Source: Pempheris klunzingeri (lineage: Eukaryota > Chordata > Actinopteri > Acropomatiformes > Pempheridae). Taken from it: 64,000 bases of DNA. The notes beneath the pieces were generated by a model that did not search any database, had not been told where the DNA came from, and saw nothing but the letters and a program-made list of their open reading frames with translations. The position numbers and the translations under genes are program-made. The stretch spans positions 8,273,501 through 8,337,500 of the forward strand of contig NC_092020.1 in the NCBI RefSeq assembly GCF_042242105.1, written 5' to 3'. Numbering within the stretch: position 1 is the stretch's first letter; the number at the start of each line of letters is the position of its first letter. Below, piece by piece: positions 1-64,000 of the stretch.

Positions 1-170
1 GTTAGCAATTGCTTCTTTTTGGATAAAACTGGTGAGCCTCAGCTTCAGTGCTCAAGACCATTCAGCCGCACTGCCTCCATTTCCAGAATTTTATATTGGT
101 CGTCAATAGGTCTTTTGTCAACGATGGGCAAAATAGTACATTGTCTTTGTAAGCAAACAGATGAACGTGC

Positions 171-183
171 TGCCGTCTAGTGG
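171..183 (-). promoter_or_regulatory. CTCF-like motif in the Leu module (example copy)
   Basis: The minus strand reads CCACTAGACGGCA, one base away from the vertebrate CTCF core pattern CCASYAGRKGGCR. The same 13-mer lies about 170 bp beyond the 3' end of nearly every Leu gene in the array. Binding is inference; the mismatch is at a position where CTCF prefers G or T. Confidence 0.3.
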
Positions 184-345
184 TTCTGAGGAAAAACTGT
201 TCCATAGTTTGCTTCAGGGCCGGCTTTGCTAATTCACAACCAATCAAATGCTTGCCTAGACTTTACACAATGTTACCATTGGCTTCAGCCCTCTCAAGCC
301 TGGTCCTGCTTTAGAACGGCAACAGAGATTACCTTCATTGTCAAG

Positions 346-427
346 TGGCAGTGGTGGGATTCGAACCCACGCCTCCTGAGAGACTGGAGCCTAAATCCAG
401 CGCCTTTGACCACTCGGCCACACTACC
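346..427 (-). tRNA. tRNA-Leu (TAG), HOR A
   Basis: Leucine tRNA reading CUA codons. Its 82 nt form a class II cloverleaf: 7-bp acceptor stem opening GGTAGTG and closing CACTGCC, discriminator A, anticodon loop TTTAGGC within CTGGA/TCCAG, a long variable arm (GTCTCTCAGGAGGC) and the T loop TTCGAAT. The A box TGGCCGAGTGG and B box GGTTCGAATCC match the Pol III internal promoter. There is no intron and no encoded CCA. The first run of T's on the coding strand beyond the gene is about 150 nt away (complement of 192-196). The body matches vertebrate Leu-TAG genes closely. Confidence 0.96.
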
Positions 428-553
428 TGACAAGGAGCTTCTGTCATCACTAACTCAGTGACAAAGTGAGGAAGCCACACAGGGTGGATCCAAAACGTAT
501 TCCTTGCGTGAAAACATTACATTGCGATGCTGATAGTCCACAGTATTTGCTAT

Positions 554-624
554 TAGGAGAGGATGGTTTCTGTCCATCGACCTTTGGGTTCCACGCCAGA
601 ATGCATCCACTGCGCCACTCTGCT
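554..624 (-). pseudogene. Pseudo-tRNA derived from iMet, HOR A
   Basis: The 5' end matches iMet for about 15 nt and the T-stem region matches too. The anticodon arm reads TCTGG-CGTGGAA-CCCAA and does not pair properly. The acceptor has a C-C clash, and the B box reads GGACAGAAACC instead of GGATCGAAACC, losing its core TCG. It should be neither a Pol III promoter nor a foldable tRNA. Its left flank shares about 45 bp with the iMet unit flank, so it descends from an iMet unit. Confidence 0.85.
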
Positions 625-1075
625 TGCAGTTTTAGGCTTTGGGGCTTGCGCTCTAGGATTTACTAATCTGTTATGATTGTGCAAAAATCTCGTGATTCAC
701 GAGAACTACAGATGCACGATAGAGAACAATGTTAGCAATTGCTTCTTTTTGGATAAAACTGGTGAGCCTCAACTTCAGCGCTCAAGACCATTCAGCCGCA
801 CTGCCTCCATTTCCAGAATTTTATATTGGTCGTCAATAGGTCTTTTGTCAACGATGGGCAAAATAGTACATTGTCTTTGTAAGCTAACAGATGAACGTGC
901 TGCCGTCTAGTGGTTCTGAGGAAAAACTGCTCCATAGTTTGCTTCAGGGCCGACTTTGCTAATTCACAACCAATCAAATGCTTGCCTAGACTTTACACAA
1001 TATTACCATTGGCTTCAGCCCTTCCAAGCCTGGTCCTGCTTTAGAACGGCAACAGAGATTACCTTCATTGTCAAG

Positions 1076-1157
1076 TGGCAGTGGTGGGATTCGAACCCAC
1101 GCCTCCTGAGAGACTGGAGCCTTAATCCAGCGCCTTTGACCACTCGGCCACACTACC
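1076..1157 (-). tRNA. tRNA-Leu (AAG), HOR A
   Basis: Leucine tRNA reading CUU and, after A34-to-inosine editing, CUC and CUA. The 82-nt body is identical to the Leu(TAG) gene 730 bp to its left except at anticodon position 34 (loop TTAAGGC). A and B boxes are intact. The module flanks are also about 95% alike, so the pair arose by duplication. It precedes the linker that leads into the iMet block. Confidence 0.96.
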
Positions 1158-1262
1158 TGACAAGGAGCGTCTGTCATCACTAACTCAGTGACAAAGTGAG
1201 GAAGCCACACAGGGTGGCTCCATGGAGATATTTCAAAGCATAAAATACAGATATTATTGCTA

Positions 1263-1463
1263 GGCATTACTGAACGACATAAGGTACCTGAAATGTGAAT
1301 TTTGTGTCCAGAGCACTGAAGAAAGACATCCAGCCCTAGACGCTTGTGCCATTAAGTCCCTGTTCACTTGAAAACATTGAAATGACAATGTGCGTGACAA
1401 ACCTGGACCAGCACAGATGGGACTTGACACAATAAAGTGCTTGCAAAAATCACAGTGAATCAT
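1263..1463. other. Linker between Leu(AAG) and the iMet block (example copy)
   Basis: About 200 bp found once per HOR and nowhere else in the window. I see no RNA gene, motif or coding potential in it. An AAAAA at 1445-1449 gives the first T run downstream of the first iMet gene. Confidence 0.6.
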
Positions 1464-1584
1464 TTGGCATACTGTAGAACGAACAGCATCCTATGGACAT
1501 TCCCAAGTTCACTCCAAGAACTTTGAATGTAAATCCAGGAAATTGGGACAGCATGGTGCTTTACCATTCCAAATAGCTCACAGT

Positions 1585-1656
1585 TAGCAGAGGATGGTTT
1601 CGATCCATCGACCTCTGGGTTATGGGCCCAGCACGCTTCCGCTGCGCCACTCTGCT
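1585..1656 (-). tRNA. tRNA-iMet (CAT), HOR A copy 1
   Basis: Initiator methionine tRNA. The 72 nt equal the vertebrate initiator as I know it. It has the A1-T72 end pair, three G-C pairs (GGG/CCC) next to the CCCATAA anticodon loop, and ATCGAAA in place of TTC in the T loop. A box TGGCGCAGCGG and B box GGATCGAAACC are present. There is no intron and no encoded CCA. No T4 run occurs on the coding strand for about 135 nt downstream. An AT-rich patch lies 35-52 bp upstream (1691-1708). Confidence 0.97.
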
Positions 1657-1936
1657 CTCCCATTTGCTGGTCAGGGCTTGCCCACCAGTCACTTATTAAT
1701 CATTTATGTCTGATAAGATATTGGAAGTCACGGCAAAACGTATTCCTTGTGTGAAAACATTACATTGCGATGCTGATAGTCGAGAATATTGACTATGACA
1801 ATTGCAGTGAAGCATTTGGCATACTGTAGAACGAACAGCATCCTATGGACATTCCCAAGTTCACTCCAAGAACTTTGAATGTAAATCCTGGAAATTGGGA
1901 CAGCATGGGGCTTTACCATTCCAAATAGCTCACAGT

Positions 1937-2008
1937 TAGCAGAGGATGGTTTCGATCCATCGACCTCTGGGTTATGGGCCCAGCACGCTTCCGCTGCGCC
2001 ACTCTGCT
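1937..2008 (-). tRNA. tRNA-iMet (CAT), HOR A copy 2
   Basis: Consensus body. The usual AAAA of the downstream flank is interrupted here (GACAATT near 1798), pushing the first possible T4 still farther away. Confidence 0.96.
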
Positions 2009-2288
2009 CTCCCATTTGCTGGTCAGGGCTTGCCCACCAGTCACTTATTAATCATTTATGTCTGTAACGATATAGGAATTCACGGCAAAACGTATTCCTT
2101 GTGTGAAAACATTACATTGCGATGCTGATAGTCTAGAATATTGACTATGAAAATTGCAGCGAAGCATTTGGCATACTGTAGAACAAACAGCATCCTATGG
2201 ACATTCCCAAGTTCACTCCAAGAACTTTGAATGTAAATCCTGGAAATTGGGACAGCATGGGGCTTTACCATTCCAAATAGCTCACAGT

Positions 2289-2360
2289 TAGCAGAGGATG
2301 GTTTCGATCCATCGACCTCTGGGTTATGGGCCCAGCACGCTTCCGCTGCGCCACTCTGCT
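2289..2360 (-). tRNA. tRNA-iMet (CAT), HOR A copy 3 (last)
   Basis: Consensus body. Its upstream flank is the last-copy type, leading into the half pseudo-iMet. Confidence 0.96.
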
Positions 2361-2480
2361 CTCCCATTTGCTGGTCAGGGCTTGCCCACCAGTCACTTAT
2401 TAATCATTTATGTCTGTAAAGATATTGGAATTCACGGCAAAACGTATTCCTTGCGTGAAAACATTACATTGCGATGCTGA

Positions 2481-2504
2481 ATGCATCCGCTGCGCCACTC
2501 TGCT
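2481..2504 (-). pseudogene. Half pseudo-iMet, HOR B
   Basis: Only the first 24 nt of the tRNA remain (AGCAGAGTGGCGCAGCGG then ATGCAT). It is the pseudo-iMet with its 3' two-thirds deleted and marks the start of each HOR. Confidence 0.8.
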
Positions 2505-2955
2505 TACAGTTTTAGGGTTTGGGGCTTGCGCACTAGGATTTACTAATCTGTTGTGATTGTGCAAAAATCTCGTGATTCACGGGAACTACAGATGCAAGAC
2601 AGAGAACAATGTTAGCAATTGCTTCTTTTTGGATAAAACTGGTGAGCCTCAGCTTCAGCGCTCAAGACCATTCAGCCGCACTGCCTCCATTTCCAGAATT
2701 TTATATTGGTCGTCAATAGGTCTTTTGTCAACGATGGGCAAAATAGTACATTGTCTTTGTAAGCAAACAGATGAACGTGCTGCCGTCTAGTGGTTCTGAG
2801 GAAAAACTGTTCCATAGTTTGCTTCAGGGCCGGCTTTGCTAATTCACAACCAATCAAATGCTTGCCTAGACTTTACACAATGTTACCATTGGCTTCAGCC
2901 CTTCCAAGCCTGGTCCTGCTTTAGAACGGCAACAGAGATTACCTTCATTGTCAAG

Positions 2956-3037
2956 TGGCAGTGGTGGGATTCGAACCCACGCCTCCTGAGAGACTGGAGC
3001 CTAAATCCAGCGCCTTTGACCACTCGGCCACACTACC
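2956..3037 (-). tRNA. tRNA-Leu (TAG), HOR B
   Basis: Consensus 82-nt body. Confidence 0.96.
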
Positions 3038-3163
3038 TGACAAGGAGCTTCTGTCATCACTAACTCAGTGACAAAGTGAGGAAGCCACACAGGGTGGATC
3101 CAAAACGTATTCCTTGCGTGAAAACATTACATTGCGATGCTGATAGTCCACAGTATTTGCTAT

Positions 3164-3234
3164 TAGGAGAGGATGGTTTCTGTCCATCGACCTTTGGGTT
3201 CCACGCCAGAATGCATCCACTGCGCCACTCTGCT
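3164..3234 (-). pseudogene. Pseudo-iMet, HOR B
   Basis: Same defects as the HOR A copy. Confidence 0.85.
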
Positions 3235-3685
3235 TGCAGTTTTAGGCTTTGGGGCTTGCGCTCTAGGATTTACTAATCTGTTATGATTGTGCAAAAATCT
3301 CGTGATTCACGAGAACTACAGATGCACGATAGAGAACAATGTTAGCAATTGCTTCTTTTTGGATAAAACTGGTGAGCCTCAACTTCAGCGCTCAAGACCA
3401 TTCAGCCGCACTGCCTCCATTTCCAGAATTTTATATTGGTCGTCAATAGGTCTTTTGTCAACGATGGGCAAAATAGTACATTGTCTTTGTAAGCTAACAG
3501 ATGAACGTGCTGCCGTCTAGTGGTTCTGAGGAAAAACTGCTCCATAGTTTGCTTCAGGGCCGACTTTGCTAATTCACAACCAATCAAATGCTTGCCTAGA
3601 CTTTACACAATGTTACCATTGGCTTCAGCCCTTCCAAGCCTGGTCCTGCTTTAGAACGGCAACAGAGATTACCTTCATTGTCAAG

Positions 3686-3767
3686 TGGCAGTGGTGGGAT
3701 TCGAACCCACGCCTCCTGAGAGACTGGAGCCTTAATCCAGCGCCTTTGACCACTCGGCCACACTACC
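3686..3767 (-). tRNA. tRNA-Leu (AAG), HOR B
   Basis: Consensus 82-nt body. Confidence 0.96.
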
Positions 3768-4194
3768 TGACAAGGAGCGTCTGTCATCACTAACTCAGTG
3801 ACAAAGTGAGGAAGCCACACAGGGTGGCTCCATGGAGATATTTCAAAGCATAAAATACAGATATTATTGCTAGGCATTACTGAACGACATAAGGTACCTG
3901 AAATGTGAATTTTGTGTCCACAGCACTGAAGAAAGACATCCAGCCCTAGACGCTTGTGCCATTAAGTCCCTGTTCACTTGAAAACATTGAAATGACAATG
4001 TGCGTGACAAACCTGGACCAGCACAGATGGGACTTGACACAATAAAGTGCTTGCAAAAATCACAGTGAATCATTTGGCATACTGTAGAACGAACAGCATC
4101 CTATGGACATTCCCAAGTTCACTCCAAGAACTTTGAATGTAAATCCAGGAAATTGGGACAGCATGGTGCTTTACCATTCCAAATAGCTCACAGT

Positions 4195-4266
4195 TAGCAG
4201 AGGATGGTTTCGATCCATCGACCTCTGGGTTATGGGCCCAGCACGCTTCCGCTGCGCCACTCTGCT
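4195..4266 (-). tRNA. tRNA-iMet (CAT), HOR B copy 1
   Basis: Consensus body, first-copy flank type. Confidence 0.96.
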
Positions 4267-4546
4267 CTCCCATTTGCTGGTCAGGGCTTGCCCACCAGTC
4301 ACTTATTAACCATTTATGTCTGATAAGATATTGGAAGTCACGGCAAAACGTATTCCTTGTGTGAAAACATTACATTGCGATGCTGATAGTCGAGAATATT
4401 GACTATGAAAATTGCAGTGAAGCATTTGGCATACTGTAGAACGAACAGCATCCTATGGACATTCCCAAGTTCACTCCAAGAACTTTGAATGTAAATCCTG
4501 GAAATTGGGACAGCATGGGGCTTTACCATTCCAAATAGCTCACAGT

Positions 4547-4618
4547 TAGCAGAGGATAGTTTCGATCCATCGACCTCTGGGTTATGGGCCCAGCACGCTT
4601 CCGCTGCGCCACTCTGCT
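4547..4618 (-). tRNA. tRNA-iMet (CAT), HOR B copy 2, T-stem variant
   Basis: One C-to-T change in the 3' T-stem strand (CTATC for CCATC) turns a G-C pair into G-U. The B box also changes. Probably still foldable. Confidence 0.93.
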
Positions 4619-4898
4619 CTCCCATTTGCTGGTCAGGGCTTGCCCACCAGTCACTTATTAATCATTTATGTCTGTAACGATATAGGAATTCACGGCAAAA
4701 CGTATTCCTTGTGTGAAAACATTACATTGCGATGCTGATAGTCTAGAATATTGACTATGAAAATTGCAGCGAAGCATTTGGCATACTGTAGAACGAACAG
4801 CATCCTATGGACATTCCCAAGTTCACTCCAAGAACTTTGAATGTAAATCCTGGAAATTGGGACAGCATGGGGCTTTACCATTCCAAATAGCTCACAGT

Positions 4899-4970
4899 TA
4901 GCAGAGGATGGTTTCGATCCATCGACCTCTGGGTTATGGGCCCAGCACGCTTCCGCTGCGCCACTCTGCT
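4899..4970 (-). tRNA. tRNA-iMet (CAT), HOR B copy 3 (last)
   Basis: Consensus body. Confidence 0.96.
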
Positions 4971-5090
4971 CTCCCATTTGCTGGTCAGGGCTTGCCCACC
5001 AGTCACTTATTAATCATTTATGTCTGTAAAGATATTGGAATTCACGGCAAAACGTATTCCTTGCGTGAAAACATTACATTGCGATGCTGA

Positions 5091-5114
5091 ATGCATCCGC
5101 TGCGCCACTCTGCT
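5091..5114 (-). pseudogene. Half pseudo-iMet, HOR C
   Basis: 24-nt 5' remnant at the HOR start. Confidence 0.8.
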
Positions 5115-5565
5115 TACAGTTTTAGGGTTTGGGGCTTGCGCACTAGGATTTACTAATCTGTTGTGATTGTGCAAAAATCTCGTGATTCACGGGAACTACA
5201 GATGCAAGACAGAGAACAATGTTAGCAATTGCTTCTTTTTGGATAAAACTGGTGAGCCTCAGCTTCAGCGCTCAAGACCATTCAGCCGCACTGCCTCCAT
5301 TTCCAGAATTTTATATTGGTCGTCAATAGGTCTTTTGTCAACGATGGGAAAAATAGTACATTGTCTTTGTAAGCAAACAGATGAACGTGCTGCCGTCTAG
5401 TGGTTCTGAGGAAAAACTGTTCCATAGTTTGCTTCAGGGCCGGCTTTGCTAATTCACAACCAATCAAATGCTTGCCTATACTTTACACAATGTTACCATA
5501 GGCTTCAGCCCTTCCAAGCCTGGTCCTGCTTTAGAAGAGCAACAGAGGTTGCCTTCATTTTCAAG

Positions 5566-5647
5566 TGGCAGTGGTGGGATTCGAACCCACGCCTCCTGAG
5601 AGACTGGAGCCTAAATCCAGCGCCTTTGACCACTCGGCCACACTACC
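5566..5647 (-). tRNA. tRNA-Leu (TAG), HOR C
   Basis: Consensus body. From this HOR on, the TAG downstream flank carries the AGAGCAACAGAGG variant. Confidence 0.96.
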
Positions 5648-5773
5648 TGACAAGGAGCTTCTGTCATCACTAACTCAGTGACAAAGTGAGGAAGCCACAC
5701 AGGGTGGATCCAAAACGTATTCCTTGCGTGAAAACATTACATTGCGATGCTGATAGTCCACAGTATTTGCTAT

Positions 5774-5844
5774 TAGGAGAGGATGGTTTCTGTCCATCGA
5801 CCTTTGGGTTCCACGCCAGAATGCATCCACTGCGCCACTCTGCT
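5774..5844 (-). pseudogene. Pseudo-iMet, HOR C
   Basis: Same defects as the HOR A copy. Confidence 0.85.
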
Positions 5845-6295
5845 TGCAGTTTTAGGCTTTGGGGCTTGCGCACTAGGATTTACTAATCTGTTATGATTGT
5901 GCAAAAATCTCGTGATTCACGAGAACTACAGATGCACGATAGAGAACAATGTTAGCAATTGCTTCTTTTCAGATAAAACTGGTGAGCCTCAACTTCAGCG
6001 CTCAAGACCATTCAGCCGCACTGCCTCCATTTCCAGAATTTTATATTGGTCGTCAATAGGTCTTTTGTCAACGATGGGCAAAATAGTACATTGTCTTTGT
6101 AAGCTAACAGATGAACGTGCTGCCGTCTAGTGGTTCTGAGGAAAAACTGCTCCATAGTTTGCTTCAGGGCCGACTTTGCTAATTCACGACCAATCAAATG
6201 CTTGCCTAGACTTTACACAATGTTACCATTGGCTTCAGCCCTTCCAAGCCTGGTCCTGCTTTAGAACGGCAACAGAGATTACCTTCATTGTCAAG

Positions 6296-6377
6296 TGGCA
6301 GTGGTGGGATTCGAACCCACGCCTCCTGAGAGACTGGAGCCTTAATCCAGCGCCTTTGACCACTCGGCCACACTACC
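6296..6377 (-). tRNA. tRNA-Leu (AAG), HOR C
   Basis: Consensus body. Its upstream flank carries the 7-bp-shorter patch shared with HOR E. Confidence 0.96.
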
Positions 6378-6797
6378 TGACAAGGAGCGTCTGTCATCAC
6401 TAACTCAGTGACAAAGTGAGGAAGATATGGAGACATGGAGATATTTCAAAGCATAAAATACAGATATTATTGCTAGGCATTACTGAACGACATAAGGTAC
6501 CTGAAATGTGAATTTTGTGTCCACAGCACTGAAGAAAGACATCCAGCCCTAGACGCTTGTGCCATTAAGTCCCTGTTCACTTGAAAACATTGAAATGACA
6601 ATGTGCGTGACAAACCTGGACCAGCACAGATGGGACTTGACACAATAAAGTGCTTGCAAAAATCACAGTGAATCATTTGGCATACTGTAGAACGAACAGC
6701 ATCCTATGGACATTCCCAAGTTCACTCCAAGAACTTTGAATGTAAATCCAGGAAATTGGGACAGCATGGTGCTTTACCATTCCAAATAGCTCACAGT

Positions 6798-6869
6798 TAG
6801 CAGAGGATGGTTTCGATCCATCGACCTCTGGGTTATGGGCCCAGCACGCTTCCGCTGCGCCACTCTGCT
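6798..6869 (-). tRNA. tRNA-iMet (CAT), HOR C copy 1
   Basis: Consensus body. Confidence 0.96.
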
Positions 6870-7149
6870 CTCCCATTTGCTGGTCAGGGCTTGCCCACCA
6901 GTCACTTATTAACCATTTATGTCTGATAAGATATTGGAAGTCACGGCAAAACGTATTCCTTGTGTGAAAACATTACATTGCGATGCTGATAGTCGAGAAT
7001 ATTGACTATGAAAATTGCAGTGAAGCATTTGGCATACTGTAGAACGAACAGCATCCTATGGACATTCCCAAGTTCACTCCAAGAACTTTGAATGTAAATC
7101 CTGGAAATTGGGACAGCATGGGGCTTTACCATTCCAAATAGCTCACAGT

Positions 7150-7221
7150 TAGCAGAGGATGGTTTCGATCCATCGACCTCTGGGTTATGGGCCCAGCACG
7201 CTTCCACTGCGCCACTCTGCT
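7150..7221 (-). tRNA. tRNA-iMet (CAT), HOR C copy 2, D-loop variant
   Basis: C-to-T in the D loop (CAGTGGAAG). This is a CpG site and leaves stems unaffected. Confidence 0.95.
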
Positions 7222-7501
7222 CTCCCATTTGCTGGTCAGGGCTTGCCCACCAGTCACTTATTAACCATTTATGTCTGATAAGATATTGGAAGTCACGGCA
7301 AAACGTATTCCTTGTGTGAAAACATTACATTGCGATGCTGATAGTCGAGAATATTGACTATGAAAATCGCAGCGAAGCATTTGGCATACTGTAGAACGAA
7401 CAGCATCCTATGGACATTCCCAAGTTCACTCCAAGAACTTTGAATGTAAATCCAGGAAATTGGGACAGCATGGTGCTTTACCATTCCAAATAGCTCACAG
7501 T

Positions 7502-7573
7502 TAGCAGAGGATGGTTTCGATCCATCGACCTCTGGGTTATGGGCCCAGCACGCTTCCGCTGCGCCACTCTGCT
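7502..7573 (-). tRNA. tRNA-iMet (CAT), HOR C copy 3
   Basis: Consensus body. Confidence 0.96.
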
Positions 7574-7853
7574 CTCCCATTTGCTGGTCAGGGCTTGCCC
7601 ACCAGTCACTTATTAATCATTTATGTCTGTAACGATATAGGAATTCACGGCAAAACGTATTCCTTGTGTGAAAACATTACATTGCGATGCTGATAGTCTA
7701 GAATATTGACTATGAAAATTGCAGCGAAGCATTTGGCATACTGTAGAACGAACAGCATCCTATGGACATTCCCAAGTTCACTCCAAGAACTTTGAATGTA
7801 AATCCTGGAAATTGGGACAGCATGGGGCTTTACCATTCCAAATAGCTCACAGT

Positions 7854-7925
7854 TAGCAGAGGATGGTTTCGATCCATCGACCTCTGGGTTATGGGCCCAG
7901 CACGCTTCCGCTGCGCCACTCTGCT
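7854..7925 (-). tRNA. tRNA-iMet (CAT), HOR C copy 4 (last)
   Basis: Consensus body. Confidence 0.96.
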
Positions 7926-8045
7926 CTCCCATTTGCTGGTCAGGGCTTGCCCACCAGTCACTTATTAATCATTTATGTCTGTAAAGATATTGGAATTCAC
8001 GGCAAAACGTATTCCTTGCGTGAAAACATTACATTGCGATGCTGA

Positions 8046-8069
8046 ATGCATCCGCTGCGCCACTCTGCT
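8046..8069 (-). pseudogene. Half pseudo-iMet, HOR D
   Basis: 24-nt 5' remnant at the HOR start. Confidence 0.8.
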
Positions 8070-8520
8070 TACAGTTTTAGGGTTTGGGGCTTGCGCACTA
8101 GGATTTACTAATCTGTTGTGATTGTGCAAAAATCTCGTGATTCACGGGAACTACAGATGCAAGACAGAGAACAATGTTAGCAATTGCTTCTTTTTGGATA
8201 AAACTGGTGAGCCTCAGCTTCAGCGCTCAAGACCATTCAGCCGCACTGCCTCCATTTCCAGAATTTTATATTGGTCGTCAATAGGTCTTTTGTCAACGAT
8301 GGGCAAAATAGTACATTGTCTTTGTAAGCAAACAGATGAACGTGCTGCCGTCTAGTGGTTCTGAGGAAAAACTGTTCCATAGTTTGCTTCAGGGCCGGCT
8401 TTGCTAATTCACAACCAATCAAATGCTTGCCTATACTTTACACAATGTTACCATAGGCTTCAGCCCTTCCAAGCCTGGTCCTGCTTTAGAAGAGCAACAG
8501 AGGTTGCCTTCATTTTCAAG

Positions 8521-8602
8521 TGGCAGTGGTGGGATTCGAACCCACGCCTCCTGAGAGACTGGAGCCTAAATCCAGCGCCTTTGACCACTCGGCCACACTA
8601 CC
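8521..8602 (-). tRNA. tRNA-Leu (TAG), HOR D
   Basis: Consensus body. Confidence 0.96.
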
Positions 8603-8728
8603 TGACAAGGAGCTTCTGTCATCACTAACTCAGTGACAAAGTGAGGAAGCCACACAGGGTGGATCCAAAACGTATTCCTTGCGTGAAAACATTACATTGC
8701 GATGCTGATAGTCCACAGTATTTGCTAT

Positions 8729-8799
8729 TAGGAGAGGATGGTTTCTGTCCATCGACCTTTGGGTTCCACGCCAGAATGCATCCACTGCGCCACTCTGCT
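8729..8799 (-). pseudogene. Pseudo-iMet, HOR D
   Basis: Same defects as the HOR A copy. Confidence 0.85.
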
Positions 8800-9250
8800 T
8801 GCAGTTTTAGGCTTTGGGGCTTGCGCACTAGGATTTACTAATCTGTTATGATTGTGCAAAAATCTCGTGATTCACGAGAACTACAGATGCACGATAGAGA
8901 ACAATGTTAGCAATTGCTTCTTTTCGGATAAAACTGGTGAGCCTCAACTTCAGCGCTCAAGACCATTCAGCCGCACTGCCTCCATTTCCAGAATTTTATA
9001 TTGGTCGTCAATAGGTCTTTTGTCAACGATGGGCAAAATAGTACATTGTCTTTGTAAGCTAACAGATGAACGTGCTGCCGTCTAGTGGTTCTGAGGAAAA
9101 ACTGCTCCATAGTTGGCTTCAGGGCCGACTTTGCTAATTCACGACCAATCAAATGCTTGCCTAGACTTTACACAATGTTACCATTGGCTTCAGCCCTTCC
9201 AAGCCTGGTCCTGCTTTAGAACGGCAACAGAGATTACCTTCATTGTCAAG

Positions 9251-9332
9251 TGGCAGTGGTGGGATTCGAACCCACGCCTCCTGAGAGACTGGAGCCTTAA
9301 TCCAGCGCCTTTGACCACTCGGCCACACTACC
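9251..9332 (-). tRNA. tRNA-Leu (AAG), HOR D
   Basis: Consensus body. Its downstream flank has a G near 9115 shared only with HOR F. Confidence 0.96.
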
Positions 9333-9759
9333 TGACAAGGAGCGTCTGTCATCACTAACTCAGTGACAAAGTGAGGAAGCCACACAGGGTGGCTCCATGG
9401 AGATATTTCAAAGCATAAAATACAGATATTATTGCTAGGCATTACTGAACGACATAAGGTACCTGAAATGTGAATTTTGTGTCCACAGCACTGAAGAAAG
9501 ACATCCAGCCCTAGACGCTTGTGCCATTAAGTCCCTGTTCACTTGAAAACATTGAAATGACAATGTGCGTGACAAACCTGGACCAGCACAGATGGGACTT
9601 GACACAATAAAGTGCTTGCAAAAATCACAGTGAATCATTTGGCATACTGTAGAACGAACAGCATCCTATGGACATTCCCAAGTTCACTCCAAGAACTTTG
9701 AATGTAACTCCAGGAAATTGGGACAGCATGGTGCTTTACCATTCCAAATAGCTCACAGT

Positions 9760-9831
9760 TAGCAGAGGATGGTTTCGATCCATCGACCTCTGGGTTATGG
9801 GCCCAGCACGCTTCCGCTGCGCCACTCTGCT
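9760..9831 (-). tRNA. tRNA-iMet (CAT), HOR D copy 1
   Basis: Consensus body. The flank variant AACTCCAGG near 9706 is shared with HOR F copy 1. Confidence 0.96.
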
Positions 9832-10111
9832 CTCCCATTTGCTGGTCAGGGCTTGCCCACCAGTCACTTATTAACCATTTATGTCTGATAAGATATAGGA
9901 AGTCACGGCAAAACGTATTCCTTGTGTGAAAACATTACATTGCGATGCTGATAGTCGAGAATATTGACTATGAAAATTGCAGTGAAGCATTTGGCATACT
10001 GTAGAACGAACAGCATCCTATGGACATTCCCAAGTTCACTCCAAGAACTTTGAATGTAAATCCTGGAAATTGGGACAGCATGGGGCTTTACCATTCCAAA
10101 TAGCTCACAGT

Positions 10112-10183
10112 TAGCAGAGGATGGTTTCGATCCATCGACCTCTGGGTTATGGGCCCAGCACGCTTCCGCTGCGCCACTCTGCT
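10112..10183 (-). tRNA. tRNA-iMet (CAT), HOR D copy 2
   Basis: Consensus body. Confidence 0.96.
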
Positions 10184-10463
10184 CTCCCATTTGCTGGTCA
10201 GGGCTTGCCCACCAGTCACTTATTAATCATTTATGTCTGTAACGATATAGGAATTCACGGCAAAACGTATTCCTTGTGTGAAAACATTACATTGCGATGC
10301 TGATAGTCTAGAATATTGACTATGAAAATTGCAGCGAAGCATTTGGCATACTGTAGAACGAACAGCATCCTATGGACATTCCCAAGTTCACTCCAAGAAC
10401 TTTGAATGTAAATCCTGGAAATTGGGACAGCATGGGGCTTTACCATTCCAAATAGCTCACAGT

Positions 10464-10535
10464 TAGCAGAGGATGGTTTCGATCCATCGACCTCTGGGTT
10501 ATGGGCCCAGCACGCTTCCGCTGCGCCACTCTGCT
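10464..10535 (-). tRNA. tRNA-iMet (CAT), HOR D copy 3 (last)
   Basis: Consensus body. Confidence 0.96.
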
Positions 10536-10655
10536 CTCCCATTTGCTGGTCAGGGCTTGCCCACCAGTCACTTATTAATCATTTATGTCTGTAAAGATAT
10601 TGGAATTCACGGCAAAACGTATTCCTTGCGTGAAAACATTACATTGCGATGCTGA

Positions 10656-10679
10656 ATGCATCCGCTGCGCCACTCTGCT
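10656..10679 (-). pseudogene. Half pseudo-iMet, HOR E
   Basis: 24-nt 5' remnant at the HOR start. Confidence 0.8.
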
Positions 10680-11130
10680 TACAGTTTTAGGGTTTGGGGC
10701 TTGCGCACTAGGATTTACTAATCTGTTGTGATTGTGCAAAAATCTCGTGATTCACGGGAACTACAGATGCAAGACAGAGAACAATGTTAGCAATTGCTTC
10801 TTTTTGGATAAAACTGGTGAGCCTCAGCTTCAGCGCTCAAGACCATTCAGCCGCACTGCCTCCATTTCCAGAATTTTATATTGGTCGTCAATAGGTCTTT
10901 TGTCAACGATGGGAAAAATAGTACATTGTCTTTGTAAGCAAACAGATGAACGTGCTGCCGTCTAGTGGTTCTGAGGAAAAACTGTTCCATAGTTTGCTTC
11001 AGGGCCGGCTTTGCTAATTCACAACCAATCAAATGCTTGCCTATACTTTACACAATGTTACCATAGGCTTCAGCCCTTCCAAGCCTGGTCCTGCTTTAGA
11101 AGAGCAACAGAGGTTGCCTTCATTTTCAAG

Positions 11131-11212
11131 TGGCAGTGGTGGGATTCGAACCCACGCCTCCTGAGAGACTGGAGCCTAAATCCAGCGCCTTTGACCACTC
11201 GGCCACACTACC
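11131..11212 (-). tRNA. tRNA-Leu (TAG), HOR E
   Basis: Consensus body, 5565 bp from its HOR C twin. Confidence 0.96.
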
Positions 11213-11338
11213 TGACAAGGAGCTTCTGTCATCACTAACTCAGTGACAAAGTGAGGAAGCCACACAGGGTGGATCCAAAACGTATTCCTTGCGTGAAAAC
11301 ATTACATTGCGATGCTGATAGTCCACAGTATTTGCTAT

Positions 11339-11409
11339 TAGGAGAGGATGGTTTCTGTCCATCGACCTTTGGGTTCCACGCCAGAATGCATCCACTGCGC
11401 CACTCTGCT
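11339..11409 (-). pseudogene. Pseudo-iMet, HOR E
   Basis: Same defects as the HOR A copy. Confidence 0.85.
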
Positions 11410-11860
11410 TGCAGTTTTAGGCTTTGGGGCTTGCGCACTAGGATTTACTAATCTGTTATGATTGTGCAAAAATCTCGTGATTCACGAGAACTACAGATGC
11501 ACGATAGAGAACAATGTTAGCAATTGCTTCTTTTCAGATAAAACTGGTGAGCCTCAACTTCAGCGCTCAAGACCATTCAGCCGCACTGCCTCCATTTCCA
11601 GAATTTTATATTGGTCGTCAATAGGTCTTTTGTCAACGATGGGCAAAATAGTACATTGTCTTTGTAAGCTAACAGATGAACGTGCTGCCGTCTAGTGGTT
11701 CTGAGGAAAAACTGCTCCATAGTTTGCTTCAGGGCCGACTTTGCTAATTCACGACCAATCAAATGCTTGCCTAGACTTTACACAATGTTACCATTGGCTT
11801 CAGCCCTTCCAAGCCTGGTCCTGCTTTAGAACGGCAACAGAGATTACCTTCATTGTCAAG

Positions 11861-11942
11861 TGGCAGTGGTGGGATTCGAACCCACGCCTCCTGAGAGACT
11901 GGAGCCTTAATCCAGCGCCTTTGACCACTCGGCCACACTACC
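11861..11942 (-). tRNA. tRNA-Leu (AAG), HOR E
   Basis: Consensus body, with the 7-bp-shorter upstream patch of HOR C. Confidence 0.96.
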
Positions 11943-12362
11943 TGACAAGGAGCGTCTGTCATCACTAACTCAGTGACAAAGTGAGGAAGATATGGAGACA
12001 TGGAGATATTTCAAAGCATAAAATACAGATATTATTGCTAGGCATTACTGAACGACATAAGGTACCTGAAATGTGAATTTTGTGTCCACAGCACTGAAGA
12101 AAGACATCCAGCCCTAGACGCTTGTGCCATTAAGTCCCTGTTCACTTGAAAACATTGAAATGACAATGTGCGTGACAAACCTGGACCAGCACAGATGGGA
12201 CTTGACACAATAAAGTGCTTGCAAAAATCACAGTGAATCATTTGGCATACTGTAGAACGAACAGCATCCTATGGACATTCCCAAGTTCACTCCAAGAACT
12301 TTGAATGTAAATCCAGGAAATTGGGACAGCATGGTGCTTTACCATTCCAAATAGCTCACAGT

Positions 12363-12434
12363 TAGCAGAGGATGGTTTCGATCCATCGACCTCTGGGTTA
12401 TGGGCCCAGCACGCTTCCGCTGCGCCACTCTGCT
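12363..12434 (-). tRNA. tRNA-iMet (CAT), HOR E copy 1
   Basis: Consensus body. Confidence 0.96.
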
Positions 12435-12714
12435 CTCCCATTTGCTGGTCAGGGCTTGCCCACCAGTCACTTATTAACCATTTATGTCTGATAAGATATT
12501 GGAAGTCACGGCAAAACGTATTCCTTGTGTGAAAACATTACATTGCGATGCTGATAGTCGAGAATATTGACTATGAAAATTGCAGTGAAGCATTTGGCAT
12601 ACTGTAGAACGAACAGCATCCTATGGACATTCCCAAGTTCACTCCAAGAACTTTGAATGTAAATCCTGGAAATTGGGACAGCATGGGGCTTTACCATTCC
12701 AAATAGCTCACAGT

Positions 12715-12786
12715 TAGCAGAGGATGGTTTCGATCCATCGACCTCTGGGTTATGGGCCCAGCACGCTTCCACTGCGCCACTCTGCT
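12715..12786 (-). tRNA. tRNA-iMet (CAT), HOR E copy 2, D-loop variant
   Basis: Same CAGTGGAAG D-loop change as HOR C copy 2. Confidence 0.95.
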
Positions 12787-13066
12787 CTCCCATTTGCTGG
12801 TCAGGGCTTGCCCACCAGTCACTTATTAACCATTTATGTCTGATAAGATATTGGAAGTCACGGCAAAACGTATTCCTTGTGTGAAAACATTACATTGCGA
12901 TGCTGATAGTCGAGAATATTGACTATGAAAATCGCAGCGAAGCATTTGGCATACTGTAGAACGAACAGCATCCTATGGACATTCCCAAGTTCACTCCAAG
13001 AACTTTGAATGTAAATCCAGGAAATTGGGACAGCATGGTGCTTTACCATTCCAAATAGCTCACAGT

Positions 13067-13138
13067 TAGCAGAGGATGGTTTCGATCCATCGACCTCTGG
13101 GTTATGGGCCCAGCACGCTTCCGCTGCGCCACTCTGCT
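13067..13138 (-). tRNA. tRNA-iMet (CAT), HOR E copy 3
   Basis: Consensus body. Confidence 0.96.
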
Positions 13139-13418
13139 CTCCCATTTGCTGGTCAGGGCTTGCCCACCAGTCACTTATTAATCATTTATGTCTGTAACGA
13201 TATAGGAATTCACGGCAAAACGTATTCCTTGTGTGAAAACATTACATTGCGATGCTGATAGTCTAGAATATTGACTATGAAAATTGCAGCGAAGCATTTG
13301 GCATACTGTAGAACGAACAGCATCCTATGGACATTCCCAAGTTCACTCCAAGAACTTTGAATGTAAATCCTGGAAATTGGGACAGCATGGGGCTTTACCA
13401 TTCCAAATAGCTCACAGT

Positions 13419-13490
13419 TAGCAGAGGATGGTTTCGATCCATCGACCTCTGGGTTATGGGCCCAGCACGCTTCCGCTGCGCCACTCTGCT
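13419..13490 (-). tRNA. tRNA-iMet (CAT), HOR E copy 4 (last)
   Basis: Consensus body. Confidence 0.96.
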
Positions 13491-13610
13491 CTCCCATTTG
13501 CTGGTCAGGGCTTGCCCACCAGTCACTTATTAATCATTTATGTCTGTAAAGATATTGGAATTCACGGCAAAACGTATTCCTTGCGTGAAAACATTACATT
13601 GCGATGCTGA

Positions 13611-13634
13611 ATGCATCCGCTGCGCCACTCTGCT
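13611..13634 (-). pseudogene. Half pseudo-iMet, HOR F
   Basis: 24-nt 5' remnant at the HOR start. Confidence 0.8.
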
Positions 13635-14085
13635 TACAGTTTTAGGGTTTGGGGCTTGCGCACTAGGATTTACTAATCTGTTGTGATTGTGCAAAAATCT
13701 CGTGATTCACGGGAACTACAGATGCAAGACAGAGAACAATGTTAGCAATTGCTTCTTTTTGGATAAAACTGGTGAGCCTCAGCTTCAGCGCTCAAGACCA
13801 TTCAGCCGCACTGCCTCCATTTCCAGAATTTTATATTGGTCGTCAATAGGTCTTTTGTCAACGATGGGCAAAATAGTACATTGTCTTTGTAAGCAAACAG
13901 ATGAACGTGCTGCCGTCTAGTGGTTCTGAGGAAAAACTGTTCCATAGTTTGCTTCAGGGCCGGCTTTGCTAATTCACAACCAATCAAATGCTTGCCTATA
14001 CTTTACACAATGTTACCATAGGCTTCAGCCCTTCCAAGCCTGGTCCTGCTTTAGAAGAGCAACAGAGGTTGCCTTCATTTTCAAG

Positions 14086-14167
14086 TGGCAGTGGTGGGAT
14101 TCGAACCCACGCCTCCTGAGAGACTGGAGCCTAAATCCAGCGCCTTTGACCACTCGGCCACACTACC
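14086..14167 (-). tRNA. tRNA-Leu (TAG), HOR F
   Basis: Consensus body. Confidence 0.96.
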
Positions 14168-14293
14168 TGACAAGGAGCTTCTGTCATCACTAACTCAGTG
14201 ACAAAGTGAGGAAGCCACACAGGGTGGATCCAAAACGTATTCCTTGCGTGAAAACATTACATTGCGATGCTGATAGTCCACAGTATTTGCTAT

Positions 14294-14364
14294 TAGGAGA
14301 GGATGGTTTCTGTCCATCGACCTTTGGGTTCCACGCCAGAATGCATCCACTGCGCCACTCTGCT
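14294..14364 (-). pseudogene. Pseudo-iMet, HOR F
   Basis: Same defects as the HOR A copy. Confidence 0.85.
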
Positions 14365-14815
14365 TGCAGTTTTAGGCTTTGGGGCTTGCGCACTAGGATT
14401 TACTAATCTGTTATGATTGTGCAAAAATCTCGTGATTCACGAGAACTACAGATGCACGATAGAGAACAATGTTAGCAATTGCTTCTTTTCGGATAAAACT
14501 GGTGAGCCTCAACTTCAGCGCTCAAGACCATTCAGCCGCACTGCCTCCATTTCCAGAATTTTATATTGGTCGTCAATAGGTCTTTTGTCAACGATGGGCA
14601 AAATAGTACATTGTCTTTGTAAGCTAACAGATGAACGTGCTGCCGTCTAGTGGTTCTGAGGAAAAACTGCTCCATAGTTGGCTTCAGGGCCGACTTTGCT
14701 AATTCACGACCAATCAAATGCTTGCCTAGACTTTACACAATGTTACCATTGGCTTCAGCCCTTCCAAGCCTGGTCCTGCTTTAGAACGGCAACAGAGATT
14801 ACCTTCATTGTCAAG

Positions 14816-14897
14816 TGGCAGTGGTGGGATTCGAACCCACGCCTCCTGAGAGACTGGAGCCTTAATCCAGCGCCTTTGACCACTCGGCCACACTACC
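14816..14897 (-). tRNA. tRNA-Leu (AAG), HOR F
   Basis: Consensus body. Confidence 0.96.
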
Positions 14898-15324
14898 TGA
14901 CAAGGAGCGTCTGTCATCACTAACTCAGTGACAAAGTGAGGAAGCCACACAGGGTGGCTCCATGGAGATATTTCAAAGCATAAAATACAGATATTATTGC
15001 TAGGCATTACTGAACGACATAAGGTACCTGAAATGTGAATTTTGTGTCCACAGCACTGAAGAAAGACATCCAGCCCTAGACGCTTGTGCCATTAAGTCCC
15101 TGTTCACTTGAAAACATTGAAATGACAATGTGCGTGACAAACCTGGACCAGCACAGATGGGACTTGACACAATAAAGTGCTTGCAAAAATCACAGTGAAT
15201 CATTTGGCATACTGTAGAACGAACAGCATCCTATGGACATTCCCAAGTTCACTCCAAGAACTTTGAATGTAACTCCAGGAAATTGGGACAGCATGGTGCT
15301 TTACCATTCCAAATAGCTCACAGT

Positions 15325-15396
15325 TAGCAGAGGATGGTTTCGATCCATCGACCTCTGGGTTATGGGCCCAGCACGCTTCCGCTGCGCCACTCTGCT
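15325..15396 (-). tRNA. tRNA-iMet (CAT), HOR F copy 1
   Basis: Consensus body. Confidence 0.96.
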
Positions 15397-15676
15397 CTCC
15401 CATTTGCTGGTCAGGGCTTGCCCACCAGTCACTTATTAACCATTTATGTCTGATAAGATATAGGAAGTCACGGCAAAACGTATTCCTTGTGTGAAAACAT
15501 TACATTGCGATGCTGATAGTCGAGAATATTGACTATGAAAATTGCAGTGAAGCATTTGGCATACTGTAGAACGAACAGCATCCTATGGACATTCCCAAGT
15601 TCACTCCAAGAACTTTGAATGTAAATCCTGGAAATTGGGACAGCATGGGGCTTTACCATTCCAAATAGCTCACAGT

Positions 15677-15748
15677 TAGCAGAGGATGGTTTCGATCCAT
15701 CGACCTCTGGGTTATGGGCCCAGCACGCTTCCGCTGCGCCACTCTGCT
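15677..15748 (-). tRNA. tRNA-iMet (CAT), HOR F copy 2
   Basis: Consensus body. Confidence 0.96.
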
Positions 15749-16028
15749 CTCCCATTTGCTGGTCAGGGCTTGCCCACCAGTCACTTATTAATCATTTATG
15801 TCTGTAACGATATAGGAATTCACGGCAAAACGTATTCCTTGTGTGAAAACATTACATTGCGATGCTGATAGTCTAGAATATTGACTATGAAAATTGCAGC
15901 GAAGCATTTGGCATACTGTAGAACGAACAGCATCCTATGGACATTCCCAAGTTCACTCCAAGAACTTTGAATGTAAATCCTGGAAATTGGGACAGCATGG
16001 GGCTTTACCATTCCAAATAGCTCACAGT

Positions 16029-16100
16029 TAGCAGAGGATGGTTTCGATCCATCGACCTCTGGGTTATGGGCCCAGCACGCTTCCGCTGCGCCACTCTGCT
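16029..16100 (-). tRNA. tRNA-iMet (CAT), HOR F copy 3
   Basis: Consensus body. It has a private A-to-G 6 bp upstream of the gene (CCCGTTTG). This unit is the extra one relative to HOR D. Confidence 0.96.
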
Positions 16101-16380
16101 CTCCCGTTTGCTGGTCAGGGCTTGCCCACCAGTCACTTATTAATCATTTATGTCTGTAACGATATAGGAATTCACAGCAAAACGTATTCCTTGTGTGAAA
16201 ACATTACATTGCAATGCTGATAGTCTAGAATATTGACTATGAAAATTGCAGCGAAGCATTTGGCATACTGTAGAACGAACAGCATCCTATGGACATTCCC
16301 AAGTTCACTCCAAGAACTTTGAATGTAAATCCTGGAAATTGGGACAGCATGGGGCTTTACCATTCCAAATAGCTCACAGT

Positions 16381-16452
16381 TAGCAGAGGATGGTTTCGAT
16401 CCATCGACCTCTGGGTTATGGGCCCAGCACGCTTCCGCTGCGCCACTCTGCT
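16381..16452 (-). tRNA. tRNA-iMet (CAT), HOR F copy 4 (last)
   Basis: Consensus body. Confidence 0.96.
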
Positions 16453-16572
16453 CTCCCATTTGCTGGTCAGGGCTTGCCCACCAGTCACTTATTAATCATT
16501 TATGTCTGTAAAGATATTGGAATTCACGGCAAAACGTATTCCTTGCGTGAAAACATTACATTGCGATGCTGA

Positions 16573-16596
16573 ATGCATCCGCTGCGCCACTCTGCT
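16573..16596 (-). pseudogene. Half pseudo-iMet, HOR G
   Basis: 24-nt 5' remnant at the HOR start. Confidence 0.8.
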
Positions 16597-17030
16597 TACA
16601 GTTTTAGGGTTTGGGGCTTGCGCACTAGGATTTACTAATCTGTTGTGATTGTGCAAAAATCTCGTGATTCACGGGAACTACAGATGCAAGACAGAGAACA
16701 ATGTTAGCAATTGCTTCTTTTTGGATAAAACTGGTGAGCCTCAGCTTCAGCGCTCAAGACCATTCAGCCGCACTGCCTCCATTTCCAGAATTTTATATTG
16801 GTCGTCAATAGGTCTTTTGTCAACGATGGGCAAAATAGTACATTGTCTTTGTAAGCAAACAGATGAACGTGCTGCCGTCTAGTGGTTCTGAGGAAAAAGT
16901 GTTCCATAGTTTGCTTCAGGGCCGGCTTTGCTAATTCACAACCAATCAAATGCTTGCCTATACTTTACACAATGTTACCATAGCCTGGTCCTGCTTTAGA
17001 AGAGCAACAGAGGTTGCCTTCATTTTCAAG

Positions 17031-17112
17031 TGGCAGTGGTGGGATTCGAACCCACGCCTCCTGAGAGACTGGAGCCTAAATCCAGCGCCTTTGACCACTC
17101 GGCCACACTACC
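17031..17112 (-). tRNA. tRNA-Leu (TAG), HOR G
   Basis: Consensus body. A 17-bp deletion lies about 48 bp to the left, in its downstream flank. Confidence 0.96.
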
Positions 17113-17238
17113 TGACAAGGAGCTTCTGTCATCACTAACTCAGTGACAAAGTGAGGAAGCCACACAGGGTGGATCCAAAACGTATTCCTTGCGTGAAAAC
17201 ATTACATTGCGATGCTGATAGTCCACAGTATTTGCTAT

Positions 17239-17309
17239 TAGCAGAGGATGGTTTCTGTCCATCGACCTTTGGGTTCCACGCCAGAATGCATCCACTGCGC
17301 CACTCTGCT
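17239..17309 (-). pseudogene. Pseudo-iMet, HOR G, repaired acceptor base
   Basis: The only pseudo-iMet copy whose 3' end reads CTCTGCTA, pairing fully with the 5' AGCAGAG. Anticodon arm and B box are still broken. Either the ancestral state or a conversion from iMet. Confidence 0.85.
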
Positions 17310-17760
17310 TGCAGTTTTAGGCTTTGGGGCTTGCGCACTAGGATTTACTAATCTGTTATGATTGTGCAAAAATCTCGTGATTCACGAGAACTACAGATGC
17401 ACGATAGAGAACAATGTTAGCAATTGCTTCTTTTCGGATAAAACTGGTGAGCCTCAACTTCAGCGCTCAAGACCATTCAGCCGCACTGCCTCCATTTCCA
17501 GAATTTTATATTGGTCGTCAATAGGTCTTTTGTCAACGATGGGCAAAATAGTACATTGTCTTTGTAAGCTAACAGATGAACGTGCTGCCGTCTAGTGGTT
17601 CTGAGGAAAAACTGCTCCATAGTTTGCTTCAGGGCCAACTTTGCTAATTCACAACCAATCAAATGCTTGCCTAGACTTTACACAATGTTACCATTGGCTT
17701 CAGCCCTTCCAAGCCTGGTCCTGCTTTAGAACGGCAACAGAGATTACCTTCATTGTCAAG

Positions 17761-17842
17761 TGGCAGTGGTGGGATTCGAACCCACGCCTCCTGAGAGACT
17801 GGAGCCTTAATCCAGCGCCTTTGACCACTCGGCCACACTACC
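17761..17842 (-). tRNA. tRNA-Leu (AAG), HOR G
   Basis: Consensus 82-nt body, the last before the 83-nt variant takes over. Confidence 0.96.
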
Positions 17843-18269
17843 TGACAAGGAGCGTCTGTCATCACTAACTCAGTGACAAAGTGAGGAAGCCACACAGGGT
17901 GGCTCCATGGAGATATTTCAAAGCATAAAATACAGATATTATTGCTAGGCATTACTGAACGACATAAGGTACCTGAAATGTGAATTTTGTGTCCACAGCA
18001 CTGAAGAAAGACATCCAGCCCTAGACGCTTGTGCCATTAAGTCCCTGTTCACTTGAAAACATTGAAATGACAATGTGCGTGACAAACCTGGACCAGCACA
18101 GATGGGACTTGACACAATAAAGTGCTTGCAAAAATCACAGTGAATCATTTGGCATACTGTAGAACGAACAGCATCCTATGGACATTCCCAAGTTCACTCC
18201 AAGAACTTTGAATGTAAATCCTGGAAATTGGGACAGCATGGGGCTTTACCATTCCAAATAGCTCACAGT

Positions 18270-18341
18270 TAGCAGAGGATGGTTTCGATCCATCGACCTC
18301 TGGGTTATGGGCCCAGCACGCTTCCACTGCGCCACTCTGCT
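18270..18341 (-). tRNA. tRNA-iMet (CAT), HOR G copy 1, D-loop variant
   Basis: CAGTGGAAG variant, here in first position after the linker, so one unit has been lost relative to HOR C. Confidence 0.95.
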
Positions 18342-18621
18342 CTCCCATTTGCTGGTCAGGGCTTGCCCACCAGTCACTTATTAACCATTTATGTCTGATA
18401 AGATATTGGAAGTCACGGCAAAACGTATTCCTTGTGTGAAAACATTACATTGCGATGCTGATAGTCGAGAATATTGACTATGAAAATCGCAGCGAAGCAT
18501 TTGGCATACTGTAGAACGAACAGCATCCTATGGACATTCCCAAGTTCACTCCAAGAACTTTGAATGTAAATCCAGGAAATTGGGACAGCATGGGGCTTTA
18601 CCATTCCAAATAGCTCACAGT

Positions 18622-18693
18622 TAGCAGAGGATGGTTTCGATCCATCGACCTCTGGGTTATGGGCCCAGCACGCTTCCGCTGCGCCACTCTGCT
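18622..18693 (-). tRNA. tRNA-iMet (CAT), HOR G copy 2
   Basis: Consensus body. Confidence 0.96.
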
Positions 18694-18973
18694 CTCCCAT
18701 TTGCTGGTCAGGGCTTGCCCACCAGTCACTTATTAACCATTTATGTCTGATAAGATATTGGAAGTCACGGCAAAACGTATTCCTTGTGTGAAAACATTAC
18801 ATTGCGATGCTGATAGTCGAGAATATTGACTATGAAAATTGCAGTGAAGCATTTGGCATACTGTAGAACGAACAGCATCCTATGGACATTCCCAAGTTCA
18901 CTCCAAGAACTTTGAATGTAAATCCTGGAAATTGGGACAGCATGGGGCTTTACCATTCCAAATAGCTCACAGT

Positions 18974-19045
18974 TAGCAGAGGATGGTTTCGATCCATCGA
19001 CCTCTGGGTTATGGGCCCAGCACGCTTCCGCTGCGCCACTCTGCT
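18974..19045 (-). tRNA. tRNA-iMet (CAT), HOR G copy 3
   Basis: Consensus body. Confidence 0.96.
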
Positions 19046-19325
19046 CTCCCATTTGCTGGTCAGGGCTTGCCCACCAGTCACTTATTAATCATTTATGTCT
19101 GTAACGATATAGGAATTCACGGCAAAACGTATTCCTTGTGTGAAAACATTACATTGCGATGCTGATAGTCTAGAATATTGACTATGAAAATTGCAGCGAA
19201 GCATTTGGCATACTGTAGAACGAACAGCATCCTATGGACATTCCCAAGTTCACTCCAAGAACTTTGAATGTAAATCCTGGAAATTGGGACAGCATGGGGC
19301 TTTAACATTCCAAATAGCTCACAGT

Positions 19326-19397
19326 TAGCAGAGGATGGTTTCGATCCATCGACCTCTGGGTTATGGGCCCAGCACACTTCCGCTGCGCCACTCTGCT
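19326..19397 (-). tRNA. tRNA-iMet (CAT), HOR G copy 4, D-stem variant
   Basis: C-to-T in the D stem (GGAAGTGTGC) gives a G-U pair. Recurs in HORs H and I. Confidence 0.94.
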
Positions 19398-19677
19398 CTC
19401 CCATTTGCTGGTCAGGGCTTGCCCACCAGTCACTTATTAATCATTTATGTCTGTAACGATATAGGAATTCACAGCAAAACGTATTCCTTGTGTGAAAACA
19501 TTACATTGCAATGCTGATAGTCTAGAATATTGACTATGAAAATTGCAGCGAAGCATTTGGCATACTGTAGAACGAACAGCATCCTATGGACATTCCCAAG
19601 TTCACTCCAAGAACTTTGAATGTAAATCCTGGAAATTGGGACAGCATGGGGCTTTACCATTCCAAATAGCTCACAGT

Positions 19678-19749
19678 TAGCAGAGGATGGTTTCGATCCA
19701 TCGACCTCTGGGTTATGGGCCCAGCACGCTTCCGCTGCGCCACTCTGCT
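19678..19749 (-). tRNA. tRNA-iMet (CAT), HOR G copy 5 (last)
   Basis: Consensus body. Confidence 0.96.
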
Positions 19750-19869
19750 CTCCCATTTGCTGGTCAGGGCTTGCCCACCAGTCACTTATTAATCATTTAT
19801 GTCTGTAAAGATATTGGAATTCACGGCAAAACGTATTCCTTGCGTGAAAACATTACATTGCGATGCTGA

Positions 19870-19893
19870 ATGCATCCGCTGCGCCACTCTGCT
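19870..19893 (-). pseudogene. Half pseudo-iMet, HOR H
   Basis: 24-nt 5' remnant at the HOR start. Confidence 0.8.
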
Positions 19894-20344
19894 TACAGTT
19901 TTAGGGTTTGGGGCTTGCGCACTAGGATTTACTAATCTGTTGTGATTGTGCAAAAATCTCGTGATTCACGGGAACTACAGATGCAAGACAGAGAACAATG
20001 TTAGCAATTGCTTCTTTTTGGATAAAACTGGTGAGCCTCAGCTTCAGCGCTCAAGACCATTCAGCCGCACTGCCTCCATTTCCAGAATTTTATATTGGTC
20101 GTCAATAGGTCTTTTGTCAACGATGGGCAAAATAGTACATTGTCTTTGTAAGCAAACAGATGAACGTGCTGCCGTCTAGTGGTTCTGAGGAAAAACTGTT
20201 CCATAGTTTGCTTCAGGGCCGGCTTTGCTAATTCACAACCAATCAAATGCTTGCCTAGACTTTACACAATGTTACCATAGGCTATAGCCCTTCCAAGCCT
20301 GGTCCTGCTTTAGAAGAGCAACAGAGGTTGCCTTCATTTTCAAG

Positions 20345-20426
20345 TGGCAGTGGTGGGATTCGAACCCACGCCTCCTGAGAGACTGGAGCCTAAATCCAGC
20401 GCCTTTGACCACTCGGCCACACTACC
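20345..20426 (-). tRNA. tRNA-Leu (TAG), HOR H
   Basis: Consensus body. The downstream flank has GGCTATAGCCC for GGCTTCAGCCC. Confidence 0.96.
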
Positions 20427-20552
20427 TGACAAGGAGCTTCTGTCATCACTAACTCAGTGACAAAGTGAGGAAGCCACACAGGGTGGATCCAAAACGTATT
20501 CCTTGCGTGAAAACATTACATTGCGATGCTGATAGTCCACAGTATTTGCTAT

Positions 20553-20623
20553 TAGGAGAGGATGGTTTCTGTCCATCGACCTTTGGGTTCCACGCCAGAA
20601 TGCATCCACTGCGCCACTCTGCT
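20553..20623 (-). pseudogene. Pseudo-iMet, HOR H
   Basis: Same defects as the HOR A copy. Confidence 0.85.
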
Positions 20624-21074
20624 TGCAGTTTTAGGCTTTGGGGCTTGCGCACTAGGATTTACTAATCTGTTATGATTGTGCAAAAATCTCGTGATTCACG
20701 AGAACTACAGATGCACGATAGAGAACAATGTTAGCAATTGCTTCTTTTTGGATAAAACTGGTGAGCCTCAACTTCAGCGCTCAAGACCATTCAGCCGCAC
20801 TGCCTCCATTTCCAGAATTTTATATTGGTCGTCAATAGGTCTTTTGTCAACGATGGGCAAAATAGTACATTGTCTTTGTAAGCTAACAGATGAACGTGCT
20901 GCCGTCTAGTGGTTCTGAGGAAAAACTGCTCCATAGTTTGCTTCAGGGCCAACTTTGCTAATTCACGACCAATCAAATGCTTGCCTATACTTTACACAAT
21001 GTTACCATTGACTTCAGCCCTTCCAAGCCTGGTCCTGCTTTAGAACGGCAACAGAGATTACCTTCATTGTCAAG

Positions 21075-21157
21075 TGGCAGTGGTGGGATTCGAACCCACG
21101 CCTCCTGAGAGGACTGGAGCCTTAATCCAGCACCTTTGACCACTCGGCCACACTACC
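21075..21157 (-). tRNA. tRNA-Leu (AAG), HOR H, 83-nt variant
   Basis: One extra C in the variable arm (GTCCTCTCAGG) and a C-to-T at the end of the D stem (AAAGGTG), converting G-C to G-U. Acceptor, anticodon and T arms are intact. The variable arm tolerates length change, so function is plausible. Confidence 0.9.
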
Positions 21158-21584
21158 TGACAAGGAGCGTCTGTCATCACTAACTCAGTGACAAAGTGAG
21201 GAAGCCACACAGGGTGGCTCCATGGAGATATTTCAAAGCATAAAATACAGATATTATTGCTAGGCATTACTGAACGACATAAGGTACCTGAAATGTGAAT
21301 TTTGTGTCCACAGCACTGAAGAAAGACATCCAGCCCTAGACGCTTGTGCCATTAAGTCCCTGTTCACTTGAAAACATTGAAATGACAATGTGCGTGACAA
21401 ACCTGGACCAGCACAGATGGGACTTGACACAATAAAGTGCTTGCAAAAATCACAGTGAATCATTTGGCATACTGTAGAACGAACAGCAACCTATGGACAT
21501 TCCCAAGTTCACTCCAAGAACTTTGAATGTAAATCCAGGAAATTGGGACAGCATGGTGCTTTACCATTCCAAATAGCTCACAGT

Positions 21585-21656
21585 TAGCAGAGGATGGTTT
21601 CGATCCATCGACCTCTGGGTTATGGGCCCAGCACGCTTCCGCTGCGCCACTCTGCT
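21585..21656 (-). tRNA. tRNA-iMet (CAT), HOR H copy 1
   Basis: Consensus body. The flank has CAACCTATGG near 21486, shared with J and K. Confidence 0.96.
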
Positions 21657-21936
21657 CTCCCATTTGCTGGTCAGGGCTTGCCCACCAGTCACTTATTAAC
21701 CATTTATGTCTGATAAGATATTGGAAGTCACGGCAAAACGTATTCCTTGTGTGAAAACATTACATTGCGATGCTGATAGTCGAGAATATTGACTATGAAA
21801 ATTGCAGCGAAGCATTTGGCATACTGTAGAACGAACAGCATCCTATGGACATTCCCAAGTTCACTCCAAGAACTTTGAATGTAAATCCTGGAAATTGGGA
21901 CAGCATGGGGCTTTACCATTCCAAATAGCTCACAGT

Positions 21937-22008
21937 TAGCAGAGGATGGTTTCGATCCATCGACCTCTGGGTTATGGGCCCAGCACGCTTCCACTGCGCC
22001 ACTCTGCT
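21937..22008 (-). tRNA. tRNA-iMet (CAT), HOR H copy 2, D-loop variant
   Basis: CAGTGGAAG variant. Confidence 0.95.
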
Positions 22009-22288
22009 CTCCCATTTGCTGGTCAGGGCTTGCCCACCAGTCACTTATTAACCATTTATGTCTGATAAGATATTGGAAGTCACGGCAAAACGTATTCCTT
22101 GTGTGAAAACATTACATTGCGATGCTGATAGTCGAGAATATTGACTATGAAAATCGCAGCGAAGCATTTGGCATACTGTAGAACGAACAGCATCCTATGG
22201 ACATTCCCAAGTTCACTCCAAGAACTTTGAATGTAAATCCAGGAAATTGGGACAGCATGGTGCTTTACCATTCCAAATAGCTCACAGT

Positions 22289-22360
22289 TAGCAGAGGATG
22301 GTTTCGATCCATCGACCTCTGGGTTATGGGCCCAGCACGCTTCCGCTGCGCCACTCTGCT
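22289..22360 (-). tRNA. tRNA-iMet (CAT), HOR H copy 3
   Basis: Consensus body. Confidence 0.96.
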
Positions 22361-22640
22361 CTCCCATTTGCTGGTCAGGGCTTGCCCACCAGTCACTTAT
22401 TAATCATTTATGTCTGTAACGATATAGGAATTCACGGCAAAACGTATTCCTTGTGTGAAAACATTACATTGCGATGCTGATAGTCTAGAATATTGACTAT
22501 GAAAATTGCAGCGAAGCATTTGGCATACTGTAGAACGAACAGCATCCTATGGACATTCCCAAGTTCACTCCAAGAACTTTGAATGTAAATCCTGGAAATT
22601 GGGACAGCATGGGGCTTTAACATTCCAAATAGCTCACAGT

Positions 22641-22712
22641 TAGCAGAGGATGGTTTCGATCCATCGACCTCTGGGTTATGGGCCCAGCACACTTCCGCTG
22701 CGCCACTCTGCT
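22641..22712 (-). tRNA. tRNA-iMet (CAT), HOR H copy 4, D-stem variant
   Basis: GGAAGTGTGC variant. Confidence 0.94.
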
Positions 22713-22992
22713 CTCCCATTTGCTGGTCAGGGCTTGCCCACCAGTCACTTATTAATCATTTATGTCTGTAACGATATAGGAATTCACAGCAAAACGTATT
22801 CCTTGTGTGAAAACATTACATTGCAATGCTGATAGTCTAGAATATTGACTATGAAAATTGCAGCGAAGCATTTGGCATACTGTAGAACGAACAGCATCCT
22901 ATGGACATTCCCAAGTTCACTCCAAGAACTTTGAATGTAAATCCTGGAAATTGGGACAGCATGGGGCTTTACCATTCCAAATAGCTCACAGT

Positions 22993-23064
22993 TAGCAGAG
23001 GATGGTTTCGATCCATCGACCTCTGGGTTATGGGCCCAGCACGCTTCCGCTGCGCCACTCTGCT
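22993..23064 (-). tRNA. tRNA-iMet (CAT), HOR H copy 5
   Basis: Consensus body. Confidence 0.96.
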
Positions 23065-23344
23065 CTCCCATTTGCTGGTCAGGGCTTGCCCACCAGTCAC
23101 TTATTAATCATTTATGTCTGTAACGATATAGGAATTCACGGCAAAACGTATTCCTTGTGTGAAAACATTACATTGCGATGCTGATAGTCTAGAATATTGA
23201 CTATGAAAATTGCAGCGAAGCATTTGGCATACTGTAGAACGAACAGCATCCTATGGACATTCCCAAGTTCACTCCAAGAACTTTGAATGTAAATCCAGGA
23301 AATTGGGACAGCATGGGGGTTTACCATTCCAAACAGCTCACAGT

Positions 23345-23416
23345 TAGCAGAGGATGGTTTCGATCCATCGACCTCTGGGTTATGGGCCCAGCACGCTTCC
23401 GCTGCGCCACTCTGCT
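23345..23416 (-). tRNA. tRNA-iMet (CAT), HOR H copy 6
   Basis: Consensus body. The downstream flank has GGGGGTTTACC and AAACAGC, recurring in J and K. Confidence 0.96.
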
Positions 23417-23696
23417 CTCCCATTTGCTGGTCAGGGCTTGCCCACCAGTCACTTATTAATCATTTATGTCTGTAACGATATAGGAATTCACAGCAAAACG
23501 TATTCCTTGTGTGAAAACATTACATTGCAATGCTGATAGTCTAGAATATTGACTATGAAAATTGCAGCGAAGCATTTGGCATACTGTAGAACGAACAGCA
23601 TCCTATGGACATTCCCAAGTTCACTCCAAGAACTTTGAATGTAAATCCTGGAAATTGGGACAGCATGGGGCTTTACCATTCCAAATAGCTCACAGT

Positions 23697-23768
23697 TAGC
23701 AGAGGATGGTTTCGATCCATCGACCTCTGGGTTATGGGCCCAGCACGCTTCCGCTGCGCCACTCTGCT
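23697..23768 (-). tRNA. tRNA-iMet (CAT), HOR H copy 7 (last)
   Basis: Consensus body. Confidence 0.96.
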
Positions 23769-23888
23769 CTCCCATTTGCTGGTCAGGGCTTGCCCACCAG
23801 TCACTTATTAATCATTTATGTCTGTAAAGATATTGGAATTCACGGCAAAACGTATTCCTTGCGTGAAAACATTACATTGCGATGCTGA

Positions 23889-23912
23889 ATGCATCCGCTG
23901 CGCCACTCTGCT
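23889..23912 (-). pseudogene. Half pseudo-iMet, HOR I
   Basis: 24-nt 5' remnant at the HOR start. Confidence 0.8.
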
Positions 23913-24363
23913 TACAGTTTTAGGGTTTGGGGCTTGCGCACTAGGATTTACTAATCTGTTGTGATTGTGCAAAAATCTCGTGATTCACGGGAACTACAGA
24001 TGCAAGACAGAGAACAATGTTAGCAATTGCTTCTTTTTGGATAAAACTGGTGAGCCTCAGCTTCAGCGCTCAAGACCATTCAGCCGCACTGCCTCCATTT
24101 CCAGAATTTTATATTGGTCGTCAATAGGTCTTTTGTCAACGATGGGCAAAATAGTACATTGTCTTTGTAAGCAAACAGATGAACGTGCTGCCGTCTAGTG
24201 GTTCTGAGGAAAAACTGTTCCATAGTTTGCTTCAGGGCCGGCTTTGCTAATTCACAACCAATCAAATGCTTGCCTATACTTTACACAATGTTACCATAGG
24301 CTTCAGCCCTTCCAAGCCTGGTCCTGCTTTAGAAGAGCAACAGAGGTTGCCTTCATTTTCAAG

Positions 24364-24445
24364 TGGCAGTGGTGGGATTCGAACCTACGCCTCCTGAGAG
24401 ACTGGAGCCTAAATCCAGCGCCTTTGACCACTCGGCCACACTACC
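24364..24445 (-). tRNA. tRNA-Leu (TAG), HOR I, T-stem mutant
   Basis: G-to-A in the 5' T-stem strand (GTAGG against CCCAC) makes an A-C mismatch in the middle of the stem. The B box is unchanged. Transcription is possible but stability is doubtful. Confidence 0.85.
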
Positions 24446-24571
24446 TGACAAGGAGCTTCTGTCATCACTAACTCAGTGACAAAGTGAGGAAGCCACACAG
24501 GGTGGATCCAAAACGTATTCCTTGCGTGAAAACATTACATTGCGATGCTGATAGTCCACAGTATTTGCTAT

Positions 24572-24642
24572 TAGGAGAGGATGGTTTCTGTCCATCGACC
24601 TTTGGGTTCCACGCCAGAATGCATCCACTGCGCCACTCTGCT
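24572..24642 (-). pseudogene. Pseudo-iMet, HOR I
   Basis: Same defects as the HOR A copy. Confidence 0.85.
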
Positions 24643-25093
24643 TGCAGTTTTAGGCTTTGGGGCTTGCGCACTAGGATTTACTAATCTGTTATGATTGTGC
24701 AAAAATCTCGTGATTCACGAGAACTACAGATGCACGATAGAGAACAATGTTAGCAATTGCTTCTTTTTGGATAAAACTGGTGAGCCTCAACTTCAGCGCT
24801 CAAGACCATTCAGCCGCACTGCCTCCATTTCCAGAATTTTATATTGGTCGTCAATAGGTCTTTTGTCAACGATGGGCAAAATAGTACATTGTCTTTGTAA
24901 GCTAACAGATGAACGTGCTGCCGTCTAGTGGTTCTGAGGAAAAACTGCTCCATAGTTTGCTTCAGGGCCAACTTTGCTAATTCACGACCAATCAAATGCT
25001 TGCCTATACTTTACACAATGTTACCATTGACTTCAGCCCTTCCAAGCCTGGTCCTGCTTTAGAACGGCAACAGAGATTACCTTCATTGTCAAG

Positions 25094-25176
25094 TGGCAGT
25101 GGTGGGATTCGAACCCACGCCTCCTGAGAGGACTGGAGCCTTAATCCAGCACCTTTGACCACTCGGCCACACTACC
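25094..25176 (-). tRNA. tRNA-Leu (AAG), HOR I, 83-nt variant
   Basis: Same extra variable-arm base and D-stem change as HOR H. Confidence 0.9.
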
Positions 25177-25603
25177 TGACAAGGAGCGTCTGTCATCACT
25201 AACTCAGTGACAAAGTGAGGAAGCCACACAGGGTGGCTCCATGGAGATATTTCAAAGCATAAAATACAGATATTATTGCTAGGCATTACTGAACGACATA
25301 AGGTACCTGAAATGTGAATTTTGTGTCCACAGCACTGAAGAAAGACATCCAGCCCTAGACGCTTGTGCCATTAAGTCCCTGTTCACTTGAAAACATTGAA
25401 ATGACAATGTGCGTGACAAACCTGGACCAGCACAGATGGGACTTGACACAATAAAGTGCTTGCAAAAATCACAGTGAATCATTTGGCATACTGTAGAACG
25501 AACAGCATCCTATGGACATTCCCAAGTTCACTCCAAGAACTTTGAATGTAAATCCTGGAAATTGGGACAGCATGGGGCTTTACCATTCCAAATAGCTCAC
25601 AGT

Positions 25604-25675
25604 TAGCAGAGGATGGTTTCGATCCATCGACCTCTGGGTTATGGGCCCAGCACGCTTCCACTGCGCCACTCTGCT
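25604..25675 (-). tRNA. tRNA-iMet (CAT), HOR I copy 1, D-loop variant
   Basis: CAGTGGAAG variant in first position, as in HOR G. Confidence 0.95.
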
Positions 25676-25955
25676 CTCCCATTTGCTGGTCAGGGCTTGC
25701 CCACCAGTCACTTATTAACCATTTATGTCTGATAAGATATTGGAAGTCACGGCAAAACGTATTCCTTGTGTGAAAACATTACATTGCGATGCTGATAGTC
25801 GAGAATATTGACTATGAAAATCGCAGCGAAGCATTTGGCATACTGTAGAACGAACAGCATCCTATGGACATTCCCAAGTTCACTCCAAGAACTTTGAATG
25901 TAAATCCAGGAAATTGGGACAGCATGGGGCTTTACCATTCCAAATAGCTCACAGT

Positions 25956-26027
25956 TAGCAGAGGATGGTTTCGATCCATCGACCTCTGGGTTATGGGCCC
26001 AGCACGCTTCCGCTGCGCCACTCTGCT
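25956..26027 (-). tRNA. tRNA-iMet (CAT), HOR I copy 2
   Basis: Consensus body. Confidence 0.96.
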
Positions 26028-26307
26028 CTCCCATTTGCTGGTCAGGGCTTGCCCACCAGTCACTTATTAACCATTTATGTCTGATAAGATATTGGAAGTC
26101 ACGGCAAAACGTATTCCTTGTGTGAAAACATTACATTGCGATGCTGATAGTCGAGAATATTGACTATGAAAATTGCAGTGAAGCATTTGGCATACTGTAG
26201 AACGAACAGCATCCTATGGACATTCCCAAGTTCACTCCAAGAACTTTGAATGTAAATCCTGGAAATTGGGACAGCATGGGGCTTTACCATTCCAAATAGC
26301 TCACAGT

Positions 26308-26379
26308 TAGCAGAGGATGGTTTCGATCCATCGACCTCTGGGTTATGGGCCCAGCACGCTTCCGCTGCGCCACTCTGCT
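26308..26379 (-). tRNA. tRNA-iMet (CAT), HOR I copy 3
   Basis: Consensus body. Confidence 0.96.
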
Positions 26380-26659
26380 CTCCCATTTGCTGGTCAGGGC
26401 TTGCCCACCAGTCACTTATTAATCATTTATGTCTGTAACGATATAGGAATTCACGGCAAAACGTATTCCTTGTGTGAAAACATTACATTGCGATGCTGAT
26501 AGTCTAGAATATTGACTATGAAAATTGCAGCGAAGCATTTGGCATACTGTAGAACGAACAGCATCCTATGGACATTCCCAAGTTCACTCCAAGAACTTTG
26601 AATGTAAATCCTGGAAATTGGGACAGCATGGGGCTTTAACATTCCAAATAGCTCACAGT

Positions 26660-26731
26660 TAGCAGAGGATGGTTTCGATCCATCGACCTCTGGGTTATGG
26701 GCCCAGCACACTTCCGCTGCGCCACTCTGCT
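26660..26731 (-). tRNA. tRNA-iMet (CAT), HOR I copy 4, D-stem variant
   Basis: GGAAGTGTGC variant. Confidence 0.94.
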
Positions 26732-27011
26732 CTCCCATTTGCTGGTCAGGGCTTGCCCACCAGTCACTTATTAATCATTTATGTCTGTAACGATATAGGA
26801 ATTCACAGCAAAACGTATTCCTTGTGTGAAAACATTACATTGCAATGCTGATAGTCTAGAATATTGACTATGAAAATTGCAGCGAAGCATTTGGCATACT
26901 GTAGAACGAACAGCATCCTATGGACATTCCCAAGTTCACTCCAAGAACTTTGAATGTAAATCCTGGAAATTGGGACAGCATGGGGCTTTACCATTCCAAA
27001 TAGCTCACAGT

Positions 27012-27083
27012 TAGCAGAGGATGGTTTCGATCCATCGACCTCTGGGTTATGGGCCCAGCACGCTTCCGCTGCGCCACTCTGCT
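27012..27083 (-). tRNA. tRNA-iMet (CAT), HOR I copy 5 (last)
   Basis: Consensus body. Confidence 0.96.
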
Positions 27084-27203
27084 CTCCCATTTGCTGGTCA
27101 GGGCTTGCCCACCAGTCACTTATTAATCATTTATGTCTGTAAAGATATTGGAATTCACGGCAAAACGTATTCCTTGCGTGAAAACATTACATTGCGATGC
27201 TGA

Positions 27204-27227
27204 ATGCATCCGCTGCGCCACTCTGCT
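27204..27227 (-). pseudogene. Half pseudo-iMet, HOR J
   Basis: 24-nt 5' remnant at the HOR start. Confidence 0.8.
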
Positions 27228-27678
27228 TACAGTTTTAGGGTTTGGGGCTTGCGCACTAGGATTTACTAATCTGTTGTGATTGTGCAAAAATCTCGTGATT
27301 CACGGGAACTACAGATGCAAGACAGAGAACAATGTTAGCAATTGCTTCTTTTTGGATAAAACTGGTGAGCCTCAGCTTCAGCGCTCAAGACCATTCAGCC
27401 GCACTGCCTCCATTTCCAGAATTTTATATTGGTCGTCAATAGGTCTTTTGTCAACGATGGGCAAAATAGTACATTGTCTTTGTAAGCAAACAGATGAACG
27501 TGCTGCCGTCTAGTGGTTCTGAGGAAAAACTGTTCCATAGTTTGCTTCAGGGCCGGCTTTGCTAATTCACAACCAATCAAATGCTTGCCTAGACTTTACA
27601 CAATGTTACCATAGGCTTCAGCCCTTCCAAGCCTGGTCCTGCTTTAGAAGAGCAACAGAGGTTGCCTTCATTTTCAAG

Positions 27679-27760
27679 TGGCAGTGGTGGGATTCGAACC
27701 CACGCCTCCTGAGAGACTGGAGCCTAAATCCAGCGCCTTTGACCACTCGGCCACACTACC
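27679..27760 (-). tRNA. tRNA-Leu (TAG), HOR J
   Basis: Consensus body. Confidence 0.96.
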
Positions 27761-27886
27761 TGACAAGGAGCTTCTGTCATCACTAACTCAGTGACAAAGT
27801 GAGGAAGCCACACAGGGTGGATCCAAAACGTATTCCTTGCGTGAAAACATTACATTGCGATGCTGATAGTCCACAGTATTTGCTAT

Positions 27887-27957
27887 TAGGAGAGGATGGT
27901 TTCTGTCCATCGACCTTTGGGTTCCACGCCAGAATGCATCCACTGCGCCACTCTGCT
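27887..27957 (-). pseudogene. Pseudo-iMet, HOR J
   Basis: Same defects as the HOR A copy. Confidence 0.85.
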
Positions 27958-28408
27958 TGCAGTTTTAGGCTTTGGGGCTTGCGCACTAGGATTTACTAAT
28001 CTGTTATGATTGTGCAAAAATCTCGTGATTCACGAGAACTACAGATGCACGATAGAGAACAATGTTAGCAATTGCTTCTTTTTGGATAAAACTGGTGAGC
28101 CTCAACTTCAGCGCTCAAGACCATTCAGCCGCACTGCCTCCATTTCCAGAATTTTATATTGGTCGTCAATAGGTCTTTTGTCAACGATGGGCAAAATAGT
28201 ACATTGTCTTTGTAAGCTAACAGATGAACGTGCTGCCGTCTAGTGGTTCTGAGGAAAAACTGCTCCATAGTTTGCTTCAGGGCCAACTTTGCTAATTCAC
28301 GACCAATCAAATGCTTGCCTATACTTTACACAATGTTACCATTGACTTCAGCCCTTCCAAGCCTGGTCCTGCTTTAGAACGGCAACAGAGATTACCTTCA
28401 TTGTCAAG

Positions 28409-28491
28409 TGGCAGTGGTGGGATTCGAACCCACGCCTCCTGAGAGGACTGGAGCCTTAATCCAGCACCTTTGACCACTCGGCCACACTACC
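28409..28491 (-). tRNA. tRNA-Leu (AAG), HOR J, 83-nt variant
   Basis: Same variant as HOR H, 7334 bp away. Confidence 0.9.
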
Positions 28492-28918
28492 TGACAAGGA
28501 GCGTCTGTCATCACTAACTCAGTGACAAAGTGAGGAAGCCACACAGGGTGGCTCCATGGAGATATTTCAAAGCATAAAATACAGATATTATTGCTAGGCA
28601 TTACTGAACGACATAAGGTACCTGAAATGTGAATTTTGTGTCCACAGCACTGAAGAAAGACATCCAGCCCTAGACGCTTGTGCCATTAAGTCCCTGTTCA
28701 CTTGAAAACATTGAAATGACAATGTGCGTGACAAACCTGGACCAGCACAGATGGGACTTGACACAATAAAGTGCTTGCAAAAATCACAGTGAATCATTTG
28801 GCATACTGTAGAACGAACAGCAACCTATGGACATTCCCAAGTTCACTCCAAGAACTTTGAATGTAAATCCAGGAAATTGGGACAGCATGGTGCTTTACCA
28901 TTCCAAATAGCTCACAGT

Positions 28919-28990
28919 TAGCAGAGGATGGTTTCGATCCATCGACCTCTGGGTTATGGGCCCAGCACGCTTCCGCTGCGCCACTCTGCT
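28919..28990 (-). tRNA. tRNA-iMet (CAT), HOR J copy 1
   Basis: Consensus body. Confidence 0.96.
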
Positions 28991-29270
28991 CTCCCATTTG
29001 CTGGTCAGGGCTTGCCCACCAGTCACTTATTAACCATTTATGTCTGATAAGATATTGGAAGTCACGGCAAAACGTATTCCTTGTGTGAAAACATTACATT
29101 GCGATGCTGATAGTCGAGAATATTGACTATGAAAATTGCAGCGAAGCATTTGGCATACTGTAGAACGAACAGCATCCTATGGACATTCCCAAGTTCACTC
29201 CAAGAACTTTGAATGTAAATCCTGGAAATTGGGACAGCATGGGGCTTTACCATTCCAAATAGCTCACAGT

Positions 29271-29342
29271 TAGCAGAGGATGGTTTCGATCCATCGACCT
29301 CTGGGTTATGGGCCCAGCACGCTTCCACTGCGCCACTCTGCT
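29271..29342 (-). tRNA. tRNA-iMet (CAT), HOR J copy 2, D-loop variant
   Basis: CAGTGGAAG variant. Confidence 0.95.
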
Positions 29343-29622
29343 CTCCCATTTGCTGGTCAGGGCTTGCCCACCAGTCACTTATTAACCATTTATGTCTGAT
29401 AAGATATTGGAAGTCACGGCAAAACGTATTCCTTGTGTGAAAACATTACATTGCGATGCTGATAGTCGAGAATATTGACTATGAAAATCGCAGCGAAGCA
29501 TTTGGCATACTGTAGAACGAACAGCATCCTATGGACATTCCCAAGTTCACTCCAAGAACTTTGAATGTAAATCCAGGAAATTGGGACAGCATGGTGCTTT
29601 ACCATTCCAAATAGCTCACAGT

Positions 29623-29694
29623 TAGCAGAGGATGGTTTCGATCCATCGACCTCTGGGTTATGGGCCCAGCACGCTTCCGCTGCGCCACTCTGCT
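29623..29694 (-). tRNA. tRNA-iMet (CAT), HOR J copy 3
   Basis: Consensus body. Confidence 0.96.
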
Positions 29695-29974
29695 CTCCCA
29701 TTTGCTGGTCAGGGCTTGCCCACCAGTCACTTATTAATCATTTATGTCTGTAACGATATAGGAATTCACGGCAAAACGTATTCCTTGTGTGAAAACATTA
29801 CATTGCGATGCTGATAGTCTAGAATATTGACTATGAAAATTGCAGCGAAGCATTTGGCATACTGTAGAACGAACAGCATCCTATGGACATTCCCAAGTTC
29901 ACTCCAAGAACTTTGAATGTAAATCCTGGAAATTGGGACAGCATGGGGCTTTACCATTCCAAATAGCTCACAGT

Positions 29975-30046
29975 TAGCAGAGGATGGTTTCGATCCATCG
30001 ACCTCTGGGTTATGGGCCCAGCACGCTTCCGCTGCGCCACTCTGCT
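29975..30046 (-). tRNA. tRNA-iMet (CAT), HOR J copy 4
   Basis: Consensus body. Confidence 0.96.
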
Positions 30047-30326
30047 CTCCCATTTGCTGGTCAGGGCTTGCCCACCAGTCACTTATTAATCATTTATGTC
30101 TGTAACGATATAGGAATTCACGGCAAAACGTATTCCTTGTGTGAAAACATTACATTGCGATGCTGATAGTCTAGAATATTGACTATGAAAATTGCAGCGA
30201 AGCATTTGGCATACTGTAGAACGAACAGCATCCTATGGACATTCCCAAGTTCACTCCAAGAACTTTGAATGTAAATCCAGGAAATTGGGACAGCATGGGG
30301 GTTTACCATTCCAAACAGCTCACAGT

Positions 30327-30398
30327 TAGCAGAGGATGGTTTCGATCCATCGACCTCTGGGTTATGGGCCCAGCACGCTTCCGCTGCGCCACTCTGCT
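30327..30398 (-). tRNA. tRNA-iMet (CAT), HOR J copy 5
   Basis: Consensus body, with the GGGGGTTTACC flank variant. Confidence 0.96.
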
Positions 30399-30678
30399 CT
30401 CCCATTTGCTGGTCAGGGCTTGCCCACCAGTCACTTATTAATCATTTATGTCTGTAACGATATAGGAATTCACAGCAAAACGTATTCCTTGTGTGAAAAC
30501 ATTACATTGCAATGCTGATAGTCTAGAATATTGACTATGAAAATTGCAGCGAAGCATTTGGCATACTGTAGAACGAACAGCATCCTATGGACATTCCCAA
30601 GTTCACTCCAAGAACTTTGAATGTAAATCCTGGAAATTGGGACAGCATGGGGCTTTACCATTCCAAATAGCTCACAGT

Positions 30679-30750
30679 TAGCAGAGGATGGTTTCGATCC
30701 ATCGACCTCTGGGTTATGGGCCCAGCACGCTTCCGCTGCGCCACTCTGCT
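30679..30750 (-). tRNA. tRNA-iMet (CAT), HOR J copy 6 (last)
   Basis: Consensus body. Confidence 0.96.
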
Positions 30751-30870
30751 CTCCCATTTGCTGGTCAGGGCTTGCCCACCAGTCACTTATTAATCATTTA
30801 TGTCTGTAAAGATATTGGAATTCACGGCAAAACGTATTCCTTGCGTGAAAACATTACATTGCGATGCTGA

Positions 30871-30894
30871 ATGCATCCGCTGCGCCACTCTGCT
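30871..30894 (-). pseudogene. Half pseudo-iMet, HOR K
   Basis: 24-nt 5' remnant at the HOR start. Confidence 0.8.
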
Positions 30895-31345
30895 TACAGT
30901 TTTAGGGTTTGGGGCTTGCGCACTAGGATTTACTAATCTGTTGTGATTGTGCAAAAATCTCGTGATTCACGGGAACTACAGATGCAAGACAGAGAACAAT
31001 GTTAGCAATTGCTTCTTTTTGGATAAAACTGGTGAGCCTCAGCTTCAGCGCTCAAGACCATTCAGCCGCACTGCCTCCATTTCCAGAATTTTATATTGGT
31101 CGTCAATAGGTCTTTTGTCAACGATGGGCAAAATAGTACATTGTCTTTGTAAGCAAACAGATGAACGTGCTGCCGTCTAGTGGTTCTGAGGAAAAACTGT
31201 TCCATAGTTTGCTTCAGGGCCGGCTTTGCTAATTCACAACCAATCAAATGCTTGCCTATACTTTACACAATGTTACCATAGGCTTCAGCCCTTCCAAGCC
31301 TGGTCCTGCTTTAGAAGAGCAACAGAGGTTGCCTTCATTTTCAAG

Positions 31346-31427
31346 TGGCAGTGGTGGGATTCGAACCCACGCCTCCTGAGAGACTGGAGCCTAAATCCAG
31401 CGCCTTTGACCACTCGGCCACACTACC
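31346..31427 (-). tRNA. tRNA-Leu (TAG), HOR K
   Basis: Consensus body. The last TAG gene toward the right edge. Confidence 0.96.
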
Positions 31428-31553
31428 TGACAAGGAGCTTCTGTCATCACTAACTCAGTGACAAAGTGAGGAAGCCACACAGGGTGGATCCAAAACGTAT
31501 TCCTTGCGTGAAAACATTACATTGCGATGCTGATAGTCCACAGTATTTGCTAT

Positions 31554-31624
31554 TAGGAGAGGATGGTTTCTGTCCATCGACCTTTGGGTTCCACGCCAGA
31601 ATGCATCCACTGCGCCACTCTGCT
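31554..31624 (-). pseudogene. Pseudo-iMet, HOR K
   Basis: Same defects as the HOR A copy. Confidence 0.85.
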
Positions 31625-32075
31625 TGCAGTTTTAGGCTTTGGGGCTTGCGCACTAGGATTTACTAATCTGTTATGATTGTGCAAAAATCTCGTGATTCAC
31701 GAGAACTACAGATGCACGATAGAGAACAATGTTAGCAATTGCTTCTTTTTGGATAAAACTGGTGAGCCTCAACTTCAGCGCTCAAGACCATTCAGCCGCA
31801 CTGCCTCCATTTCCAGAATTTTATATTGGTCGTCAATAGGTCTTTTGTCAACGATGGGCAAAATAGTACATTGTCTTTGTAAGCTAACAGATGAACGTGC
31901 TGCCGTCTAGTGGTTCTGAGGAAAAACTGCTCCATAGTTTGCTTCAGGGCCAACTTTGCTAATTCACGACCAATCAAATGCTTGCCTATACTTTACACAA
32001 TGTTACCATTGACTTCAGCCCTTCCAAGCCTGGTCCTGCTTTAGAACGGCAACAGAGATTACCTTCATTGTCAAG

Positions 32076-32158
32076 TGGCAGTGGTGGGATTCGAACCCAC
32101 GCCTCCTGAGAGGACTGGAGCCTTAATCCAGCACCTTTGACCACTCGGCCACACTACC
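32076..32158 (-). tRNA. tRNA-Leu (AAG), HOR K, 83-nt variant
   Basis: Last of the four 83-nt copies. Confidence 0.9.
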
Positions 32159-32585
32159 TGACAAGGAGCGTCTGTCATCACTAACTCAGTGACAAAGTGA
32201 GGAAGCCACACAGGGTGGCTCCATGGAGATATTTCAAAGCATAAAATACAGATATTATTGCTAGGCATTACTGAACGACATAAGGTACCTGAAATGTGAA
32301 TTTTGTGTCCACAGCACTGAAGAAAGACATCCAGCCCTAGACGCTTGTGCCATTAAGTCCCTGTTCACTTGAAAACATTGAAATGACAATGTGCGTGACA
32401 AACCTGGACCAGCACAGATGGGACTTGACACAATAAAGTGCTTGCAAAAATCACAGTGAATCATTTGGCATACTGTAGAACGAACAGCAACCTATGGACA
32501 TTCCCAAGTTCACTCCAAGAACTTTGAATGTAAATCCAGGAAATTGGGACAGCATGGTGCTTTACCATTCCAAATAGCTCACAGT

Positions 32586-32657
32586 TAGCAGAGGATGGTT
32601 TCGATCCATCGACCTCTGGGTTATGGGCCCAGCACGCTTCCGCTGCGCCACTCTGCT
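32586..32657 (-). tRNA. tRNA-iMet (CAT), HOR K copy 1
   Basis: Consensus body. Confidence 0.96.
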
Positions 32658-32937
32658 CTCCCATTTGCTGGTCAGGGCTTGCCCACCAGTCACTTATTAA
32701 CCATTTATGTCTGATAAGATATTGGAAGTCACGGCAAAACGTATTCCTTGTGTGAAAACATTACATTGCGATGCTGATAGTCGAGAATATTGACTATGAA
32801 AATTGCAGCGAAGCATTTGGCATACTGTAGAACGAACAGCATCCTATGGACATTCCCAAGTTCACTCCAAGAACTTTGAATGTAAATCCTGGAAATTGGG
32901 ACAGCATGGGGCTTTACCATTCCAAATAGCTCACAGT

Positions 32938-33009
32938 TAGCAGAGGATGGTTTCGATCCATCGACCTCTGGGTTATGGGCCCAGCACGCTTCCACTGCGC
33001 CACTCTGCT
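32938..33009 (-). tRNA. tRNA-iMet (CAT), HOR K copy 2, D-loop variant
   Basis: CAGTGGAAG variant. Followed five units later by a second D-loop variant. Confidence 0.95.
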
Positions 33010-33289
33010 CTCCCATTTGCTGGTCAGGGCTTGCCCACCAGTCACTTATTAACCATTTATGTCTGATAAGATATTGGAAGTCACGGCAAAACGTATTCCT
33101 TGTGTGAAAACATTACATTGCGATGCTGATAGTCGAGAATATTGACTATGAAAATCGCAGCGAAGCATTTGGCATACTGTAGAACGAACAGCATCCTATG
33201 GACATTCCCAAGTTCACTCCAAGAACTTTGAATGTAAATCCAGGAAATTGGGACAGCATGGTGCTTTACCATTCCAAATAGCTCACAGT

Positions 33290-33361
33290 TAGCAGAGGAT
33301 GGTTTCGATCCATCGACCTCTGGGTTATGGGCCCAGCACGCTTCCGCTGCGCCACTCTGCT
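33290..33361 (-). tRNA. tRNA-iMet (CAT), HOR K copy 3
   Basis: Consensus body. Confidence 0.96.
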
Positions 33362-33641
33362 CTCCCATTTGCTGGTCAGGGCTTGCCCACCAGTCACTTA
33401 TTAATCATTTATGTCTGTAACGATATAGGAATTCACGGCAAAACGTATTCCTTGTGTGAAAACATTACATTGCGATGCTGATAGTCTAGAATATTGACTA
33501 TGAAAATTGCAGCGAAGCATTTGGCATACTGTAGAACGAACAGCATCCTATGGACATTCCCAAGTTCACTCCAAGAACTTTGAATGTAAATCCTGGAAAT
33601 TGGGACAGCATGGGGCTTTACCATTCCAAATAGCTCACAGT

Positions 33642-33713
33642 TAGCAGAGGATGGTTTCGATCCATCGACCTCTGGGTTATGGGCCCAGCACGCTTCCGCT
33701 GCGCCACTCTGCT
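33642..33713 (-). tRNA. tRNA-iMet (CAT), HOR K copy 4
   Basis: Consensus body. Confidence 0.96.
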
Positions 33714-33993
33714 CTCCCATTTGCTGGTCAGGGCTTGCCCACCAGTCACTTATTAATCATTTATGTCTGTAACGATATAGGAATTCACGGCAAAACGTAT
33801 TCCTTGTGTGAAAACATTACATTGCGATGCTGATAGTCTAGAATATTGACTATGAAAATTGCAGCGAAGCATTTGGCATACTGTAGAACGAACAGCATCC
33901 TATGGACATTCCCAAGTTCACTCCAAGAACTTTGAATGTAAATCCTGGAAATTGGGACAGCATGGGGCTTTACCATTCCAAATAGCTCACAGT

Positions 33994-34065
33994 TAGCAGA
34001 GGATGGTTTCGATCCATCGACCTCTGGGTTATGGGCCCAGCACGCTTCCGCTGCGCCACTCTGCT
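33994..34065 (-). tRNA. tRNA-iMet (CAT), HOR K copy 5
   Basis: Consensus body. Confidence 0.96.
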
Positions 34066-34345
34066 CTCCCATTTGCTGGTCAGGGCTTGCCCACCAGTCA
34101 CTTATTAATCATTTATGTCTGTAACGATATAGGAATTCACGGCAAAACGTATTCCTTGTGTGAAAACATTACATTGCGATGCTGATAGTCTAGAATATTG
34201 ACTATGAAAATTGCAGCGAAGCATTTGGCATACTGTAGAACGAACAGCATCCTATGGACATTCCCAAGTTCACTCCAAGAACTTTGAATGTAAATCCTGG
34301 AAATTGGGACAGCATGGGGCTTTACCATTCCAAATAGCTCACAGT

Positions 34346-34417
34346 TAGCAGAGGATGGTTTCGATCCATCGACCTCTGGGTTATGGGCCCAGCACGCTTC
34401 CACTGCGCCACTCTGCT
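34346..34417 (-). tRNA. tRNA-iMet (CAT), HOR K copy 6, D-loop variant
   Basis: Second CAGTGGAAG copy in HOR K, the marker of an internal block duplication. Confidence 0.95.
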
Positions 34418-34697
34418 CTCCCATTTGCTGGTCAGGGCTTGCCCACCAGTCACTTATTAACCATTTATGTCTGATAAGATATTGGAAGTCACGGCAAAAC
34501 GTATTCCTTGTGTGAAAACATTACATTGCGATGCTGATAGTCGAGAATATTGACTATGAAAATCGCAGCGAAGCATTTGGCATACTGTAGAACGAACAGC
34601 ATCCTATGGACATTCCCAAGTTCACTCCAAGAACTTTGAATGTAAATCCAGGAAATTGGGACAGCATGGTGCTTTACCATTCCAAATAGCTCACAGT

Positions 34698-34769
34698 TAG
34701 CAGAGGATGGTTTCGATCCATCGACCTCTGGGTTATGGGCCCAGCACGCTTCCGCTGCGCCACTCTGCT
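34698..34769 (-). tRNA. tRNA-iMet (CAT), HOR K copy 7
   Basis: Consensus body. Confidence 0.96.
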
Positions 34770-35049
34770 CTCCCATTTGCTGGTCAGGGCTTGCCCACCA
34801 GTCACTTATTAATCATTTATGTCTGTAACGATATAGGAATTCACGGCAAAACGTATTCCTTGTGTGAAAACATTACATTGCGATGCTGATAGTCTAGAAT
34901 ATTGACTATGAAAATTGCAGCGAAGCATTTGGCATACTGTAGAACGAACAGCATCCTATGGACATTCCCAAGTTCACTCCAAGAACTTTGAATGTAAATC
35001 CTGGAAATTGGGACAGCATGGGGCTTTACCATTCCAAATAGCTCACAGT

Positions 35050-35121
35050 TAGCAGAGGATGGTTTCGATCCATCGACCTCTGGGTTATGGGCCCAGCACG
35101 CTTCCGCTGCGCCACTCTGCT
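35050..35121 (-). tRNA. tRNA-iMet (CAT), HOR K copy 8
   Basis: Consensus body. Confidence 0.96.
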
Positions 35122-35401
35122 CTCCCATTTGCTGGTCAGGGCTTGCCCACCAGTCACTTATTAATCATTTATGTCTGTAACGATATAGGAATTCACGGCA
35201 AAACGTATTCCTTGTGTGAAAACATTACATTGCGATGCTGATAGTCTAGAATATTGACTATGAAAATTGCAGCGAAGCATTTGGCATACTGTAGAACGAA
35301 CAGCATCCTATGGACATTCCCAAGTTCACTCCAAGAACTTTGAATGTAAATCCTGGAAATTGGGACAGCATGGGGCTTTACCATTCCAAATAGCTCACAG
35401 T

Positions 35402-35473
35402 TAGCAGAGGATGGTTTCGATCCATCGACCTCTGGGTTATGGGCCCAGCACGCTTCCGCTGCGCCACTCTGCT
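35402..35473 (-). tRNA. tRNA-iMet (CAT), HOR K copy 9
   Basis: Consensus body. Confidence 0.96.
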
Positions 35474-35753
35474 CTCCCATTTGCTGGTCAGGGCTTGCCC
35501 ACCAGTCACTTATTAATCATTTATGTCTGTAACGATATAGGAATTCACGGCAAAACGTATTCCTTGTGTGAAAACATTACATTGCGATGCTGATAGTCTA
35601 GAATATTGACTATGAAAATTGCAGCGAAGCATTTGGCATACTGTAGAACGAACAGCATCCTATGGACATTCCCAAGTTCACTCCAAGAACTTTGAATGTA
35701 AATCCAGGAAATTGGGACAGCATGGGGGTTTACCATTCCAAACAGCTCACAGT

Positions 35754-35825
35754 TAGCAGAGGATGGTTTCGATCCATCGACCTCTGGGTTATGGGCCCAG
35801 CACGCTTCCGCTGCGCCACTCTGCT
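35754..35825 (-). tRNA. tRNA-iMet (CAT), HOR K copy 10
   Basis: Consensus body, with the GGGGGTTTACC flank variant. Confidence 0.96.
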
Positions 35826-36105
35826 CTCCCATTTGCTGGTCAGGGCTTGCCCACCAGTCACTTATTAATCATTTATGTCTGTAACGATATAGGAATTCAC
35901 AGCAAAACGTATTCCTTGTGTGAAAACATTACATTGCAATGCTGATAGTCTAGAATATTGACTATGAAAATTGCAGCGAAGCATTTGGCATACTGTAGAA
36001 CGAACAGCATCCTATGGACATTCCCAAGTTCACTCCAAGAACTTTGAATGTAAATCCTGGAAATTGGGACAGCATGGGGCTTTACCATTCCAAATAGCTC
36101 ACAGT

Positions 36106-36177
36106 TAGCAGAGGATGGTTTCGATCCATCGACCTCTGGGTTATGGGCCCAGCACGCTTCCGCTGCGCCACTCTGCT
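36106..36177 (-). tRNA. tRNA-iMet (CAT), HOR K copy 11 (last)
   Basis: Consensus body. Confidence 0.96.
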
Positions 36178-36297
36178 CTCCCATTTGCTGGTCAGGGCTT
36201 GCCCACCAGTCACTTATTAATCATTTATGTCTGTAAAGATATTGGAATTCACGGCAAAACGTATTCCTTGCGTGAAAACATTACATTGCGATGCTGA

Positions 36298-36321
36298 ATG
36301 CATCCGCTGCGCCACTCTGCT
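36298..36321 (-). pseudogene. Half pseudo-iMet, HOR L
   Basis: 24-nt 5' remnant at the HOR start. Confidence 0.8.
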
Positions 36322-36772
36322 TACAGTTTTAGGGTTTGGGGCTTGCGCACTAGGATTTACTAATCTGTTGTGATTGTGCAAAAATCTCGTGATTCACGGG
36401 AACTACAGATGCAAGACAGAGAACAATGTTAGCAATTGCTTCTTTTTGGATAAAACTGGTGAGCCTCAGCTTCAGCGCTCAAGACCATTCAGCCGCACTG
36501 CCTCCATTTCCAGAATTTTATATTGGTCGTCAATAGGTCTTTTGTCAACGATGGGCAAAATAGTACATTGTCTTTGTAAGCAAACAGATGAACGTGCTGC
36601 CGTCTAGTGGTTCTGAGGAAAAACTGTTCCATAGTTTGCTTCAGGGCCGGCTTTGCTAATTCACAACCAATCAAATGCTTGCCTATACTTTACACAATGT
36701 TACCATAGGCTTCAGCCCTTCCAAGCCTGGTCCTGCTTTAGAACGGCAACAGAGATTACCTTCATTGTCAAG

Positions 36773-36854
36773 TGGCAGTGGTGGGATTCGAACCCACGCC
36801 TCCTGAGAGACTGGAGCCTTAATCCAGCGCCTTTGACCACTCGGCCACACTACC
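36773..36854 (-). tRNA. tRNA-Leu (AAG), HOR L, in a hybrid module
   Basis: Consensus 82-nt AAG body. The left flank up to about 36740 is TAG-type (CCATAGGCTTCAG); from CGGCAACAGAG on it is AAG-type. A crossover between the two Leu modules removed 730 bp, including the pseudo-iMet. Confidence 0.95.
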
Positions 36855-37269
36855 TGACAAGGAGCGTCTGTCATCACTAACTCAGTGACAAAGTGAGGAA
36901 GCCACACAGGGTGGCTCCATGGAGATATTTCAAAGCATAAAATACAGATATTATTGCTAGGCATTACTGAACGACATAAGGTACCTGAAATGTGAATTTT
37001 GTGTCCACAGCACTGAAGAAAGACATCCAGCCCTAGACGCTTGTGCCATTAAGTCCCTGTTCACTTGAAAACATTGAAATGACAATGTGCGTGACAAACC
37101 TAGACCAGCACAGATGGGACTTGACACAATAAAGTGCTTGCAAAAATCACAGTGAATCATTTGGCATACTGTAGAACGAACAGCATCCTAAGTTCACTCC
37201 AAGAACTTTGAATGTAAATCCTGGAAATTGGGACAGCATGGGGCTTTACCATTCCAAATAGCTCACAGT

Positions 37270-37341
37270 TAGCAGAGGATGGTTTCGATCCATCGACCTC
37301 TGGGTTATGGGCCCAGCACGCTTCCGCTGCGCCACTCTGCT
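37270..37341 (-). tRNA. tRNA-iMet (CAT), HOR L copy 1
   Basis: Consensus body. Its downstream flank lacks 12 bp near 37190 (CATCCTAAGTTC). Confidence 0.95.
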
Positions 37342-37621
37342 CTCCCATTTGCTGGTCAGGGCTTGCCCACCAGTCACTTATTAATCATTTATGTCTGTAA
37401 CGATATAGGAATTCACGGCAAAACGTATTCCTTGTGTGAAAACATTACATTGCGATGCTGATAGTCTAGAATATTGACTATGAAAATTGCAGCGAAGCAT
37501 TTGGCATACTGTAGAACGAACAGCATCCTATGGACATTCCCAAGTTCACTCCAAGAACTTTGAATGTAAATCCTGGAAATTGGGACAGCATGGGGCTTTA
37601 CCATCCCAAATAGCTCACAGT

Positions 37622-37687
37622 TAGCAGAGGATGGTTTCGATCCATCGACCTCTGGGTTATGGAATGCATCCGCTGCGCCACTCTGCT
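37622..37687 (-). pseudogene. Chimeric iMet/pseudo-iMet, 66 nt
   Basis: The 3' part, from the CAT anticodon through the T arm and acceptor, is true iMet. The 5' part is the pseudo-iMet or half-pseudo type (GCGCAGCGGATGCAT). Six nucleotides are missing at the joint and the 5' strand of the anticodon stem is gone, so it should not fold. Confidence 0.88.
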
Positions 37688-38138
37688 TGCAGTTTTAGGC
37701 TTTAGGGCTTGCGCACTAGGATTTACTAATCTGTTATGATTGTGCAAAAATCTCGTGATTCACGAGAACTACAGATGCACGATAGAGAACAATGTTAGCA
37801 ATTGCTTCTTTTTGGATGAAACTGGTGAGCCTCAACTTCAGCGCTCAAGACCATTCAGCCGCACTGCCTCCATTTCCAGAATTTTATATTGGTCGTCAAT
37901 AGGTCTTTTGTCAACGATGGGCAAAATAGTACATTGTCTTTGTAAGCTAACAGATGAACGTGCTGCCGTCTAGTGGTTCTGAGGAAAAACTGCTCCATAG
38001 TTTGCTTCAGGGCCGACTTTGCTAATTCACAACCAATCAAATGCTTGCCTAGACTTTACACAATGTTACCATTGGCTTCAGCCCTTCCAAGCCTGGTCCT
38101 GCTTTAGAACGGCAACAGAGATTACCTTCATTGTCAAG

Positions 38139-38220
38139 TGGCAGTGGTGGGATTCGAACCCACGCCTCCTGAGAGACTGGAGCCTTAATCCAGCGCCTTT
38201 GACCACTCGGCCACACTACC
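38139..38220 (-). tRNA. tRNA-Leu (AAG), HOR M
   Basis: Consensus body in an all-AAG-type module. Confidence 0.96.
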
Positions 38221-38647
38221 TGACAAGGAGCGTCTGTCATCACTAACTCAGTGACAAAGTGAGGAAGCCACACAGGGTGGCTCCATGGAGATATTTCAAA
38301 GCATAAAATACAGATATTATTGCTAGGCATTACTGAACGACATAAGGTACCTGAAATGTGAATTTTGTGTCCACAGCACTGAAGAAAGACATCCAGCCCT
38401 AGACGCTTGTGCCATTAAGTCCCTGTTCACTTGAAAACATTGAAATGACAATGTGCATGACAAACCTGGACCAGCACAGATGGGACTTGACACAATAAAG
38501 TGCTTGCAAAAATCGCAGTGAATCATTTGGCATACTGTAGAACGAACAGCATCCTATGGACATTCCCAAGTTCACTCCAAGAACTTTGAATGTAAATCCA
38601 GGAAATTGGGACAGCATGGTGCTTTACCATTCCAAATAGCTCACAGT

Positions 38648-38719
38648 TAGCAGAGAATGGTTTCGATCCATCGACCTCTGGGTTATGGGCCCAGCACGCT
38701 TCCGCTGCGCCACTCTGCT
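38648..38719 (-). tRNA. tRNA-iMet (CAT), HOR M copy 1, T-stem variant
   Basis: C-to-T at the end of the T stem (CCATT) gives a G-U closing pair. Shared with HOR N copy 1. Confidence 0.93.
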
Positions 38720-38999
38720 CTCCCATTTGTTGGTCAGGGCTTGCCCACCAGTCACTTATTAACCATTTATGTCTGATAAGATATTGGAAGTCACGGCAAA
38801 ACGTATTCCTTGTGTGAAAACATTACATTGCGATGCTGATAGTCTAGAATATTGACTATGAAAATTGCAGTGAAGCATTTGGCATACTGTAGAACGAACA
38901 GCATCCTATGGACATTCCCAAGTTCACTCCAAGAACTTTGAATGTAAATCCTGAAAATTGGGACAGCATGGGGCTTTAACATTCCAAATAGCTCACAGT

Positions 39000-39071
39000 T
39001 AGCAGAGGATGGTTTCGATCCATCGACCTCTGGGTTATGGGCCCAGCACGCTTCCGCTGCGCCACTCTGCT
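39000..39071 (-). tRNA. tRNA-iMet (CAT), HOR M copy 2
   Basis: Consensus body. Confidence 0.96.
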
Positions 39072-39351
39072 CTCCCATTTGCTGGTCAGGGCTTGCCCAC
39101 CAGTCACTTATTAATCATTTATGTCTGTAACGATATAGGAATTCACGGCAAAACGTATTCCTTGTGTGAAAACATTACATTGCGATGCTGATAGTCTAGA
39201 ATATTCACTATGAAAATCACAGCGAAGCATTTGGCATACTGTAGAACGAACAGCATCCTATGGACATTCCCAAGTTCACTCCAAGAACTTTGAATGTAAA
39301 TCCAGGAAATTGGGACTGCATGGTGCTTTACCTTTCCAAATAGCTCACAGT

Positions 39352-39423
39352 TAGCAGAGGATGGTTTCGATCCATCGACCTCTGGGTTATGGGCCCAGCA
39401 CGCTTCCGCTGCGCCACTCTGCT
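39352..39423 (-). tRNA. tRNA-iMet (CAT), HOR M copy 3 (last)
   Basis: Consensus body. Flank differences (GGGACTGCATGG, TACCTTTCC) are shared with HOR N copy 3. Confidence 0.96.
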
Positions 39424-39543
39424 CTCCCATTTGCTGGTCAGGGCTTGCCCACCAGTCACTTATTAATCATTTATGTCTGTAAAGATATTGGAATTCACGG
39501 CAAAATGTATTCCTTGCGTGAAAACATTACATTGCGATGCTGA

Positions 39544-39567
39544 ATGCATCTGCTGCGCCACTCTGCT
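39544..39567 (-). pseudogene. Half pseudo-iMet, HOR N
   Basis: 24-nt remnant with a CATCTGC variant. Confidence 0.8.
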
Positions 39568-40018
39568 TACAGTTTTAGGGTTTGGGGCTTGCGCACTAGG
39601 ATTTACTAATCTGTTATGATTGTGCAAAAATCTCGTGATTCACGGGAACTACAGATGCAAGGCAGAGAACAATGTTAGCAATTGCTTCTTTTTGGATAAA
39701 ACTGGTGAGCCTCAACTTCAGCGCTCAAGACCATTCAGCCGCACTGCCTCCATTTCCAGAATTTTATATTGGTCGTCAATAGGTCTTTTGTCAACGATGG
39801 GCAAAATAGTACATTGTCTTTGTAAGCTAACAGATGAACGTGCTGCCGTCTAGTGGTTCTGAGGAAAAACTGCTCCATAGTTTGCTTCAGGGCCGACTTT
39901 GCTAATTCACAACCAATCAAATGCTTGCCTAGACTTTACACAATGTTACCATTGGCTTCAGCCCTTCCAAGCCTGGTCCTGCTTTAGAACGGCAACAGAG
40001 ATTACCTTCATTGTCAAG

Positions 40019-40100
40019 TGGCAGTGGTGGGATTCGAACCCACGCCTCCTGAGAGACTGGAGCCTTAATCCAGCGCCTTTGACCACTCGGCCACACTACT
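40019..40100 (-). tRNA. tRNA-Leu (AAG), HOR N, first-base mutant
   Basis: Position 1 is A instead of G, leaving an A-C mismatch at the end of the acceptor stem. Otherwise consensus. The mismatch could affect RNase P cleavage and charging. Confidence 0.88.
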
Positions 40101-40527
40101 TGACAAGGAGCGTCTGTCATCACTAACTCAGTGACAAAGTGAGGAAGCCACACAGGGTGGCTCCATGGAGATATTTCAAAGCATAAAATACAGATATTAT
40201 TGCTAGGCATTACTGAACGACATAAGGTACCTGAAATGTGAATTTTGTGTCCACAGCACTGAAGAAAGACATCCAGCCCTAGACGCTTGTGCCATTAAGT
40301 CCCTGTTCACTTGAAAACATTGAAATGACAATGTGCATGACAAACCTGGACCAGCACAGATGGGACTTGACACAATAAAGTGCTTGCAAAAATCGCAGTG
40401 AATCATTTGGCATACTGTAGAACGAACAGCATCCTATGGACATTCCCAAGTTCACTCCAAGAACTTTGAATGTAAATCCAGGAAATTGGGACAGCATGGT
40501 GCTTTACCATTCCAAATAGCTCACAGT

Positions 40528-40599
40528 TAGCAGAGAATGGTTTCGATCCATCGACCTCTGGGTTATGGGCCCAGCACGCTTCCGCTGCGCCACTCTGCT
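40528..40599 (-). tRNA. tRNA-iMet (CAT), HOR N copy 1, T-stem variant
   Basis: Same CCATT change as HOR M copy 1. Confidence 0.93.
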
Positions 40600-40879
40600 C
40601 TCCCATTTGCTGGTCAGGGCTTGCCCACCAGTCACTTATTAACCATTTATGTCTGATAAGATATTGGAAGTCACGGCAAAACGTATTCCTTGTGTGAAAA
40701 CATTACATTGCGATGCTGATAGTCTAGAATATTGACTATGAAAATTGCAGTGAAGCATTTGGCATACTGTAGAACGAACAGCATCCTATGGACATTCCCA
40801 AGTTCACTCCAAGAACTTTGAATGTAAATCCTGAAAATTGGGACAGCATGGGGCTTTAACATTCCAAATAGCTCACAGT

Positions 40880-40951
40880 TAGCAGAGGATGGTTTCGATC
40901 CATCGACCTCTGGGTTATGGGCCCAGCACGCTTCCGCTGCGCCACTCTGCT
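40880..40951 (-). tRNA. tRNA-iMet (CAT), HOR N copy 2
   Basis: Consensus body. Confidence 0.96.
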
Positions 40952-41231
40952 CTCCCATTTGCTGGTCAGGGCTTGCCCACCAGTCACTTATTAATCATTT
41001 ATGTCTGTAACGATATAGGAATTCACGGCAAAACGTATTCCTTGTGTGAAAACATTACATTGCGATGCTGATAGTCTAGAATATTCACTATGAAAATCAC
41101 AGCGAAGCATTTGGCATACTGTAGAACGAACAGCATCCTATGGACATTCCCAAGTTCACTCCAAGAACTTTGAATGTAAATCCAGGAAATTGGGACTGCA
41201 TGGTGCTTTACCTTTCCAAATAGCTCACAGT

Positions 41232-41303
41232 TAGCAGAGGATGGTTTCGATCCATCGACCTCTGGGTTATGGGCCCAGCACGCTTCCGCTGCGCCACTCT
41301 GCT
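41232..41303 (-). tRNA. tRNA-iMet (CAT), HOR N copy 3 (last)
   Basis: Consensus body. The right-most iMet of the array. Confidence 0.96.
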
Positions 41304-41423
41304 CTCCCATTTGCTGGTCAGGGCTTGCCCACCAGTCACTTATTAATCATTTATGTCTGTAAAGATATTGGAATTCACGGCAAAATGTATTCCTTGCGTG
41401 AAAACATTACATTGCGATGCTGA

Positions 41424-41447
41424 ATGCATCTGCTGCGCCACTCTGCT
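41424..41447 (-). pseudogene. Half pseudo-iMet, array tail
   Basis: 24-nt remnant identical to the HOR N copy. Confidence 0.8.
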
Positions 41448-41898
41448 TACAGTTTTAGGGTTTGGGGCTTGCGCACTAGGATTTACTAATCTGTTATGAT
41501 TGTGCAAAAATCTCGTGATTCACGGGAACTACAGATGCAAGGCAGAGAACAATGTTAGCAATTGCTTCTTTTTGGATAAAACTGGTGAGCCTCAACTTCA
41601 GCGCTCAAGACCATTCAGCCGCACTGCCTCCATTTCCAGAATTTTATATTGGTCGTCAATAGGTCTTTTGTCAACGATGGGCACAATAGTACATTGTCTT
41701 TGTAAGCAAACAGATGAATGTGCTGCCGTCTAGTGGTTCTGAGGAAAAACTGTTCCATAGTTTGCTTCAGGGCCGACTTTGCTAATTCACGACCAATCAA
41801 ATGCTTGCCTAGACTTTACACAATGTTACCATTGGCTTCAGCCCTTCCAAGCCTGGTCCTGCTTTAGAACGGCAACAGAGATTACCTTCATTTTCAAG

Positions 41899-41962
41899 TG
41901 GCAGTGGTGGGATTCGAACCCACGCCTTAATCCAGCGCCTTTGACCACTCGGCCACACTACC
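41899..41962 (-). pseudogene. Truncated tRNA-Leu (AAG) at the array edge, 64 nt
   Basis: Lacks 18 nt covering the variable arm and the 3' side of the anticodon stem. The deletion lies between two GCCT tetramers, suggesting slippage. A and B boxes remain, so it could be transcribed but not folded. Confidence 0.9.
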
Positions 41963-41977
41963 TGACAAGGAGCTTCT

Positions 41978-42432
41978 CGCCTCTCTATTAATGTGCTTGG
42001 ACACAGAGCTCTGTGAACAGCCAGCCTCTTTAGCAATGACCTTTTGTGTCTTGCCCTCCTTGTGCAAGGTGTCAATGGTCGTCTTTTGGACAACTGTCAG
42101 GTCAGCAGTCTTCCCCATGATTGTGTAGCCTACAGAGCTAGACTGAGAGACCATTTAAAGACCTTTGCAGGTGAGTTAATTAGCTGATTAGAGTGTGGCA
42201 CCAGGTGTCTTCAATATTGAACCTTTCCACAATATTCAAATTTTCCGAGATACTGAATTTGGGTTTTTCATTAGTTGTCAGTTATAATCATCAAAATTAA
42301 AAGAAATAAACACTTGGAATATATCAGTCTGTGTGTAATGAATGAATATAATATATAAATTTCACTTTTTGAATGGAATTACTGAAATAAATCAACTTTT
42401 TCATGATATTGTAATTATATGACCAGCACCTG
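41978..42432 (-). mobile_element. Tc1-like transposon fragment bordering the tRNA array
   Basis: The right end (42360-42432) is the terminal repeat of a widespread fish Tc1 family, ending CCAGCACCTG followed by TA at 42433-42434. Inside it, on the minus strand, is the transposase start. The rest of the transposase and the other terminal repeat are missing, because the left side joins directly to the tRNA array after AGCTTCT (41971-41977). A dead fragment. Confidence 0.85.
41983..42118 (-). pseudogene. Tc1-like transposase, N-terminal fragment
   Basis: About 45 residues starting MGKTADLTVVQKTTIDTLHK and running through the first helix-turn-helix (KVIAKEAGCSQSSVSKHIN) of the paired-like DNA-binding domain. 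The family normally has about 340 residues. The second HTH, the GRPR-like hook and the whole DDE catalytic domain are absent. Just after HIN the frame appears to skip a few residues before the array junction. Confidence 0.8.
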
Positions 42433-44539
42433 TATAGTGCCAACCAAAATTTTGTTGGTTGATACTATGCAAAATCGCTGCATGAGAGTGGCATTTAGGT
42501 TATACCTTGGAATACATACAAACATATTTTTTTCGGTTTGTAATGTGAAATGTCTAAAGGCAGGTTGTAATTCAACATCTCCCGCACACAGCAGTGCCTG
42601 AATAAAAGAGCAAGAGTCCCACACATACACATTTTTGTTGTTTGTCTTCCAGCCAGTCACAGAGACTCTTGTTATTTACATCTGTATATATTTTCTGCAG
42701 CTCCCCTTCCCTGTTTTCTCTGGATCTCTTTGTCCATTCGTGTTCTCCAAGATGCACTTACCTGTTTATGTTTTTCTGTTTGTCTTTGCTTCGCTTTCAC
42801 TTCTTCTATTCATCTCTGACATGGCTTCACTTCGAGATAGGCCTCCATATTTCTTTGCTTCCTACTTCCTCTCACTTGCTACAGTCAGACAGTTCATGAA
42901 AATGAGCTGTCAGCATCTCTGGTGTGGTGGTGTGGAAGGAGAGCTGCCTCTCTTTCACTCTCTGCCTCTGTTTTCATCTTTCTCTCGGTGTGGTGGAAGG
43001 AAAGCTGCTTTTCTTTATTTTTTTTTCACTCTGTGCTACAGGGGAACTTGATGATGCAAATAAGCAAAGAGTCAAAGATCCACAAATACGCACAAAATGT
43101 AGTAACCCAAAGACATTCATGTGTTAGCCTTTGCATTTTATGAATAAAGCACATTATTTTGATGTGTTTTAGGTGGCTCAAACCTCCAAACAACCTGACT
43201 GTGCTGCTTTGTTCACCTACTGCTGTATGTGGATGAACTGGAGCGCATAAATCTCTCATAAATATACAAGTTGGCAGATAAATAGAAGGAGACAGATAAG
43301 ACATTCATCATACTTTCTAGGTTGTTTGCTACAAATAGAAAAGTTTGGCAGACTGCGGTGCACAAAATAGTTTTGGGTTTTGATGTGCTGGTGTCTGTAT
43401 TTTAGAATGAGATTGATTTGTAGTGGTGTAGCTGTTTACATGATGAGTAATTTGTCAAGGCCAGGTGGAAGACCAATGCAAGCTTTATTGTAATCTATTT
43501 CTCAGCTAGGGAAAGTTGGCTCACAATTCCTGATTTCCGCTTGTAGCAAGAGGAAGCAGCTTATGATAAATTACAGTGAATATAGTTCTATCAGCAGGAA
43601 GCACAACCTCTGGATGTAAAATGACCTTATTTAACTAAAAAAAATCCAAGTTATTTTTTTTGATGGAATTCATACAGTATCTGGCTGCTTTTCTGTTCTT
43701 CATTGCTCAGCAACACAGCCTCATGAATTTGTTTATTTGTGATGTCTTGAGGTTGTTTGCATTATATATATGCAGCCTTCTTTATCTCAAATAGGGCTTA
43801 TATAATAGGAACAACCTAACATCGTCATATCTGGACCAAAAGAACTTAATGTGACTTTTAACAATCACATTTTTTTTTCGTAACTTTAAATGTTTTTTAA
43901 AGCACACACCAAGTTTACCTACCTACAGCTATGGACAAAAGTTTGATCAAAGAGTGCTGTACTTTCTTTGTGTGTTTGTTTCACAAATTGCTCAGCACAG
44001 TGCCAGTTAGTCCTGAACAGAAAGAGCTTAGAACCAGTACACCAAACGGCACATGCTGCTTGTTGTGACCTGAACTGACAGCTTGTACAGCAAAAAACCC
44101 ACATGCCATGTGTACCAACAGCAGGGTAAACAACAGAGACTGGTAAATGCACATCTTTCACATGGCTGAATACAATAGATATTCTATTGTCTATGCCAAC
44201 ACTTGCAAGCTGTCAAGGACAATGAGAGAAATTGGTGTAATTCTACAGTTTTGACAAGTATATAACTAAAATCAGTATCCAACAAAGTTAGCCTGCAAAC
44301 AGTCTTTAACATCTTTTAGGCATTGAGAGTGTTGTCTACACAAGAAGTGAAAAAGACACTGAACTTTTAAATGGCAGTGAAAAATGACTGTAACCATTCT
44401 AATCACTTCACTGATCTTTATGACTTTTCCTCTTGTGCCACCTTAGACTGTATATACAAATGGATGACATGACAGCTCCCCTAAGGTGAAGCAAAAATAT
44501 CCCCAGTGGGTCATAAACCCTCTCCCCTCTATGTCAGTA
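42433..44539. other. Non-coding stretch, no gene recognised
   Basis: AT-rich DNA with pyrimidine-rich patches near 42690-43040. An open frame of 138 codons there is rich in Ser, Phe and Leu, as expected from pyrimidine-rich sequence, and resembles no family I know. Confidence 0.6.
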
Positions 44540-44613
44540 TATGGGAGATAGGCCTGACGTTGGGTGAGAGACACCCTGGCCTGGTCACCAGGAAATCGCA
44601 CGGCTGACACATA
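44540..44613. repeat. Dispersed fish repeat, left part, split by the Tc1 element
   Basis: TTGGGTGAGAG, CACCCTGGCCTGGTCACCAG and AATCGCA are hallmarks of a very common fish repeat. It resumes at 46151 after the Tc1 element. Confidence 0.65.
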
Positions 44614-44739
44614 TAGTGGGGCAAAAAAGTATTTAGTCAGCCACCAATTGTGCAAGTTCTCCCACTTAAAAAGATGAGAGGCCTGTAATTTTCATCATAG
44701 GTACACTTCAACTATGAGAGACAGAATGGGGGGAAAGAA
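44614..44739 (+). repeat. Tc1 left terminal inverted repeat
   Basis: 126 bp starting TAGTGGGGCAAAAAAG and ending GGGGGGAAAGAA. Confidence 0.92.
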
Positions 44740-44856
44740 TTTATTTGCAAATGATGGTGGAAACTAAGTATTTGGTCAATAACAAAAGTTCATCTCAATA
44801 CTTTGTTATATACCCTTTGTTGGCAATGACAGAGGTCAAACGTTTTCTGTAAGTCT

Positions 44857-45786
44857 TCACAAGGTTTTCACACACGCTGGTATTTTGGCCCACTCCTCCA
44901 TGCAGATCTCCTCTAGAGCAGTGATGTTTTGGGGCTGTCGCTGGGCAACACGGACTTTCAACTCCCTCCAAAGATTTTCTATGGGGTTGAGATCTGGAGA
45001 CTGGCTAGGCCACTCCAGGACCTTGAAATGCTTCTTACGAAGCCACTCCTTTGTTGCCCGGGCGGTGTGTTTGGGTTCATTGTCATGCTGAAAGACCCAG
45101 CCACGATTCATCTTCAATGCCCTTGCTGATGGAAGGAGGTTTTCACTCAAAATCTCACGATACATGGCCCCATTCATTCTTTCCTTTACACGGATCAGTC
45201 GTCCTGGTCCCTTTGCAGAAAAACAGCCCCAAAGCATGATGTTTCCACCCCCATGCTTCACAGTAACTATGGTGTTCTTTGGATGCAACTCAGCATTCTT
45301 TCTCCTCCAAACACGACAAGTTGAGTTTTTACCAAAAAGTTCTATTTTGGTTTCATCTGACCATATGACATTCTCCCAATCCTCTTCTGGATCATCCAAA
45401 TGCTCTCTAGCAAACTTCAGACGGGCCTGGACATGTACTGGCTTAAGCAGGGGGACACGTCTGGCACTGCAGGATTTGAGTCCCTGGCGGCGTAGTGTGT
45501 TATTGATGGTAGCCTTTGTTACTTTGGTCCCAGCTCTCTGCAGATCATTCACTAGGTTCACTAGGTGCAGATCATTCACTAGGATTTTTGCTAAGATCTT
45601 GCGTGGAGCCCCAGATCGAGAGAGATTATCAGTGGTCTTGTATGTCTTCCATTTTCTAATAATTGCTCCCACAGTTGATTTCTTCACACCAAGCTGCTTA
45701 CCTATTGCAGATTCAGTCTTCCCAGCCTGGTGCAGGTCTACAATTTTGTTTCTGGTGTCCTTTGACAGCTCTTTGGTCTTGACCAT
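44857..45786 (-). CDS. Tc1-family transposase, damaged C-terminus
   Basis: Cut-and-paste transposase of 309 residues. Residues 1-50 hold the first helix-turn-helix ([20 protein letters not shown]) and 58-63 the hook-like SGAPRK. A second HTH follows at about 80-110. The catalytic DDE triad is D144 (WSDETKIE), D235 (QHDNEPKH) and E270 (NPIENLWRE), with 34 residues between the last two, giving DD34E. Two defects are visible. Around residues 64-80 the normal sequence is replaced by a short tandem copy of LVNDL/LVN (DNA repeat at 45541-45590). After AKIPA the frame shifts, ending in CVKTL about 25 residues early; the old C-terminus continues in another frame. The start ATG lies where relatives start (MVKTKELS). 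Confidence 0.9.
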
Positions 45787-46024
45787 AGTGGAGTTTGGAG
45801 TGTGACTGTTTGAGGTTGTGGACAGATGTCTTTTATACTGATAATGAGTTCAAACAGGTTCCATTAATACAGGTAACGAGTGGAGGACAGAGGAGCCTCT
45901 TAAAGAAGAAGTCACAGGTCTGTGAGAGCCAGAAATCTTGCTTGTTTGTAGGTGACCAAATACTTATTTTACCGAGGAATTTACCAATTAATTCATTAAA
46001 AATCCTACAATGTGATTTCCTGGA

Positions 46025-46150
46025 TTCTTTCCCCCCATTCTGTCTCTCATAGTTGAAGTGTACCTATGATGAAAATTACAGGCCTCTCATCTTTTTAAGT
46101 GGGAGAACTTGCACAATTGGTGGCTGACTAAATACTTTTTTGCCCCACTG
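46025..46150 (-). repeat. Tc1 right terminal inverted repeat
   Basis: Reverse complement of the left repeat, ending GCCCCACTG before TA. Confidence 0.92.
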
Positions 46151-46380
46151 TAGAGACAGACAACAATTCACGCTCACATTCACACCTATGGGCAATTTAG
46201 AGTCGCTAATTAACCTTACCTGCCAGAGTACCTGGAGTAAACCCACGCAAGCACGCCGAGAACATGCAAACTGCACACAGAAAGGTTCAAGGCTCAAACC
46301 ACAAACCTTCCGGCAAGCGGATTTGAAGATGGAACCTTCTTGTTGCGAGTGCTAACCACCGTACCGCCATGCTGCCTTCG
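46151..46380 (-). repeat. Dispersed fish repeat, right part, tRNA-like head
   Basis: Continues the element broken by the Tc1 insertion, with CACATTCACACCTATGGGCA and GAACATGCAAACTGCACACA motifs. On the minus strand its far end reads GGCAGCATGGCGGTACGG and TGGTTAGCAC, like an A box, suggesting a tRNA-derived SINE. Family name uncertain. Confidence 0.6.
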
Positions 46381-48439
46381 GCCAACCAACAACAAAAAAA
46401 GTACATATCCCAAAGATGGTTTCTGTCATTTGAGGTAGTTTTTATTACACTGATGTATGCTCAAATGTTTGTTTTCCTGATCAGTTTGGTTTTAATTAGT
46501 TATTTGGTACTATTAAAAATGTTGTAGGGTGTGACTTCATGATTGACAGCTAATCCAAACCTGTGATTGGGTTGGACAGATGTATGGGTGGGATACAGTG
46601 TCTGCAGCCCTGATCACTACAGCGCAGCCTCTGACTCAAAATGACATTGTCGGTAAAATATGTCAGCGCTCATATATGGGATACTTTGGCTTCATTCTTT
46701 GTACAGTTGAGGGATATGTGTCATCCATCTATATGTACAATCTATGAGTGTCACCATGACCTTGATATTTTAGTTCTTTATTGAAATGCATAAAACTATT
46801 GACAGGATTTCTGTGAATAAATTGGAACACATTCATGGTCACCAGAGAATTGATACTTTGGTACTTTGGTTTATGACCAAATACCTGCTAAAGTAATGAC
46901 ATTTCCGTCAGCCTCTGCGGTACTTTTCAACACGTTGAATATGGAAAGTATTAAACCTGAATAGCATTATCATTGTAAGCTTGCTAGCATGCTAATGTGA
47001 GCATTTAGCTCAGCACAGCCTCACAGAGTCAACCTGATAAAATGCAGCTGAAGGAAAAAAAACAGGATACACATCACTCTGGACAGGATTTATATTACAC
47101 GAGGACTAGTGGTTTTACAGAAGACAGTAGGTCATTGCAGCTGAAGAATTAAGAATTAAGCACACATACCCCCTGGATAGGATTAAAATCACTGATGAGT
47201 TAATGTTAAAAATTGCCCTAACTTCCCTAGAGAAACAAATCCAGTCCAAATTGGGCTTTAGTCTGCTTTTTTATACACAGTCTGTTGACATAAGCAAGAA
47301 AAATACATCTTTCCATATTAGTAAGAAAAGACCAGTACTTCTCAACTGTGTCCTTTGTTTTGAGCCTCGCGACTGTTTGAAATTTTTAAACTAAAAAGGT
47401 GTCCATCAGCTGACTCAGCCCCAATCAACCATACGTTTAATGAATACTAAATGCACAATGAAACCAATTGACTCATCCATTTCATCCATCCATTCATCTG
47501 GGAATATCACTGTTGAATTAAAGCATTCAAAAGACTGACCTTCCAGCCACAGACCTGCCTCTATAAACTTGTAGCTGACACTACCCCTTATTTGAACTCA
47601 GACAAAAGTTTTGGCCTTCTTCTGTGGAGGGCAACTTCACAAGCAGTGCCACTAAATTCTCTTTCACCTCTGATAGAGCCTCAGACTGTTTGTGTGTGTG
47701 TGTGTGTGAGGGAGAAGATATTGTTCAGGTTTGTGCATTCATGCAGGCCTTTTTCAGCAGACTATCTCAGATTTTTGTGGAGCATCATTGTGTATGCATG
47801 TATATGTGTGTATGTTTGTGGGTTTGTGAGAGCGAGTTCACACCTGTGTGTTACTGTCTCAATAGCCAATTTCCCTGAAGTCATCTCTCATCCTTCTGAT
47901 GGTCTTCAGTCCAAGGATGCAGGCTCATACTCTAGAGTGGCTTTTATACCATCGCCACCAAACGACTGCTCAAACAAACTGAACTGCCTTAGTTTTCTCA
48001 AACATTATTTTTTTATGGTTTCTCTGCTTCATTAGATGGAACAAATGTGGTGGGGGGGGGTCAGGAAAGATAGACAGAATGGCATGCATTTAAACTCAGG
48101 ATGATCTGAGCATCGACAGGATACTGCAGCTTGGCCTGATGAGGGATAAGGTCACCTTGGAATTTCAGTGTTCTTTGCTATTGCCATCAGCTGTTTATGA
48201 GAATGAAGCCAGAGGCTGGAATGTATGACGATGAGCCAGTTGATTCCAGTGTCAACAATCCATTAAATGGCCAATATCAGGTGTCATTGCAAGCATAGAT
48301 ATGATGGTGCCAATGGTAATTATGACAGGAGCAAATATAAGGAGGAACTCAGATTATGTAGTATAAAGAGCAGTGAAGTCCACATATGGAAAGGGAGGAG
48401 CAGGTCCTTCAGGTCCCATGCGAAGCCATCTGTCAAAAC
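46381..48439. other. Non-coding stretch, no gene recognised
   Basis: Contains a short TG run near 47690-47708 and a G run at 48048-48060. I see no exon or RNA gene. Confidence 0.55.
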
Positions 48440-48800
48440 TGATAAAAAATTATGTCACGTATCTAGTGGAACACTTCCTCAAGTGTCATAGTCATTTCAA
48501 CCAAAACCACCATCTTTTGCCTAAACCTAATCAAGTAGTTTTGGTGCCTAAACCTAAGCAAATTGCAACTGTTTCTTATTATTATCATGACAAAGAATGT
48601 CCGGTAACATTTTGTATGTCTCTGCGCTGTGGACATACAATGCAGTGGACATAATATGAGATAATATGCATCGACTAGCCGACGGGTAGACGCAGGTGGC
48701 CCCATCTGAAACATTATAATGACAGTGATAACATTCAGGCCATCTAATGGGCAGATAACATCTGAAGTGGGCGAGTGAGCATGCATGATAGAAGAGGTAC
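48440..48800. repeat. Probable dispersed repeat, family unknown
   Basis: The phrase TGCCTAAACCTAA occurs twice (near 48518 and 48547) in a context common in fish repeats. Boundaries are unclear. Confidence 0.3.
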
Positions 48801-49663
48801 CCACTCATACAAACATTGCTCCATATCTCTCTAAGTGGTCACACACTTTACAGGCTCCTTTCTACATTAGGAAATTGCTCAAACAGCAGATTAAATTGGG
48901 AAATATCAGTGGTGGCCTAAATGTGCTTGCTCTGCTGTAGTTGGGTTCATTTGGTTCGGACTAAGGAAGAGCATGATACATTCTTGCCTTTTAGCTCTTA
49001 TACAGTTCATGTTCACACTGGCTTTTTACAAACAAACCAAGAGGATTAATCATGAAGTCATATGGACTGTGAGGTAACCTGATTGGACAGTTTTGGTGTT
49101 TGTCATCAGCACATCATCAGGACACAAGTTAGGAAATCAAATTCTGACAGTAGGTCATGTAGCACTTTAATCCATCTTATGTATCACACAGAGCGTGCAA
49201 AGAAGTAAATGATGAGAGGCATTATTTACATTATTAGATTCCAAATTAATCACATATTATGTTGATGACTAACAGGTAGAGACGGGATGAAAAACAGGAA
49301 TTTAGACCATACATATAACAAGACGATTACTGTGGGATCACTATTAAATTTTTCCATTTTTCAATGGACTCACATTAATGAAGTGTCAGACAAGCACCGC
49401 AGGCCACAGTTTTATTGTCTGATCGATCAGGAAAAATCCCTGCCAAATGATTTATATAAACGTATACTCGCCTTTTACAGATCCATTATGATTACTTCCT
49501 AAACAGCTCACAATGACCAGATCGATTTATTAGTAGTTTAAGCTTTTGAAATCATTCTGAAATCCCAAATCTACTATCTATGAAATCCTGTTGGTGGTCC
49601 ATCTGCTTTCACACCACGAATAAACCACCAGAGTGGTTGTTTGGTCTGCAGTAGAGTTCCATT
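48801..49663. other. Non-coding stretch, no gene recognised
   Basis: No coding potential, RNA gene or clear repeat seen. Confidence 0.5.
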
Positions 49664-49920
49664 GAGCCGCTGTGGCTCAGAGGTGCAGTGGGTCGTCCCG
49701 CAATCGGTGATTTCACGGCTCCTGTGAGTCAGCGTGGGCAAGACACTGAATCCCAACTTGCTCCTGAAGCAGCTTTCAGTGTCTGAATGTGTGTGAAAGA
49801 ACAGTCTCCTTCAGCGTAGATTCCTTCTGTGTAAATGGGTGAATGAGGATGTGATGTAAAAGTCGATAACATAATGTAATGTCAAAATGACTAGAGAGGG
49901 GCTATACAAATACGGTAACC
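49664..49920 (+). repeat. Dispersed fish repeat, SINE- or MITE-like
   Basis: Starts GAGCCGCTGTGGCTCAGAGG, then GGTCGTCCCGCAATCGG and GGGCAAGACACTGAATCCC, and ends near GGGGCTATACAAATACGG. This order is typical of a very abundant fish repeat. The expected GGTTCGA-type B box is eroded. Family name uncertain. Confidence 0.6.
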
Positions 49921-50726
49921 AGTCAATCAGGTTAGTTTAGATATCATATAATATCATCAATTATGGCTGCAAGTTCAAGTATATTTTTCATGAATGTGTT
50001 GTGGGCAGTGGGTCTTGTTATATTTCACTTCTGTCATTCTGATGGGATTGTGTTCTACATTTTCCACATTTCTAAAGGGCCCCCAGAGTCCACTGTCATA
50101 GAAAAGGATTTAACATTTTTTAGCCTTTTTTGTCTTTTACCATCCCATCATTTGTGTTTTGGGCTTATGTGTGAAACGTGAATGTGTAGGCTTTCTTTTA
50201 GCATATGGCCTCGACACATTAAGTGTAGTTTTGTTGTTTACCCACTCTCCCTGTCCATCAGTTGCACCTAAATTTCATAGATATTTCTGCGATGCAAGAT
50301 TGGGCAGGAAAACATGCTGAAAATTACATCTTTTCATACAGTGATTAGATCTTTGTAATGACAAACATTTAAAAAAAAAATAGCAACACAGTTTGGAATA
50401 ATTAAGGAGAACAAGAGGTTGGTATTCAGTTACGAATATCCTGTTTAGATATTGGAAATGAGTTATAATACAGCAAATAAGTAAATCCAGGGTCAGTTAT
50501 TAAGTGGCAGTCCTTTTGATACTCATCAGAACTCCAGCCGTCTGAATACGTGACGTGTACAGACAAAGATTATGTAAAAAGAATTCAGACCTGCATGTGT
50601 CATACTTTAAAATAAGCATCAGACATTAAGTACTGTAATGTGGGAACAGGAATATCTCACGCTGAATCACACCACACAGCGGTGCATAGATTGACTTTGC
50701 ACAACCCATAGGGAAGGTTGGCTTGT

Positions 50727-50756
50727 GCCACCCAATTCTGCACGTGCCACCCATTC
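50727..50756 (+). repeat. Imperfect direct repeat, copy 1
   Basis: GCCACCCAATTCTGCACGTG followed by CCACCCATTCA. It contains two GCCACCCA words. Confidence 0.5.
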
Positions 50757-51036
50757 AAAGCAGTTTGTTTGAACTTAAAGTTGCCTGCTACACTGTGCTG
50801 TATTACGCATTATGTCTAGTTTCTGATCTGTTTTTAAAATAAACTACCTGAGAAACTAAAATAATGTTTTGCTTGTCTGTACACTCTAATCAGTCTGAAT
50901 TTTAACTGGCATAAAACGGTTGCATAGAATAAACTCTGCTCTCCTAAAAAGCTTGTTTTTTGTAGTTTGATAGAACAGAACTGAGAGTTTGCCTCTTCTA
51001 GCCTTATTTCAGATTTATAGATTTAGTTACAGTTAT

Positions 51037-51066
51037 GCCACCCAATTATGCATATGACCCACTCAT
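51037..51066 (+). repeat. Imperfect direct repeat, copy 2
   Basis: GCCACCCAATTATGCATATG followed by ACCCACTCAT, 310 bp from copy 1. Confidence 0.5.
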
Positions 51067-53439
51067 TATAATATTTCTGTCTAGAGCTACTGGACAACAA
51101 TGAAAGCACTGCTTTGGCAGTCACAGCATTAGCTTGCTTTCTCTTTTTTTCTGTCCATATTTGCTCATTAATTACTACCTGACCCCGTAGTTTGAGATCC
51201 TGTTATTTCAAGTCTCAACATCAGTCACCCTCAGCGTGTTCCCTGCAGTGTATCCCCCACACCCACCTAGCAGGGTATACGTGCTCATCTCCTCCTCCTC
51301 CCTGCTAGACAATCTACTGAGCCATCCCAGCCTTTTGCCTCTTTCATGCTCCTTTCAACTTGTGAGAGTGAGCATTTGGCTCAGGCACAAGTGCACCATT
51401 TCATACTGACTAAGATCCATAGCGTAGAGCACAATGAGCATGCTATTATAAAATCGAATGATAAGACTGGGCATGCATATCTCTACATACCTAAACAAAG
51501 TTTATTCTAGAAGATTTTTTTTAGTCTGCTTTGTTTTGAGCTTCATATAGATGTCCTAAGGAGTGCTCTGATGGTTGATCGATTAATGCTCACCTGTAAT
51601 TTCACTTCAGCTTTAGTGATGTGGGAGTGTTGTCTGGCAGAATCCATCATTGAGCTCAGACAGTACAGCAAAAACAGATATTATTTATTATTACTCTTTG
51701 CAGGCCTGTATACCAATATGAATACATTCTTCTGTCAAAAACTTGCTAACCTTCTGCTACAATCAGGAGTGTTGCTTTTTGCTGTCAGGAGATCGTTAAA
51801 AGAGATAATATATACCACAGTGGAGGCAAGAATCTGGTCACAAATTTCTAGAGGCCATATGAGGATCACACAACTGGCCAGACCCGACAAGTTTGCGTCC
51901 AATCCTGTTTTGTAATGTGGCCTCAAATTATATTTTTAGAGTTTCCGTGTAATTTGGCATTCAGTATATTTATTAGTATATAAACACATCAGAGTCATTA
52001 ATAGCAGAAGCCACATGCACATTTTGCTAATCTGCCTTTCTTCTCTCCAAATCTGATGTAAAACATGAATCTTAAATAGGAAGTACAGCATACTGTGTTA
52101 TTTCCACTAGAAGTGATTTTAATTGCATGCATAAGCAATGTAGCCTTAATGAATTCCATTTTAATGCTCTTATTAAATGGCATGCATTTCAAACAAAGAA
52201 ACTTTAAAAATGATATATACTTTGCTGTAGGCTGCTTATGACCTGAACTTAGATTGAACTTATAGCTTATTTTAGAATGTCTGAATGTTCTAAATACTAC
52301 AGTGGCCAAATGAACTGTGAGTTACTGTAGTTTCTTTTGGAAGTCAATAACTGTACTGAAAAGTGCTGATTTAACACACATTTGGTATTCATTCAATTTA
52401 TTTGGACCATGGATCAATACTAATAAGTTCTGCTTATTAGATATACCTGAGTGGCGTCAGTTCAATAAACCTACTTACTTCCATAACATACTACCTCACA
52501 AAAAGTGCTGTATAGTTTGAACTCACGTGATGAAATTAATGTCCCTCTATTTTCAGAGGCTTGAGTCTGTTGTCATGGCACGTAAGGTAATGTTCACAAT
52601 GAGCTCCATCAGTACCAAAAGTTTAACTTGCTGATATTTAAAACCAACACCCTCATAATCCTCTTGTTAGAGGAAACGAAGTGTTGACATGAAACATGCT
52701 TTTGAGTTTCATATTTCATTTGTGAAATGAAATACAAATTTAGAATCAAAACCAAATGTCATTGAAACCTGTGAAATATCTGCCAGTATAAGTGGCTGTT
52801 TCTCTGGTGGAAAAATGCCTTTCCTTTGCCAGTCTGCAGATCTCTCTGCAGAGCTAAAAGTGGCAAGAAATGTTTTCATGTTTTCTTTTTCTTGGTTTAC
52901 AGCTTTGTGTACTTTTACTGTGAAACATATTTGCAGCAAACATAATCAGAAAGCGAGGAAAACTGATTAGTCTAGAGTGACATTTGAGATGGAGAGCTCT
53001 TCCAGCTGCAGAATATGTTTGTGTGATTGCTCCGAATCAATAAATATGTTTGGAGCAGCCATTTTCCTTATATCATAGCAAGCATGCTTCATTGGTCTCA
53101 GGGTTAATTTGGGCATTTGGGCATTTGCTGAGCTAGAAATGGACAACAAATGGAAATGAAGACAGATGTCCCGTTGTACCATTAATATTAACATTGTTGC
53201 TCTTCCTGGAGGGAATTGTTATCTTGTAGAATGGCGGGATGAAGAGAAGCAAAGGGTAAAGTTTATATTAAGCTATTAATATGGAGTTGTTGAGGTCAAT
53301 GGAATGTTGGAGTTGATCAGTCTCTTTTAACCATATAGTCCAATAGGTATGGCAGCATTCTACCAGTTGTTTACTGTTTTATGTTGCTATTATAAGTGTT
53401 GCCTTTGTTATTCAAAGGTTGTGATCCGTCAATCCCTTA

Positions 53440-53550
53440 TCTAGTCTGCTTATCCTTAAAGGTCGCGGGAGGAGCTGGAGCAAATCCCAGCTGACATTGG
53501 GCGAGAGGCCGGGTACACCCTGGACCTGAACCCTTGAATCGGCCGACATC
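53440..53550 (+). repeat. Fragment of the same fish repeat as at 44540
   Basis: GGTCGCGGGAGGAGCTGGAGC and ACATTGGGCGAGAGGCCGGG, then TACACCCTGGAC, matching the familiar fish repeat. Confidence 0.6.
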
Positions 53551-55139
53551 CAAGCCAGTAGCCAAAACTGAGCAAAGTGGCACCATAATATTTCGGTGTT
53601 TGCACCATTTCTGGGGCAATTGGGCTATGAGAAACAATTAATTACGCAAAGATTAAATGCACAATCTTGCAATAATGTGCAATTTAGCAATGAAATCATT
53701 GTCTGAAATGAAGGCATTCATAATATAACGAAGGAGTTATTTTTTATGCAGGACAGAGAAGCCACAAGTTTAAAGCTGTAGAAAAGAGGCCACCTCTTGC
53801 TTTGACAGAGAGTGTAATTCAATGTACAAAACATAAATCAGCTTTTAACAGTCATTAACACTCTTGACAGACATATCAGGTCACAGCAGCTTTCATGCAG
53901 GCTCTGTTGGCACTTTTCCTCCTCACTTCTTCCTCACAAACATCATTTAGCAGTCCACTGTAAAAGATTTTTATAGTTTAAGAGGAAATCCAGCCTGAAT
54001 CATTGCCATATGAAAGCAATAATCTGCTTTGAAAGGGCTTTAAATGCCTCATTCACTCCACTCAGTTTTTTAAGGAATGCTTTCAGGTGTATTTTTCATA
54101 TCAAGTCTGACTATTCTGCACTCTAAAAGAGGGAAAAACTGCACTAAGACGATTATATTTGATATACGGCTGTCCAATCCATCATGACTAAACCTGTTAG
54201 AAATGAAAACTGAAAGTGTTTGAATAACAGAGGTGCTGCCTGGGAAAAAAAAAAAGAAAAACCCTCTTATTTTCCAAACTTCTAAAGAATAAAAACTCAT
54301 CTTGAGAAAGGTGCGTGTGTACTTTTTAGTGAGGTTTAGTTGGGCTTCAAAGAGTTCTAGGGCCATAAAACTTTGTCTTGTTCATAACATTATCATGACA
54401 AAAAGGTTTATAGAGTATTAAATGACAGTGTTATTCTTGTAGCTTCTGTGAACATTAAAACTCACTGAAGTGTCATAATTGTGAAAAGAGCAGTCTTAAA
54501 ACAGCAGATAACTATAATTTTTCTCTCATTTTGGTAGCGATGGATGGTTATGTCTATATTTAGCGCTACAGCTCTGGATGTGTACAATATGTGTGTCAAA
54601 GTGTGTACCTGAATTCTTAGCTCACTCTCCTCACTTCATTGTGTGTGCTGAATCCTACAAATAAAATTCCACAAAGAGGACAGAAGAGTGTGCCTATTAA
54701 GCAATTTGTGCCAATGAATACCATCATTCATTTAAAGAAATTATGTTAACTGGGATTCTTCTGCACAGTCACTCAAACGCATGCAGAGAACACTTTAATC
54801 TGCTGTTTACTCCAGGAAAATTATGCCAGGTTTTTCATTATTCAGACATGAAAAATCACTGTTCTATCTGTGCGGCACTGTTAAAACTGAGTCTGTTTTT
54901 ATGTTTACTGTAATTACATTTATAGTACCAGTGCAGTGCCTGATCAAAATATGCTTGTAAGAACGGCCTGGTTGCTTGGACTCTATTTCTGCTTTCTGCT
55001 GACCCTCAGTTGATCTTCACAACCAGACATTAGCCCCACCAACTCAAAGTCCGCTTTAATCCAAATGCTAACGTCCAACTTGTAATTCTGCCACAAGCTA
55101 TACATGTTTGAGCAATAAAAGCAAAAAAAATTGGTGGTG

Positions 55140-55183
<44 letters not shown>

Positions 55184-56531
55184 ATGTTGGAGCAAATGAC
55201 GCAATGAGGCCACCAGCAACCAAAGGGTGGGACCCAGACACTGGGAAGACCTTTCGACTCTGCTTGTGTCTGTGAGTAGCTCTTTCGGTGGGGAAGGGCA
55301 CTTTTTCATTCCTATCCTTTGTTTCTGTCACTGCCCTGGTGTGTCTCAGTATCTTCCATATCAGAAATCTAGGACCAGGCCTTGACACACTATTCTAATG
55401 TATCATGTTATACAATGAAATGCTTTTCCTTGAAATGATATTGTCTCTCCGAATGAAAAGGGCCATTGGTGACTGAATAAACTTTTCCTGTTGTTCCTGG
55501 TTCAGACCTTTACACTGACTGCCATTAGGTCTTCTTCTTTAGTGCTTATCATACACTGCCAGAGGAATAACGGACCAATGTCCCTTTGGAACAACATTAA
55601 CACAACAATGTTCCCCGGTCCTTGGGGTTCTTTTATTTGTACAGGCACAGGTACATTAATGCTGTTCAGGAAGTTCCAAAGCCTCCTTAAGTCACCCACA
55701 ACAGCAATATGGAGTCTCAGTTGGGAAATGAACACAACAGCCTTTCAAAGTCTGCCAAAACACAAGCTACACTTTGCTGTCAGCCTTTGGCTGTAATCAA
55801 ACTCAAAGTCAAAGCCAGCATCAACCAAGTACAGCCATGTAGCACATTTTCACACATCAAATCCTTCAAATGATTCATGGACTTTTGACGGAAGCGCAAA
55901 CTTTTTCATGCCAAGACAGGTGAATTCATCTTGGTGTCTGCATCAAAACTACACCCACCATTATTTTTTTACACACTGCTGTTGATGGAACTGGAAGCAC
56001 AGTGTTTCTTTTTCACCACAATGAAGCCAGGAGTAGATCTGTGGCTCAGCTCCAGTCCATCTGTCCATATCTCTAATTATCCATCTCAAACAGCATCTCA
56101 GATGGTGCTGGTTAGGCTTTCGCAGATCTTGATTAAACAAATTTTGAGGAAAAGTTTTTATGAAACTTTGCTTGAAACTTGAAGCCGGCCTTGTCTAGTC
56201 TGGATGTTACTCAACTATGTTAGTGTAACAGCAAAAGAGTGCATTCACTTCAACTAATACACAATCTCAGTACAGTCCTGCAGTCCAACTTCACACGACA
56301 GACAGTTGCAGTGTACTATTATAGGCATCTGTAACTTCCTTGGAGTATCAGATGCCCTCTATAAACTAGACTTGTGGGTAGAAAAAAGTATCACAAAAAC
56401 CAAAACAAAATAGTCTCTTTCCTAATGCTGAAATTTAACTTTTTGTCTCAATTCAAAGACAATTTACAGAAGGTTGAAAATACACAATAAAAGCAGTTTT
56501 GAAGAGGTGAGTTTTGATTAAGGGGGGGGGG
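53551..56531. other. Non-coding stretch, no gene recognised
   Basis: Holds a TG microsatellite (55143-55180) and nothing else I can name. Frames of about 100 codons near 55500-55800 have no recognisable domain. Confidence 0.5.
55143..55180 (+). repeat. (TG)19 microsatellite
   Basis: Perfect dinucleotide run of 38 bp. Confidence 0.97.
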
Positions 56532-56630
56532 GCAGGGAGAACATGCAAACTCCACATAGAAAGACCCCAGGTTCAAACCAGGGAACCTTCTTGCTGTGAG
56601 GCAACTGTGCTAAGCGCCACACCACCGTGC
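56532..56630 (-). repeat. tRNA-derived SINE-like repeat fragment
   Basis: The minus strand starts GCACGGTGGTGTGGCGCTTAG with GGTTTGAACCT as B box, then CTATGTGGAGTTTGCATG. Related to the repeat at 46151-46380. A G run abuts it on the left. Confidence 0.6.
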
Positions 56631-57486
56631 TTGTGCTTTCTCCATATATTTAAAAAATTCTTTTTACACTTCAATTCTATTTTATGCCCTTTCATGCATG
56701 TAAACGTGTGTGTTGTGCTCTGAGCTCTGTTGTTGGGTGACCTACACTCACAATACTGTGCCTGAAAGTATCCTGTGTGGACGGAGATGGAGCTCTGGAG
56801 CTGCTACAACACACATACCTCACCTTTGTGAGGACTGAGACAGAAACAGGGTATTTTTCTGTATTTTAGTGAAAAATATATATATGTTAGAACACATTTA
56901 GGATTTGGATGGAGAATGAGAGGAAGCTGATTGTGCTGCAAGAGCAGCTCTTATGGATGTTTGTCATGAAAAGTGGCCACTGTTGAAAGCCACTGTACTC
57001 TGCAGTACGCTAATCCAGCTCCAGCTCTCCATGCTTGAATATACTTATTTTTTACCAGAATTCCAGAATTTAAACGAAAAAAGGACTTTGGGTTTGAACA
57101 GTGCTCCACCATGCACCATGCTGGTAATGATAGACCCACTGGTGAGTTCAGTAGAGTCAGAGGTTAATGTAAGGTCAGCCCCTGTTAAATTCTGCCTGCA
57201 GCTCTGTCTTGGAACAGGTGACACAAAACTCAACATTTTTGCCCTCTGCACCACGTCAACGTAGGTTGTTCTGTCTTCTGCGCCACTGTTACTGCCAAAC
57301 ATCCATCTCACTTTCCCTGGAAGTGAATGGCAAGCATTGAATTTTCTGCTCGACCTTCAGACCCTCTGGTTCTGCTATGAGGAGGAAGGACGTCATTAAT
57401 AAGATAAAAAAAAAAGATGGAGGGAAGGAGAGAGAAGAGGGATCCATGGAAAGGGAAGAAGTTAGGTTTTAGTTTTAAGCACGCAC

Positions 57487-57511
57487 ACCCACCCACCCAC
57501 CCACCCACCCA
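57487..57511 (+). repeat. (ACCC)n microsatellite
   Basis: About six ACCC units followed by ACACACAG. Confidence 0.9.
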
Positions 57512-58639
57512 CACACAGTCCAGGGTGTTTGTTATTATGCCCACAATATTAATGTACATATGAGTGTCGACTGTGTATGTTTACTATTTTGTATGTACTA
57601 AAAATGGCACGGTTATGCATGTGTATGTGCAGGCATTCATTGTTTCAATGTTCCTCAGCATCCCCGTCTCATCTACATTTCAACTATCCATCTCTTTTTC
57701 TATCTCACTCTCTCTCTCTGCTTTTCTCTCTCTCGCTCTCTCGGTCATCCATCTCATGTGGAGGGCAGCCGTTCAGGTTCAGGCTGATCACCACAATTCA
57801 TCACATAACACATGAGCTGGGAAGGAAATTACTATCAGTCACAGTGTATGTGAGTGTTAGGGAGGGGTAGAACTGCATGCAAGTGTCCACAGGTTGAAGC
57901 TGCATCAAAGTTACACAAAGGGTGATTACTGTTTGTGTTATGATTGATATTTTATTTCAAATAATAGGGGTAAAAAGAAATATGTTGATATTTTGAGTCA
58001 TACTAATACTAGAGACTATTATGTATTTTAAATGTGGTATTTTGGAGCATCTTTGGTATCACACAATTTGTTTCCACCTGCTGTAGGCAGTGAACTTTTC
58101 CATTTCAGTTTAAAGTGTATCCTGAAACACATTTCAAACAATTAACTGCAAGTGACACAAATCTTTTTATCGTAATCCATATTGTAATCCCCTCGTGCTT
58201 ATTTTCATGTCGTGCAAACTTTGAATTGCCAAACTTCATTCACTGAGGAGACTAGTCTAATCATTTTTATGTCATTTAGAAAACTGAACATATCATGAGT
58301 GAGTTTTAGATGTTTATGTAATGCCTTTTGAGGTAGTGTTCTGTCCTGTTTTGACAAATACAGGAGACCACTGGTGGCTGATACATGTTAAAGTAGCAGT
58401 TAGTAGCAGTTATTATTAGCAATAAACATTTGAACAAAAGGGGCCAGGAAGAAGGCCCCTGTTCTGCAGTTGCTCCATTTCAATACTGCAGTTGTATCCA
58501 TGATCAATGCGACAACAGCTTGTTTCTGGTATTAAGCATTACCACATTAATATGTTCACTGATATTTCCATTGCCATTTATGCATAAGTCACAAAGAACT
58601 TTAGGCATAAAGCAGTGGAATTGGGGTTGGTTTGTTATG

Positions 58640-58915
58640 TCCAGTCAGGTTTGTTTAGTTTAGTTATGTTCTCTGTTATTTCCTGTTTTATTGTGGCGTT
58701 CAACTACCCTTGTGTCGAGTGTTCAGGTGTTTTTAGTCAGTGTTACTGAGAGGTTACAGGTTTGTATCTGTTAGTATTTTTTTGATAGTGTCTGCTTTTT
58801 GGCATCATTAAACTGCTCCTTTTACAATTCGTTTTGCCTCGTGTCGAGCTTTTGAGTCCATCTTCCTGTGTGTGCTTCTGGCCGTAAGATGGTTTTGTTA
58901 ACTATCAACCACAAC
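58640..58915 (+). repeat. Possible old retroelement end, family uncertain
   Basis: The TTTCCTGTTTTATTGTGG, CATTAAACTGCTCC and GCCTCGTGTCGAGC style resembles the ends of common fish retroelements. No gene part is present. Degraded. Confidence 0.25.
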
Positions 58916-59599
58916 ATCTGGACCCTTATTTTGTATGAACGAAAATACCAATGAATCTCCTTGAATTTGATGTTCACTTACACCGTCTTTCTACCTGTGT
59001 TCACTCCCAGGCCAGTACATTGAAGTAGAAAATCTTTTGTGACCATTAACATAGTAAACGCTTGTCCTCAGTCCTAGAGATCTTTAGCAGCAGCACCAAG
59101 GTGTTAAATAGATGAGTTACAGTGGCATTAATAGCCACATCATTCTCTCTCCAGCTCTCTCAGGCCCTGCTGCAGTTTCTGTCATTCAGCTTCTCCAGCA
59201 TGTCCTTCCTGTCAGAAGTGGACTCATGCCTCTTTTACTTTGTTATTGGGGAAGGTCCAATGCCCCCCCTTAAGGATCTCACATTTCTCTGCCCTGCTAC
59301 AGTTTCACCTATTGGGAGGGATCCAATAAACTCTGTACTGATCTCACTCACTGGTTCTTCCCCCTCGTCTTCTCTCTTCCCCTCTCTGTCTTTGCTCAGT
59401 GCACCTCAGGTTTTTAAGATCTCAGGACTCAGAGGGTGATTTCATCCTTCACTGGGCCATGAAAGCTCTTTATGAGTACATCACCATCACCAGCACATTA
59501 ATCGCCTCTGCCATATTGATTTGACTGTTCTATTGTGCATGCCAGCATATGGAGGAGAAGGGGAGAGAGAGAGAAGGGGAGGAAGTATAGGGGGTGCTG

Positions 59600-59620
59600 G
59601 AGAGAGAGAGAGAGAGAGAG
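59600..59620 (+). repeat. (GA)n microsatellite
   Basis: 21-bp run inside a purine-rich patch at 59550-59640. Confidence 0.95.
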
Positions 59621-59815
59621 ATTGGGGATTGAAATAGGGAGAGCATTAGGATCTGGTAATTAGGCTTGTTTAATGGGGTGGTTTGAAACTTAAGGTGAAA
59701 GGAATTAATGCATGCATGTGTTTGGTTTGGTCTTGAATAAAGCAAACCTTATGCAGCAGAAATGTATTTTCATACTAGACATTACTTACATAACTTCTTT
59801 ACTTATTCTTGCCAG

Positions 59816-59944
59816 GGAGGACTGGATGTTGGTGACCAAATCATCACCAAGATTTGCTGCAGGACCTCCCTTAGAAAAGCTAATCATGTCACAGTCCGTC
59901 TCCTGTTTCACGGACCCGGGCCTTTAGTCCCTATCCGGCTGTGA
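59816..59944 (+). other. Possible exon fragment with a PDZ-like motif
   Basis: After an acceptor-like ACTTATTCTTGCCAG (59801-59815), an open frame reads GGLDVGDQIITKICC and runs to TGA at 59942. GLxVGDQI is typical of the middle of PDZ domains, but the following residues do not fit one and no good splice donor is visible. Could be chance or a decayed exon. Confidence 0.15.
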
Positions 59945-60129
59945 ATGGATGTATTATCTGAACAACCAATCGGAACTTAGAAATCAAATGTAGGCTAAAT
60001 AAGTGGTCGCCATGCACGCAATACAACTGCATTACTTTTATTTAGAAGAAGATTTACACATGCTGAGTTTAGCTAGCTGTTAGCACCCAAAAATGTCAGC
60101 TACAGCTACAAAGAAAGGCTGATACGGAA

Positions 60130-60600
60130 GGTAGAGTTTTCAACAAGATATGGACTAATAAGTATTTGTTTACTGAAGTCAAAGTTCCTGGACTTATTAC
60201 CTGTTGCCAACCCGTCTCGTCTCTGTCCCGGTAATCATCTCAGCCCTCTGTCTCTGACGATGAGTTTTGTCCCTGTCCCTCCTGGATCCTTTTTCCTCGT
60301 GGCTCCCTGGCTTTCGGCTACTTCAATTTCCCTGGGCTGGCTTCCTGATCCTCTGCCTGCTCCCTCTTGGTTTGTCTGTCTCATCCAGTGCTCACCTGGT
60401 TCCGGACCCACTGCTTCACTGTGCTCTGCTCCTGCTGCAGTCCTCACAGTAGTCCGCCAGCTCCGGCTGAACTGTCCTTTTGTGAGTTCATTTACCTGCT
60501 TGCCAAGCGTAATAATGGAGGAGTTTTTGCTGATGTCCAGTGTGTTGCATTTGGGTCCTAAACACACCCGTTAGGTAGCAGGCCACCATTAGCACCAGGA
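60130..60600 (+). repeat. Pyrimidine-rich stretch, possible old retroelement end
   Basis: CCTGCTCCCTCTTGG-type sequence ending near GCATTTGGGTCCTAAACACA, a phrase seen at ends of fish retroelements. No usable reading frame. Degraded, family uncertain. Confidence 0.2.
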
Positions 60601-61119
60601 CAAAAACTAGTGACGCATTAAGTTAAAATACACATAAAGTTGCATAGATTTCACATCAGGGGTTGACTAGAGTACCATGCAATCATGTACTTTTATCTTG
60701 TGGTCATTAAGGCCTTAGGTTAGAGTAGATCTATTTACCAATGCATATACTTTAAAAACAAAAAAACACACATCTTCAGTCCTTGCATACTGTGGTGTGG
60801 TTGCAAAGAGAAGTGATTAAGTATAAGAAATTGCTGTATAAAATGTAGCTATCATGGGAAAACATGCACATAACTTGTACCGTTTTATTATGTATAGTCA
60901 AAGATTCCTTATGTCTGTGTTCTAAATGTTGAACCATATTCTAATTAGTCAATTACCAGGTAAGTTTGTAATTTCTTGTTACTACAGAATAGATTGATTG
61001 CTCAATAGCGGAGGGCGTACAATTATGTTCCACCGCTACACTGATTCATTCACTGCACTGTCAAAACACTCAGGTTTTCCTCTGCTCCATGTTCTTTTTC
61101 TTGTGCTGTGTATTTGCAG

Positions 61120-61239
61120 TGGACAGACAGGTGGCTGAACAAGTATTCCACTGCCAAGTCAATTCATTCGCTGAAGAAGCACACGCTGAAGACGATCATG
61201 GAGCAGATAAAGCAGGCAGAGGACTGGCGAGTGGAATGA
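61120..61239 (+). CDS. Candidate terminal coding exon of an unidentified host gene
   Basis: A pyrimidine-rich tract and TATTTGCAG (61111-61119) form a good splice acceptor. The 120-nt frame after it encodes 39 residues, starting WTDRWLNKYSTAKS and ending AEDWRVE, then TGA. It is lysine-rich and looks like an amphipathic helix (HSLKKHTLKTIMEQIKQAE). An AATAAA lies 497 bp beyond the stop, a normal 3' UTR length. I do not recognise the protein. A second frame is also open for about 46 codons, so the choice of frame is uncertain. Upstream exons would lie to the left; none is certain. Confidence 0.4.
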   Translation, partial: WTDRWLNKYSTAKSIHSLKKHTLKTIMEQIKQAEDWRVE

Positions 61240-61735
61240 TTATTCAAATGCTACACTAACACAACACTAAGAAGGAAATGTTTTCCTCTTCTACTCTTTT
61301 CTCTCATACTAATCACTCACTTCAATCCAGTGCCAGTCCTCCACTAGTGGTGAATTACAGTATCGTAGCTAAACAAATACACAAACAATGGATGGAGAAG
61401 GCTTTTCACTTAAACTTGAGAGCAATTGTTTGACCAGTGAGAATTTGGATGGACAAGAGTATTGACTGGTCAGGGGACATCAACCCTAATCTAATCTTTT
61501 AGGTTCCTGTGGTTGTGGTTCGCCTGGATGTGGTTCGCTAGCTTCCATGGATTATTGCTGCGAATCATCTACCATCGCCACTTTTCACTTTTACCATTAG
61601 ACATGCTGTTCATTGTTGCCATAATGCTCATTATTGGTAATATTTCTATTACCAGTCATATACACTGTTGTTGGAATCAAATGTTTTTTACCTCTTCTCA
61701 TGAAATGATTGTGACAACGTGATTTATTCTTGATA

Positions 61736-61741
61736 AATAAA
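61736..61741 (+). promoter_or_regulatory. Polyadenylation signal AATAAA
   Basis: Followed by GTGTATATCTT, a GT-rich element. Fits the candidate terminal exon at 61120-61239. Confidence 0.4.
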
Positions 61742-61899
61742 GTGTATATCTTCTCAACTTTATTGATCAAACTCTTCCAAACATATCACAGTGAAACTTA
61801 AACCACAATGAACCTTTGTAAACTGTGTATTCAGGCTTTAACTAAATTGGGGGTATTGAACAATTATTCCAACTTTATGGGCAACAGTGTAGTTATTAT

Positions 61900-62190
61900 G
61901 GTTGTTGTTTGCTGTGCTTCTACCCCCCTCTCTCTGTCCCACCCACACCCAACATGGACCACAACGGAAAGCTGCCCACCTCTGAGCCGGGTTCTGTCTG
62001 AGGTTTCTTCCCATTAAATGGAGACTGGGGGTTTCTTGACATAGTCGCCTGATGCTTGCTCGTATGGGGATTCTTGATTCCTTAAATTTGAATCGTTGGG
62101 TCTCTCTTAAAGAGTTTAGCTCTTTTATGGAAAGAGTTTTAAGATAACATTTTTGAATTGGCGCTATAAAAATAAAGATTTAACACTAGA
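61900..62190 (+). repeat. Dispersed fish repeat, probably the 3' end of a LINE or its SINE
   Basis: Contains GGTTCTGTCTGAGGTTTCTT, then CCATTAAATGGAGACTGGGG, TGCTTGCTCGTATGGGG and the tail TTGGCGCTATAAAAATAAAG. This order is typical of a very common fish repeat. Family not assigned. Confidence 0.55.
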
Positions 62191-63869
62191 CAGTACAGCA
62201 TTGCATACAGTTCTTCCCAAAGTTGTGGCATTGATGTAATCTAGGTGTTTGGTTGCCAGCTACTCAGAGTAAGCAAAGACAGTCTACACCGGACGCAGGG
62301 ACTCATATGCGTACGTTGAGTATGATGACTGCTTTACAGTCATCATACGACTTCATCTGCCACATTTATAGCCAGGGTGGTGACACCAGAAGCTAACTGG
62401 GAGTCCGGAAAGTTAGGTATGGTTGTTGACCCTTCCCTGATGTCCCAGTATGTCCTAGGTGCAGAATTTAGATTTTAAACTACATATTTGCTGGAACAAA
62501 GAGCATGTTATGTGTTTTAAGTGAAGGTGCTGGAACAAATCCCATGGGTTGACAACATTAAATACACATTATCTGAAGAAGTGACTGGTGACTATTTAGC
62601 CTGGTGGGGCCACTGGCACCAATGGCTTCTGCTTATACTTGTGTCTACAATTATTGTAAACTATGTCTACAATTGACTTGGAAGTGAGATGACAAGGTCT
62701 TTCAGTTGAATTATGTATGGAGATGGGGTCAAGGTGTGTGTTACAAAAATCGGTGAGTCAGCTGTTTTAAAAAAAATAAATAAATAACAAAAATGCCTTG
62801 AGTTGCAAAAGTTATTTACAAAAACAGTGAGGAAAACAGAAAAAACAAAAAAAAATCCCTGTCACCTATCTGGTTTACAGCCACCCTCACACTGACTCCT
62901 CGCGAGCTTTCGTGGACCAGAGGCTTATAAATGTTAAGCCCCTCCCCCTGGACCAACCAACCGCTGATCAATCAATTATCTTCCCTTTAAACAATCAACT
63001 TCACTGGCAGTTCTTACATGAACCAAAAATATCACACAAATATCACTACATGTAGGCATCACCACTTCCCAGTCAAAGGCCTTAAATAAACCCTAAAGCT
63101 TTGACACAACTCCATCAGTTAGGTAACATCACCTATAACCTGGTTAGAGATGGTATCTTCCGCCATCAGCACACCTGCACGGGACCTCTGTAGCCTCTAT
63201 ATAAGCCAGCACTATGCATCAGCTCTGATTCAGACCCCGAAACGTGTGCTGTCCACAATCAGTGACAGTCTTCGTCACAGTGTGTTTAGCCTAGCTTAGC
63301 AAAAAGAAATAGAGAGAAAAAGCTTGCTTTATTATTTATAAGTCCTTCCAATCCCTTACTGTAGCACCCAAACAGAAATGAAAAGAATGATGATAGTAGG
63401 AAAAGCAGGTGTTCTTACTAACATTAGTGTTGATTCTGTTTTATGTCCCAAAAAATCATGACTGTGTGCAACTGAAACTGAAGAGGTTAATGGAATTCTC
63501 CAACAATTTTTTTATTGCGCACATCTCTCCTGAATTGGCTGCACTGTGAACAGAAAAATAGACGTGGACTGTCCATCATGAGTACAAAAAGAAACAGGCA
63601 CCTCATGTTATTAATTTATAAAGCTCAGCAGTTGAAGCTTCCTGACTACCTGTAATCATTTACATCCATTAACCTCAGTACACAATCCAGTGCCTACCTA
63701 ACTTTAGAGATCCCTCACACCCGTACTAATCTTGGCAGCTCGGGGTTCAGGTATTCCATTTATGCACCTTTTTAAATGGAGTGAGCAATCTGCCCTCAAA
63801 CTGGAGTCACTCATCATCATTAGAGAATTTAACACCTCATTACCTGAAGTCTTTGTTGATTTGTGTAAC
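62191..63869. other. Non-coding stretch, no gene recognised
   Basis: AT-rich with an AAATAAATAAATAA patch near 62772. GC-richer DNA at 62880-63000 may be repeat-derived. Confidence 0.5.
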
Positions 63870-64000
63870 CTCTCCTTTTTTCTTGATAATTTTGTACTGT
63901 GTAAATGTGTGTGTTTTTGTGAATTTTGCTTGTTCTCGGGTCTCTCTTGTGAAAGACATCTTAATTTCAATGAGACTGCCAGACTAAATAAAGATTTAAT
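63870..64000 (+). repeat. Probable LINE 3' end, runs to the window edge
   Basis: GGTCTCTCTTGTGAAAGACAT, TTTCAATGAGACTGCC and AAATAAAGATT match the tail of an abundant fish LINE. Family uncertain. Confidence 0.5.

Follow-up and report, generated by a model that had tools for sequence, protein, structure and literature searches.

The locus analyzed here raises the question of whether a long tandem array of initiator methionine (iMet) and leucine tRNA genes in the fish Pempheris klunzingeri is a working source of tRNA or a repeat that happens to contain tRNA genes. The window is a stretch of 64,000 nucleotides (NC_092020.1, positions 8,273,501 to 8,337,500); its main features are collected in Table 1. 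We favor, at roughly even chances, a two-level iMet/Leu array that carries the marks of unequal crossing-over, that would probably supply tRNA to the egg and early embryo and whose transcripts are predicted to end at distal T-runs. Its strongest competitor, to which we give lesser but still substantial credence, is a mostly inert tRNA satellite, in which the genes were caught in a repeat evolving by unequal exchange, are alike by homogenization alone and are transcribed in few cases or none.

Table 1. Position of the array, its components and the adjacent transposons in the window
Feature	Position	Strand	Remark
tRNA tandem array (62 iMet, 14 Leu(AAG), 11 Leu(TAG), one deleted Leu)	1..41976	-	runs off the left window end
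Full higher-order units (11), each made up of Leu(AAG), Leu(TAG) and an iMet run	345..36771	-	
Divergent right edge: three units (1, 3 and 3 iMet monomers) that lack Leu(TAG)	36772..41976	-	
Longest run of 352-bp iMet monomers (11)	32447..36297	-	
5,982-bp stretch repeated without mismatch at 10124-16105	4559..10540	-	copies overlap
iMet gene, example (majority sequence)	1585..1656	-	48/62 copies identical
Leu(AAG) gene, example	3685..3767	-	9/14 copies identical
Leu(TAG) gene, example	2955..3037	-	10/11 copies identical
84-nt Leu(AAG) allele, one inserted base	21074..21157	-	in units with period +1
Decayed full-length iMet relic, example, between Leu(AAG) and Leu(TAG)	3160..3235	-	
Truncated iMet head, example, at the Leu(TAG) end of the iMet run	2467..2505	-	
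Leu-like relic, example, downstream of the Leu gene	3369..3415	-	
Transposon fragment, Tc1/mariner-type in appearance, joined directly to the array end	41977..42432	-	ends approximate
Tc1-type transposon, young-looking	44612..46152	-	129-bp inverted ends, 99% complementary

Gene content and iMet genes elsewhere

ARAGORN called 62 iMet(CAT), 14 Leu(AAG) and 11 Leu(TAG) genes between positions 345 and 41303, all 87 of them on the minus strand, and Rfam added one deleted Leu (the 26th, 41899-41962), with which the right edge terminates. This agrees with the earlier note, which had counted 62 iMet and 25 Leu genes on one strand over at least 42 kb; since the array extends to the very first base of the window, 42 kb is indeed a minimum length. 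An A-box pattern is present in 87/87 genes and a B-box pattern in 86/87, judged against consensus sequences. The A-box stretch itself is identical in 54 of the 62 iMet genes, and the remaining 8 match the pattern too. In the T-stem of one Leu(TAG) copy, a G is replaced by A, which counts against a role in egg supply. The inserted base of the 84-nt Leu(AAG) allele is found in 4 copies (besides the one in Table 1, at 25093, 28408 and 32075).

Among the best candidates scored, the genome holds at least 72 full-length iMet genes, 62 of them in the array; of the at least 10 outside it, 8 lie directly behind an Arg(CCT) gene. Separate genes elsewhere, a feature of oocyte-type arrays, are present for iMet. 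There is also a second iMet array, with Arg-iMet pairs, in which 24 anticodon-deleted iMet genes stand against 6 full-length ones in 16 kb. That an iMet array of the same genome is mostly anticodon-deleted speaks for an inert satellite here as well, but the 62 iMet and 25 Leu genes called in our array are, unlike those of the second, all full length and foldable. Descent of the array iMet from an Arg-iMet pair was rejected, because the sequence upstream of it holds no vestige of an Arg gene (a local alignment scored 16, and 499 of 1000 shuffles did as well). Matches to the iMet spacer fell on C9 only, among the matches listed (best 40 of 58 candidates), which fits local amplification and led us to reject a dispersed tRNA-derived SINE. 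The iMet gene gave no match in genome_contigs or viral_contigs, nor did its upstream region in viral_contigs.

A nested repeat probably shaped by unequal exchange

The array is built on two levels: iMet monomers of 352 bp are nested in higher-order units of 2.6 to 5.4 kb. From left to right, the full units contain 3, 3, 4, 3, 4, 4, 5, 7, 5, 6 and 11 iMet monomers. The ten spacings of the Leu(TAG) genes (2610, 2610, 2955, 2610, 2955, 2945, 3314, 4019, 3315 and 3667 bp, for n = 3, 3, 4, 3, 4, 4, 5, 7, 5 and 6) fit 2610 + 352(n-3), and within the full units the departures from this rule are 0, -7, -17 and +1 and no others. The deviation of +1 belongs to the units carrying the 84-nt Leu(AAG) allele, and the 11-monomer unit, from 31345 to 36771, measures 5427 bp, i.e., 5426 + 1. 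The period rule and exceptions proposed in the earlier note thus hold for the 11 full units, but not for the three right-most ones, which deviate. The Leu spacer is 651 bp long.

Alpha-satellite-type higher-order repeats are characterized by higher identity between same-slot monomers than between neighbors, by block duplications and by a divergent edge. The array shares this pattern; its monomer, however, is a full-length tRNA gene with its spacer. Within the first 11 units, same-slot identity is 99.94% on the Leu(TAG) side and 99.25% on the Leu(AAG) side (55 pairs each), against 98.06% between neighboring monomers (all 48 pairs). The monomers fall into 19 distinct haplotypes, arranged in ordered strings (e.g., m12-m6-m7-m1-m13-m5) that recur with whole monomers gained or lost. 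Identity that is higher within the same slot than between neighbors and gains and losses of whole monomers, the signs of unequal exchange in a higher-order repeat, are both observed. In the 11-monomer run, the 1,408-bp block made of monomers 2-5 is 100% identical to the one made of monomers 6-9 and, judging by this perfect duplication and by the same-slot identity, we infer that unequal crossing-over built the array.

Besides the genes, each of the 11 full units contains dead iMet and Leu relics. The decayed full-length iMet relic occurs once per full unit (11 copies, of which 10 are identical and the other has one mismatch), the truncated iMet head in 13 copies (11 identical, 2 with one mismatch) and the Leu-like relic in 26 (14 identical, 11 with one mismatch and 1 with two). 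That a dead iMet is kept in 11 of 11 units and is as uniform as the genes favors the inert satellite and counts against egg supply, although it was the monomer with the intact gene that was amplified, so that a unit has 1 to 11 of them, and each full unit still has just one full iMet relic. The distribution of variation also fits a satellite: 4 of 72 columns vary in the iMet gene and 23 of 261 in the spacer (Fisher p = 0.27), so variation is no lower in the genes than in the spacers and the array itself gives no sign of selection. Among the variants are the iMet alleles C16T and C22T. Of the four sites that vary among the iMet genes, two show C-to-T changes at CpG, which is what germ-line methylation of the array would be expected to produce. 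As a separate observation, rare changes in the iMet monomers comprise 8 C>T and 1 G>A, compared with 7 and 5 in the Leu(AAG) units and 2 and 2 in the Leu(TAG) units; the strand bias in the iMet monomers gives a hint of transcription-linked damage.

A real but short array inflated during assembly seems very improbable to us. The 5,982-bp exact repeat sits within a 9.2-kb repeat (offset 5565, 99.64% identity), and the sequence adjoining the array reads N and could be an assembly gap, both of which would suit such an artefact, but the 19 ordered monomer haplotypes, the units that differ in length by 7 and 17 bp and the divergent right edge are unlike simple inflation.

Terminators and trailers

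No T4 terminator is present within 42 nt behind any of the 87 array genes. The first T4 appears at +136 in 58 of the 62 iMet genes and at +149 in 24 of the 25 Leu genes, whereas 7 of 10 iMet genes outside the array have a T4 or T5 at +7. By single-base shuffles, T4-free stretches of this kind arise with P = 0.40 (iMet trailer) and P = 0.67 (Leu trailer), so we discarded the idea that the absence is statistically improbable; because composition alone can account for it, it is remarkable only with regard to what a working tRNA gene usually needs. Set against the outside iMet genes, the missing nearby terminators could mean weak output, a further point in favor of an inert satellite.

In the same genome, T4 within 20 nt was found behind 2 of 20 clustered tRNA genes and 7 of 13 seemingly isolated ones, a small sample with classes and distances entered by hand, with exact duplicates, Arg(CCT) and iMet genes excluded, with some stretches behind the gene shorter than 200 nt, and with an isolated class drawn from the best 63 of 29622 candidates scored, whose isolation is apparent rather than proven. 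The difference has p = 0.013 when genes are counted, but p = 0.20 when clusters are, and p = 0.24 once both iMet arrays are included. We consider it unlikely that tRNA genes in arrays make up a separate class of RNA polymerase III units, one that terminates at a distal T-run.

Under the favored reading of an egg and early-embryo supply, RNA polymerase III would transcribe each gene individually, using the promoter within it, and is predicted to terminate no earlier than the distal T-run. The precursors, of ca. 210 nt (iMet) and ca. 235 nt (Leu), would be cut by the tRNA 3' endonuclease and, by analogy with frog and zebrafish, the array may be used in oocytes and around genome activation.

That the long trailers (ca. 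136 to 149 nt) are a second product, kept as stable RNAs, is the least probable of the explanations and was rejected as the main reading: their length is near constant (58/62 iMet, 24/25 Leu), which recent amplification explains, and folding of the iMet trailer is somewhat better than that of shuffled sequences (z = -2.0), but over its first 136 nt the Leu trailer behaves as shuffled sequences do (z = -0.7) and the allele with A100 and T120 (T120 is present in 24/62 copies) replaces the long hairpin with a different structure.

Flanking sequence

Searches for 5S and snRNA genes found none at window positions 36000-64000, which gave tRNA matches only, and none in four loci on the left (38 kb readable). 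The fragment joined to the array end, which by eye we take to be of Tc1/mariner type, had no Pfam match in the frame tested. The young-looking Tc1-type element beyond it contains a Sleeping-Beauty-type transposase frame (44857-45849).

Known tRNA arrays and significance

The oocyte-type tandem tRNA repeat of Xenopus laevis is ca. 3.18 kb long, with about eight genes of several kinds, including iMet and Leu. The earlier note had named it as the nearest parallel, and the comparison is borne out: the array too is a head-to-tail, same-strand repeat (87/87) in many copies, has several (three) tRNA species, iMet and Leu among its genes, and intact RNA polymerase III promoter patterns. It differs in containing iMet and Leu only and in the variable number of iMet monomers nested per unit. 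A commentary describes the oocyte-specific tandem tRNA genes of the frog as being targeted by RNA polymerase III when the genome is activated, an iMet plasmid having served as a test (PMC11500080).

Teleost tRNA clusters of fifty and more members have already been reported, and the frequent pairs given for Danio (K-N, K-S and R-T) are not the iMet-Leu of our array (PMC2888827). Zebrafish egg tRNAs are described as originating from highly repetitive regions (PMC11417395). The clusters of the zebrafish chromosome 4 long arm are very large and mostly parallel like the array (PMC11417395, PMC11075544, PMC2888827); unlike in that maternal RNA gene block, neighboring 5S or snRNA matches are absent from the readable flanks here, a point against the egg-supply reading. 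A supply of the zebrafish egg by arrayed tRNA genes appears as a hypothesis in one paper (PMC11075544) and with expression support in another (PMC11417395). The Arabidopsis SYY (Ser/Tyr) cluster is likewise a tandem tRNA repeat, reported to be switched on in particular cells but silent in most tissues (PMC12308677); it is, however, a plant cluster of Ser and Tyr genes whose expression has been measured.

By these analogies, the array is best read as a putative teleost counterpart of the oocyte-type tRNA arrays of the frog and the maternal ones of zebrafish. Teleosts were already known to have large tRNA clusters; what is new is the composition, the nested structure and the missing proximal terminators, and the last of these, together with the relics, the differing right edge and the second iMet array, goes beyond the earlier note. 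The excess over ordinary iMet demand claimed there reasons about need and does not measure it.

Initiator tRNA has been termed rate-limiting for cell growth (PMC11500080). With the majority of the iMet genes found in this genome, trailers of its own and the marker alleles C16T and C22T, the array allows a direct test of which genes are the source of egg tRNA. If arrayed tRNA genes are indeed a separate, distally terminating class, long-trailer precursors would mark the maternal tRNA gene set, and sequencing of the trailers would read its output even though the mature tRNAs are identical. If the lack of proximal terminators proves general in clusters, it would also bear on how predicted tRNA genes are called active or inactive.

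Gene content and repeat structure of the array

All 87 tRNA genes that ARAGORN found in the array (345 to 41303) lie on the minus strand. They comprise 62 of the initiator Met(CAT) type (iMet), 14 Leu(AAG) and 11 Leu(TAG), the same numbers (62 iMet and 25 Leu on one strand) that the earlier note had counted. Among the iMet genes, 48 are identical, with the sequence usual for vertebrate iMet, and the other 14 carry a single C-to-T change each, at four sites. Nine of the 14 Leu(AAG) genes are identical, four are an 84-nt allele and one has an altered first base; Leu(TAG) is identical in 10 of 11 copies, with a G-to-A change in the last.

The period proposed in the same note, 2610 + 352(n-3) bp for a higher-order unit with n iMet monomers (gene plus spacer, 352 bp), fits the 11 full units, i.e., those with both Leu genes, the sole deviations being +1, -7 and -17. 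From left to right, the units hold 3, 3, 4, 3, 4, 4, 5, 7, 5, 6, 11, 1, 3 and 3 iMet. Over 300 alignment columns, adjacent monomers are 98.06% identical (48 pairs), and same-slot monomers of the first 11 units reach 99.94% on the Leu(TAG) side and 99.25% on the Leu(AAG) side (55 pairs each). Within the 11-mer unit, monomers 2 to 5 equal monomers 6 to 9 without a difference across 1,408 bp. Nineteen core haplotypes account for the 62 monomers; ordered strings of them recur with gain or loss of whole monomers, and larger repeats within the array comprise 9.2 kb at 99.64% identity and 5,982 bp with zero mismatches. Judged by its pattern, this two-level repetition is what unequal crossing-over at two registers should give. 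At the right edge, three units lacking Leu(TAG) carry haplotypes absent from the rest of the array, which there adjoins a transposon-like fragment (ca. 41977). The flank contains a young-looking Tc1-type transposon, with a transposase of the Sleeping Beauty type (stop-to-stop frame of 330 codons) in which three Pfam domains score far over their cut-offs; such a transposase is consistent with a teleost source. At its left the array reaches the edge of the window; the sequence adjoining there reads N, and the readable part past it gave no tRNA genes and no Rfam matches.

Dead copies are also repeated. A decayed full-length iMet lies between Leu(AAG) and Leu(TAG) once per full unit (11 copies, all the same except for one mismatch in one of them); the array also has 13 copies of a truncated iMet head and 26 of a Leu-like relic. 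Homogenisation thus spreads dead genes along with live ones. The genes are not less variable than the spacers (4/72 versus 23/261 variable columns, p = 0.27), and we therefore claim no selection within the array. Rare changes in the iMet monomers, read on the sense strand, are C>T in eight cases versus G>A in one, a bias that could hint at transcription-linked damage.

Features located in the window and elsewhere in the genome (C1, C9, C11 and C15 are contigs)
Feature	Location	Details
iMet/Leu array	window 1-41976	
Deleted Leu	window 41899-41962	Rfam; additional to the 87 ARAGORN genes
Tc1-type transposon	window 44612-46152	129-bp inverted ends, 99% complementary
Full-length iMet	C11:6749681	
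Full-length iMet	C11:21603932	
Full-length iMet	C11:6724548	
Full-length iMet	C15:5525269-5525341	locus L028
Second iMet array	C11:7105501-7121500 (7.1 Mb)	16 kb; L031, L032; six of the 10 outside full-length iMet
Further iMet match	C9:7523612	left out of the 10
Lys(CTT) tandem array	C1:28055172-28075469 and L052	spacing ca. 600 bp

Promoters and terminators

By consensus pattern, an A box was found in all 87 genes and a B box in 86. Four T suffice for human Pol III termination, according to PMC5356446. No such run (T4) occurs within 42 nt behind any of the 87 genes, and interrupted T-runs of the kinds tested are absent from the first 60 nt. The first T-run lies at +136 behind 58 of the 62 iMet (the remaining four at 43, 43, 124 and 180) and at +149 behind 24 of the 25 Leu (the other at 132), ARAGORN's Leu gene end taking in one base past the discriminator. 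Each intergenic gap holds 2 to 6 T-runs, so transcripts need not often run on into the neighbouring gene.

In a sample of other tRNA genes of this genome, T4 lay within 20 nt in 2/20 genes of clusters versus 7/13 that seem isolated. With genes as the unit of counting p is 0.013, with clusters 0.20, and the difference is a lead rather than a result. It also indicates that absence of a near T4 is common in the genome and does not mark the iMet/Leu array alone. In the Lys(CTT) array, both copies that were read have their first T4 at +196.

Initiator genes outside the array

The genome searched (645.9 Mb, 439 contigs, the window being on C9) has at least 10 full-length iMet outside the array, which thus holds 62 of the 72 found, search counts being lower bounds. 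Arg(CCT) lies 3 or 6 nt ahead of eight of the 10, and T4 or T5 is at +7 in seven (+171, +299 and +369 in the others). The 16 kb of the second array covered here hold six full-length iMet, eight Arg(CCT), two of them with a broken iMet after them, and 24 iMet copies of 65 nt with the anticodon region deleted, all 24 with T4 at +7. At L027, L029, L031 and L032, all on C11, Arg(CCT) and iMet are arranged head to tail, 3 or 6 nt apart; in the L029 pair and six pairs of the C11 array, a single T-run follows iMet at +7 and the spacer holds none. Such a pair resembles a dicistronic tRNA gene. In the L028 iMet, a T-stem pair is changed on both sides from G-C to A-T, i.e., compensated.

Novelty, possible methylation and likely role

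Teleost tRNA clusters with fifty and more genes have been reported, and clusters comprise 87% of tRNA genes and pseudogenes in stickleback and 65% in zebrafish (PMC2888827). Among the matches listed in openly licensed literature, none describes an iMet-Leu array. The kind of array is already known; what is new is its composition, the nested iMet expansion and the absent proximal terminators.

Signs of methylation in the array are slight: of 29 variable sites among the 49 fully homologous monomers, 7 are compatible with CpG transition (two within the gene), and with a CpG observed/expected ratio of 0.55, versus 0.28 for the flank, the array is the less CpG-depleted of the two. In frog, 5-formylcytosine marks oocyte-specific tandem tRNA genes and its effect on an iMet plasmid is stimulating, according to a commentary (PMC11500080). 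For zebrafish, PMC11417395 traces tRNAs of eggs to highly repetitive regions and finds identical genes in both settings for those tRNAs that are present throughout, and PMC11075544 places tRNA genes within a maternal RNA gene block, their maternal use being a hypothesis there. On the basis of the two zebrafish papers and the frog commentary, the array is likely to supply iMet and Leu tRNA for oocytes or early embryos.
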